64,000 nucleotides of DNA, from contig FN649738.1 in the NCBI GenBank assembly GCA_000310025.1, positions 1,342,742-1,406,741 of the forward strand, given 5' to 3'. The DNA is from Ectocarpus siliculosus. Its lineage: Eukaryota; Sar; Phaeophyceae; Ectocarpales; Ectocarpaceae. Under the pieces are notes generated by a model. The model saw only the letters and a program-made list of their open reading frames with translations. It did no database searches and was not told where the DNA came from. The translations under genes were made by a program, and so were the position numbers. Below are positions 1 through 64,000 of this stretch, in pieces; position 1 is the stretch's first letter; every line of letters starts with the position of its first letter.

Positions 1-30
1 GGGGAAAGAGGTATGGTTGCCTTAGGTCAG

Positions 31-158
31 TGGTGCGCACGGGCGAGGTGGACGACGTTGCGGCGACGATTGCGGGTACCAAGAGGGACATCCACGCCTC
101 CTGCTCCTCCTGCTCCTCCTCCTCCTCCAACACCAACACCACCAACAGCGGCGGCAGT

Positions 159-189
<31 letters not shown>

Positions 190-3110
190 CCACCACCACC
201 ACCACCACCACCACCATCACCACCACCACAACCAGCAGTAACCACAACAACAACAACAGCAACAACAGCCACGGTGTCAATGAAAACCATAGCATCGAGA
301 TGGTGAGTGCTGTTGTTGCTTGTCGATGGAGTGCCATGTGAATCGGGTACGACGGAGCCCGCTAGGAACGGTACGAGTGCTCGTCGAGCATACATTGTTC
401 CTGTTGCCGAACCCTTTGCGAGAACACGCCTGACCACAAACCGAGGAGCTTTTGATATGTATTGTGGAGACGTGAGGACACCATACACGCGCACCAGTAG
501 GCAACCTCCCACCGCGTGCCGGCACCGAATAACGCAGTCTCTACTTGTTGGTGCTTGACCCATCTCCTGCCTTTCGCTGCCTAGACTTCCACAAATTGAT
601 CGACAATCTCGACACCCATCGTCGGGGATATTCACGCTTCTGACCTTGCGAACTAAACCTAAATTCGACATGCAGGAGATAAGCCCAAGAAGGAGGCCGA
701 AAAAGCAGCACCACCCCACCAAGCCCGTCGAGTGGCACACCCCGTCGTTCGTCAAATGGTTTGACGTGAGTGGATCTTGGTTGAAGCATGGCTTCACAGT
801 TCGACTGCTGTGATGTTGCAATAGCGGGAGTTGAGCTATTCCCACGTGAGCACGTGGCATGACGTGTCCAGACAAACTAGGTCTCGATCAAGAACACGAA
901 CAAACAAATATTCCCGTTGCCGCTGTCTTCTCATTGCCTGTCCGTTTATCTCCACGAGCTGTTCGAAAACGTACCGTGCATTCCCCTTCAACTCCGATAC
1001 GCGCACTTTCCTTCCCTGTGTCATCGCAGGCCAAGTCCTGTATTGTTCTTGACGTCCAACAGACCCAGGCGTTGTTCTCACAAGGTCGGGAAGCGAGAAA
1101 GCTCCCGGCGCCGGCCGTTGAGCGATCGAAGCTCCCCTACACCCCTTCGAGCTCGACCCGGACACCTGCACCCGTCGTCGTGAGGGCGGTGAAGACGCCG
1201 GCACCCACCATACCGACGAAGAAGCCCTCACCGCTCGCACCCAGCCCATCATCGACCCCGGCGGCGCCGATCCGAGCGCTCCCCCCCGCTTCCCCGAGGA
1301 GGCCGACAGTTCCGTTGGCCTCAACCGGGAAACGCCAGCGCGATGGTAAAGGCTTGCAGAAGCCGGAGGAGACAAGAGCGGAGCGGATGAAAGCGGCACC
1401 GCGCAGACTCCAGAACATCGGGCCCGTCGCCACCACTGCCACCGCCCTCACCGCCGCCACCATCACCGCAGCCACCATCACCACCTCCACCGCCACCACC
1501 GCCACCACCATCACCATCACCGCCACCATCACTGCCACCACCGCCACCACCCCCCCCGCCACCACCATCACCGCCTCCACCACCGCCACCACCGCCACCG
1601 CCACCACCGCCTCCACTGCCACCATCACCGCCGCCACCTCCTGCTCCGAGAAAGACGTAGAGACGATTGCGGTAAGAATGCCGCGAGACATGTTCACACG
1701 TTTGTTTAAAGATCATTGTTCACAACCATGATCGACTGCAAGGCTCTCAATCTTTGACAGGTGGTCCAAACACGTGTTTCAGCCCAGACAAATTCGTCAT
1801 TGCATTTGTAGCAGGTGCCTTCGGCGGTAGGGTCTTGATGCACCCTCTTATCCGGCCACCTACATCCTTACCGAAAATAAGTGTCCGTGGAGGCTTTTCT
1901 GGTGCCAGCAGCAGCCTTGCACTGTACTTTTTCTTACGCGCAATACCAAGTGAAAGCCCCGTGGACACCTCGCCCGCTGACTCAAAGCATCAATCCCGGG
2001 CAGAAATAATTCTGCCAACACGACAGTGCACCCCCCCCCGCACCGTGTTCTTCCAATATCCGTCTCACTAGGCTGCCAAGAAGATTGCGGAGGTGCACTG
2101 CTGCCACCAACCGCAGCACGAAAACGAGGGGTGGGTACGGATGCCGTACCTGAGCGACGAGGACGGAGGAAAGGAGGTGGCCGGCGCATTTGTCCACCTT
2201 CCCGTGACGATCCTTCCGCCGACCTGCGGCCAGGTGCTTATCCTTTGATGATGGGCTGACTTGAAACCAACATGTTCCGTTCCGGCCGATTGCTCTCGTG
2301 ATGCTATCGTTCGCGCCAATTGGTCGGCGCTGCGGGGTGCGAAGGTCGATGTTTTCGGCGTAAAGCTTTAGGTGATCGCGCAGCGTTACCACAAGTGTAG
2401 CACAGCTTATCGGGAGTCATAACACCCCCCCCTCCCCATCCCCATGTTTTCACTCAAATTACTGTTTCCATCTTGACGGGTTTGCGATGAGGGCACGGTG
2501 TACGTCCGACCGGGCGGAGGACCACCGACCCGAGAGTGGTACCACGAGGACCAGCGTGTTGTCTGGGAGGTGCCCAAGTCCACCATTCTGGGCAAGGTAT
2601 TCCTGACCTTCTCAGCAGCAAGCAGAGACGCTCGCTGCCTCAGGAATATTGTGCGTCCTCCTTGCTCTGCAGTAATCCCGAGCCTGAGAAGAAATTTCGC
2701 CGAGCGCCAGCCCAATCGCTATCCTTTCTTTTCCCCATTAAGCTCAGAAAACCGTCCCAAGCCACCGCTTCCGACACGTCCATGCTCTCGCGCCGGACAG
2801 TTGCCGCCCTCACATGAAGACCAGACTACTGGTATTCATCGCTCCACACCACTCTCTTGTCTCTAACTCTCTTTGTCTTTCTTCTGCTAAAATTTATTCC
2901 TGCACAAACAAGTTCCAGGTGCCCGCGGGAAAAGGCGCAAAGTGCGACGCCTGCCACGACGACAGGCGGGGGTGCAGCTGGACGCCCGACGGGCTCGAGT
3001 TGCTCTGCAACTACTGCGCGGACGCGCCTCGCCGCGAGGTGGGCGACTACCGTGAGCTGCGCGGCTACGGCCAATTCGAGTGGGCCAGCGCGTGCGACTG
3101 CAACTGGTGA
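31..3110 (+). CDS. unrecognised Thr/Ser/Pro-rich protein with Cys-rich C-terminus, 3' part of gene (6 exons seen)
   Basis: Six exons join in phase 0 throughout: 31-302 (enters after an AG; the gene may start outside the window), 676-765, 1030-1671, 2072-2233, 2492-2596 and 2919-3110 (TGA). Donors include GTGAGT at 303, GTGAGT at 766 and GTAAGA at 1672. The first and third exons hold long AGC/CAC/ACC triplet runs giving poly-Ser, poly-Thr and Asn stretches, so all six frames look open there; the frame was chosen from the unique ends (TGEVDDVAATIAGTKRDIH) and the phases. The last three exons are complex sequence: HCCHQ, RPGGGPPTREWYHEDQRVVW, then C-x2-C-x6-C-x10-C-x2-C ending CDCNW, which could bind zinc (inference). 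I do not recognise the family. An additional exon in 1672-2071 is possible. Confidence 0.6.
100..290. repeat. trinucleotide microsatellites inside an exon
   Basis: Runs of TCC/TGC, AGC, CAC/ACC and AAC triplets. They encode poly-Ser, poly-Thr and Asn in the chosen frame and poly-Ala or poly-Pro in the others, which explains the spurious overlapping open frames on both strands. Confidence 0.85.
1430..1645. repeat. (CCACCR)n-like triplet repeat in exon
   Basis: Imperfect CAC/GCC/ACC triplet tract. In the chosen frame it encodes Thr/Ala/Ile repeats. The minus strand reads as Gly-rich or Val-rich shadows. Confidence 0.8.
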
Positions 3111-4479
3111 TGGTGGCTGACGGCCATCCACTCCACATCCACTTGTAGATGACACGGGCGGGGTGCTCTACGTTTGGTGCATTTGGAATGTATCACTAGA
3201 GTACACGGCAATGGTCATCGTGTATTGTATGTCGAAGGGGTGCTGCCGAATTATCGGTACGAACGGAGCAGGAATGTCGGAGGTTTTGGTGTCAAACTTT
3301 TCGTTCCTCTCCATAAAATGGCTACCATATGTGTGGTGGTGGACGACATTATTGTTTCTTTACACGTTCCGATGACAAGTGTGTTGAAACAGAAAGGGCT
3401 GGGGTGGTTTGAGTCTGCATGAATGGGGCCGATTCCAGGCGTCGTTTCGAAGGCCCATCGACCTTTGATATCCCGCCCAGCCAGCCATACATCTCTCAGC
3501 GTGTCTCCAAGCATATCGCTCCGCACTGAAACTAGCCTCGAGGAACTCGACACAGAAAAAGCAAAACTTGGTTCCTGTGAACGGTATCCTTACCGCTACC
3601 AACAGTACACACCACAAAGTTACGATGACTTTTCCCGCCCTCTAAACTCAAAACTTGTTCACGACCCCAACACAAACGTTCATCAGCGGAAGCGACAGGG
3701 CGACAGGGCGGCTCCCAGTTTTCACCTTTCGTCGATGCCTGCACCCCAGGTTGTTGTGTTTGGCAAGTGATCGGTAGACCACATTTCGTGTCTCATGGAA
3801 AAACCATGCTCATCGTTGTTTTGCTGCCGACGTGGTCGTATTTCCTTCCTTGCAAATTAATGCCAAGTCAACGGCCAGCGATGACAAAGCAACAACGAGG
3901 ACGGCACACCCCCGCCCCGCAAAATCGTAAACCCACACCTGCTCTCTCAGAGGCCGCTGAAACACCCTAGGCAATGACAAACTTGAAATGAAAGAGGAAG
4001 CATGATGTTAGAAACCCTTGACGGTGTTTCGAGTATCGAAAACTTGATGTCCCCTTCGATAGGGGTCAACAGCCCGCACCACGGGCCGTATCTTGCGATT
4101 GTTTTGATACTGCTATCTACCACATCCAATGATGATGGAAACATTTACTTCCAAGATACCGCACTCCCAAACAGAGCAAGCGGCCGAACGAACAACGCCC
4201 ACAAACCACAACGTTCCTCATCGGCCAGTTTCCAATAACCAATTCTCAGATATCGAACTGAATCAGCCAACTCCCGGAAGGTGACACCAACCAACAACAG
4301 GCATGCCGTTATCGCACGCCCTTATGTATTGATTTCCGCTGAACGCGATTGTTTTTCCTCCACAAAATGCATATTGTGTCTGAAAACGGACAAAAGCGGG
4401 ACTTGCTTGGAACAGCATGCAGCATCCGACCTAGTGTAAAGTACGAATAGAACGACGCCTACCAAGAAATTCAGCTTGT
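3111..4479. other. intergenic stretch, no gene supported
   Basis: Probably begins with the 3' UTR of the upstream gene. Only short open frames without convincing splice structure or family motifs are present on either strand. Confidence 0.5.
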
Positions 4480-4759
4480 GATGGCAGATATGACGAACAA
4501 ACCCCAGGACAACAACACGACCCCGCTATATTACGCGTTTTTATTGCCGGCGGAGAATCCTCAACTTGGCTTGCTCCTGGAGGATTTGAGGGAGAAGACC
4601 AAGTTCCGTCACTACTCAACATCATGCGCCCTCTTCCGTGCTGCCTCGTGAGCCACCAGATCCCCTCACCCGATGAAGGTCTCCGCTTGGAGCTTTCTCT
4701 GCGGGATAGGTCAAAACCAATCGTGAGGGATGGATTATTCACGATCAATTTGTTGTCGT

Positions 4760-4775
4760 CCCCCCCCCCCCCCCC
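4760..4775. repeat. C16 homopolymer
   Basis: Sixteen consecutive C bases. A likely site of length error, which could affect the reading frame of the neighbouring candidate exon. Confidence 0.95.
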
Positions 4776-5270
4776 GTGGTAACCCATACACCCCTCCGCC
4801 TGGACGTACCTTCGCGACCCGTGCAACAAATACGTACGGAAAGTCACGCCGTACGATAGTGAGTAAACTGGCATGTAGTTTTTGCCTTGGAACCAATCGC
4901 ACTAGAAAGTGCAGTTGGGCGTTGAATAAATGTGCCCTGGCATTCCATTCCATGTGGCGTGATGCCGGTTGTTCTTTCACCCAAGGCGCCTCAGTGATGC
5001 TGTTGCCGGGTTCCGCGAGATAAGTCTTGAGGTTCATGTTCGCTTGCGATCGTCCACCGATGGATGCGGTGGTCTTCTACGCTCACACTGAGAATCTGAA
5101 AACCTACTATCGCAGTTCACGAGTACATCACGGCCGCCCACGGAGTTGGGTGGGACTCATAGGCAGGATACTATTTCCCGGAGGTCAACCTCGACAGCGG
5201 CAGGAGGACCATCTTCTCGCGAATAGTGAGTTTATGATGAGGGAAAATAACAGGGAGGGGGTACGCAGAC

Positions 5271-5301
5271 CCTATTCCCTAACCCTATCCCTAACCCAAC
5301 T
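5271..5301. repeat. short interstitial telomere-like repeat
   Basis: Four to five imperfect tandem CCCTAA/CCCTAT units in a row, ending in CCCAAC. Too short for a telomere; looks like an interstitial remnant or a coincidence. Confidence 0.4.
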
Positions 5302-6081
5302 TCCCCGATTGTATGCTTTATCCAACATGTTAACATAGTAATACGAAACACCCTGCGAAGGGTACTGCGGACAGTCTTCGCGGCGGAGGGGGGCGTCACC
5401 ACTCACAGCCCCCCGTATGATGGCCGCCCTGCGAGGGCATCTGGGGGTACTGTAGCGAACGTGACGAACATGTGTTTACATTGCACGCCTTTTCGCGTCG
5501 GAGGTGCCCTTGGTCAATCATTGTCGGGAACCGCGGTAGGGGCTGTTGGAAAACGGAGCATGTGGCAGAACGGTGCACGTTTTGGGCCTATCGCAACACG
5601 CAACAGCTTTGTTGGGATAAATGCAGTTGAACCTCTAGGACGCTGAACACGTTTCAGCGCCTGGTACCAAGTCGAAGTGTTTCACGAGGCGGTACCCACC
5701 TCACTATGTATGTGGGACCTCTTTGGATCAGCGTCAACGCGCCCGACATGTTGCCAAACAAGGAAAATACGACACCGCTACACTAACTACCACATGATTT
5801 CGAGCAAGCCCTTCGATAACAACACCGCGTACTTCTCGTTCTCAGGGCGGGACTTTCTGTGAGTGTAACATTTGGTAAGGCCTCAAACAACGGTAGAACC
5901 ACCTCAGAGACCCCATGCAGGCGCTGAAAACGCTCTCAGCACTGGGGGGCACATCTTTGGAATTATGGCATCTCACGAATTGCTCATCCCAGGGTGCGAG
6001 GGGTGGTCTCAAGAGATCGCAACGTATTCGCGTTCCCTCGAGGCCTTTACGGGAGCGGAAGAGATCAAATATAAAATGTGA

Positions 6082-6627
6082 ATCCATTTACATGTAGCGC
6101 CTTCCGCTGAAAGAACAACGTTCCATGTTTCGCCACCAGGCATGTTGTACCGAGTTCAATTTAGGGTAGATCATTGCATGACGACCAACGAAATTCCGAC
6201 AGTACGGCAAACGTGAGGAACAGCGGCCAAAACAGCAGTATTCCTGCTCCGCGCTGTTCATTTTTACGACGCACTGAAATGATTTTTTCGTGGAAGCAAC
6301 GCATGTCAGGGCATACTTTACCTCTCGTACGCATACTTGCTCCGCTTGGTCATTGACGTCGGAAACTCGTGTCCCGCACCGGACGAAACGGTCGAATACG
6401 AAACGGGCATGCTCGAGATCACTTCAGAACGGTCCTTAAAAATGAAGACGGTGCCAACACCAACACAACGCGGCAGCAGCAGCTACAGAATGGCCGGGGA
6501 GGGCCGGAGGGCCCACTGTACTGAGCCATGTCTGCCTGTCGATCGCTCCCTTCTCGATCTTGCTTCTGAACCATGTCGGACACAGTCTTGTGCAGGGTGA
6601 CTAGGCAAACCCCTCCATAAAAACATA
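6082..6627. other. intergenic, no gene supported
   Basis: No ORF with splice support. It ends at the TA target duplication (6626-6627) of the adjacent MITE. Confidence 0.5.
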
Positions 6628-7201
6628 CTCCCTCTGACCGGCATTATAAGGCCGGTTTGACATGGAGAAAACTAGGTGCAATTGGACGTGCTATTTTTCA
6701 GACTCGAGTTCGTGTCCGGGCAGATACATGATTTTTTTACCCAAAAAAACACTTTTTTTTTTCGTTTTTTTTTTTGACGTTCTGTTTTCTCGACTCGAAG
6801 GTGCCAATTTTTACCACCCTTCGCCATTTTCTCCGTGAATCAGAAAAGGCCTCACCGACTCTGCACTAAACAGAGCTCTACAGAAAGGTTAAGCCCCCAA
6901 GAATACACAGCAAAAAAAAAACGGAAAAAGAAGCTTTTCGTGGCCTGTAAAGAGAGAGAACGCGGCACCAAGCGACACCGCTCTTTCCTTACTGGCCTTT
7001 TTCTTCGGAAGATCTACATCGGAATTATTTCTCAGAGAGGGGATGAAAATTAACAACCCCCTCTTTTTCTTGCTCGTCTATCTCATGGAAGCAAAATAAA
7101 AAAAATCGAGGGAAAAAACACTTCGTATTACCTCAATAACGACACACCGGCCCTATATTCCCGGATATCCGAACCGGCCTTATAATGCCGGTCAGAGGGA
7201 G
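6628..7201. mobile_element. Stowaway/Tc1-mariner-like MITE, 574 bp
   Basis: The first 30 bases (CTCCCTCTGACCGGCATTAT...) are the exact reverse complement of the last 30 (7172-7201). TA dinucleotides flank both ends (6626-6627 and 7202-7203), the target duplication typical of the Tc1/mariner superfamily, and the CTCCCTC start resembles Stowaway MITEs. The interior is A/T-rich with T and A homopolymers and encodes nothing. It is non-autonomous and would need a transposase in trans. Confidence 0.92.
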
Positions 7202-7442
7202 TAATATCCAAGCTCTTCGCCCTCCTACGCGATGCTCACGAGCACCAATATGGCCGTGCCTTGCACCACTTGACTTGCTGTGTGCCTCCAACACAACAAC
7301 GCGCTAGAATGCACAGCAGAGAGAAAAGGCGCGCGCTCGCTTTTACTCAAGCCTAGGACGGGGTCCGTCTCGCTACACCTCAGGTCCTACTCTCCAATAC
7401 GTAAACATAACGCTAGTGCGACGCAAGTTCACTACCTATTAT

Positions 7443-7636
7443 TTAGTCCTCAGAATCCACGTCTATTACCCCCGACTGAACCATGCCGTCATCGACTTTG
7501 CGGCTTCCCGCACCCTTGCCGGCCTCTCTGGCATCGTTCAACTTTGAGAACGGTGATCCCGCTGGCGGCGGCGGAGCCGAGGACGAGACGTCTCCTTCGG
7601 GTTTCTTGCCGGCCGCGGCGTTGGTGACGTTTTGAC
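7443..7636 (-). CDS. exon 4 (terminal) of plastid membrane protein
   Basis: Polar tail with a PPPP stretch, ending DVDSED and stop. Its frame is fixed by the two bases that complete the split Ser codon. Confidence 0.8.
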
Positions 7637-9917
7637 CTATCTCGCTGTTGGCTGTTAGGCAACACCGCAAACGCGCGGGGGAGAGCGGGCAGACGGAGGA
7701 AGAAGGCTAAGCGGTCCATGCATCGCGACGGGGCGGGGAATATGGCAGACATTGGAGCGTGTGGTGAGGTGCGAGTGAGAGGGTCCCGACCCCAAAGAAA
7801 GCGTTTCTGGCGCAGATCGGCGCTGAAAATAGGCTCGAATGCCATTCGGATGGGGGGAACGCTGATTGCTATTGCCGCAAAAATACTGGCTGGTACACGT
7901 CCAGGGCAGCCGCCGCAAAATGAGCATCTCAAAGAACGACACGCGATTGGGAAGGAAACCCTCAACGATCGAAAATACGAAAAAACAATTTCGTCCACCA
8001 GCTCAAGACGACACACGTAGCTCATAATAACTACCGCTGGTAAAAAAAAGCTTTCAGTAGCACTCCACACCATAGCCTTCGGAACGTGTTTAGCACGCGA
8101 ACTCTGCAATTTGCTCCACACCCTTCGTTTCCTCTCGCACGCAAGGGGGAATGCAACCAAGAGCTGCCCACCGAAAATACAAAAAAGGGGTGGAAAATTG
8201 TCGAAATTTGGTTCCACGCATTGGCACGCACCCGTTTCCAAGGGAATCGACAACTCACTCAAGAACCAAGCGATCGTTGCTGTCGGAATAACGTCGAAGC
8301 CCGGCAGAATCTCCTCCACAAAGGCGAGACCTGCGAAAAAACAACAACGCGAGACACCGTATCACGCACATGAAAATGGACCCCACGTCATGTTTGAGGA
8401 AGAGATGCTTCGTGCATGTCATACTGCGTCAGAACCCCCTCTTCGGTGGCACCCTCCTGTGTAGGAACATACATCCACGTTCTTAACCTCAGCATCGAAG
8501 GGGTAAAATTGACCACCTCTGAAGTCGAGAGCATATAATATGTAAACAGTTTGCTCCCAGAACCATGTGTGCGGTCGCGCAGGCCCGGCGGACAGCGAGA
8601 TCAGAGCAACTTCAGTGACGCTAGGTGCCACGAGAAACGCGTGATCATTGCACACACTGCGCCGGCGTTTCAGCCCGAAAAGGGGAGGATGTTAATGTTG
8701 CTAGGGATGGCTTGCCGAATTGAGGTGAGAAATACGAGTTTCCTCGTGCTAGTGCGCTATAAATGAACATCATGTGACAATCACGCACATCTGGCGAGAA
8801 CTAGGAGCCATCAGCGGCGCGACTATTATCCTAGCTGTACCTGCGAAGATGCTGTTGCCGTACAAGTAGAAAATCAGGGCGGAGCTGATGGGCGCCCATC
8901 CCAGGTCAGTGGCCTGCCTCGGGCGCAGACGCCGTGACATGGTCAAGTGCGCGACAAGCGCAGGAAAAAATCGAGGAGGAAAGGGACGGCTCGCCACAGA
9001 CGCACACCGTACTGTTCAACCTACGCGCATAGCGAGTGAATCCGCCCGTCCTTGCAGCCTATTGTATCATGTCTACGTAAAAAATTGATTTTAGGTTGCC
9101 ACGCCTCGGCTTGTACACTGCATCGCGAGTGTTTGCGCAAGAATCTGCCACATTCTGACACACGGACATCACGCAGACCTCTTCAAAGGCTTGGACAGCA
9201 GTATCTGAGTGTTGCAGACACGAATAGTCTTGCGTAGGCATATCACAAGCAAGAGTAACTGTAAAGACTTTAACACATCCCCTTCGACTGTGGTATTGTC
9301 TCGAACGGGTGGTCTTTCTGTGAGGTTATGTGTACTTTCTATAAAAGAGTAACATTGACGGCTCGACTTGCAGATGGCAACGGCGTGTCAGTTTGTGTCC
9401 TCGCCGCATGAAGGTACAGTATTCCATTCATACAAAAAAAAAAAGGACGACCTACAAAATACCAGCGGGTCTTCTTGATTCAAGAGATGCCCCCCCAAGC
9501 CTGTGTCCAATAGAGCAAAGCATGTGGACTCACCTCACCTACGCCGGGGAGGGCATAGGAAGACATCCCGATCAGATCGATCAGGACGGAAATGGCTAGC
9601 TTCGCTTGCCTGGACAGTTGCTGCGTACCCGGCCCCATAGGCTCCCCTTGGCGCGCAAACAGCACTGTGCTGCTGCTCCGTTTTCTCATGGCGCGTGTTG
9701 ATCGAGGATGCAACGGTACCGTAGAGGGAAGGAGACTGGGTGGTCGTAGCTGCTGCTCGCGACGACTATGATGCGCGAGCTGGGCAGCGTCGACAGTTGC
9801 TGGCTGGAGTGTTGAACGTTGCCGTTGCAGTGCGGACAGCGGCGGCGGGCTGGCTATGAAAGCCTCGCCGCGGACGAGAAGGGGAAAAACTACGGAAGAC
9901 AACCGAAGCAGCCCCAT
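7443..9917 (-). CDS. plastid-targeted conserved membrane protein, 240 aa, complete (4 exons)
   Basis: Minus-strand exons 9534-9917, 8841-8913, 8259-8330 and 7443-7636 join with matching phases (0, 1, 1) to 241 codons including stop. Donors are GTGAGT (9533), GTACAG (8840) and GTGAGT (8258); acceptors are clean CAG or TAG. The N-terminus is a hydrophobic signal peptide (MGLLRLSSVVFPLLVRGEA) followed by F, matching the heterokont bipartite plastid signal with Phe at +1 and a Ser/Arg-rich transit region. The mature part has hydrophobic segments: AKLAISVLIDLIGMSSYALP, then a Gly-Trp-Ala-Pro-rich loop and LIFYLYGNSIFAG, then VEEILPGFDVIPTATIAWFL. The tail is polar and acidic, ending DVDSED. I believe this is a conserved plastid membrane family but cannot name it. 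It is divergently arranged with the primase gene, 253 bp away. Confidence 0.85.
8259..8330 (-). CDS. exon 3 of plastid membrane protein
   Basis: 72 nt after TTTTTTCGCAG, encoding LAFVEEILPGFDVIPTATIA and onward, to a GTGAGT donor. Confidence 0.85.
   Translation of the reverse strand, partial: VSPLWRRFCRASTLFRQQRSLGS
8841..8913 (-). CDS. exon 2 of plastid membrane protein
   Basis: 73 nt between GCAG and GTACAG, encoding ATDLGWAPISSALIFYLYG and onward; leaves one base over. Confidence 0.85.
9534..9917 (-). CDS. exon 1 of plastid membrane protein
   Basis: 128 codons starting at ATG 9917 and ending GVGE at the GTGAGT donor. Contains the signal peptide, the A|F junction and the first conserved hydrophobic helix. 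Confidence 0.85.
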
Positions 9918-10170
9918 GCTATTTTAAGAGCAGTGTCCCACAGCAGAAGGCCGCAATGGTGTATCTCTCACTCGCTTACCGTGAAGCTGGGCGACTGCTG
10001 TACAATAATACGCTCAAACATGCAAGTGCCAGTTATGAATGCGGCGGAATTGAATGCTGGCATCATCCACGGGCCCCCTCTGGAAGCCCCACATGCTGTG
10101 TTGTGTACTGGCACTTGTACCACAGCACCTGGCTCTATCCACGCTTCTCGGTTCCGGGTCTGCTGTTGTG
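9918..10170. promoter_or_regulatory. 253-bp divergent intergenic region (probable bidirectional promoter)
   Basis: Lies between the start codons of two divergent genes, plastid protein (minus) and PRIM2 (plus). It must hold both 5' UTRs and start sites. No clear TATA box was identified. The reading frame upstream of the PRIM2 ATG stays open to an earlier in-frame ATG (10054), so the start of PRIM2 is the likely, not the proven, one. Confidence 0.5.
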
Positions 10171-10348
10171 ATGGAGACGTGTAAGCCTCCAGGGTTGTAT
10201 GTCGATCCGCCTGATTTCGACATCGAACTGGAGGAGTTCGGCACGTTGCCAATGCGTAGGCTAGAGGCCGTTCGACTTCTACGTGAGGGACAAACAACGC
10301 CGGCGCAGGTGCCGGAGGCGAGCCCGGCGCAAAAAGCGCTAACGGCCG
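10171..10348 (+). CDS. PRIM2: PRIM2 exon 1
   Basis: METCKPPGLYVDPPDFDIEL and onward to the GTGAGT donor. The split codon G|AG gives Glu. Confidence 0.85.
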
Positions 10349-13300
10349 GTGAGTCATTTCTGGCTACACAAGCTGAACGACTTTTGCGTTTGTCGAGACA
10401 GCTATTTAATATGCTTACAGGGCATTCGCCTGCGGGTCATGCTGTTTGTGGCCTCTAGCAACAAGTTGCCAATCTCTTGAAGGGTGAACATATGCTTCAT
10501 GAACGGAGACTGTGTCCGTGGCTGGCTCTATTGCTGCGGCACCGCTGCGGGCGTCGTTGACACAAGGCTACAGCAGTAGACTTCAACTAAGGGTCTTCGC
10601 GAAGACGGACTTCATGTTATGAGGTGTGAACGTTGCACTCCAAGCTCGCAAAATCACTTCCTAGTATTACAACGTTACGTATTCGTTTCGCACTGTAAAG
10701 CGCTATGACTGCTGTCCCAAACTTCGATTATTTCTCCGCACGAACTCACGCTAGACGCTAGGCTGCTTCTCCTCCACGGGCACGGCGATCGGCCCTCAGA
10801 GGCCAAGAATCAACGCGCAGACCTCGCGAGCCACTTCATACTGAAGCTGGCGTGCTGTGGTGCAACAGGCGGAGGAGTACAGCCGGGAACCGAAGCCAGC
10901 AAGAGGGACGACAGCAGTGGTCGGTGCGAGGAAGTTGACCGGAGGAGCAGCAGGCGGGAATGGTTCGTTCGCGCAGAGAGGGACTTGTTTGAAGCTCGTC
11001 TTCACTGGCATCTCCAGCAAAACGAGGGGGGGGGCAGCAAGGAAGGAATCGCGGGGCGATGTAACGGGGGAGCAAGTAGCGCCGATCTTGGGGCACGTGC
11101 GAGTATTGCCGACCGTTTGGAGGCCCTGAGAATATTTTATAACCTGGAATGGCTGCAGCCGGTTGGACCGGCAGCTCCGGATTGCAGCCGCATGGAGAAG
11201 CAGAGAGAAAGTGGGCACGAAGGTTCTCACGCGAGGGAAGGCGTTTGCACCAGCAGTTACGGTGGTAAAGGATGTGGCGGCGGTGGTGGGAGTGGAAGCG
11301 GTGGAGGTGGCGCCGGGAGAAGGCGACGAGACGGGGATGACCCCTTCCGAGAGCACTCCCGCTCATATTCTCCTGGCGCGTGTTCACGTGGCGATGCAAG
11401 TCACGTGACTCTTGAGCGACAGCTCCCTCCTTCGTCAGAGAGGAAGAAGCTACCCGAATCCGTTGCCTTCAAAGGCGGTAGCGACATCGGTTACCTATCG
11501 TGCCCGTTCGAGAAAGTTCTTCCGCTTGTCCGATCCCGCCGGGTATTGCTTAGGGACGGGAAGGCGCTACTCTCGCCAGATCAACTTCCTGAGGCAGTGG
11601 TACAGCACTTTGAAGGGCGTCTTAGGGAGGGACTCGCCATCGCGGAGCGCGGCTTGCCCGGGGTCGAGGCGGACGTTAGGGTGGCAGAGGTTTTGAGACA
11701 GGTCAGGAGTGCAGTGGATTCCTTGGTTAGCGGCGGCGGGCGGCGTGGCCTTGACGCAGACAACCGATCGATGGCCATAATCACCCGGAAAAACATCGAC
11801 CAGCTTGCCGAGAAGCACTTCCCGCTCTGCATGCGGAGAACGCTTCGCATCCTTCGACGTGAGCACCACCTCAAGTATCAGGCGCGCCTGCAGCTCATCA
11901 GCTTCCTCAGGAACGCCGGGATGGAGGTGCGGGCCAGCGTCGAAGGTTGCAAGCTTGATTACGATACATGTGGCACCGCGCCTTACCCAAGCCACCTTTC
12001 TCCCTGCGCTCCGAGCCGTGCGTCGAACCTCGTCGGCATGTGTGGGACGCATAAGTGCAAGGTCGATGCTTCTTGTGCTAGTGTCTGTCGTACAGTATTC
12101 TGTTTGGAAAGAGGAACGGTTCCCTGATGGGTCGCTCAGCGCAACCAAAGAACGAATGATCGCGGATGGAACCTCAGGAACCCATCTTGTTCATTCCTCT
12201 AGCTCCTTTTGCAACCTTGCACGATGTCTACGTCGCTGCTTTGCTTTGTCGTACGTGGCTTCGGCAGGTTGATGAGATTCTGGGTCTTTGGCGGGAGGAG
12301 TTCCCGAAAGGCATGCCGGCGGACGAGTATGCTCGCAAGAGAAACCAGCTAAGCGCACTCTGACTTGGTGTATTTTTGGAAGAACGGGTAGATTAAGCGG
12401 AAACCACGTGTGATTGATATGCAGGTCGTACAGCTTCGTTCTACTGATTCTGGAACCCTTTGGTAGTATGGGCGGCTCAGCAATTCACCCTCACAAATAG
12501 CAGGCCGATGTAGCGCTACCAACGTATATTGTGGGATTGAAGTTGTGTTTCTGTACCTCAGACGTTTGGAAACAGGAGGTGCTGGACGGAGGCCAGCACA
12601 TTTTTTTTCCACATTCACACGGCAATAACAATGGGAGATATTGAAGAACTTTTCAGCTTGAATGTACTGGCGCCGGGAGCACTTTTGCTCGGCAGTGTGC
12701 AGACACACCCAGCACGGGAGACGACGCTTGGCACTTAATAATTATTCGTTTCTTTTGTCCGGGTGCGTTGATGTATGTCCTGCGGATAACACGTGGTCTA
12801 GGAGGACGTAGCACCTATCTCGTGGGTTTGATTGCAAATCGAACGTTTAGTAGGAGGCTAACGCGTTGCCCGCCCTCCCCAAACTGTTTTCCGTTCCGTT
12901 CCAGATACGAATATAGTCTTCGACACCTGTGTGGCCTGGAGGGAAAGCGTAAGGCTTACCGCCCTCAGTCCTGCGCCCGAATCGCCTCCGTGGGATGGGG
13001 TGGCTCGGGCGAAGGGGGCTACGGCCACGGCTGCCCGTACCACTCTCGCCCGAAACAGGCAGGTGGCGGCGGCAGCGGTAGCGGGCAACCAACGGCCGGT
13101 GGCTCGAACAACACCAGCCTTCGAGGTATGCTAGTGGCTCAAAGTCTTCCTGCAGCAGATATTGAAGACATCATCGCCCCTCTGGAAAGCTGTAGGGGGG
13201 CAGGGGCGGTGGGGGCATGTCGAAGACACTTTTCGGCGACACACCGTTGGGCGGCGGCTGGCGGCGGCGTGTGGAGCACGGAGGGCGAAGGGGCTCAGGA

Positions 13301-13445
13301 GGCAAGTCCAAACGGGTGGCTAGCGGCATCGACAAGGTCAAACCAACATCAGCCGCGGCAGCAGCAGCAACAACGACAACAACCACAGCAGCAGCAGCCG
13401 GTGGGAAAGGGAGAGTTTCTAACGCAGGAGGGCCAGGGTGTTTAG
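10171..13445 (+). CDS. PRIM2: DNA primase large subunit (4Fe-4S), 634 aa, complete (4 exons)
   Basis: Exons 10171-10348, 10800-11926, 12268-12326 and 12905-13445 join in phase (1, 0, 2) to 635 codons. Family hallmarks run in order: an N-terminal PPDFDIELEEFGTLPMRRLE segment; SHFILKLA; REWFVRAERDLFEARLHWHL; the PFEKVLPLVRSRRVLLRDGKA region; an FPLCMRRTLR helix followed by HHLKYQARLQLISFLRNAG; DEILGLWREEF; YEYSLRHLCGLEGKR; then SCARI, HGCPYHS and ACRRHF. The cysteines in CMRR, SCAR, HGCP and ACRR correspond to the four 4Fe-4S ligands of eukaryotic PRIM2. The protein works with the small catalytic primase subunit and polymerase alpha in RNA-DNA primer synthesis (family knowledge). Oddities: Gly-rich insertions (residues near GGGGGSGSGGGG) and a Gln-rich C-terminus. 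Exon 3 is only 59 nt and its donor (GTATGC) was chosen by phase. Confidence 0.9.
10800..11926 (+). CDS. PRIM2: PRIM2 exon 2
   Basis: Runs from CCTCAG to a GTGCGG donor. Carries the helical N-domain, the low-complexity Gly/Arg insertion and the first Fe-S cysteine (FPLCMRR). Confidence 0.85.
12268..12326 (+). CDS. PRIM2: PRIM2 exon 3
   Basis: 59 nt encoding VDEILGLWREEFPKGMPAD. Reading past the GTATGC donor gives a short tail ending in a stop, so the intron is required. Confidence 0.8.
12905..13445 (+). CDS. PRIM2: PRIM2 exon 4 (Fe-S domain and Gln-rich tail)
   Basis: Starts after CGTTCCAG with YEYSLRHL. Contains three Fe-S cysteines (SCAR, HGCP, ACRR) and ends in a CAG/CAA-rich tract (about 13350-13405). 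Confidence 0.85.
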
Positions 13446-14779
13446 GCTAATAGATTTACCTCACGGCCTTGTCAACGAGTTACCAACAAGTGGCTGGGAC
13501 TGACGCATGTCTTGTTCGGTCTAAGCCGCAGGCACTTTGTCGGAGGATGTAAAAAAGCACGACTTCCCCCCAGTTGTACAACAATGGTGGTGCAGCCTCA
13601 TAAGATTGTGCGACGAGCGGATGCTTCCTGCTGCTACTATCGTTTCGTTGTGGATATATTCCTCCTAACGTGAAATTCCCAGCACATATTCGCCAAATTG
13701 CCAAATTGTTGGTTGCAGCGGTAGGGGGATGGACTCCGTTGATTTTTCAGTTTAAACGCTAGTAGAATGTGAAAACCCTTCGAGAATGAACGGCATGCCC
13801 GAATTCTACGCGGTCATACGCTCGCACTTGGCTCCGAAGAAGCTACAAAAGGTCCAGCTTGCGTCGGGCTCAAATCTTGGTTGACCACAAATCTCAAGCT
13901 TAGGCTTCAGCAGCGGATTTAGCGCAGGATCCACCGCGAGCTGTGTTCTCAGAATTTTCTGCTCGCGAATAGTTGCTCTGTATGACCTTCGACACACACG
14001 GTCATCACTCACGGGGGGAGGGATATTCTGTCTCGTTCTTCGTCCAAGGGATGCTCACGTTGATGGAGGATGTAGGCCCAGGGTCAGGCAGCTAGGGAAG
14101 AATACAGTCTACCAAGTTTTCCTGCCAACGAGAGGCTCGGGTCACACTGCTGGAACCTCCCGACGAGGAATTACGTTCCGCCGCATTTGGCACGCACATC
14201 AACAACGTGACACATCAATCCATGCATACATTGTACCATTAACTCCAATCTCGACCAATTTGCGCGTGCATAAAAGACGTTGCCTACATGTACCTGCAAT
14301 CAGTTTCCAACCTACAACGGCGTTACTCACTTCCAGGCGGGATGTTGACAACCCAAGTAAGCAGTTCTATGTTTTTTTTTAGAACTCGCCCTTGTCATTT
14401 TGAGTTCGTTTGCACGAATCTAAATTACGAGAAAGAGGATCCCCGCGATGATGTCGGGTGGATGCATTGACTGCAGACTGCGGGATGGGATACCTATACG
14501 TGTACCGGGGCCAGGGAAACCCAAACGTGCCCGACTGTAGCCTACCAAGAAGGTGTCGTTAGTACTCGGGAAGAGCCACCCACTCCCCGGATTCAAGGGA
14601 AGCAACCTCCGCGTTGGTGAAACAAGTGCAGTGTTGGGTTAATCAAGGGAAGCACAATAAACGACACAATTTTTGCAGCCTGCCCGTCGCCAATCCCTTG
14701 AAGCAACGCGACAAAAAAATTACCGCTTGTCCGTCGCCAATCCCGGAAAACCACGCAAGAGTCGCAAATAACGCCGTCC
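13446..14779. other. intergenic, no gene supported
   Basis: Presumably contains the PRIM2 3' UTR. Only unsupported short ORFs. It ends where similarity to 56.9 kb begins. Confidence 0.45.
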
Positions 14780-15962
14780 ACCACAGATACGGCATGCGCG
14801 AACAAGACAAAACAACCAACCTCCTCGGACATCTTCAGCCCCTCATCGCCAAGACCTACTCTCGTCGCCCAAAGTTCCTCGGCGCTTGATTCAATCAAGT
14901 TCATAAATGAAACAAGCTTCACAAAGTGAACAGGTAAAACCTCCTGAAAACAGCCCCCTGACGTCATCTATCGATTCTCGTGGTACTGCCGTCGTCGTAG
15001 TAAAACACACAGCCTAAGGGACGAAGCTCCAGTGATGGCTTGATAGTCGGCTGATCTCGAGCGGAGAAGGCCACCGGCACGCTGCAAAGGAGCACCTGTG
15101 ACGCAACGACAAAATCCAGCAAGCAGCAGTTGCGGCCGAAGTGGTCGTCTTACTTTGCAAGCATATGACGACTGACGTAAGCTTTTGTGCATACCTTGGG
15201 GGCCACGACAGAGGAGTAGTAAGAATTCTACTGTGGTCAATTTAAACAACCAGGTAGCAACAAAGCATGTCGTGCGCGAGTCTTGGCAACTAAGGAGGCG
15301 TTGTTCTTGCCGAGTCCGTTGAGCGCGAGACATGATATAATCGAGGTAAATGCGCTGTGTGAACATCGGACACAGAGAGGAAATAATCAACGAATATAAT
15401 GAGCATACGGCCCGCAAAGGACATGCGCCACATCTGTGGTGTTAATACTCGTGTGCTTGTGAAGCGGGACTGAGCAGAAACCAGGCGAGAGCCACGCGAG
15501 CAAAGCTTTATAGCAACTCTTTCGACGAGAGGTAGACGCCGCTCTACTATACCGCAGAACGCAAGCAAGGGTGAACATTCCTGGATTTTTGGTTACCACC
15601 ATCGATGGGAAATTGCCATCAGCATTGGTAAATACGGAAACAAGTTTCCATGAGGATCGATCCAAGTTGATCGAAGGGCCACACTCTTTGATCGGAGACA
15701 CACAAAAATACTGTTATGTCATGTAGCCCATAATGTCTGTCGAAGTCAGTTAAGGTCGATCTGAAACCTTACTGATACTGAGACTGAATATGATCATTGA
15801 ATGCGTTTGTGGTAGACGATGTAAATTGCAAATAGCGAAAATTCTCGAGCTCACATGCTATTCATCGATCAAATTACGAACTACAAGCCTCACTTTCGAT
15901 GTCAGCCAAAAAGACAAGTCGCTCACATTTACTTCGTTGTTGTAGACGTTCATCCTCAGACT

Positions 15963-16063
15963 CTACCGGTTTTTAGCACCAAGTTCGCGAAGCAGCTCGT
16001 CGTGGAGTGCCAAGGTCTCTCTCAGCTCGTCCTGGGGCACCAGGCCGTCACTCATAGTCTCCG
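15963..16063 (-). CDS. tail exon 10 (terminal)
   Basis: 101 nt: [20 protein letters not shown] then [12 protein letters not shown] and TAG. Resembles the preceding exon (both VxLGQL/VPQDEL plus HDELxRE), so the two may be an exon duplication. Confidence 0.65.
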
Positions 16064-19000
16064 CTGGTGCAAGCGATCCCCAAGCATAAACAGGAAAGAC
16101 GAGGCGCGGCACGCATCCAAATAGGTGGCACGAGGGTCTCAAATGCAAAGGAGAAAGCTCAGGCGCTTAGTTGTGTAACCAGTATGCCAACACACGTGGG
16201 GTATCGCGACGTTAAAACACGAAAACGACACCAAGTGGTTGGGGACAGAAGCAAACGCCAAGCTCGCCGGGATGACCAAACGCCCATCAGACAAACCACA
16301 ACGATACACGAAGACAGTTCGACTAGTCAACGCAGCCATGCTCCACCAAACAAGTCAAATTACGACATCCGGTCGAGACAACGAGTTCAACTAACATCAG
16401 AGGCAACTCTTTCACGCGACCAGGATAGCGCGCAGATAGTGCACGTGTGAGTGAGAAAATTGCGCAATGATTCGAGAATAGAAAATACTGACTTTGACGT
16501 GAACGTGTGCCTTGACGTGAAGTTACCACAAGAGTGGAGCATTTGTACCTGCTCAAAAAGACTAGCGGAAAGCCCGTTGAATGACTTTGCCCACAGGCGC
16601 TCATGAGGGGAGGCCCAAACGAAAGCAGGCGAATGCTGAGTTTGGTTGTTCTCAGTCGCTCTACAAAAAGAGACGCATATAAGTATCTAGTGGTCGTGAA
16701 CACGATTCTGACGTACATTTACGGGTGATCTTGCAAACTGCCCTCTGAACACGGCTCAGTGTGGCATCATGCTCGCGATGCAGCTCATCGTGCTTGCTAA
16801 GCACTTCCTTCAGGAGCTCCACCGCCTCTGCCAGCTGCCCCAGGGTCACCACATCATTGCCCGCAGCCGGTGCTGACGTCGCAAACAACGCCCCGCGAGT
16901 AGGCATGAACGCAACATAACCAAAGGAGCAAGCAAGAGAGCGTGACATTTGGTGTCTTTGGCATGAGACGTGTGACGGGGAGAACGTGTTTGGTGAGATA
17001 ATGGTCGGCATCGTGAGTTCAAACCAGGGAACTGGGGAAAGCACTTTTTCACCGCAGCCATGCTCTACATGAGAAGGAACCATGCAAAACAGGGTAATCA
17101 AACAACTGAATGCTCGTGCACAATGGTACTATCGAATATGAGGAGAGAGAACGGGCTAGCGAAACACGTCGGAGCCTGACCAAGCATTCGATGAGATCAT
17201 GATTTTACGCCAGTTGCGCTGAGAAGAATGAATATTCACTCAGTCACGAACGCATCGATACACGAAAAGTTCGTCCCAGTCAGACGTTTGCCCTGTCAAA
17301 GCAACGAGTAGACATTTTCCCTGTTCCCTTCCTCGCGCCTAGAAAAAATAAAACATTTCTTCGGCATTAAATTGTGCTTCCACTCAAAGCTACGACAAAC
17401 ACTGCCGGCGCAAACCAACGCTAAAGCGTCGCCACGTCGAGCCCCGTGCAGGAGATTGGGAATTTACCTCTCTCTTGAGACCTCTCGAGAAAGTCATCCA
17501 CTCTCTCGGTGACAGCTTGCCGCTGCTGCAAAGCCTGCCCTCCCCCTGTCAATGGTCGTGGATTACACCCGAAAATGGCATGATGTGCGGCAGCGTTAAA
17601 ACGTCGGTCAAGTACGTATGACTGGTGGCGTAGGATGAAGCTTCGTTATACATCACACTCGACTGCTAGCGAAACGATAGTGTTTTCTCACCGGTGACAA
17701 ACCAATCAGATGAAAACGAACAGGCGTACAACCATGGGATTAATGTGCTGACACCGTCGGCCCCCGGGGCTGGCTTTGACAGGCAAACGTCGAAGGCACA
17801 CAGCATGCACAGACGACAATGCTACTGAATCATCGCAGAATTCCTCATGCACTTTAAGAGCGAGATGTGAGCAAGGAGAGTGTCAGCCCATATTCCCGCG
17901 GTTCCGTCGGCGGAACACACGGCGAAAATGTTTTGACAAAATCACTCTCCAATTCCAGACTTGCTCCAGGTGATGCGCAATGGCACGAGGAACACCATTG
18001 TAACGTTTCTCCACACGAGGGTAAATTTACCCGCCAGCCAAGTGGTCAGGACCAATGTGGACTCAGTTTCTCTAATACTACAATCCAGAGAATTTCCGCT
18101 GAGCATGCCACCCCTACACCTTGATTTATCGGTTTAACCCTGAGTTTCGTGGCCGTGAGCAGGTTCCCAGTGAAACAGTATCTAACCATCGCCGATGACG
18201 TTCTCGTTGGCAACTATGGATGGTCGGGTGGTCTATCCCTGTTGATACATCTCTAAATTTACGTGTGGATTTTACGGGGTTATGGCCAAGAGTAAGTCGG
18301 CCTTGCTCAATCTGCAAGAAGATTCCGCGCCCAAGGGGAAAATGTCACAGCGTCGCGTATTTTGTATCCAGCTGGCCATCCCACTTACCGCTAGGCACCA
18401 AGCTATCCGAGTCCGGCCCAGGCTTCATCACCATTTTGTTCAGGATTTTTACCTGGAAACAAACGCGGCAGCATGCAGCATGCTGGTGTCAAACGTAGAC
18501 ATCGGCCAGTGAACATCGACATGCTTCTGACAGCCCATCACGCAGCTATGTTCCACGACGGTGGAACTACTGAACGACCCTGTGCATGCTTGATGGTGAG
18601 CTTATCGACTATTAAAGAACCGGCAAAGAATGATGAAAGAGAGGTTTCTGAACCAACTGTATACTGCTGTATAGCACAGCAGTCACCATACCTCAGACTC
18701 CAGCTTGGCGTTTTTTGCATTTGCCGCTTCCAAAACGTCATTAAGCCTGGCGTTCTCTGCTTCAAGCTCGACTTGTTTCGCTTGAGAAGCTTCAAGACCA
18801 GATTCAAGCTCGACATGTTTCGCATGAGAAGCTTCAAGACCAGATTCTAGCTCGACATGTTTCGCATGAGAAGCTTCCAGGCCGGCTTTAAGCTCTTCGT
18901 GCGTTGCTTCCGTCCGAATGCGCATGGAAGCCATGCGCTCCATCAACGCTGCCACGTCAATATCACTCTTGGGAGCACCGTCAGGAACGGCTGGACGAGT

Positions 19001-22000
19001 AGCTGCAGCATGCGACTGCCGTGAAGCTGGTTGGGCGGAGCTAGCGTCGTGATTGAGACGCTCCCGCGTGCCGTGAGATGTCGAACCAACTCTCCGCTCG
19101 GCCTCTGGGAGTATAATCCCGACAAGAACTTTCACCTGGGGATTGATCATGTTTCATCACGCGTTCATTTCCATTAGATGATACTCCCGTGAAATTATAC
19201 CGCGAGTGTGTGACGAGCTACGAGCGGGTCCAAGCATCTGATGTAGACACCGACAGTACCACAAGCTAATCGCCGAAACCCTTTTCCCTTCGGGTGAAGT
19301 AGTCTCGCTTGGTTCACTAGAGAATCTCTCCGAAGCAAGTGCACAAGGGTGGAAGTTGCTTGATGTATCGCGTATGACGGTGAACGTAAACGACTCCAAC
19401 GACAAGAGGAGGATCAACCAACGTTTTACTTGCTTTTTTCTGGAACTGGGCTGGTTTTTGTGCTACCGGACCACTGAAGTTGACCTGCAAAAGACGGCGA
19501 AGGTCGCCTACAATGGAAAACATGTACGGATTCTACAAAAACAAATTAGGAACTCAACACGGCCGGCGAAAAATCATCAGACACGCGTGGACGACCTGTA
19601 CCAAAGACGTTCCTAACTCACGACAAAGACGAAAATACCAAAAGACGGATACAGGCGGTGTTTGGATTCCTCGCATGCATAGCGCCAAGCACGCGCCAAG
19701 GTAGTTATCCATCCCCTTTTCAAATCGGATTCCCGTTCTTTCTGACTGTAGAATACCGTCTAACCAAATTTGAACTGTACCTTCTCGTCAGGAGTGTTTG
19801 TGCCGCGGAGGCAATCCCGCCCAACCGCCTTTAGAAGAGTCTGGAGGTGCCTTGTCCCAAGCTTCCTCCCAGCCTGGAAAGGACGGCGGCGAAAAGAACG
19901 AACGGTGAGGATCTCGTAGCTGGCTGAAATACGGCGTCTGCGATGGCTGCTGTCGATGTGATCATTTTCTACCCGCAGGACTGGAGACGCAAAGAGTTCG
20001 ACGGCAATAGAACGCTCAGTGGCCTTCGTATACCTGTACGGCAGGAGTCGTTTTCCTTGCATCGAGGTTATTCGGCTCGTAGTCCGCCACTTCTTCGACA
20101 AACCAGTCCATGACGGCTTCCTCGGTCGCAGAGTCTGGCGAGGCGCCAATATCTTGGCTCCATCCGCACCCGCCTGAAATGCAAGCAACCCACCGTTCCC
20201 CGGCCGAGCACAAGATCTCAACGTTGGCTTGGAATACTCATCCCACTAAAAAACTCGTTGCAGTTGCGTGAGGCCGTGGCAATGCCCTTGTAATCGGGCT
20301 CACGGTGGGTTCGATGGGTGTCGCGACAACACCCCAAGAACAACCTCACTCGCTGCCACACATACGCCAAACACATGGATCAATGGAAGGCCAGACACCT
20401 AATGGGCGCTGGGTGCACAGAGAATCAAGGTGGTGGAATAACAGCGCTCTGGATCGTCTACTATCTTCAACAGGGCAAGGTGGAGCGGATGGTTTCGTAA
20501 ACCACGTACTCACCGCGCAACGTTAGGGCAAACACCATGGCGCTAAGGGTGAACGTGTTTCTATCAACACTATCGCGGTTCCATCAACACAATTGCCCAC
20601 AAATAATCGGGGGCGTACACACACTATGTTGCAGGACGGCGGGCTCAGCCATCCAACAAACCCGCCTCAGTAAAGCGGCGTTGGCTGCCGAGGGACAAGC
20701 CGATTGCACTGTGGATCCTCACCCTCAACACCACCCATGCCTGCTGTGGTGTGCGTGCCACGTTCTTCAGCCGTGTCAGTCGTGGGGAGGGTGCCGTCCA
20801 CATACCCATCCGAGAGTTGCAACGCCAACGTCCTCGCCAGCAAACAACAGTCAGTCGAGTCAGGCGCGATGTCGCAGATCTGCCAGAGTATCCGAAACGT
20901 CGTGGGTGCCTCAGTGTCGACCATAGCACAAGCCAAGGGGCGGGTGCATCTTACGTAGAATCGCCGAGGCACCGTACACGTGAACGAAGCTCACCTTCGA
21001 CACTCGCCGAGTTTGCAGATAGCGGTCTCCGGCCTTCAAAGCTGCGGCAGCCAAACCCGCAAGCCCACTGACCACAGGCACCGCGCTCGACAGAAACTCC
21101 AAGGTCTTCCCTGCCTGCTAGAGGAAATACAACAACGACATCCGATTGACACTCATGCGAAGTAACAGGGCGAGTACTGCGACACGGATATGAAACACTA
21201 CAAGCCCAAATGCGGCAACATGCGGAGGCCTAAGCGGCGGCAGCACTTACCGCACCCATGCGACCGGTCTTGCTTGTGCAAACCAAGCTACTGCAGACGA
21301 CGCTGGCTGCGAGGTAGGCGTTACACAGACCAGTTCGGATTGCCGTGTAGTATGCCTTGGGACCCGGGGGCAACGCCAGCTCCCGCCGTTGTATGTCTTC
21401 ATTCATCACGTGTCTCGACTGCGTACAATACATCGCAGTTTGCAGTAACGTTGTTAGGGAAGCAGGAGGAATGCGATCCATGTGCGTGTGAGAAGGGCCA
21501 CCGGCACAAGGACACCCGCAAATGGAAAGTCTTCCAGGTTAGTTCAAAAGGTGTACCATATAAAAAGTCGGTTAGAATGCGTCCGCCAGGCCCTTGCCCG
21601 TTCTTGGTGTGGGCCGAGGGATCCCTAGACCACAGTGCAACGCTCACCACCATGCCGCCTAGATCTTCGGCCATTGCCACCAGCCTGTTCACCTCCCCGA
21701 GCGTACCCGTCTCGCTGAGTCCCGTGCCGGGAGAAGAGCGATTGATGCCCAGCGCTTCAACAAGCTGTCTAACCTGCTCCAGGCTTTTATGCCTCCCTCC
21801 ACACAGCGTGCTCAACGCCGAAAAAGAAGAAATCTGAGCCTGAGTCATGTCGTCCATATCTGCCTCCCGTGACGAACCAGATATGGGTCCAGTGGTAGCT
21901 CTATCTGGCTTCCCGGGCTTGTCGCCTTGTGTCGAGGAACTGGTGCGTGCAGCGGGGTTTTCCGCTTTTGTGTCTTCGCGTTCAGCTGCCTGCTCCTGCT

Positions 22001-25000
22001 GCCGCAGTCTTGCCCTCCACGAATCAAGACTCTCGTCTTTCGCCGGCCCTCCTGAATCGCACGAACACCAGTCAAGAGTGAAATGATACGCGTTATCCCC
22101 CTTATGAGCACACTCCACTCGTCACGACGCTGGACGAGTCATTCAATACTTCTACTCAACAACAAGAGCCCCGATACATTTCTATCAAATCATTGTTGAT
22201 GTCGTTTCCCCACTTTAATGTATTTTCATTGATTTTGCTTTTGCACGACCTTCCCGGCCGCATCCTTGCCATCATTGAGATACATGCGCCCTTGGAGTTA
22301 ATGGGAGAGATAGAGAGAGAGGGAGGGAGAGCGGAAAGAACCAGAGCCTCCATGTGCCTGATCGAGTGTCTGCACCAAATTTGTGGATAACAGAAATACA
22401 CTGCCTCGGATCCAACACACTTCCCCCGATTATTTCTTCGCATTCATGGTGCTCTGCCTGCAGCAAAGAAGGCGACTTTTCGGCAACATTCTGAAACACT
22501 GCATCATCGACAATACCCGACCTAAGGGCATATAGCCCACAAACGTCTCTGGAAACGTTATGGTTTTCCTGGGACGCCACCGGTTGCACCATCAAATTCT
22601 GTCTACTTTGCAACCATCGTCTCATGAAACAACGCATCGGCCATCACCGATAGACAACTTGATACATCCGAGCTGAATGTTTCGTGGGTAAAACTAGCCC
22701 AGTCGTGTGTACAGGTGAAAGCTCGAGGGTTGGGACAAGATGACGGTGAAAGAGTTCAAACGCCAATCAAAAGTTCACTGGTTCGGATCTTGCACTCAAA
22801 CCCATCTCCGTGGATGCTGTCCCGCCTTCACGGTAGTTCAATGGCCGGTGTTGGGTACCTTTGTTAAAAGTCAACAGGTTGTACGGCCTCCCTTGCTTTG
22901 TGGTGCATTTGGAGTTGCGTGCAATGTCCTCTCTTGAAAGAGAAGCGCGGCCTAAGCATTCTCACTCGTCGTTTCACCACTATAATAGTACAAGCTTCGT
23001 GACGGCTTTCCGGGTTTTCCCCGGAACGCAGCCACACAAGGAACATCGCACCCATACAATCACATGCTTCCGTGGGAGTGAAATGTGGCAATTGATTTTC
23101 TTGCTGCCACAGAGTTACGGCTCCACAGAATCTTGAAAAACTCCATGGCCTTTTCGGTGTCCAAGAGGCAATGAATGCTCAACTACGGTTCTGCGTCTAC
23201 TCTCCCTCACCGGTCAGGTAGTTGCTGTCGATCTCAAGCCTCTTCAAGTTGCGCAGAGCTCCAAACTCGTGAGGGATGGAACCTGGACAAATATGCATCG
23301 CATGCTATTTAAGGCTCGTCATCGTCCCGCCGGACGTTGCGGGTAACATACGAATGAAGGCGCCGGCTGTACGACAGCGGTCCGTCTACGGTGTTCAACC
23401 AACACGAGGTTTTATCACTGCCAGAGCACTTTCGAGGATGTGAATTGCACGACGAGCACCGCCGGGTCAGACATGTCCTAGCATACGACGGTCTTAATGC
23501 ACTTGTCAACGGCTCCCATTAAATGCCATCATCAAGCCACCAATCCTAGGGCTGCGACCGGAGGCTGCGAGATTCCGCACGGTCCTTCACGTGTTTCCGC
23601 GAGGACCCATTTCGTATTCCTTGTCTCTATGTTTTGCCGCTGGCTATGCTAAGACAAGGCAAGGTTGAAAACGGAATAGCGATTTATCAGTTCTAGTTCC
23701 ATGTTCGCATTTTGTTTACGGTTCAAAACACCTCCCTGAACCGAATGTTTGACCTACTGCAAAGTGTGCGAAGTATAGCAATTGGTTCTTGCTCTTCACA
23801 CATGATATGGCGTCACTTTACTCCCTGGGAAAAATCACGGCATTTCCGGTGTACACTCAGCTATGCAATGCATGCCCAATGTCCGCGATACTGTTTTGTA
23901 TTTTAGACCCGGTTCTCCGTCGGCTTTCCCTCAACGGTCAGGCAACATGTTTGGGACGGACAAAGCGGCGTATTGGGGATACCAGTGTTCCATCTAAACA
24001 AGTTCCCTGGAAATCTACCCCCCAAAGGAAAATACGCAACGTTCACCTTCTTCAGCTCGCCAGGGCTCCAGTGACCTCTTGGACAAACTTAGAAACACAC
24101 CAAAAAATAAAACCAATAGGGGCAGCACGCCGAAACGAACCTCTTGCTCTTGATTTTACGGACATCACCTTAGCCGTGCGGCAATGAATTGAGCGATACA
24201 GAGACAGGGCGGCGGCAAAAGCCACCCACCCGAGCTATGTATTTGGTTTTCACAAGGATGGATTGGCAATGGTTGGGCACTGTGACATCGTCATCCCCTT
24301 GTGACAGTCCTCGGAACCGCCACAAAGAGAGATCAACCCGTCGCATTCTTCCTCTTTCCTCGGACATTCAACCGGCGGTCGGTTCGGCGTATTGGGTACC
24401 ACATTGTGGCACAACGGAAGGGCGAAGGCAGTAGCCACTACCTGAGCTGTGTGATCGTGTGCACATCGCGTTTCCCGCAGGTTGAGGCTGTGAGGAAGAT
24501 TAGGCTTCGTCGACGATGTATCGCACTGCTTTCAATTCGAACGGAAATCACGCCGCTTGACGACCGCGGTCATTTCGATTTTGAGTGTTTCGGTGGTAGC
24601 TTTAGAGGAAAAGGGCGGAGTACCTTGAAAAGCCACCGCCAGATACAAACAGTATACTAAATCAAGTTTATCATGAAAGGTTGTGAGATAAAACAACCCA
24701 TCATCTATTGCATCGTAGGCTGGGCCGGCCTTGGTGCGAATGAAGCTGATACTGATTTCTGATTTCACGTCACCTATAGACGGTTGCCATGGAGATGAAC
24801 ACGTGCCAACGTGGCTAGAGCTCGACGTGTTTCGGGAGTGGGACATATATAAATCACATGGCAAATGCTACACTCTTTGCCTCGTCACAGTCAGTCACGG
24901 CGTGATGAAAGATGAACGATGCCGCCGCCGTAATGAACGTCCGTCGTGCCTCCCCGCGTTGGCGAGACTCGAAAAGAACCGATTTTACCACGACATCCTC

Positions 25001-28000
25001 TCTCACCAGTGATCTTGTTGCCGTTGATGAGAAGCATCTCCAGCTTGCTGAGGGCTCCAAGCGCCTTGGGAATGGGTCCTGCGTAAGACAATTACAAAAT
25101 GTGTCATACCCATGATCAAATTGAAACTGTTGACCATGACATGAGTGCCGCCCACGCCTTGTGCGTGCGGGAAAACTTCTACAAGCTACAGTAGTCTTAC
25201 CAGAAGCCGAGCAACACCGATTGATATGTAGTCAACATGTTTTACCAGTAGGCTGTTGTTGATTGCGGCCAACGAGTTCAGCAGATCAGCCCCACACTCA
25301 GGCCAAGCACCCCAAGCTCCCCAACTTGAGAGTATTTGTCATCGTGTGCTTGCTGGCTACCGGCGTGGTGCGTCCCCGGTGAAGAGGGACAGGACCTTCC
25401 GCTTCAATGACATCGGTTCTGGCTGGGTTTAGACGACATCTCCAGGGACACAGATGCAGCGCGCAGGAGCAAAGGCAACCGCCTGAGCCATGCCTTATTT
25501 GGCCTCCACGATGCACAACGATTGGAAGCTCGGAGGCCACCATTCTTCTGAAAAACATGCTTGCATGTACATGGAACAAACAGAGGTCAACCCAATTCCT
25601 GTAGCCTCGATATACAGTGCATATTCGATAGGTTCCGAGGGAAAGCGCAAACGAGATGAACAATACATGTTATCAAGCTGTGACGCATGGCGCGTCCTGA
25701 GCTGCGATGACGACGCGCCGCGGGGTTGTGACTGTCTCACAGCAACCTGCTTGAACCCCTACGAAGACCGACCGCTGTGCTGCCGCGGTGAACATTGTAG
25801 GAAGTGCCTCGCACAGTCACCACATACTGTACGCGCGGTTAGATTAGGGCCGTTTTAAACATGCAAAGCACATTCTTACATAAATTTTATGTTTCCAAGT
25901 TTGGAAACTTTGCGCGGCGAGTTCGAAGGCAAAATCTTCGGAACCTTTCCGAACATTTGGAAGCTACCGTTCCAAAGTTTTGGGGCCCTCATCAATTTCA
26001 AATTGTTTATGACTTCCAAATTTTAATTTTTGGAATTTGGAAATTTGGAAAAAAACGCTATCACTAAAACGGCCCTTATGCAGTGTTGTTGACTCCAACC
26101 CCGTGTGGAGGGCAGTGCCGCGAGGGCTAAAACGACCTGAACCGTAGCCCAACCTCCACCGATGTACATAGATCAAAACGCGGCCACGATATCGCAAAAC
26201 GCGTTTTGTGTGTTTTCGTCCTATTTATGATGGCGACAGTCCCCCCACTTTTCGTGTTGACGTGCACTACATGTATGTAGAGAACTGCACTTTTCAGTGT
26301 ATTTTTCGTACAACTACAACCAGCCAGGGTCACACAGGAGGGGGTAAGCACCGGGGCTTATTGCTTTTATATTTTTTCTATTTTCGTGCCCCACCTAAAT
26401 CCTGTTAAGCGTGCTGAAAATATATTTTTATTGCGAGAAGGGATAGCCGTCCCTTTCCCTCGTCAACGGTGCTAGTGTCGAAGCTTGGTACTCACGACGT
26501 TTTCAGCCTTTCCTTTCTCTTTCACCCGCAAAAGTTGTATATACATTCAACCCATGGGGACTCGAACTCACGACGACTTTGCCACAAGCGGTTTCGAGGT
26601 TACCACTAGACGACCGGGACGACCAGTGGCACAGTGTCGAGAAATACCCAACAGGGGGTCTACAGGCGGAATACATCCCCGGCACCTTGGGGACGAGCCC
26701 TGATATAGTACAATCGCCAGACATAAAGCAGACACGTTCGTCTGTATGAGGATTGCGCGATGCTATACGAGCCAACCAGACAACTTACTGGAACCCGAGC
26801 AAGGCCGACTGGCAGTCAAACCCTGTTGCCGGTGAGCTCGCTTGGGTCTGGACTACCGCAACCAATACATCGACCCGATAATCAGGTCATTCGTCTCAAG
26901 CTCTCAAACGTTAATATCCTGCCGATGGTCTCACTGTTCTGACTACCAGTATTGTTGCAGAACACCAAGGTCCGCCTACTCCCAAGAGCATCGGTTCCGG
27001 GTTTTGGGCAACAACTCCAGAAATACAGAAGCATAATACAAGGGGAAACGTCCCCCGCCCGAACCATGCCTGCGCCTCTACGATCACCAAGTACAACGGC
27101 TCGAATGTGTGCGAGTGTTTATCATTCAAACAGAAATGTTTTCAAGTATGGACAAACAGAGGCAACGCTTTGGCCCAAGACGCCGCCATATGCATCATTC
27201 AAACTGAGGGACTTGAATAGGCAGGCAGAGTGACGTCAAATACAACAGCGTCATACATGGCCGAGGTCCTTCGGGACGAAGGGGTTCCAGTATTTACCGC
27301 CAGATGCAAACAACTGATATCAAACGATATCATGAAGTTGGAGCGGGTCCACAGCAAACCATCACCTGGAGCGTCGTACGCGGCATTGTTCCCACATCAC
27401 GCTGAGTTTACTCTCCCTCACCAGAAAGTGCGTTGCCGCTGAGCCCAAGCCGTTCCAACTTGCCGAGATCTCCAAGTACTCCGGGGATGGACCCTGCACA
27501 AACCAAAAAAGAGCCAAATGGTGATCTCGTTAAGGAGCCGCTGATGGGCGAGGTGTAGTGAAACATACATGGTGCGGCGGGCTGGTCAACAAAACGGTCC
27601 GACCTACCGCGTGGGCGAGACACGAAAGGAATCAATCTTCCCACGCCATCCTATTTCACCAGGTGAGCTTGTTGTGGTACATGGAAAAAATCGTCAGTTC
27701 GTTGAGAGCTCCAAGCGCCTCGGGGATGGGACCTGCAGCAGACAAAGGGACAACGAGTCACATTGCCTGGTCAAATTGAAAATGTAACGCAAGACATGAT
27801 GTGTCGCTCACGCCTTGTGTGTACTGTACGGAGGTGCTCTACAACCTAGCAAAACACCAGAAGCCAACACCAGCCATGAGACAACGCCTACTATTGTTTC
27901 CCTCATAATTCAGCTTGGTTCGGATCGCGACCAACACGATCAGCATATCGCACTGACACGTAGGTCAAGCATCCACATCTCTCAAACATCCCCCGTGATG

Positions 28001-31000
28001 CTAAACGTTCTCGGTTCAACTATTCTACCGGATTTATTGCGGGCACCAATGCCTCCCGACCCTGGCGAGAGATTAGCCATCTTTCCACGGGCATCAGCTA
28101 CGGATTCCGGAGACGAATCCGGGGGGGAAGATGCAGAGAGAAACGGAATAAGACTTTCGCTAGAGGTATGCCGGTCGAGTGCTACTACTAGACACAACGA
28201 CTCGAAGCTGCGGGGTCGGTATCGTCGAACGCAATGGTTGGAAATACATGGCACAAGCTGATGTCAACCCGTTAGGAGCTTCCTGTGGCCTCGAGTTCCA
28301 GTGTCTAGTCTCCGACGATAGGCGAGAGCGAAGTGAAATGGAAATAGCCATTCCTTTGAGGGACAAAGCAGCAACTTGAGTTGCGTCTACAATGCACCGT
28401 GAGGTTGTCGACGTCACACGGCAAGCTGTGACGACACCCCAGCACATCAGCAAGAAGAAAACCACCGATGTGCTGTCGCTGCCTTGACTGAGCAAAGTGT
28501 CACGGCATAGTCGCCACTTCGGTATGGGCCAACAGACATACCGCGTATATATTTGTACAGCCTTGCCGCGTCCAAAAGCCCCTGTTTGGGGAAACATCGC
28601 TTGAAGCAACCAAGAAAAGCTACAGCAAAACCTCCACTAGGACACCTATGAAAGTGCCCACGGTATGGTATCGTGCAAAACGTGTTGCCAAATACCGAAC
28701 AACGTGTACATGAACGGATATGAGCTGCGAGCTGCTTGAAACGTTATCTTTGCGACAGCAACCAAACCAATACACAAACAACGAACACAAGACATCATCA
28801 TCAATGTCGTGCGATTCTACGCCGCTGGTGGGCACGGCGTACTGAAACATGTAAGATGCGGCCGGCTGGTTGAAAATCGGTCCGACCTACCGCGTGGGCG
28901 ACACACGAAAGGAATCAATCTTCCCACGCCATCCCATCTCACCAGTGAGCTTATTGTCGTGCATCATAAGCTGTTGCAGCTCGCTGAGAGCTCCAAGCAC
29001 CTCGGGAATAGTCCCTGCTCGAGACAAAAGCACAATGAGTCACATGTCGTGATGAAATTTCAAATGCAACGCAAGACACCATGTATCAACCACGCCCGGT
29101 GTGTACTGTACGCAGATGCTCCACAAGCGACTCCAGAAACCGAGCAACACCAGCTAGCGTTAACGCCGTTTGCTTCGCTCAGAATTCAGCTTGGTTCGGA
29201 TCGCGACCAACACGATCAGCATATCGTACTGACACGTAGGTCAAGCATCCACGTCTCTCAAACATCCCCCGTGATGCTAAACGTTCGACTGTTGTACCGG
29301 ATTTGTTGCGGGCACCAATGCCTCCCTACCCTGACGAGAGATTAGTCATCTTTCCACGGGCATCAGCCACGGTTTTCGGAGACGAATCCGGGGGGGAAGA
29401 TGCAGAGAGCAAGGGAAAACGACTCTCGCTAGAGGTATGCTCGCGAGTGCTACTACTAGATACAATGACTCGAAGCTGTGAGGTCGGTATCATCGAACGC
29501 AATGGTTGGAAATACATGGCACAAGCTGATGTCAATCCGTTAGGAGCTTCCTGTGGCCTCGAGTTCCAGTGTCTAGTCTCCGATGATAGGCGAGAGCCAA
29601 GTGAAATGGAAATAGCCATTCCTTCGAGGTATAAAGCATGGAGCATCCTGAGTTGCGCCCACAATGGACCGTAAGGGTGCCGACGTCACACGGAAAACTG
29701 CGCCGACACCCCAGCACACCAACAACAAGGCCACCGACGTGCTGTCGCTGCCTTGATTGAGCAAAGTGTCACGCAAAGACGCCACTTCGCTATGGGCCAA
29801 CAGACATACCGCGTATATACAGCCTTGCCGAGCCCACGCCCGTGTATGGGGAAACATCGCTTCAAGTGAAGCAAATATGATAATGCTACAGCAAAACCTC
29901 CACCTAGGACACCTATTAAAGTGCCCACGGTATGGTATCGTGCAAAACGTGTTGCCAAATACCGAACAACGTGTACATGAACGGATATAAGCTGAGCTGC
30001 TTGGAGCGTTGTCTTTGCGACAGCAACAAAAACAAGACACAAACAACCAACATCAAGACACCATCATCAATGTCATGCGATTCTACTGCACACTATCCTC
30101 CGCGGCATCGTGAGCGGGATTGGTCCCGCTTCGCAACGTGTTCCATTCTCCCTCACCGGTCAGCTGGTTGCCGTCGAGTCGAAGAATTTGCACCTTTCCG
30201 AGGCCTCCAAGCTCTCCGGGGATGGAACCTGCACGGGCGTACAGCAGGTGGCCCACTGGTTATGCTGCTGCTGATGTACTGAGCATGATGAGGAGACATG
30301 TGTGATGCCGCCGGCTCGTTCAACATCGGACCCGCCTACATCGTGGGCGAGACACGAAATGATGTCCCCACGCCATCCTCCCTCACCGATGAACTTGGCG
30401 ACGTTCACCACACAAGTTTCTTCAGCTTGCGATGTACGTCTCACGTGTCATCGACTTGCATGCGTTCTCCAAGATGAGAATGTCTCCACCGTTTCGTGGG
30501 TTCGGGGGACCCTATGCAAGCCAACTATAATAGACCACCTATTGGTACCCTCTGATGGCAACCAAACGCTCTTGCCGGTGAGCTCGCTTGCGTCCGGACT
30601 ACCGCGACCAACGCATCGACCTGACACTCACGTCGAAAGTCGCAAGCTCTCAAACCCTTTTGTTTCCTTCAGAATTCAGGTTGGTTCGGATCGCGACGAA
30701 CACGACAGGCATATCGCACTGACACTTAGGTCAAGCACCCAATCTCCCAAGCGGCCCTGGTGAAAAAACCCGCTGATCGTCTAGCGGTCTGAATGTTGCA
30801 GGCACCAATGTCGTCCTACCCGGGCGAGATGTGACCTATCTCTCCACGGGCATCAGTTCCGGATTTCGGAGACAATTCTCCGAGGGGTACACGCCGCAGA
30901 GAGAAAGGGGAAAAGACCACCGCTCAAGGAATGCCGGTCGAGTGCTACTAATATACTAACCGCAACGACTCGAAGCTGCGGGGGTGGTATCGTCGAACGC

Positions 31001-34000
31001 AATGGTTGGAAACACATGGCACAAGCGGATATCAATCCGTTAGGAACTTCCCGTGGCCTCGAGTTCCAGTGCCTAGTCGAAAGGCCTCGATGATGGCGAG
31101 AGCGAAGTTGAATAGCCATTCCTTCGAGGTGTAAAGCATCGAGCATCCTCAGTTGCACTACAATGTACCGTGAGACTGTTGACGTCACACGGCGAGCTGT
31201 CATGACACCCCCGCACCACCAAGAACAAGACCACCGATATGCTGTCGCCGCCATGAGTGACGAAAGTGTCACACACAGTCGCTAAATCGCTATGGGTCAA
31301 CTGACATACCGCGAATATACAGCCTTGCAGAGTCCAAGCCCCTGTGTAGGGAAACATCGCTTAAAGTGCAGCAAATATGGAAAGCTACGACACGCCTAAG
31401 CCAAGACTTCGCCACATGCACCAATCCAGCTGAGCGACTGAGAAGGAGGCAGGGAGAGTGTCGCCAAATAACGGACAAGGGGTACAACAGCGGCATACAG
31501 CGCCGAGGTCCTTTCGGTACAGACGGGTCCCAGTACAGCACGACCGCCAGATACAAACGTTAGCATGAAGGCTGTAAGATCCTAAAGCACACCATGATCT
31601 AGGGCGTCGTAGGCGGCCTTGTTCTGACATCGCGCTGAGTTGCATTCTGTCTTACCTGAGAGCTGGTTGCCGTAAAGAAAAAGCTGTTCCAACTTGCCGA
31701 GAGCTCCAAGCACTCCTGGGATGGACCCTGCACAAAACAAAAGAGCCAAACGGTGAACTCGTCAGTTCGCCGCTGGTAGGCGCGGCATGGTGAAAAGGTA
31801 TGATGCGGCCGGCTGGTTGAACATCGGTCCGACCTACCGCGTGGGCGACACACGAAAGGAATCAATCTTCCCACGCCATCCCATCTCACCAGTGAGCTTG
31901 TTGTCGTTCATGCAAAGCGTCTCCAGCTCGCTGAGAGCTCCAAGCGCCTCGGGAATAGTCCCTGCTCGAGACAAAAACACAATGAGTTACATGTCCTGAT
32001 GAAACTTCAAATGCAACGCAAGACACCATGTGTCAACCACGCCCGGTGTGTACCGTACGGAGATGCTCCACAAGCGACTCCAGAAACCGAGCAACACCAG
32101 CTAGCGTTAACGCCGTTTGCTTCCCTCAGAATCCAGCTTGGTTCGGATCGCGACCAACACGATTAGCGTATCGCACTGACACGTAGGTCAAGCATCCACA
32201 TCTCTCAAACATCCCCCGCGATGCTAAACGTTCTCGGTTCGACTGTTGTACCGGATTTGTTGCGGGCACCAATGCCTCCCTACCCTGACGAGAGATGACC
32301 CGTCTTTCCACGGGCATCAGCTACGGTTTTCGGAGACGAATCCGGGGGGGAAGATGCAGAGAGCAAGGGAATAACACTTTAACACTTTCGCTAGAGGTAT
32401 GCCGGTCGAGTGCTACTACTAGATACAACGACTCGAAGCTGTGAGGTCGGTATCATCGAACGCAATGGTTGGAAATACATGGCACAAGCTGATGTCAATC
32501 CGTTAGGAGCTTCCTGTGGCCTCGAGTTCCAGTGTCTAGTCTCCGATGATAGGCGAGAGCAAAGTGAAATGGAAATAGCCATTCCTTTGAGGTATAAAGC
32601 ATGGAGAATCCTGAGTTGCGTCTACAATAGACCGTAAGGGTGCCGACGTCACACGAAAAACTGCGCCGACACCCCAGCACACCAACAACAAGGCCACCGA
32701 TGTGCTGTCGCTGCCTTGACTGAGCGAAGTGTCACGCATAATCGCCACTTCGCTATGGGCCAACAGACATACCGCGTATATACAGCCTTGCCGAGCCCAC
32801 GCCCGTGTATGGGGAAACATCGCTTCAAGTGAAGCAAATATGATAATGCTACAGCAAAACCTCCACTACTGTAGGACACCTATGAAAGTGCCCACGGTAT
32901 GGTATCGTGCAAAACGTGTTGCCAAATACCGAACAACGTGTACATGAACGGATATAAGCTGAGCTGCTTGAAACGTTGTCTTTGCGACAGCAACCAAACC
33001 AATACACAAACAACCAACACAAGACACCATCGTCAATGTCGTGCGATTCTACTGCACACTACCCTCCGCGGCATCGTGAGCGGGATTGGTCCCGCTTCGC
33101 AACGTGTTCCATTCTCCCTCACCGGTCAGCTGGTTGCCGTCGAGTCGAAGAATTTGCACCTTTCCGAGGCCTCCAAGCTCTCCGGGGATGGAACCTGCCC
33201 GGGCGTACAGCAGGTGGCCCACTGGTTATGCTGCTGCTGATGTACTGAGCATGATGAGGATACATGTGTGATGCCGCCGGCTCGTTCAACATCGGACCCG
33301 CCTACGTCGTGGGCGAGACACGAAATGATGTCCCCACGCCATCCTCCCTCACCGATGAACTTGGCGACGTTCACCACACAAGTTTCTTCAGCTTGCGATG
33401 TACGTCTCACGTGTCATCGACTCGCATGTGTTCTCCAAGATGAGAATGTCTCCACCGTTTCGTGGGTTCGGGGGACCCTATGCAAGCCAACTATAATAGA
33501 CCACCTATTGGTACCCTCTGATGGCAATCAAACGCTCTTGCCGGTGAGCTCGCTTGCGTCCGGACTACCGCGACCAACGCATCGACCTGACACTCACGTC
33601 GAAAGTCGCAAGCTCTCAAACTGCTACATTATGCGAATCGTTTCAAATCCTGACCACCCGCGGTATTGTTGCAGGGCACCGAGGCCTCCCTACTCAGACG
33701 AAATTGGATCTATATCTCCAAGAGCATCGTTCCCGGGTTTACGCCACAACTCCAGGGATACCGATGCATGATGCAAGGGGAAATGTCCCCCGCCCCAGGC
33801 ATGCCTTTGGTGCCTCTACGATGTAGAACGGTTCGAAGGTGGAGATTGTTATCGTTCAGAGAGCAAGGGTTTCAAGTACGGGCAAACAGAAGTCACGCCA
33901 TTTCCAGCCTCCTGTGGCCTCGCTTTCCGATGGATAGTCGATAGGTTCCGAGGAAGAGCGGAACAAAAATGAAACGACCACCTCTTAGAGGCGCATTGCA

Positions 34001-37000
34001 TGGCACGTCCTGGTTGCAAGCATAATGTATCGTAAAACTGCTGTGGAAGGCATAAAACGAAGACGACACATGAAACGAGAAGCCACTGATAGGTTGCCTT
34101 CATATTTGGAGGACGTAAAGTCCCCACGTCGTTACGGGGCATCTGGCATCCGTGAATTTACAATCATGTCGCGTGTCGTGCAGGCGACACCACGAGTCTC
34201 ATTTCATAGACCAACTGCAAACCTAAGCTAACACTGCGTCACCTATATCAATCCAGCTGAGCGACTGAGAAGGAGGCAGGGAGAGTGTCGCCAAGCGACG
34301 GACAAGGGGGTACAACAGCGGAATACAGCGCCGAGGTCCTTTCAGTGCGGACGGGTCCCAGTACAGCACGACCGCCAGATACAAACGTTAGCATGAAGGC
34401 TGTAGGATCCTAAAGCAAACCATGATCCAGGGCGTCCTAGGCAGCCTTGTTCTGACATCGCGCTGAGTTGCATTCTGTCTTACCTGAGAGCTGGTTGCCG
34501 TAGAGAAAAAGGTGTTCCAACTTGCCGAGAGCTCCAAGCACTCCTGGGATGGGCCCTGCACAAAACAAAAGAGCCAAACGATGAACTCGTCAGTTCGCCG
34601 CTGGTGGGCGCGGCGTGGTGAAAAGGTATGATGCGGCCGGCTGGTTGAAAATCGGTCCGACCTACCGCGTGGGCGACACACGAAAGGAATCAATCTTCCC
34701 ACGCCATCCCATCTCACCAGTGAGCTTGTTGTCGCCCATGTCCAGGTTATTCAGCTCGCTGAGAGCTCCAAGCGCCTCGGGAATAGTCCCTGCTCGAGAC
34801 AAAAGGACAATGAGTCACATGTCGTGATGAAATTTCAAATGCAACGCAAGACACCATGTGTCAACCACGCCCGGTGTGTACTGTACGGAGATGCTCCACA
34901 AGCGACTCCAGAAACCGAGTAACACCAGCTATGCGTTAACGCCGTTTGCTTCCCTCGGAATCCAGCTTGGTTCGGATCGCGACCAACACGACCAGCATAT
35001 CGCACTGACACGTAGGTCAAGCATCCACATCTCTCAAACATCCCCCGTGATGCTAAACGTTCGACTGTTGTACCGGATTTGTTGCAGGCACCAATGCCTC
35101 CCTACCCTGACGAGAGATTGGTCATCTTTCCACGGGCATCAGCTACGGATTTCGGGGACGAATCCGGGGGGGAAGATGCAGAGAGCAAGGGAATAACACT
35201 TTCGTTAGAGGTATGCCCTCGGGTGTTTCTACTAGATACAACGACTCGAAGCTGCGGGGTCGGTATCGTCGAACGCAATGGTTGGAAATACATGGCACAA
35301 GCTGATGTCAACCCGTTAGGAGCTTCCTGTGGCCTCGAGTTCCAGTGTCTAGTCTCCGATGATAGGCGAGAGCAAAGTGAAATGGAAATAGCCATTCCTT
35401 TGAGGGACAAAGCAGACACTTGAGTTGCGTCTACAATGCACCGTGAGGTTGTCGACGTCACACGGAAAACTGTGACGACACCCCAGCACACCAACAACAA
35501 GGCCACCGATGTGCTGTCGCCGCCTTGACTGAGCAAAGTGTCACGCATAATCGCCACTTCGCTATGGGCCAACAGACATACCGCGTATATGCAGCCTTCC
35601 CGAGCCCACGCCCGTGTATGGGGAAACATCGCTTCAAGTGAAGCAAATATGATAATGCTACAGCAAAACCTCCACTACTGTAGGACACCTATGAAAGTGC
35701 CCACGGTATGGTATCGTGCAATACGTGTTGCCAAATACCGAACAACGTGTACATGAACGGATATGAGCTGCGAGTTGCTTGAAACGTTGTCTTTGCGACA
35801 GCAACCAAACCAATACACAAACAACCAACACAAGACACCATCATCAATGTCATGCGATTCTACTGCACACCACCCTCCGCGGCATCGTGAGCGGGATTAG
35901 TCCCGCTTCGCAACGTGTTCCATTCTCCCTCACCGGTCAGCTGGTTGCCGTCGAGTCGAAGAATTTGCACCTTTCCGAGGCCTCCAAGCTCTCCGGGGAT
36001 GGAACCTGCCCGGGCGTACAGCAGGTGGCCCACTGGTTATGCTGCTGCTGATGTACTGAGCATGATGAGGATACATGTGTGATGCCGCCGGCTTGTTCAA
36101 CATCGGACCCGCCTACGTCGTGGGCGAGACACGAAATGATGTCCCCACGCCATCCTCCCTCACCGATGAACTTGGCGACGTTCACCACACAAGTTTCTTC
36201 AGCTTGCGATGTACGTCTCACGTGTGATGGACTTGCATATCGCTCTCCCGTGGCGCACCAAAGTGATGGCTTTGGTGCTACCGTTGGTACGGGTAGCCAG
36301 AGCGCGAGTGGCCCCCCACACGCTGCTTTGCTTCTAAGTCCGAGTTGCGGGGGGTGATTGGTTCGTTGTTGCTTATCTGCGAGGTCGTGCGGCCTGGTAA
36401 ATATTTTGTTGGCCGCATGCCTAACCAGTTGGGGCTACCGCCGGTGCAATTGACCGCCCGGGGGGTGGCACGGAAACGGATCGGCCCGAGTTTCATGCCG
36501 ACATGCGGTTTTGGCGTGTGATGGTCGAAGGGGGCCTGGGATCGCCGTCGCGGTTGTTAACAGCCCCACGTGTATGTTTTTTCGATCAACCATATTCGTG
36601 TATTTTGTGGTCGGACATGCGATGGGAGGGTATTTCTTGCATGCCGAATTCCGTTCTGGAGTGTGGTGGCGTTTTGATTTTAGTCAAGAAGTACGGGAGA
36701 GGCTTCGCCAGCAGGTCGAGGGGCGCGACGATCTGAGCATCAACATGCTCGAACTCCTCGCGATGGTAGTTGGCGCCTGGGTGTTCATTGTACAATCGGA
36801 CGTGAGGCCAGAGTACGCCCGCAATAGCATCCGTATGATGGGAGACAACTCTTCGAGTGTGGCGTGGGTGAACAAATGTCGGGGGGGGAGCGAGCCCCGA
36901 TCGGGGGCACTCATGCGTATGCTAGGATGTTTGGAGATGGGCAGCGGATGGTGTTTTGAGGCGGCTCATGTTCGGGGGGTCGATAACACGATTGCAGATG

Positions 37001-40000
37001 GTATTTCACGCTGGGAGCCGGCGACCATTGACGCTCGTCTTCGCCTGTCCCGTCCCAATGTCGCCTGGCGCCAACAGGTCTTGAGCCCGGAGGTCGCCGA
37101 TCTTTGTACCGGCGTCTTAGCGGCGATTACGTCCGCGAGTCAGTTGCGCAGTCGTCTCGAAGAACTTACCTGTCGGGTTGGCGGGCTTGGTGTGCTTTTC
37201 GCCGCATGATTGGCGAGTCGGAGTACCTCTCGGGGGATGTGGATGGTGCTGGGCTGAAACAAGCACTTTTGGAGTTTGTGGTGTGGTGTTGTGCAGATAA
37301 GGGTAACATTGCACCGAGCATATCCGGCAAGCTCGCCGCGGTACAGTACTTTCATCGAGTTGACAAGCAGCTTGAGTTGCCTACCGGTGCGCCTCTTATC
37401 AAACGGAGTTTGTTGAGTGTCGCACGTGTTCACGTTCGAGCGGGTACGAAGAGTCGGAGTCGTGTTCCCGTCTCGTGGGAGACGTTGGTGGAAGAACAGC
37501 AGTTGACGGCGTCGTGGGGTTCAGGTGGCCGCGTGATGTGGCTGTGTTTGGCGTTGTCGTACTTCCTGGTGGCGCGTTCGGATGAGGTTTTTGCCACACT
37601 GTCGGGACAATGCCACCAGGTGCATTGTTTGCGGCGTAGCGACGTCGAATTCTTTGATGGGGAGTACGTGCTAGCCCCGTTGCACTGGCACAAGGCCACA
37701 GGAGTTCGGGTTCGGTTTCGCGGCCACAAGGGGGATCAGTCGGAGACGGGGGCGTGCGTTACACGGGTGCGCGATGTAGCACGAGGCGCGAGTTCTCAGA
37801 TTGGAGCCGGTGGCGTTGTCGTGGCGGTGTTGGTGGAATTGATGGCGTGCCATCTTGCTTTGCCTGAGAAAGCCCCTCTGTGCTCGTTTCGCTGCAGTAG
37901 GAGCAGTACGGTTAAGGTTTGGGGATATTCCAAAGCTCTTAGCGCCCTTCGCCAGATTGTGGAGAAGGCAGGTGGCGACCCGAGACAGGTTGGCTTGCAT
38001 TCGTTGAGAATCGGGGCCGCCACCACGTTGGCAGCAGGAGGAGACGTACCGGACAGAATTATGCAGAGAGAGGGTAGATGGAAGGAAGGTTCGGGTACGT
38101 TTGAAATATACACTAGGGATAATATGGTGGACGTAGACATGGTATCCCAAAAACTAGCGAAGGGGAAGAAGACGGAGCAGAAGAAGGGTTAGCATACACG
38201 AAGGTACGGGCAAGGGGACAGAATGCCATCCCACTAAACGTCGATGTTGGTGGGTGTAATGGTATGGAGTACCATTGGGGGTCTCGGTGTATTGAGACGG
38301 CATTTTTTTAGGGCCTGCCAGTTGACATGGAAGGGGAACTTGGACTCTGGAGGAGAGAGGGAAGCGATCGGTGTCGTCCCCTCATTATTGGCCAGAGAGT
38401 TACCTTCCAGACTTCGTGGAAAATAATAATAAAAATGACATTTTCGGGAAAATATAATAAAGCGAGTATTTCAGATGGATCCAACCTAAGGGGGGAGGAG
38501 TCTGAAATTGGTGTTTATTGGAGTTAATGAGAAGTGAGCATTTATTATTATGTGCCAAAGAGGATGTCTGCGTGCGTATAGAAGAGGAGGCATGCGCACC
38601 GAGAGAAGGCAGCTGCTCGCAGGACATTCCGTTTGCGCCCGATCACGTTGAAGCATCATCAGTGCCGGAACACAGGGACTGCTAAACGTACGAGTGGACA
38701 ACACTGCCAGCTACTACCTGTTAAGACGTTCTGTTCCGGGGAGCTAGTGTTGTCGTCTTTCCCACCCACGCCACCCTCGATTTGTTTCCCGAAAGATGGC
38801 GCAGAGTCCAAGCCCCTGTGTAGGGAAACATCGCTTAAAGTGCAGCAAATATGGAAAGCTACGACACGCCTGAGCCAAGGCTTCGCCACATGCATCAATC
38901 CAGCTGAGCGACTGAGAAGGAGGCAAGGAGAGTGTCGCCAAGCGACGGACAAGGGGTACAACAGCGGCATACAGCGCCGAGGTCCTTTCGGTACAGACGG
39001 GTCCCAGTACAGCACGACCGCCAGATACAAACGTTAGCATGAAGGCTGTAGGATCCTAAAGCACACTATGAACTAGGGCGTCGTAGGCAGCCTTGTTCTG
39101 ACATCGCGCTGAGTTGCATTCTGTCTTACCTGAGAGTTGGTTGCCGTAGAGAAAAAGCTGTTCCAACTTGCCGAGAGCTCCAAGCATTCCTGGGATGGAC
39201 CCTGCACAAAACAAAAGAGCCAAACGGTGAACTCGTCAGTTCGCCGCTGGTGGGCGCGGCGTGGTGAAAAGGTATGATGCGGCCGGCTGGTTAACACAAC
39301 GGTCCGACCTACCGCGTGGGCGACACACGAAAGGAATCAATCTTCCCACGCCATCCCATCTCACCAGTGAGCTTGTTGTCGTTCATGCAAAGCGTCTCCA
39401 GCTCGCTGAGAGCTCCAAGCGCCTCGGGAATAGTCCCTGCTCGAGACAAAAGCACAATGAGTCACATGCCGTGATGAAATTTCAAATGCAACGCAAGAAA
39501 TGCATGCGTCAACCACGCCCTGTGTGTACCGTACGGAGATGCTCCACAAGCGACTCCAGGAACCGAGTAACACCAGCTATGCGTTAACGCCGTTTGCTTC
39601 CCTCGGAATCCAGCTTGGTTCGGATCGCGACCAACACGACCAGCATATCGCACTGACACGTAGGTCAAGCATCCACATCTCTCAAAACATCCCCCGTGAT
39701 GCTAAGCGTTTTCGGTTCAACTATTCTACCGAATTTGTTGCGGGCACCTAACGTGACGAGTGATGACCCATCTTTCCACGGGCATCAGCTACGGATTTCG
39801 GAGACGAATCCGGGGGGGAAGATGCAGAGAGCAAGGGAACACGACTCTCGCTAGAGGTATGCCGGTCGAGTGCTACTACTAGATACAACGACTCGAAGCT
39901 GCGGGGTCGGTATCGCCGAACGCAATGGTTGAAAACACATGGCACAATCGGATGTCAATCCGTTAGGAGCTTCCTGTGGCCTAGAGCAGTGTCTACTGTA

Positions 40001-43000
40001 GTCTTCGATGATATGTAGGCGAAAGCCAAGTGAAATAGAAATAGCCATTCCTTTGAGGTATAAAACAGTTACTTGAGTTGCGCCTACAATGCACCGTGAG
40101 GGTGTCGACGTCACACGAAAAACTGTGACGACACCCCAGCACACCAACTGGCTACCTCCCTTCTCCCTCGGCCTGCTCCCCGGCCGGGGCCAAAATCGAC
40201 CTAGTGAGTCCCTCCCGGCCGAACCAGGCCACAACAGATAGTAGGCGGGTGGTGTCCCAAGGTGCAACTCACCGCCGCGCTGGCTCAGCGCGGCGGTGAG
40301 GATGCACAGGCGGTGGTAGTGGCAAGAGGTGTGCATGGACACTGTTCCCGCGGCAGCAATGCAAAGCGGCAAACTGCACCTAGCAACCACCGTCGCGGAA
40401 AGCGTGGCCCACGAAGCTGGAGGAGTAGAGAGATTCGTAAACACTACGTCAGTAAGCACCGCTCGCGGGAGAAGGGAGACAACCGCGGGCACCGCGGGGA
40501 GGGAGTGCTGCACCCTCCTCGTCAAAACACCACAGGCAAGAACCGAGCCCTGCAGAGATAGGATTGATGCGAGGAAACTCGCCGCTCGGAAAAAACGGAA
40601 GAAACTACACCCGCAACGCGAGGCGGGCCGAGAGAGACAGGAGACAGCAGCGGCCGTCAAGGCGGCTGCGAAGAAGAAGGCACGGGAGGGCGACCTATCG
40701 TTCGGGACGTTCAACGTACGCACGCTCGCCTACAGCGGTAGGAACTCCATCGGTCACAACGTGATGACGATCATGCAGATCTGCTCCGCGACCGGCTGTG
40801 ATGTGATAGGACTTCAGGAGACCCGACGAGAGGGGCAAGGTTCAATTGCACACGACGGGTACGTGATCATCTGGAGTGGCGCCCGTGCTGGCACCAAGGA
40901 CAAGAGGGGCGTGCATGGTGTGGGCATAGCGATCAAGGAGGCCATATGGGAGAGTGTGGGCGAGGAAGGTAGGACGGTGGAGTGCATTAGCCCGAGGCTG
41001 AGGAAGGTGCGTCTACAAATTGGCCTCACCTGCGGAGTAACTTTCGTGGTGGGGTACGCCCCCACGGAAACTGTCCCCACCACCGCGGGCGGTGATATTA
41101 ACGCCAAGGACTCCTTCTGGACTGCTCTCGACGCAGCGATCCGGGAGACTCACAGCCGTGACCATCTCGTGGTGCTAATGGACGCCAACGCACGCACTGG
41201 CAGGAGGCGAGACGGGTGTTGCGATGCCAAGAGTATGGGCGCGTACGGACGGGACATTACGAACAACAACGGGGAACGACTCCTTGGACTGGCATCAGAC
41301 AACCAACTCTCCCTGATCAACACCTACTTTCGAACACCGAAAGGTGGAGTGCAGCACACGTTCCAGAGCTCCAACAACGGGAAGGAGAAGTCCCGCCTCG
41401 ACTTCATCCTCATGCGTCAGACGGACCGGCGTTTCGTGCGTAATGTCTCCGTCAAACATGTCGATTTCAAGGACTCTGACCACAACCTCGTGCTTACGAC
41501 TGTCCGCCTCCCCCCCCGTGTCGCACCCAACCGACGAGTGCGGGGGAACAGCGGGAGCAGCCGGATCCGTATCGACCTCGAGCAGTTAAGGAAGGACAAA
41601 CATCTCCGGACCGCCTTCCAAGACAGGGCCTCCAGCCGCCCTTCGCCCACGGCGCTCAGGCGGCCAACGGGAGAGACCGCCGCTGAGCTGACGGATATGG
41701 TGATGTCGGCCGCTGCCGAGACCGCGCCGCTGGCGAGGTGCGCACGAGGGCAGAGAGGCTGGTACACGAGCGAAGCGCGGCACGAGATCTCCGAAGCGTC
41801 TAAAGAGATTAGGGCGGCCCAGCAGCAACTGCGTGGGGCCTCAAAGAACAGCGCCTTCGAGGCGACCCTGAAGGCGATGCTCAAGGCGGCGCGGAAGAAG
41901 CGCAGCATCGCGAGGTGGAGAGCACTGGAAACGTTCTTCGAGGGTTATGTACGGCAGCTCGAGAAGAAGAGCCGCGAGGGGGATCAGGCGGGTTTCTACA
42001 GGCACCTGAAGATGATCGACATCGAAGGTAAGAGGTCGTTCACCTCTCAGAACATCAGGGACGAGGACGGCAAGGTCCTTCGGGACCCCACCTTTATTCG
42101 CCAACGGTGGGCGCGGTGGTTCCACAAGCTTCTCAACACCAAGTCGCCGACCATCGATCTGCATGCGGTTGACAAGGTCAAGCAGTGGCCCACGTGCGTG
42201 CCACTCGACGACATCCCACCTCTATTCGAGGTTGAGGAAGCGGTACGGGAAATGGCCAACAGAAAGGCCGTCGGGCCGGACGACCTACCGGCTGAGCTGA
42301 TCAACCTTTTCCTGGACAGAGATCAAGGCCTCCTCCGCGAGTTCCACGCCATCGTCGTGGACGTGTGGCAGACGGGGGACATACCACAGCAGTGGAAGGA
42401 TGCCACCAGCAAAGTGCGGTTCAAGAAGGGGGATACGATGGAGTGCGGCAACTACCGGGGCATCTCTCTCGTCGCACACGCCGGCAAGGTGCTGCTTAAG
42501 GTCGTCGCTACACGACTGAGCCACTACTGCGAGCGAGAGGGCATCCTCCCGGAGGAGCAGAGCGGTTTCCGCCCACACCGGTCGACGCTCGACATGCTGT
42601 TCGCGATCCAGCGGCTCCATGAGCTCGCGAGGAAGAAGAGTACTGCGGTCTTCGCGTGCTTCGTCGACCTCACCAAGGCGTACGACTCGGTGGACCGAGA
42701 CCTACTGTGGGACGTGCTCCGACGCTTCGGCGTGCCCCCGAAGATGCTGGCGGTCATTCGCCACTTCCACGAGGGCATGAGGGCGCGCGTCCAAACGGAC
42801 GAAGGGCAGTACTCGGAATGGTTCGACATGGGCCAAGGCCTCCGACAGGGATGCAACCTGGCCCCGCTGCTGTTCAGCTTGTTCCTTGCCGCGATGCTCA
42901 TGGTCGCCGTGGCCGAGTTCGACAAGGACCCCAAGGTAACGGCGGACATGGTCAAGATCGGGACACAAGTGGAGTACACGGGCAAGAAGGGCAGGGCGGC

Positions 43001-46000
43001 GGGGAAGAAGACGACGGTGGTGACGGACGTGGAGGCCCTGTGGGCCATGCTCTACGCTGACGACGCGGCTATCGTCTCGCTCTCGCCGGAGAGCCTCGAG
43101 AAGAGGATGTCGGTCATCGTGCGCGTAGCCGGCCTGTTCGGACTGATGGTATCGGAGCCAAAGACGGAGATCATGTGCATGCTGCCGAAAGGGATCGAGG
43201 AACGACCGTTCACGGTCAGCGCCGCCGGCCAGACGTATTGTACAAGCAGACAGATCGGTTTGTGTACCTCGGACGTACCATCTGCGCGGACGGGAAGGCC
43301 GACCGGGAGATCACGAGCCGCACCTGCCGAGCGTGGAAGCGCTACCGCCGGAACACTGCTTCGATGTACGACAGGCGATGGGCCGACCGCCAGCTCAAGA
43401 TCCGGCTACTCCAGGTTGAAGTGGTGGAGACTCTCCTGTACGGGTGCGCCTCGTGGAGCCTAACAGCGGAGCACTACACGAAGCTCAATGGGACCCACCG
43501 CCAGTTCCTGACACGGTGCATCGGCTGGAGCAAGCGCAAACGCTCAGACCGCCCCCTGTCCTATGCCCAGGCCCTCATCCAGGCCGGCTGCGAGGAAACC
43601 ATCGAGGTCACCGTGTGCAAACGGAGACTGTGTTTTGCGGGCTTCGTTACGCGCATGGAGGACAACCGCCTCCCCAAGCGGATGCTGGTAGGGGTGATGG
43701 CGGGGGGCGTGGAATACCGGGGCGGGCAGGAGAGCGACTGGATGTCTCGTCTAGGAGAGGACCTCGTGGCGTTCAACATGGGAGACGAAAAGGAAGGGGG
43801 GAAATGGAAAGAGAGCGCCAAGGATCCGGAGGCGTGGTACAACAAGGTCGAGGACGGGGTGGCATGGTTCATGAGGAAATGGCACAGACAGGAGGCGGAA
43901 GCGTCCGCGAAGCGCCAGCGCGCTAGGGAAGCAGAAGCAGGGAGTACGGCCATCTCGGGATCGAAGAGAAAGAGAGTCGGGGAAGTGTTTTTTTTTTCAT
44001 GTCCTCCCTGCCTACTGTGCCTTGTTGGGTACCTTGATCTCCCTTTTGCCGTTGCTTTTGCTTTTATATAGATGGTTGTCTGCCCATCTGCCGCCTCTTT
44101 GTTCTGTTGCCCCCATTACTCCCATGCCCTGGTGCGTAGTGCCTGATGCTGGTACGGTACCCTTTGATTTTTTTAGGCGGGTGTGGGAAGCGCTCCTTTT
44201 TCCCTTTTATTTTTGCCTTTATTTTTGTTTAGTTTTATTTTGATCGGTTTCCTAGGGCTCCTTTTCTCGACTGGTCGGTGCGGTAGCTGTTCTTTTCTTT
44301 CTATCATTTTGTTTTCTTTTTCCGAGTGGTTTCCCTGCGGCGTCGTATGTGCCGGGTTGTGCGACCACGGGTTCCACATTTTTGTGGACTATAGAGTTAA
44401 TGTGAGAGATACAACAAAACCATACAACAACAAACCAACAACAAGGCCACCGACGTTCTGTCGCCGCCTTGACTGAGCAAAGTGTCACGCATAGTCGCCA
44501 CTTCGCTATGGGCCAACAGACATACCGCGTATATGCAGTCTTGCCGAGCCCACGCCCGTGTATGGGGAAACATCGCTTCAAGTGAAGCAAACATGATAAT
44601 GCTACAGCAAAACCTCCACTCCTATGGGACACCTATCAAAGTGCCCACGGTATGGTATCGTGCAATACGTGTTGCCAAATACCGGACAACGTGTACATGA
44701 ACGGATATGAGCTGCGAGTTGCTTGAAACGTTGTCTTTGCTACAGCAACCAAACCAATACACAAACAACCAACACAAGACACCATCATCAATGTCGTGCG
44801 ATTCTACGGCACACCACCCTCCGCGACATCGTGAGCGGGATTGTTCCCGCTTCGCAACGTGTTCCATTGTCCCTCACCGGTCAGCTGGTTGCCCTCGAGT
44901 CGAAGAATTTGCACTTTTCCGAGGCCTCCAAGCTCTCCGGGGATGGAACCTGCACGGGTGTACAGCAGGTGGCCCACTGGTTATGCTGCTGCTGATGCAC
45001 TGAGCATGATAAAGAAACATGTGTGATGCCGCCGGCTTGTTCAACATCGGACCCGCCTACGTCGTGGGCGAGACACGAAATGATGTCCCCACGCCATCCT
45101 CCCTCGCCGATGAACTTGGCGACGTTCACCACACAAGTTTCTTCAGCTTGCGATGTACGTCTCACGTGTCATCGACTTGCATGCGTTCTCCAAGATGAGA
45201 ATGTCGCCACCGTTTCGTGGGTTCGGGGGACGCTATGCAAGCCAACCAGACCACCTATTGGTACCCTTTAATGGCAACCAAACGCTCTTGCCAGTGAGCT
45301 CGCTTGCGTCCGGACTACCGCGACCAACGCATCGACCTGACACTCACGTCGGAAGTCGCAAGCTCTCAAACTGCTGCATCATGCGAATCGTTTCAAATCC
45401 TGACCACCCGCGGTATTGCTGCAGGGCACCGAGGCCTCCCTACTCAGACGAAGTTGGATCTATATCTCCAAGAGTATCGGTTCCGGGTTTAGGCCACAAC
45501 TCCAGGGATACAGTTGCATGGTGCAAGGGGAACTGTCCCCCGCCCGAGGCATGCGTTTGGTGCCTCTACGATGTAGAACGGTTCGAAGGTGTGCGATTGT
45601 TATCGTTCCTACACTGAAGCAAACGTTTGCAGAATGGACGCAGAGAGTTCACGCCATTTCCAGCCTCCTGTTGCCTCCCTTCCCGGTGCGTGCTAGAAAG
45701 ATTCCGAGTAAAGGCCAAAGGGGGATGAAACCTCGACCTCTTAGAGGTGCACTGCATGGCACGTCCTGAGTTGCAAGTACGATGCACCTTGAAGCTGATT
45801 TGGCAGGCATAAAACAAGCCGTGACAACACCCCAACACATCAAACGAGGAGCCACTGATAGGTTGCCTTCATATTTGGAGGAAGTGTCACGTGTACTCCC
45901 CACGTCGCTACGGGCCATCTGGCATTCCGCGTACATACGATCACGTCGCGTGTCGTGCAGGGGACACCACGAGTCTCATTTCATAGACCAACGGCAGACC

Positions 46001-49000
46001 TAAGCTAAGGCTGCGTCACCTATATCAATCCAGCTGAGCGACTTGAAGAGGCAGGGAGAGTGTCGCCAAATAACGGACAAGGGGTACAACAGCAGCATAC
46101 AGCGCCGAGGTCCTTTCGGTACAGCCGGGTCACAGTACAGCACGACCGCCAGATACAAACGTTAGCATGAAGGCTGTAGGATCCTGAAGCAAACCATGAT
46201 CTAGGGCGTCGTAGGCGGCCTTGTTCTGACATCGCGCTGAGTTGCATTCTCTCTTACCTGAGAGCTGGTTGCCGTTGAGCCAAAGCTCTTCCAACTCGCC
46301 GAGAGCTCCAAGCACTCCGGGGATGGACCCTGCACAAAACAAAAGAGCCAAACGGTGAACTCGTCAGTTCGCCGCTGGTAGGCGCGGCGTGGTGAAAATG
46401 TATGATGCGGCCGGCTGGTTAACACAACGGTCCGACCTACCGCGTGGGCGACACACTAGATGGATCAATATTCCCACGCCATCTCGTCTCACCAGTGAGC
46501 TTGTTGTCGTGCATAAAAAGCGTCTTCAGCTCGCCGAGAGCTCCAAGCGCCTCGGGGATGGGTCCTGCACGAGACAAAAGCACAATGAGTCACATTTCGT
46601 GAGCAAATTACAAATGCAACGCAAAACACAATGTGTCGCCCACGCCCTGTGTGTAATGTACGAAGATGCTCTACACCCTAGCCATACTGTTTACCAGAAG
46701 CCGAGTACACCAGCTATGAGTCAATGCTTTTGGTTCCCTCAGAATCCAGGTTTGTTCGGATCGCGACGAACACGATCAGCGTATCGTGCTGCCAGCTAGG
46801 TCAAGCATCCCAATCTCTCAAACGTCTCGTAAGAAAACCCGCCGATCTTCTCACGGTCCGAGTACCCGACATGTTGCAGGCACCAATGTCTCCCTACCCA
46901 AACAATATGTGACCTATCTCTCCACGGGCATCAGTTCCGGATTTAAAGAGACAAGTTCTGGGAGGAACATGCAGAGAGCAAGGGATAAAGACTCCCGCAC
47001 GAGGTATGCATCTGTGCCTCTAAGATGTACAACGGTTCGAAGGTGTGAGATTGTTATCGTTCAGAGAGCAAGGTGTTGATTATGGACACAGAGAGGTCAC
47101 GCCACTGCCAGCCTCCTTGGCATCGCTTTCCGGTGCTTCGTTGATAGGCTCCGAGGATTTGCAAAAGGGAAATGAAACGGTCACCTGCAGGAGGTGCATT
47201 GCATGGCACTTCCTGAGTTGCAAGTACGATTCACCGTGAAGTTGCTGTGGAATGCATAGAGCAATCCGTGACGACACCCCAACACACGGAACGAGGAGCC
47301 ACCGATAGGTCGCCTAAATGTTTTGGAGACGTGTCACGTGTAGTCGCCACGTCGCTACGGACCATCTGGCATGCCGCATATTGACAATCACGTCGCGAGT
47401 GGTGCAAGCGACACCACGAGTCTGATTGAACGGAGAAACGGTACGCCTAGGCCAAGGCTCCGTCACATACATCAATCCAGCTGAGCTACTTGAATAAGCA
47501 GGGAGAGTGTCACCAAATACCGGACGAGGGCCGAGGTCCTTCGGTACGGACGGGTTCCAGTACAGCACGACCGCCAGATACGAAAATCATCATGAAGTTA
47601 GTAGGATTCTAAAGCAAACCATCATCTAGGGCGTCGTAGTCGGCATTGTTCTCACATCACGCTGAGTTGCATTCTGCCTTACCTGAGAGTTGGTTGCAAT
47701 GGAGCCAAAGCTGTTCCAACTTGCTGAGAGCTCCAAGCTCTCCCGGGATGGACCCTGCTCAAAACAAAAGAGCCAAAAGGTGAACTCGTACGTTGGCAGC
47801 TGTGGATCTGGGTGCAGTGTGTGTGTTGTGTTTTCGTCCTATGTACTATGGCGACAGTTCCCCCATTTTTCGTGGTGAGACGTGTACTACACTTTTAATT
47901 GTATGTTTTTCGTACAACTACAACCATCCAGGGTCACACAGGAGGGGATAAACGCCGGGGCTTGTCTCTTCTTGGCCCCACCTTCCTCCTGCGGTGCGGG
48001 CTGAATTTTGTTGTTTATCGCGAGAGGGTTCCAGCCGTTCCTTTCCCTCGTCGACGCTGCTAACGTCGAAGTTTGGTACTCACGAGAGTTTTTTAGCTTT
48101 CTTTCGCTTTCACCGCGCAAGCGTTGTATCTTTTCACCCCATGGGAACTCGAACTCCCGACTTTGCCACAAGCGGTTTCGGGGTTACCACTAGATCACCG
48201 GGGCGACCGACTGCGACACATGAACATTGCGGCCGGCTGGTAAAAAACATTCGTCCGACCTACCGCGTGGGCGAGACACGAGATGGATCAATATTCCCAC
48301 GCCATCCTATCTCACCAGTGAGCTTGTTGTCGTGCATAAAAAGCTCCTCCAGCTCGCTGAGAGCTCCAAGCGCCTCGGGGATGAGTCCTGCACGAGACAA
48401 AAGCACAATGAGTCACATTTCGTGGGCAAATTACAAATGCAACGCAAAACACAACGTGTCGCCCACGCCCTGTGTGTAATGTACGAAGATGCTCCACACC
48501 CTAGCCATACTGTTTACCAGAAGCCGAGTACACCAGCTATGGGTCAACGCCTTTTGGTTCCCTCAGAATCCAGGTTTGTTCAGATCGCGACGAACACGAT
48601 CAGCATATCGTGCAGCCAGTTAGGTCAAGCATCCCAATCTCTCAAACGTCTCTCGTGATGAAACCTGCCGAACGTCTAGCGGTCCGAGTACCCGACATGT
48701 TGCAGGCACCAATGTCTCCCTACCCAGACGAGATGTGACCTATCTCTCCACGGGCATCAGTTCCGGATGTAGGAGACAAGTTCTGGGAGCAACATGCAGA
48801 GAGCAAGGGATAAAGACTCCCGCACGAGGTATGCCTTCTGTGCCTCTAAGATGTACAACGGTTCGAAGGTGTGAGATTGTTATCGTTCAGAGAGCAAGGT
48901 TTTGAAGTATGAACACAGAGAGGTCACGCCACTGCCAGCCTCCTGTGGCATCGCTTTCCGGTGCTTCGTTGATAGGCTCCGAGGATTGGCAAAAGGGAAA

Positions 49001-51104
49001 TGAAACGGTCACCTGTAAGAGGTGCATTGCATGGTACGTCCTGAGTTGCGAGTACGATGCATCGTGAAGCTACCGTGGAAGGCATAGAACAAGCCGTGAC
49101 GACACCACAACACATGGAACGAGGAGCCACCGATAGGTCGCCTAAATGTTTTGGAGACGTGTCACGTGTAGTCGCCACGTCGCTACGGACCATCTGGCAT
49201 GCCGCATATTGACAATCACGTCGCGAGTGGTGCAAGCGACACCACGAGTCTGATTGAACGGAGAAACGGTACGCCTAGGCCAAGGCTCCGTCACATACAT
49301 CAATCCAGCTGAGCTACTTGAATAAGCAGGGAGAGTGTCACCAAATACCGGACAAGGGCCGAGGTCCTTCGGTACGGACGGGTTCCAGTACAGCACGACC
49401 GCAGCATTGTGAAGCAAACCATCATCTAGGGCGTCGTAGGCGGCATTGTTCTCACATCACGCTGAGTTGCATTCTGCCTTACCTGAGAGTTGGTTGCCGT
49501 CAAGCCAAAGATGTTCCAACCTGTCGAGAGCTCCAAGCTCTCCCGGGATGGGCCCTGCTCAAAACGAAAGAGCCAAACGGTGAACTTGTAAGTTGGCAGC
49601 TGTGGATCTGGGTGCAGTGTGTGTGTTGTGTTATCGTCCCTTTACACTTATTATTGCGACAGTCCCCCCATTTTTCGTGGTGAGACGTGTGCTAAACTTA
49701 TTCAGTGTAGATTTTGCGTACAACTACATCCATCCAGTGGTACACAGGAGGGGATAAACACCGGGGCTTGTATCTTTATGTAGATTTTCGCGCCCCACCT
49801 TCCTCCTGCGGTGCGGGCTGAATTTTGTTGTTTATCGCGAGAAGGGTCCAGCCGTCCCTCTCCCTCGTCGACGCTGCTAACGTCGAAGTTTGGTACTCAC
49901 GTGGGCTTTTTAGCTTTCTTTCGCTTTCACCCGCAACGCTGTACCTTTTCACCCCGTGGGGACCCGAACTCATGACTTTGCCACTTAGGGGTTTCGAGGT
50001 TACCACTAGATCACCGGGGCGACCGACTGCGACACATGAACAATGCGGCCGGCTGGTAAAACCCATCCGTCCGACCTACCGCGTGGGCGAGACACGAGAT
50101 GGATCAATATTCCCACGCCATCCTATCTCACCAGTGAGCTTGTTGTCGTGCATAAAAAGCTTCTTCAGCTCGCTGAGAGCTCCAAGCGCCTCGGGGATGG
50201 GTCCTGCACGAGACCAAAGCACAATGAGTCACATTTCGTGGGCAAATTACAAATGCAACGTAAAACACAATGTGTCGCCCACGCCCTGTGTGTAATGTAC
50301 GAAGATGCTCCACACCCTAGCCAAACTGTTTACCAGAAACCGAGCACACCAGCTATGAGTCAACGCCTTTTGGTTCCCTCGGACTCCAGGTTTGCTCGGA
50401 TCGCGACGAACACGATCAGCATATCCCACTGCCAGTTAGGTCAAGCATCCCGATCTCTCAAACGTCTCTCGCGATGAAACCTGCCGATCTTCTCACGGTC
50501 GTCCCACTGGATAGTCGATGTTTCATGCCACACATGTTTCCCCGCTCAGAAGAGATGAGGCCATTCTCTTCAAGGGTATCGGTTCTGGTTCTAGGAGTAG
50601 AGATGAAGGGAGCTACGAAGCGGTGCCGTGAATCATGCCTTGTTTTACTTTTATTATCTATTCGGGAATTGTGAGGTTGGTATCGTCCCGAAAGTAATGC
50701 TTGGGAGCTCATGGACGCTCATGGCGTGCTAGCTAAACACGGGAGCTAAGGGCGTCAATTCGCATCAATGAACATAGGAAAGATCATCCAATGACAACTC
50801 GATGCCGACACCAAGCAGATGGCACAGTTTGAGCAAATTCATAACGCGGACTAGACATTGCAATACCGTGGAGGTTGTTGTTCGGCAGAGACAGCCCCAC
50901 CACACGGCCCGCGTGGTTAACTTTGACCCCCTCCCAAGTAGCTAGCCCCGCGTCCGTGTTCCAGTTGCTGTTCGTCTTCCAATTCGCTCCATCAGTCGAA
51001 CGAAACAACGCAACCAGTGCGGCACGATCCATGGAAGACACCAGCTCCGAGGGGCTGCTTTGGAATGCACGACGGAAAAAAGAAACACGATCCATGGAAG
51101 ACAT
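15963..51104 (-). CDS. giant LRR cassette gene with unrecognised coiled-coil tail (about 32 exons)
   Basis: Exon 1 (50867-51104) holds [18 protein letters not shown] and [20 protein letters not shown], a cap common in stramenopile LRR proteins. It is followed by 21 LRR exons of 72 nt (one of 73), each phase 1 at both ends and each giving one 24-residue G-x-IP-x2-LG-x-L-x2-L-x2-L-x2-N-x-L-x-G repeat of plant-like/bacterial type. The last LRR exon (23211-23282) joins in phase 1 to ten tail exons: 21648-22051, 21251-21418, 20995-21114, 20723-20879, 20034-20173, 19781-19873, 18692-19135, 18389-18452, 16723-16872 and 15963-16063. Every junction is phase-consistent. The predicted protein is about 1,196 residues, or about 1,172 if the 73-nt exon is skipped. 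No ROC GTPase, kinase or NB-ARC motif is seen in the tail, and no clear signal peptide. A split into two genes near 22.1-23.2 kb is possible. Likely a recognition protein (inference). Confidence 0.7.
16723..16872 (-). CDS. tail exon 9: short coiled coil
   Basis: 150 nt, phase 1-1: [40 protein letters not shown]. Donor GTAAAT. Confidence 0.65.
18389..18452 (-). CDS. tail exon 8
   Basis: 64 nt, phase 0 in, phase 1 out: [20 protein letters not shown] then SG. Acceptor TTTCCAG, donor GTAAGT, both conserved in the paralogue (60865-60928). Confidence 0.65.
18692..19135 (-). CDS. tail exon 7: coiled coil with 14-residue repeats
   Basis: 444 nt, phase 0-0: [18 protein letters not shown], a Ser/Ala-rich linker, then a long coiled coil in which [14 protein letters not shown]-type 14-mers repeat about three times. 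Ends [10 protein letters not shown] at GTATGG. Confidence 0.75.
19781..19873 (-). CDS. tail exon 6
   Basis: 93 nt, phase 0-0: [20 protein letters not shown] then [11 protein letters not shown]. Strong pyrimidine-rich acceptor; donor GTACAG. Confidence 0.75.
20034..20173 (-). CDS. tail exon 5: acidic segment
   Basis: 140 nt, phase 1 in, phase 0 out: [20 protein letters not shown] then [14 protein letters not shown] to PAVQ. Donor GTATAC, the same in the paralogue. Confidence 0.7.
20723..20879 (-). CDS. tail exon 4
   Basis: 157 nt, phase 0 in, phase 1 out: [32 protein letters not shown], to GVEG. Donor GTGAGG. Confidence 0.6.
20995..21114 (-). CDS. tail exon 3: Gly/Ala-rich hydrophobic segment
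   Basis: 120 nt, phase 0-0, donor [21 protein letters not shown], then [19 protein letters not shown] and TRRVSK. The hydrophobic GxxG/A pattern could be a membrane or helix-packing segment (inference). Confidence 0.7.
21251..21418 (-). CDS. tail exon 2
   Basis: 168 nt, phase 0-0, donor [26 protein letters not shown] and onward to TGRMGA. The paralogue at 63651-63818 has the same length. Confidence 0.65.
21648..22051 (-). CDS. tail exon 1: Gln/Glu-rich linker and helical segment
   Basis: 404 nt, phase 1 in, phase 0 out (GTGAGC donor). Opens [20 protein letters not shown], continues with a Ser/Thr/Lys/Pro-rich linker, then helical [20 protein letters not shown] and [16 protein letters not shown]. 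Acceptor CGATTCAG. The phase match to the LRR exons is the main reason for joining LRR and tail. Confidence 0.7.
23211..23282 (-). CDS. last LRR exon, diverged
   Basis: Phase 1-1 72-mer; [10 protein letters not shown] then [13 protein letters not shown]. The next in-phase exon downstream is the first tail exon. Confidence 0.8.
25007..25078 (-). CDS. LRR exon, diverged
   Basis: Phase 1-1 72-mer; [10 protein letters not shown] then [13 protein letters not shown]. Donor GTGAGA. Confidence 0.85.
25847..26075. mobile_element. Tourist/PIF-Harbinger-like MITE, 229 bp
   Basis: Ends GGGCCGTTTTA and TAAAACGGCCC are perfect 11-bp inverted repeats flanked by TTA on both sides (25844-25846, 26076-26078). 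The 3-bp TTA duplication and the GGGCC start fit PIF/Harbinger. The interior is A/T-rich and holds several self-complementary GGAA/TTCC blocks. Confidence 0.85.
26207..26624 (-). mobile_element. tRNA-derived SINE, copy 1
   Basis: On the minus strand the 5' end is tRNA-like: GGTCGTCCCGG, an A-box-like TCTAGTGGTAACC, and a B-box-like GAGTTCGAGTCCC about 40 bases on. A body of about 330 bp is shared with the copies near 48.0 and 49.8 kb. The 3' boundary is approximate. Confidence 0.75.
27422..27493 (-). CDS. LRR exon, type c-like
   Basis: Phase 1-1 72-mer; [10 protein letters not shown] then [13 protein letters not shown]. The 238-bp spacing to the next exon matches the c-a spacing of the recent units. 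Confidence 0.85.
27660..27732 (-). CDS. LRR exon, 73 nt (frameshifted unless skipped)
   Basis: [10 protein letters not shown] then [12 protein letters not shown], but one extra base before the GTGAAA donor makes the exon 73 nt. Including it breaks the downstream frame; skipping it keeps phase 1 across the junction. The donor is also weaker than the GTGAG of its sisters. Confidence 0.65.
28943..29014 (-). CDS. LRR exon, type a
   Basis: Phase 1-1 72-mer; [10 protein letters not shown] then [13 protein letters not shown]. Confidence 0.85.
30157..30228 (-). CDS. LRR exon, type b
   Basis: Phase 1-1 72-mer; [10 protein letters not shown] then [13 protein letters not shown]. Confidence 0.85.
30387..30429 (-). 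pseudogene. LRR exon remnant (type p)
   Basis: 3' half of an LRR exon with a 2-base insertion. The IP half is missing. Shared with three sister units. Confidence 0.55.
31656..31727 (-). CDS. LRR exon, type c
   Basis: Phase 1-1 72-mer; [10 protein letters not shown] then [13 protein letters not shown]. Confidence 0.85.
31890..31961 (-). CDS. LRR exon, type a
   Basis: Phase 1-1 72-mer; [10 protein letters not shown] then [13 protein letters not shown]. Confidence 0.85.
33123..33194 (-). CDS. LRR exon, type b
   Basis: Phase 1-1 72-mer; same peptide as the 30157 and 35934 exons. Confidence 0.85.
33353..33395 (-). pseudogene. LRR exon remnant (type p)
   Basis: Truncated LRR half with a 2-base insertion. 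The GTGAGG donor is retained. Confidence 0.55.
34484..34555 (-). CDS. LRR exon, type c
   Basis: Phase 1-1 72-mer; [10 protein letters not shown] then [13 protein letters not shown]. Confidence 0.85.
34718..34789 (-). CDS. LRR exon, type a
   Basis: Phase 1-1 72-mer; [10 protein letters not shown] then [13 protein letters not shown]. The exposed residues differ from its sisters while the flanking intron is nearly the same. Confidence 0.85.
35934..36005 (-). CDS. LRR exon, type b
   Basis: Phase 1-1 72-mer; [10 protein letters not shown] then [13 protein letters not shown]. Confidence 0.85.
36164..36206 (-). pseudogene. LRR exon remnant (type p)
   Basis: Same truncated, 2-base-inserted LRR half as at 30387 and 33353. 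It lies just outside the DIRS-like element. Confidence 0.55.
36503..37209 (+). pseudogene. DIRS-like RT-RNase H polyprotein remnant (RNase H part)
   Basis: The first frame gives [16 protein letters not shown] and ends CILWSDM. A second frame, used from about 36610, continues [47 protein letters not shown] and [16 protein letters not shown]. Together these carry the RNase H acidic residues D (WSD), E (NMLEL), D (GDNSS) and D (IADGIS), so the gene is broken by one frameshift near 36605-36615. The reverse-transcriptase domain normally found upstream is absent. Confidence 0.7.
37104..38192 (+). CDS. tyrosine recombinase of DIRS-like element, 362 aa
   Basis: The N-terminal SAM-like part contains [19 protein letters not shown]. 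The catalytic part shows an Arg in [32 protein letters not shown] with the H-x2-R pair, GRW in the second His/Trp position, and the nucleophile Tyr in FEIYTRDNM. The length is typical of DIRS recombinases, and the ORF is open from the overlap with the RNase H frame to the stop. In the family it integrates a circular cDNA without target duplication. Confidence 0.85.
   Translation: MYRRLSGDYVRESVAQSSRRTYLSGWRAWCAFRRMIGESEYLSGDVDGAGLKQALLEFVVWCCADKGNIAPSISGKLAAVQYFHRVDKQLELPTGAPLIKRSLLSVARVHVRAGTKSRSRVPVSWETLVEEQQLTASWGSGGRVMWLCLALSYFLVARSDEVFATLSGQCHQVHCLRRSDVEFFDGEYVLAPLHWHKATGVRVRFRGHKGDQSETGACVTRVRDVARGASSQIGAGGVVVAVLVELMACHLALPEKAPLCSFRCSRSSTVKVWGYSKALSALRQIVEKAGGDPRQVGLHSLRIGAATTLAAGGDVPDRIMQREGRWKEGSGTFEIYTRDNMVDVDMVSQKLAKGKKTEQKKG
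38801..39364. repeat. resumed LRR unit 3 after the DIRS-like insertion
   Basis: Aligns with 31329-31889 and 34240-34717. It carries the type-c exon. The part of the unit between remnant p and this point is missing. Confidence 0.8.
39130..39201 (-). CDS. LRR exon, type c
   Basis: Phase 1-1 72-mer; [10 protein letters not shown] then [13 protein letters not shown]. Confidence 0.85.
39365..39436 (-). CDS. LRR exon, type a
   Basis: Phase 1-1 72-mer; [10 protein letters not shown] then [13 protein letters not shown]. Identical in peptide to the 31890 exon. Confidence 0.85.
40270..40298 (+). other. 12-bp perfect hairpin in 5' region of non-LTR element
   Basis: CACCGCCGCGCT and AGCGCGGCGGTG pair around a 5-base loop. 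It lies about 120 bp inside the element and 31 bp upstream of the first ATG of the long ORF. Confidence 0.8.
40329..43463 (+). CDS. endonuclease-reverse transcriptase of non-LTR element (frameshifted near 43240)
   Basis: After a Lys/Arg-rich N-terminus comes an exonuclease-endonuclease-phosphatase domain: [39 protein letters not shown] and DSDHNLVL. The RT domain follows: [64 protein letters not shown], and the catalytic [10 protein letters not shown]. The FNVRTL and YLGRTI signatures are those of RTE-like/CFDP2-like elements. Meaningful coding ends at GQTY (about 43239); the remaining codons in this frame are a frameshift artefact. The initiator is uncertain. Confidence 0.85.
43175..44071 (+). 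CDS. C-terminal part of the non-LTR protein, in a second frame
   Basis: From about 43241 this frame continues the protein: [80 protein letters not shown], ending in a basic tail. It matches the conserved post-RT region of such elements. The 5-base offset (TTGTA-like) between the frames suggests a small insertion. Confidence 0.8.
44878..44949 (-). CDS. LRR exon, type b
   Basis: Phase 1-1 72-mer; [10 protein letters not shown] then [13 protein letters not shown]. Confidence 0.85.
45108..45150 (-). pseudogene. LRR exon remnant (type p)
   Basis: Only the 3' half of an LRR exon is recognisable ([12 protein letters not shown]-like). It carries a 2-base insertion, lacks the IPxxLG half, and here the donor is GC rather than GT. 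Confidence 0.55.
46258..46329 (-). CDS. LRR exon, type c
   Basis: Phase 1-1 72-mer; [10 protein letters not shown] then [13 protein letters not shown]. Donor GTAAGA. Confidence 0.85.
46493..46564 (-). CDS. LRR exon, type a
   Basis: Phase 1-1 72-mer; [10 protein letters not shown] then [13 protein letters not shown]. Confidence 0.85.
47683..47754 (-). CDS. LRR exon, type c'
   Basis: Phase 1-1 72-mer; [10 protein letters not shown] then [13 protein letters not shown]. Confidence 0.85.
47830..48208 (-). mobile_element. tRNA-derived SINE, copy 2
   Basis: Minus strand: GGTCGCCCCGG, GATCTAGTGGTAACC, GGAGTTCGAGTTCCC, then the shared body (GCGAGAGGGTTCCAGCCG block on plus). Inserted in the intron between the c' and a' LRR exons. 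3' end approximate. Confidence 0.75.
48316..48387 (-). CDS. LRR exon, type a'
   Basis: Phase 1-1 72-mer; [10 protein letters not shown] then [13 protein letters not shown]. Differs from the 50132 exon mainly in exposed positions. Confidence 0.85.
49483..49554 (-). CDS. LRR exon, type c'
   Basis: Phase 1-1 72-mer; [10 protein letters not shown] then [13 protein letters not shown]. Donor GTAAGG. Confidence 0.85.
49629..50024 (-). mobile_element. tRNA-derived SINE, copy 3
   Basis: Same head and body and the same intron position as copy 2. Copied by the 1.82-kb unit duplication rather than by a new insertion. Confidence 0.75.
50132..50203 (-). CDS. LRR exon, type a'
   Basis: Phase 1-1 72-mer; core [13 protein letters not shown] after [10 protein letters not shown]. 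Donor GTGAGA. Confidence 0.85.
50867..51104 (-). CDS. LRR gene exon 1: N-terminal cap
   Basis: Encodes [10 protein letters not shown], an in-frame second copy [18 protein letters not shown], then [20 protein letters not shown], ending HG in phase 1 at GTATTG. The start is uncertain: 51104, 51095 and 51032 are in-frame ATGs. Confidence 0.75.
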
Positions 51105-51155
51105 CTGCTCCAGGGGCTGCTTCGGATTGCACGAGGGCGGAAAGGAAGATACCTG
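51030..51155. repeat. 63-bp in-frame tandem duplication in exon 1 / 5' region
   Basis: CACGATCCATGGAAGACA recurs 63 bp apart, followed by similar GGGGCTGCTT...GCACGA blocks. It gives a repeated SSMDR motif and duplicates the start context. Confidence 0.75.
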
Positions 51156-53439
51156 CGACGAGAGGGAGACAAAGGGACAAAAACAAAAGACGCGAGTCAC
51201 AGTGGCTTCAATTGTACCTATGGTCAGACTTACTTCCGGAATGCCAACTCGTATGGCGCTCGGTTACATGACAGTGGCTATGTTGCGACGAGGTTCAGTG
51301 GGAAAACTCGTTAAACCTTCTGACTCTAGATCATGGGACCAAATCTGCCGGGAGTGACCAAACGTACAGCGACAAAGAAGTGATAAGCGCGTAGTAGCGA
51401 GTACATCAAACAACACGGGAGGGGCTGCTGAACCATTCTCGCGTGATAATTGAAGTCAACAAACACCGAAGGAGGAAAGATACAGACATCCTCGTGTGTG
51501 AGCCCGGCCGGTCCTCAAGCGGATATACAGGATGGCTGGCGCCCAGAACAGATGGTACGAAACAAACCATCGTGAAGGACGCGGGGCATAATTCCTTTGA
51601 AAACTTCCGGTGGGTTCCTCTCAATGCGGCCGATGCAAGCTGCCTCCACAGTGAGATTCCTCGCGCAAGACGACTTCAGTCGGGACCAGGGCGTCGGATT
51701 CTCCGGACTTGGTGACAATGAGTGCCACATCACTCACCATATGGTTTCGGCCGGTTTCGCCACCATGCGCCACGAATCGATTTCAGCATGCTTCCAGCAT
51801 AGACTCGTCACCACAACGTATGCACTCATGGGTGTGCATAAGGACAAACATGGACCAGGTACGTAGTGTGTGCAATCACATGGGCTTTTCAATGCACATA
51901 CATGAGGTTCGGCGTTGATCACGCATTTTCTTACTGGTGGCCAATGGGCGCCTGGCGATACGGTGTGTGTGGATCTTAGAACTTGATAATATCTAGATAT
52001 CTGTTCCGTGCATTCGACTTTTTCACAACAAGAGTTGTGTCGGAAGCATCGTAGCAGCAGGACAGAGGGAGAGATCTATCATCACTCTACTTGATGCTTG
52101 GCGTACATAAGGTTTGACGTAGATTGTGCTTTTGTCGGCGAGTGGCCAACGGGGTGCCTTGCGTGTGGGTCTTACAACCCGAGACCCATTTGTTCATTGC
52201 GTTTGCTCGACCATCACCACAACAATCTCCGTCCCCTTGAAAACGTGCAAAATATGGCGATTGAAGTGTGCCCCACTTGGAGGCCGAGGGGACCTTGCGC
52301 CTTTGCGTCGGTGATGGGGTTGAAACGCGGTAGCTGTCATTTGTGGGATGGAGTGAGCATGCCAATGCCCAACGCTCCACCCAACGCATATTCTGTGTCC
52401 GCTCGGCCTGTGGTGGGTGCACAATATTCTGTCACGCACGGGCTCGCGCAAAACTAGGCTTGCCGGGATTGCACATCATGAGCGAAAGAACTGTTTCATG
52501 ATCGAAAGAGCCCTCTACCCTCGTCGCGAAAGAAAGTTCTTGGCGTCATAAATGAGGTCTTATCGACTGTATCCTCTGCTGGTGATGCAGAAGCTGCACA
52601 TACTCAAGCAGGGACTCACTCACCGGAGTGTTATCACAAAGTTAAGTATCATCGGCTGGGACCAAAGGTATCGTGTGGTTGTTGTGTGCTTTCCTCCGGT
52701 CTACTCTGTTGTGGCGCCAGTCTACGCCTTTCGGCACACCTAGTACATTTCACGCACAAGCCAGGGTCGCACCAGAGGCAGTAAAACAACGGACCTGTTT
52801 GAATTTTTGCTCTGTATTTCCCTCCGCGGTGCTTTCCTTCAAGCGTTAACGCGAGAAGAGTTTGCTTTTACTCACGGCTGCGCGGTTCAGGTTGCAATTG
52901 GGATACAGACTTTTGAAGTCGGCCTGCAAATCATCACCCTATGAACCCTTTTGAAACTCCACAACCCTAACACTCGTACGGCGCTCTTGCAGTTCTAGCG
53001 CCACTCGCTGACAGGACGGGGTCCTCGGTCCTTACAAGAACACAACCGGTCCATCGCCACATACCTACAGAAAAACGCGGGGGAAAATAGTGCGATGAGT
53101 TTTATCCGTTGGGCAAGAACCGCGATCCCTGCACCGGATAAGCTTAGCCCCAACGGCTAACTGCAAACCAGCATCCAAGACCAACATGCTACCGGTCGCC
53201 TCGCCTACACTGCTACATGTAGCAGCAGGTTGACGCCGAGTGAAAAATATGCGTCTTGGGTCGGCAAGCGACTACCTACTTCGTGAGGAAAGTACAACCT
53301 GGTACAAGGTAGGGATTGCTGTTGTTGCACCCTTTCTCTCGCGTAAATATGCGACCGCAGTCACCACCATTCAGGGCGCGTTGTGGAACGAAACAAGCAG
53401 GCCCTCGCTTCGTACCTGTCTGTGTGACCCGGCCGGTAC

Positions 53440-53790
53440 GCTGTGTTTTTATTTCTATCATAGCCATCCATTTATTCGGGACGTCGGTAATCTTACGCCT
53501 CATCAGCCGGGTCACGCTTGAGGAAGGCCACACAGGTATTTTTCTTCGCCACTGCTGTGCTTGCCTTGCTTAACCTTCGTCGCGAGAAGGTTTAGCTGCC
53601 GTTCCTTTCCCTCGTCCACCGTAAAGTCGAATTTTTGTTTCCACACGAAAGGTATCGTTCTTCACAACTCTCCATGATGTTTGGTGGCATGCATGCGGAA
53701 TAAACCCCAGTGTTCGTGTCAGTGCGGCGAGATTCGGACCCACGTCAACGTCAGCAAGCAGCCAGCCGGCTGGGAGGTAACCTATTTACC
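53440..53790 (-). mobile_element. possible diverged SINE relative
   Basis: Shares the GCGAGAAGG...CCGTTCCTTTCCCTCGTC block with the SINE copies. On the minus strand it has a T-arm-like GGTCCGAATCTCGCC. Boundaries not defined. Confidence 0.35.
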
Positions 53791-54302
53791 TACTGCTGTG
53801 AACTACCAGTAGTTACCTTTTATGCGCGGCCGAGAAAATAACACCGACACGAAACAGGCGTGGTGAGTTGCTGGCCTGGGACCACGAAAGAAAGCCGTCC
53901 GTTTCAGTTGGACCGGTACAGATACTAGGAAGGTACTGAGCAGAGGTCGATGTTTCTATGCAAAGACGATGCATCTCAGCATCAACCTCAACGCGATTGC
54001 GCCAGAAATAATAAATAGAAGATCAGAAGATCGGAGAAATGCATACGACCCGAACCTCGGAAAAAAGCCGCCCCCATATCCCTACTTCCAAGTATACTTC
54101 GAAATAGAAGTATTCATGTTTGGGCGAACAATTCTGTTGCGAATGAGTGTGTCGGCTGGGTCTGTCGGCTGGGTCTTTTGGTCTTTACACTGCAGAGGTT
54201 CACCAATATCTGAGCAAGGCTCCAGGCCGCACAGCAGTGTCTCGAGGCTACTTGTATACGTTTCTGACATGAAAACCTTCAAACCGTCCCAGGAGTTGCA
54301 GC

Positions 54303-54320
54303 TTTTTTTTTTTTTTTTTC
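54303..54320. repeat. T18 homopolymer
   Basis: Eighteen consecutive T bases. Confidence 0.95.
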
Positions 54321-55748
54321 TTAATATGACACAACGAAACCATCTCTATCATAGAAAGTCTGAGACAGATTAGCAATGGATTCATAGCGTCAGAAAGTAC
54401 CTGTATGTCTACGATTTCCCAGACAGCATATAGGGACATCTCCCCTGCGGGTAACAGGCTCAACAAGACAGTTTGGTAGCTGTCTTGTGTGTCTCATATA
54501 TGTTATGTTGGGAAGGTGCAGATGATATGTGTTAGGTACTGGTTTTTGGATTGTTGACCTTAGACTACTACGGCGGTGGAGGCTTCACTGACGCCGGCCG
54601 AATCAAAACGCAGACCTTCCCTTGCATGACTCTGCTACCACGCCACAACGACACGGGTCGTGTTCTGTACAATCTGGTACGCACACAAGCAGAAAGAAAG
54701 ATTGAACAACACCTGCTGGACACGGAAATCCTGCCTCGTCGCACACGCCCAACCAACAAACAGCGAGGACAAAAGAGTCGCTTTGGGTGGAGTCGCGCCG
54801 CACAACACAAATTGTGATCTGCGCCGGCGTCTGAGTGTGTGCCTCGGCGGCAAACTCTGTGAGGTAAGCCGCATCTCATCGGCTCCACGGCAAGCTGGGC
54901 TCCTACGAGAAATGATTTGCCAGCGAATGGCGTAGCAGTTCTTGTCAGCCCTGCTTCTCGTTGGCGGCAAGCCTCGCGTTGGGCGGGCGATGTGATGCTA
55001 GAAATGTGCGCATTGCTGTAGATGAACCATGTGTGAGAAGTCAAAAGTGTTTGGAACGTACCCACAGCGACACCCACAAGGAGCAAGCCGACGACTCCGC
55101 GAACGGCTTATTCGTGAACCCCTGAACTGCGAGCACTCAATCAAATCATTGTGGCAGGGATAGAGAGGCGGGCGCTTCTAGCTTCTCTCTTCAACGTACG
55201 GGGGGAAAACCATGACCCTACTTTGCTGTACCAAATCCCACCTCCCTTGTCACCGGCGACGGATGAGATGTGCCAGAAGCAGGCACAGGGGTGTGTGCTA
55301 CAAGTCAACGGGATTCGACACGGAGTATGTAGCTGCACACTTGACCCAGTGTAGCTCCTTCCTCAGACTCCTTCCCGAAGACACAACTGCGGGATACGAC
55401 ACAGCAGCAGAAGTGCCGAGGGTGAAGATGTTGGCCTCCTCCCATTTGCCTCGCTGGTGCCACACTCGCGTGCGAAACTGCGGAATGTTCCGGGAAAGAG
55501 ATGAGGAACCTTTAGAACGTTCTCCCGCACAGAACGTGAAACGGTTGTAACGGTTTTCCGATGGCTCCCTCCATGCGCAAAACAAGTGGGCCTTCGTCGG
55601 ATCACGACGTGTGAACGCCTTGTTTTTAGGGTCGCCCCCGAACCCTGCACGCTGAAGGTATCTTGCTGCTTGTAGATGTCCAGGCGTGTGACGCGTTTGA
55701 CAGAGTTTCAAAATCAGTTGTGCATACAGGGCATTTTGCCTGACTGAC

Positions 55749-55773
55749 TTGTTGTTGTTGTTGTTGTTGTTGT
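55749..55773. repeat. (TTG)n microsatellite
   Basis: Eight tandem TTG units. Confidence 0.95.
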
Positions 55774-58402
55774 CTTCACATCAAAAACCGTTCCGATCTC
55801 TCTCTACCCAGTACCTTCGTATGTCCGTACTGATCCAACACTCGACGCGGTCGATTCCCGTGGCCACAGGTTAACTTACCCTAAAAAGGTACACTCAAAT
55901 AAACTGGCCCCGAGGGGTCCGCAATTCAATAGAAATCAACGACAGATATTCTGGAATCCTCCACTCCCTCTGCGCACCTGAGAAGACTGTGAAAGGAATA
56001 CACCATTGGAACAGGGTTTCAGCCTTACCCCGGATTGTAGCTGCCCGATAGAGAAACATCTACATGCTGTTGTGTGTGTCAGAGGTACAATCGTTCTCAC
56101 CCGCGGTGCGAGATTGGGATTAAAGATACATCTCGCACGTCATCACACTGCTGCTGTATTGGCTAGACCGAAAAATATTCAATGTCCGCCGTGCTTCGCA
56201 CGGGGCTTACGCCTCTACATAGAAAGTGAACAATGCGACCATGTGGACCCCTCTGCGCTTGCTATTGGCAATCGGCTTCGGCTGATGATGTACAAACAAC
56301 CGCAGCCCGAGGTTTAATCATGATCTAAACACAAACGTATTACGGCAATTTTCGCCTGTACGTTACCCGTCGTTGTCGCCTTGTCGCCTGCTTCCCGGGC
56401 GGGGGCGTCCCAATGCACCCACCTATGTCTGTATCACCTTCAACCAGACGACACCGACTGCATGAAACTGCGACAATATACCCCTTGACGAACAAAACGC
56501 CTCCACCTCCTCTGCCCTTCATTTGACACCTCTGTTACTTTCTGTTGTGCTTGGTTTCCTCGCGAATTATGGACTGACAAGCTTACAACCCACCGTGAAA
56601 AAAATTAGTTCGTTTGAACAAACTTATTCACGAGAATTACAATCTCTCTGCCTGCGATATCGTGAGAATCAAACTGAGCACCGGAGGGCTAGATGCAACG
56701 ACTGCGAGCGGGAATACCGACACACGTATCGGGACCACGGGGAGCCCAAGCATTCCTCCAAATGCACGCAAGAGAGGTCGGAAGTCGGAAGGTCTCCCCC
56801 AAGAGGCAAACTCCGCGTTGATGCGACGACATACAAGTAGACTATTGTGCCATGTAGTCAACGAGGTGTGTGCATGACTCCGTTTTTTCGCCTCTCAAAA
56901 TATCAGTTCCGTAACACGGCAGGCGCAACAGTTGAGAATCAGTTCAGTCATCACAAATATGGCATGCGCGACAAGACACAACAACCAATCTCCTTGGACA
57001 TCTCAGCTCCTCGTCGCCAAGAGACCTGCACCATTCCCCCAAAAGGTCCTCGGCGCTCGATTCAAGGTGACAATTCAAGGTAGTATCGTCTACTACGATG
57101 CCTTGACGTGGGCATCTATCAATCAATCAATCCTCGTCGCGATGCCGGTCGCGAAACCACGCACAGCCGAACGGACGAAGCTCCGGTCATGACCGGCTCG
57201 ATGGTTGGTAGATAGCATGCGGAGGATCATCGGCACGCTGCCGAAGAGTAGTACCGGCAGCAGAAGACACAAAAAGGGAACCCTGCACGGCGCAGTTGTG
57301 GGAGCAGTAGCGGTGGTCGATTTTAGTGTCGTGTACGTATTATTGTCACACCCGTTTGCGGCATAGAGTCTGAGAGTCAAAACCATGTATGAGTCGTGAG
57401 AGTCCTGTCCTGCCATGGTGCGTAAGCAGCAATCTATGCAGTACAGGCAGAACAAGCATATCGGGCAGTCGACAACGTACGGTGCGTGAGTCTTCAACGA
57501 AGGAGGCGACGTTTTTGTTCAACCCGTTGAGCGCAAGCGATGATATGACTGAGGTAAACGCGCAGTGAGCATGCGTCAGATACGAGAAAACAATCGATCT
57601 CGCGTGCAAAAAAGCGAGCATAGAACATCGGCTCCCAAGGGACCTGCGCCACGATATCTGTGCCGTTATTCGCTGATGTGCTCGTACAGCGGGGCCGAGT
57701 CGAAACTAGGCGAATGCCACGAGAACTTTCGTTTCAACAACCCTCCAACGAGAGGTACACGGCGTTCTACCCAACGGTACAATGTGGCAGAGCGCGAGGA
57801 CGTGCGTTCCTGGATATTGGTGATCAGCATCGATGGGAATGGCCATGAGGATTGCTCAATACCGATAGGAACAACACGTGTAGCACGAGCATTCATCCGC
57901 GTTGATCGAAGTGCCATTATTTTTTAATCGCACATGTAATGTAATGGGTGATGTAGCCCATACTTTCAGATACAACTCGGCGGAGGTCGATCAAAGTTGA
58001 TAGCGTCCGTGCAAATGACGCTGGGTGTTCTGACGTGGAGTCCTGTGACATCCAGCACAAAAGTTCTTGTGTACACTGTGAGGGAAGAGAGTGCTGCGCT
58101 CCTCTCGCATCAAAAATCGCAAGCACCACAGGAGGGGTTGGGTCGGGGGGCTCAGGGAGAGGAACTCTTCTGTGTGGCCATCGATTGGACCTACCTAAAA
58201 GAAATGCTGTGAGCAAAGAAAAAAAGCGACAAAAAAATAAAATAAAACAACTGCCATCACAACTTCTGATAAAATTCGAGCTCACATTCTGCTGTTCGAT
58301 TATCAAATTGCCAACCACAAGCATGTCGATCCAACCTCAACCAAATCCCCAAGTATGAAAACTCACAAATGTTTCGTTGTTGTGGGCGCTCATCCTCTGA
58401 AG

Positions 58403-61400
58403 CTATCTGTTAATAGCACTGCGTTCGCGAAGCAGCTCGTCATGGAGTGCCAATATCTCTCTCAGCTCGTTCTGGGGCACCAGGTCATTACTCACAGCCG
58501 CCACTGATGCAAGCAACGCCCCATGAAGTTCCCAACCGTACACCGGAAAACGAGACACGGCACGCATGAACTAAAGTGGCACGAGGGTCTCAAGCGTAAA
58601 TGCGAAGGAGAATGTTCAGCCGCTTGGTTGTGCAACTACGCCAGAACAGGTGGGGTATCGCGACGTGAAAACACGAAAACGGCACCAAGCGTTTGGGGAT
58701 ACAAGTGAACGCCAAGCTCGCCGGGATGACCAAACACCAATCAAACAAACCACAAGACGCACAAAAACGCTTCGACTAGTCAAGGTGACCATGGTCCACC
58801 AAACAAGTCAAACTCCGACATCCGGTCGAGAACCACGTTCGAACACCATCAGAGGCAATGATTCCACGCGGCCCCGTTAGCGCGCCGATAATACGCTTGT
58901 GAGTGAGAAAATTGCGCAACGGAGAGAGGCGGGGCCCACTACGTTATGAACCTAGAAAATACCGAGTTTGAAATGAACGTTTGCCTTGCCGCGAAGCCGC
59001 GACAAGAGCGGAACATATGTCCTCCGCACGCAAGAGATAGCGGAAAGCCTGTGGAACGACTTTTGCCCGTAGTTGCTCACGAGGCGAGGCCCAAATGAAA
59101 GCATGCGAATGCTGAGTTTGGTTGTTCTCAATCACTATAGAAAGAGACGCATGAGTGGTCGTGAACACGATTCTAACGTACATTTGCGGGTGATCCTGTC
59201 AACTGCCCTCTGAAAACGGCTCAGTTTGGCATCATGCTCGCGATGCAGCTCATCGTACTTGCTATGCACTTCCTTCAGGAGTTCCACGGCCTCTGTCAGC
59301 TGCCCCAAGGTCACCACATCATTGCCCGCAGCCGGTGCTGATGTACAAACAACACCCCGTCGAGTAGGAAAACGCAACCAACAGATCAAGTGAGAGGGCG
59401 ACATCGATGTCTTTGGCATGAGCGTCTCAATTTCCGAACGTGGGATGGGGAGGGCGTGTTTGGTGAGATGGGGGGCAAAGTAAATTCGAACCGGGTAAGT
59501 GGGCAAAACACTTTTTCACCGGCGAAGCGTTCGACATGAGAAGGGGCCATGCAAAACAGAGTAATCAAACTACTCAATGCTCGTGCACAATGGTATTATC
59601 CAACATGAGGGGAGAGGGCTAGCGAAACACGGCGACGCCTGTACCGAGCATTTGATGAGGTCAGGATTAGACGTTAGTCGCGCTGAGATGAATGAATCTT
59701 CACTCAGACACGAACGCATCGATGCACGAAATGTCCGTGCAAGTCCGACGTTTGCTCTTCCAAAGCAACGAGTACATAGATAGTCTATTTCCCTGTTCAC
59801 TTGGTCGTGTCTGGACCAAAAACAAACGCCTCTTCGGCATTAGTGCTTCGACTCAAAGCCACCACACACACTGCCGGCGCAGAACAACGCGATAGCGTCG
59901 CCACCTCGAGCCCCGTACAGGAGATTGGGAATTTACCTCTCTCTTGAGCCCTCTCGAGAAAGTCATCCACTGCTGTCTCGGTGACAGCTTGCCGCTGCTT
60001 CAAAGCTAGCCCCCCCCCTATCGATGGTCGTGGATTGCACCCGAACATGACATGACGTGCGGCAGCGGTAAATGTGGGTAAAGTGCGTATTGACTGGTGG
60101 CGTAGGATGAGGCTTCATTTTACATCACAATCGGCTGCCAGCGAAACGATATATGATGTTTTCTCACACGTGACGAAACAATCAGACAAAAACGAACAGG
60201 CGTACAGCCATGGGATAAATCTGCTGACACCGTGCCCCCCCCGGCCTGGGGTTGGCAGGTAAACGGCGAAGGCACACGGCACGCACAGACAACAGCAGTG
60301 CTACCTAAGTCATGGCAATATTCCTCCTGCACTATATACAACAGCGAGATGCGAGCAAGGAGGCTATCACAATAGGTTCCCGGGTTCCATCGCCTCAAGC
60401 ACGGCGAAATTGTGTTGACAATGGCACTTTCCAACTCTAAGTTTGGTCTGGGTGATACACAATGGCACAAGGACCACCATTGTAAGCATTCTCCACGACG
60501 GAATATTTGCCGACCAAGTGTTTAGAATCAATGAGGACTCTGTTTCTCTTTGACCATCCAGAAAATTTCCGCAGAGCATGCCACCTCTACACCTTGATTT
60601 ATTGGTATTTCGCTGAAATTCGTGGCGGTGAGGATATCTACAGTGAAACAGTATCTAACCATCGCCGATGACGTTCTCGTTGGCAACTATGGACGGTCGG
60701 GTGGTCTATCCCTGTTGATACATCCCTACGTTTACGTGTGGGTGATACGGGATTGTGGCCAAGAGTAAGGCGGCCTTGCTCAATTTGCACGAAAAAGATT
60801 CCGCACCCAACGGGAAAATGCCACAGCGTGGCGTATTTTGCATCCAGCTGGCCATCCCACTTACCGCTCGCTACCAAGCTATCCGAGTCCGGCCCAGGCT
60901 TCATCACCTTTTTGTTCAGGATTTTCATCTGGAAAACAAACGCGGCAGCATTCACAGCATGCTGGTGTCAAACGTAGACATCGGCCGGTGAACATCGACG
61001 TGGTTCTGACGAGCTATGTTCAACGACGGTGGAACTACTCAACGACCGTGTGCATGCTTGATGGTGAGCTTCTCGACTAAAAAAGACTGGCAAAAAATGA
61101 TGAAAGAGAGGTTTCTGGACGTACTGTGTACTGTATAGCACAGTCACCGTACCTCAGACTCCAGCTTGGCGTTTTTTGCATTTGCCTCTTCCAAACCGTC
61201 TCTGAGCCTAGCGTTCTCTTCTTTGGCAGCTTCTAGACCAGATTCTAGCTCGACATGTTTCGCATGAGAAGCTTCCAGGCCGGCTTTAAGCTCTTCGTGC
61301 GTTGCTTCCGTCCGAATGCGCATGGAAGCCATGCGCTCCATCAACGCTGCCACGTCAAGATCATTCTTGGCAGCACCGTCAGGAGCGGCCGGACGAGTGG

Positions 61401-63818
61401 CTGCAGCATGCGACTGCCGTGAAGCTGGTTGGGCGGAGCTAGCGTCGTGATTGGTACGCTCCTGCGTGCCGTGAGATGTCGAACCAACTTTCCGCTCGGC
61501 CTCTGGGAGTATAATCCCGACAAGAACTTTCACCTGGGGATTAATCATGTTTCATCAACGTGCCCATTTCCATCAGATTTCACTCCCGTTAAATAATACC
61601 GCGAGTGCGTGACGTTCTACGAGCGGGTCCAAGCATCTGCTTGAAAAACCGACAGTACCACAAGCTAGTCGCCGCAATCCTTGTCCCTTCGGGTGAAGTA
61701 ATCTCGCTTGGTTCACTAGGGAATCTCTCCGAAGCAAGTGCACAAGGGTGGAAGTTGCTTGATGTATAGCGTATGACGGTGAACGTAAACGGCTCCAATG
61801 ACAAGAGGAGGATCAACCAACGTTTTACTTGCTTGTTGCCGGAACTACGCTGGTTTTGGTGATATCGGACTACTTAAGTTGACCTGCCAAAGACGGCGAG
61901 GGTCGCCTACAATTGACAACGTGTACGGATTTTACAAAAATAAATTAGGAACTCAACACGGCCGACGAAAAAACATCAGACACGCGTGGACGACCTGTAC
62001 CAAAAAACGTTCCTAACTCACGACACAGAGGAAAATACCAAAAGACGGATACAGGCGGTGTTTGGATTCCTCGCATGCATAGCTCCAAGCACGCGCCAAG
62101 GTAGTTATCCATCCCCTTTTCAAATCGGATTCCCGTTCTTTCTGACTGCAGAATACCGTCTAACCAAATCTGTACTTTACCTTCTCGTCAGGAGTGTTTG
62201 TGCCGCGGAGGCAATCCCGCCCAACCGCCTTTAGAAGAGTCTGGAGGTGCCTTGTCCCAAGCTTCCTCCCAGCCTGGAAAGGACGGCGGCGAAAAGAAAG
62301 AGCGGTGAGGATCTCGTAGCTGGCAAAAATACGGCGTCCACGATGGCTGCTGTCGATGTGATCATTTTCTACCCGCAGGACTGGAGACGCAAAGAGTTCG
62401 ACGGCAATAGAGCGCTCAGAGGCCTTCGTATACCTGTACGGCAGCAGTCGTTTTCCTTGCATCGAGTTTGTTCGGCTCGTAGTCCGCCACTTCTTCGACA
62501 AACCAGTCCATGACGGCTTCCTCGGTCGCAGAGTCTGGCGAGGCGCCAATATCTTGGCTCCATCCGCACTCGCCTGAAATGCAAACAACCCACCGTACCC
62601 CGTCCGAGCACAAGATCTCACCGTTGGCTTGGAACACTGATCCCACATAAAAACTCGTTGCAGTTGCGTGAGGCCGTGGCAATGCCCTTGTAATTGGGCT
62701 CACGGTGGGTTCGATGGGTGTCGCGACAACACCCCAAGAAATATCTCACTCGCTGCCGCAAATACGCCAAACACATGGATGAATGGAAGGCCAGACACCT
62801 AATGGGGGCTGGGTGCACCGAAAATCAAGGTGGTGGAATAACAGCTTTCTGGATCGTCTACTATCTTCAACAGGGCAAGGTGGAGCGGATGGTTTCGTGA
62901 ACACCGTACTCATCGCACGAAGTTAGGCCAAACAGCAAGGCGTTAAGGGTGAACGTGTTTCTACCAATACCATCGCGGTTCCATCAATACAATTGCCCAC
63001 AAAATAATTGGGGCGTACACACACTATGTTGCAGGACGGCGGGCTCAGCCACCCAACCAACCAGCCTCAGTAAAGCGGCGTTGGCAGCCAAGGGACAAGC
63101 CGATTGCGCTGTGGATCCTCACCCTCAACACCACCCATGCCTGCTGTGGTGTGCGTGCCACGTTCTTCAGCCGTGTCAATCGTGGGGAGGGTGCCGTCCA
63201 CATACCCATCCGAGAGTTGCAACGCCAACGCCCTCGCCAGCAAACAACAGTCAGTCGAGTCGGGCGCCATGTCGCAGATCTGCCAGAGTATCCGAGACGT
63301 CGTGGGTGCGTCAGTGTCGACCATAGCACAAGCCAAGGGGCGGGCGCATCTTACGTAGAACCACCGAGGCACCGTACTCGTGAAACAAGCTCACCTTCGA
63401 CACTCGCCGAGTTTGCAGATAGCGGTCTCCCGCCTTCAAGGCTGCGGCAGCCAAGCCCGCAAGCCCACTGACCACAGGCACCGCGCTCGACAGAAACTCC
63501 AAGGTCTTCCCTGCCTGCAAGAGGAAATGGAACAACGACATCCGATTGACACTCATGCAAAGTAACAGGGCGAGTATTGCGACACAGATACGAAACACTA
63601 CAAGCCCAAATGCAGCAACTTGCGGAGGCCTAAGCGGCGGCAGCACTCACCGTACCCATGCGACCGGTCTTGCTTGTGCAAACCAAGCTACTGGAGACGA
63701 CGCTGGCTGCGAGGTAGGCGTTACACAGACCAGTTCGGATTGCCGTGTAGTATGCCTTGGGACCCGGGGGCAACGCCAGCTCCCGCCGTTGTATGTCTTC
63801 ATTTGTCACGTGTCTCGA
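58403..63818 (-). CDS. 3' part of a second LRR-family gene (tail exons; 5' part outside window)
   Basis: Nine exons match the tail of the 15.9-51.1 kb gene: 63651-63818, 63395-63514, 63123-63279, 62434-62573, 62181-62273, 61153-61533, 60865-60928, 59188-59337 and 58403-58503 (TAG). Lengths and phases equal those of the left copy except the coiled-coil exon (381 versus 444 nt), and all frames are open. The first tail exon and any LRR exons would lie beyond 64000. Notable: the donor after 59188 is GC (GCAAAT) where the left copy has GTAAAT. If the left tail belongs to the LRR gene, this is the tail of the upstream neighbour in a tandem array. Confidence 0.65.
61153..61533 (-). CDS. coiled-coil tail exon of second gene
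   Basis: Same as the left-copy exon 18692-19135 but with fewer 14-residue repeats: one [14 protein letters not shown] unit, then LEAAKEENARLRDGLEEANA and KNAKLESE. Confidence 0.7.
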
Positions 63819-64000
63819 CTGCGCACCAGGACAATACATCGCAGTTTGCAGTAACGTTGGGCCAAAACATCGTTAGGGAAACAGGAGGAAGGCGACCCAT
63901 GTGCGTGTGGGAAGGGCCACCGGCACAAGGACACCTGCAAAATGGAAACTCTTCCAGGTTAGTTCAAAAGGTGTGCCATATGAAAAGTCGGCTAAAATGC

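Follow-up and report, generated by a model that had tools for sequence, protein, structure and literature searches.

A tandem cluster of candidate brown-algal LRR sensor genes with ordered blocks of 72-nt exons and diversifying exposed codons

The minus strand between 51104 and 15963 probably encodes a cytosolic brown-algal LRR sensor, a member of a tandem gene cluster whose arrays grew by blocks of exons in the order B-A-C and whose A and B repeats have a diversifying surface. The window is the whole stretch of 64,000 nucleotides that was analysed (C13:1342742-1406741), and positions are counted from its first letter; the genome searched comprises 189 Mb in 492 contigs. This genome has 880 first-look candidates for the EsV-1-7 domain, of which 150 were scored and all exceeded the cut-off, whereas 14 control genomes have none. 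The domain is expanded in brown algae; combined with the ROC domains downstream of related cap exons and with the 72-nt LRR exons, it makes a brown alga by far the most probable origin of the DNA. A preliminary description of this DNA had placed one gene over 15963-51104, and both ends agree with the present model, coinciding with an ATG at 51104 and a TAG ending at 15963.

The gene consists of an N-terminal cap exon, 20 usable one-LRR exons and eleven C-terminal exons. The joined frame, read on the minus strand from the ATG to the TAG, is open over 1,210 aa when a 73-nt exon is skipped, and it meets a stop at codon 576 when all 21 LRR exons, including the 73-nt exon, are joined. The 20 LRR exons, which lie between 50203 and 23211, are exactly 72 nt long with AG-exon-GT borders and a split G|GN, and are in phase 1 at both ends; the first two bases of each complete a glycine codon and one base is left at the end. 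The encoded LRR pattern is GxIPxxLGxLxxLxxLxLxxNxL. The earlier count of 21 LRR exons of 24 residues each, 72 nt long with one of 73 nt and all in phase 1, was right. Searched strictly for LRR exons of 72 nt bounded by AG and GT, the window yields 20, each on the minus strand and within 15963-51104, whereas none turns up in any of 50 dinucleotide shuffles of the window.

By sequence, the LRR exons fall into type B (mostly ..M.DNKLT), type A (mostly ..L.GNQLS) and type C (mostly LRLDGNQLT), plus end units, all on the minus strand. Exons 1 to 6 alternate between B and A (B, 50132-50203; A, 49483-49554; B, 48316-48387; A, 47683-47754; B, 46493-46564; A, 46258-46329), and exon 7 is a C (44878-44949). 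Exons 8-10 (39365-39436, 39130-39201, 35934-36005), 11-13 (34718-34789, 34484-34555, 33123-33194) and 14-16 (31890-31961, 31656-31727, 30157-30228) each run B, A, C, and exon 17 (28943-29014) is again a B. The damaged 73-nt exon (27660-27732) is B-like, has its surplus base close to the 3' end and causes a frameshift when included. The end units are A0 (27422-27493), P (25007-25078) and the last LRR exon, Z (23211-23282). An nhmmer profile built from the exons recognizes a decayed LRR exon at about 24.77 kb (24773-24844; E 2.8e-4). It also picks up four half-exons near 30.38, 33.35, 36.16 and 45.10 kb, each 223 nt from a C exon, with E values of 0.024-0.28 that are weak singly. The intermediate steps attributed to this locus, i.e. 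similar units, remnants and one damaged exon, are present.

Gene 1, as this gene is called here, is by its alignments one of four or more tandem paralogues that are clustered on C13. Gene 2 aligns to it at 86.5% over 9.1 kb, gene 3 at 87.6% over 13.2 kb, and gene 4 in two stretches, of 7.5 kb (92%) and 3.1 kb (80%). Genes 2 and 3 each have a cap exon about 90% identical to the one in gene 1. In gene 4 an array and a tail are present, with no cap found in the stretch examined, and a run of 1,724 N bases begins next to its array. The number of LRR repeats differs among the paralogues of this one genome. One LRR exon of gene 2 carries a stop, and gene 4 has a stop in tail exon C1 as well as one out-of-frame LRR exon. 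Two A-type exons of gene 3, at 104403 and 102967 counted from the window start, have GC donors instead of GT.

Judged from the exon order and the intron alignments, growth of the array by tandem duplication of B-A-C multi-exon blocks is well established. When the four genes are read in the direction of transcription, the cycle B>A>C>B accounts for 35 of the 39 steps between neighbouring A, B and C exons. Shuffling the type order 100,000 times never gave 35 such steps, the best result being 27. The exons are not freely shuffled, because the order B>A>C repeats as multi-exon blocks. Introns align across units and genes, and therefore multi-exon blocks, with spacings of about 1.4 and 2.9 kb, were copied whole. 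The proposal of freely exchangeable single exons gives way to a tandem of ordered blocks in which introns were copied along with exons.

The gene 3 exon at 100142 (from the window start) was compared with three A and three C references. It is A-like upstream to -6 and C-like from +2 on; the exceptions are a single site at -8, which is C-like, and three sites past +160, which are A-like. This exon is likely to be the product of a crossover at the exon boundary, and such a pattern is expected from unequal crossing-over within the conserved first part of an exon.

Frame neutrality would also permit a use of the array in combinatorial splicing, with exons chosen or skipped by cell or tissue and many sensors made from one gene. 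Random subsets of the 20 72-nt exons stay in frame in 2,000 of 2,000 cases, which bears out the earlier statement that such exons can be gained, lost or skipped without a frameshift; the further statement that they can be inverted in order fails, since every exon is on the minus strand and no plus-strand exon was found. Two example Ectocarpus ROCO genes splice their LRR exons alternatively, according to the accessible part of PMC11378527. However, block duplication alone yields frame neutrality, and the type order is fixed, so that an array built for combinatorial splicing appears unlikely.

The long introns contain further elements. An 83-nt element (family D12) occurs at 11 places between 28034 and 50601 of the window, in copies of at least 60% identity spaced by steps of about 1.27-1.83 kb plus two longer ones (4.6 and 5.7 kb). 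To the eye it looks like the flank on the donor side of the LRR exons, and it may be a remnant of lost exons. Non-LTR retrotransposon frames for an endonuclease and a reverse transcriptase lie in a long LRR intron at 40320-44071 on the plus strand, antisense to the gene. The frame at 40320-43460 matches RVT_1 (E 5.6e-29) and an endonuclease (E 3.5e-8) in Pfam, and the adjoining frame at 43061-44071 has no Pfam match. A second repeated element in an LRR intron (36454-38192, plus strand) has two long frames, with related pieces on C16; by eye it was assigned to the tyrosine-recombinase type, for which Pfam gives no match. At 10709-13442 of the window, the plus strand carries pieces of a DNA primase large subunit (PF04104, E 1.1e-26 and 1.4e-11).

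The exposed beta-strand codons on the concave face of the A and B repeats show diversifying selection when measured against introns beside each exon, which serve as a near-neutral yardstick for these predicted surface positions. The codons taken as exposed are 14, 15, 17, 19 and 20, i.e. position 14 plus four positions from PMC11378527, the accessible part of which gives the positively selected ROCO positions as 14/16/18/19 (15/17/19/20 in the present numbering). This set was fixed after the exon sequences had been seen, and exon pairs were picked by flank similarity alone. The selection test has 16 non-overlapping pairs (seven A and nine B); five C pairs were formed, and the end units were tested apart. 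The A exon at 78840 and the C exon at 44878 are unpaired, and the 73-nt exon, its gene 4 counterpart, the broken gene 2 exon and the recombinant 100142 are outside the test sets. In Fisher tests that count sites as independent, nonsynonymous change at A/B exposed codons (59.4/202 = 0.294) exceeds the divergence of the flanking introns (232/3543 = 0.065) with p 5e-21. The other codons of these exons have a nonsynonymous value of 0.047. Exposed codons of the C exons are at 0.071 vs 0.043 in their flanks (p 0.23), and in the end units, four pairs in all, any excess falls short of significance (p 0.064 for Z, 0.071 for P and 1.0 for A0). The array combines near-identical repeats with hypervariable predicted contact sites, and the suggestion that the locus diversifies a recognition surface is upheld for the predicted surface of A and B.

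Synonymous change at the exposed codons is mildly raised as well (0.148 vs 0.065 in introns, p 0.04), so that mutation may contribute. A mechanism of targeted mutation or short-patch conversion, rewriting a core of 15-20 nt in A and B exons, would account for this slight rise. It would also suit exon 11 (34718), which differs from exon 31890 at 8 of the 15 exposed nucleotides and at 38% of a 24-nt core with flanks 4.0% apart, and differs from exon 28943 at 46% of the core with flank divergence of 2.7-3.6% over 92-112 nt per side, but 9.8% over 162 nt per side. Some cores are also nearer to cores of other genes than to those of their flank neighbours. Yet the change is mostly nonsynonymous (59.4 N vs 5.6 S), C exons in that array are unaffected, and in three of the nine B pairs the variable cores are identical at a flank divergence of 3-6%, all of which makes such rewriting very improbable. 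Because these three pairs keep identical cores, the diversification is patchy.

A decaying duplicate array under relaxed constraint would explain the 73-nt exon and the decayed exons, the stops and missing cap in sister copies, and the retrotransposon and second repeated element in the introns. Decay is nevertheless improbable given the open frame of 1,210 aa, the purifying selection on the tail over all six gene pairs (see below), and LRR framework codons that change no faster than introns. Relaxation is excluded as the cause of the pattern, because these framework codons do not exceed the intron rate while exposed codons run about 4.5-fold faster. Diversifying selection on A and B remains the preferred reading.

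The predicted tail of about 650 aa is under purifying selection, as its pN/pS over all six gene pairs is 0.52 (bootstrap 0.39-0.69); in two of the six single pairs the interval reaches 1 (genes 1 and 2, 1.03; genes 2 and 4, 1.05). Ten tail exons were placed via conservation of splice-bounded frames among the four paralogues, via a homologue on C30, and by reading by eye. The frame needed an eleventh, and C7b was for this reason sought and found by eye. All are on the minus strand. C1 (21648-22051) is followed by C2 (21251-21418), by C3 (20995-21114), which has the lowest pN/pS (0.05), and by C4 (20723-20909), the 5' boundary of which is uncertain, since its AG is not common to the paralogues and this splice site of gene 1 is absent from the other three genes. 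C5 (20034-20173) has a pN/pS of 1.02 from few changes, and C6 (19781-19873) precedes C7 (18692-19135), which by eye is coiled-coil-like with in-frame internal repeats. C7b (18389-18452), C8 (17468-17545), C9 (16717-16872), also coiled-coil-like by eye, and the last exon with the TAG, C10 (15963-16063), complete the tail. Length differences of tail exons among the four paralogues are all multiples of three, and a third-position periodicity test in the tail gave nothing.

Exons related to the tail are found on C30, C15, C33, C16 and C477 and at other places on C13. The C30 copy matches 7 of the 11 tail exons, six of them at 41-66% identity (61% for C2) and C1 at 26%; at E<=0.01 it lacks a match to C7, C7b, C9 and C10, and tblastn gives none for C7 and C9. 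Downstream of this homologue, ankyrin-like frames are seen by eye (C30:582001-592000). Pfam has no match in the tail for ROC, COR, NB-ARC, NACHT or kinase domains, nor for any nucleotide-binding domain up to E 1. Pfam searches with separate frames and with the joined tail gave sub-threshold hits only (best E 0.0072), among them several coiled-coil matches. In the PDB, a query of 135 aa from the tail had a best E of 0.42, and in NCBIfam a query of 371 aa had no match. The tail may contain a ROC domain that has diverged beyond the reach of Pfam.

The N-terminal cap exon (50867-51104, minus strand) begins with the ATG at 51104 and ends '...NNNLHG' in phase 1. In a hydropathy scan, its best 19-residue stretch reaches 0.67, a value for this exon alone, upstream of which a further exon may exist. 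This maximum argues against a signal peptide, and we infer an intracellular product from the lack of a hydrophobic stretch in the N-terminal exon. The term receptor-like, in the sense of a cell-surface protein, is not borne out, as this exon has no hydrophobic N-terminus and no kinase match was obtained. In the same type of scan, C3 has a 19-residue stretch with a hydropathy of 1.78 (1.32 in the C30 homologue), and the product might therefore have a membrane role.

Brown-algal LRR-ROCO genes are reportedly the subject of a 2012 study by Zambounis et al. As described in the accessible part of PMC11378527, these genes have one LRR per 72-bp exon, diversifying selection and exon shuffling. The present gene has the same 72-bp exon, a similar consensus and the same phase (nucleotides 1-2 complete the preceding codon, which PMC11378527 calls phase 2). 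The reference of the preliminary description to brown-algal exon shuffling thus has a published basis for LRR-ROCO genes, whereas the present gene shows no ROC. It differs from them in having no ROC or COR match and a tail of about 650 aa with no named domain, and in forming a tandem cluster with ordered block duplication that includes introns; most ROCO genes are dispersed over different scaffolds, which the accessible part of PMC11378527 says of N. decipiens. Absence of COR is a weak test, as the part of Teng et al. that is accessible gives COR in just 18 of 111 ROCO genes. In this genome the only COR match is on C17, and among the 54 ROC matches listed none is on C13.

The cap exon has relatives throughout the genome, with 64 exons at E<=0.001. 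Ten are followed by the present tail, nine by a ROC match and 45 by neither, where a tail or ROC was assigned to a cap if it lay downstream on that strand, no more than 45 kb away and with no other N-terminal exon in between; since 45 of the 64 were assigned to neither, the class sizes are lower bounds. Two of the nine ROC-linked loci were examined (C483 and C461); their N-terminal exons are related to the present one (55% and 54% identity), and by pattern they contain 7 and 4 candidate 72-nt LRR exons. Because some caps precede this tail and others ROC, the combination of a cap with 72-nt LRR exons is used with two or more tails. A dispersed copy at C16:1272999-1275728 has a cap (N-terminus 81% identical) and four LRR exons by profile, two of which fit the 72-nt pattern; four tail frames searched over 29.5 kb gave no match there better than E 0.75. 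An LRR match at C476:356535-356699 lies within an open frame of 18,877 aa, by far the longest among the matches listed.

Human NLRP3 has far fewer LRR exons than the present gene, is not known to show comparable block amplification and contains a NACHT domain. It is alike in that modular LRR exons permit alternative splicing (accessible part of PMC6642158). The Tetrahymena LRR genes with 90-bp exons, as far as the accessible text of PMC6564038 goes, are alike in their tandem arrays, one exact exon length and phase, clonal expansion together with introns, ectopic recombination and a non-LTR element tied to LRR introns; they are unlike in the 90-bp length, phase 2, the thousands of genes and the unrelated lineage. 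The HNWD genes of Podospora share concerted, near-identical repeats, hypervariable sites in them that are subject to diversifying selection, and a change in repeat number for which unequal crossing-over was proposed (accessible part of PMC12222747). These NLRs differ in having WD40 repeats and a NACHT domain, and the part of PMC12222747 that is available makes no mention of separate exons for the repeats.

A working scheme for the product would place the variable contact surface on the A and B repeats, with the C repeats as a constant framework or a common contact. The tail would oligomerise and signal when the LRR horseshoe binds its target, most probably a pathogen or other non-self molecule. 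Diversity would arise mainly in the germline, by unequal recombination and diversifying selection, and alternative splicing may add to it. The history of the locus includes block duplication, block loss and, in a sister gene, the likely exon-boundary crossover.

Immunity appears to be the likeliest use, and allorecognition fits as well; diversifying selection by itself is no proof of immunity. The surface might instead vary for self/non-self, gamete or symbiont recognition, since diversifying selection on contact residues suits any recognition arms race, and the HNWD repeat-sensor genes of Podospora act in allorecognition according to the accessible part of PMC12222747. Nothing in the locus favours reproduction, however, and a function other than immunity seems somewhat unlikely.

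For brown-algal ROCO genes, exons of 72 bp with one LRR each, exon shuffling, and diversifying selection on these positions are already published. Relative to the accessible literature, what appears to be new is the other kind of tail, the clustering of the genes in tandem, the history of ordered blocks read against an intron yardstick, the conservation of the C exons and the resolution of a crossover at an exon boundary. Titles and abstract openings, a coverage outside which most subscription papers fall, name no non-ROCO gene with 72-bp LRR exons in brown algae.

Tentatively, these genes may represent a second class of intracellular LRR sensors in brown algae, in which a ROCO-like cap and 72-nt cassette are joined to a signalling tail of their own, and the B-A-C arrays would be young, active substrates for recombination that are diversified in the germline and possibly by splicing too. 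The exon cassette appears to be separable from the ROCO GTPase, as related caps and LRR exons occur with at least two kinds of tail, and for this reason the present class would escape any survey in which a ROC domain is a requirement. The homologous introns provide an internal clock, with which diversifying selection can be measured exon by exon, the C exons being a built-in control, and they let recombination steps in the history of these candidate sensors be read directly.
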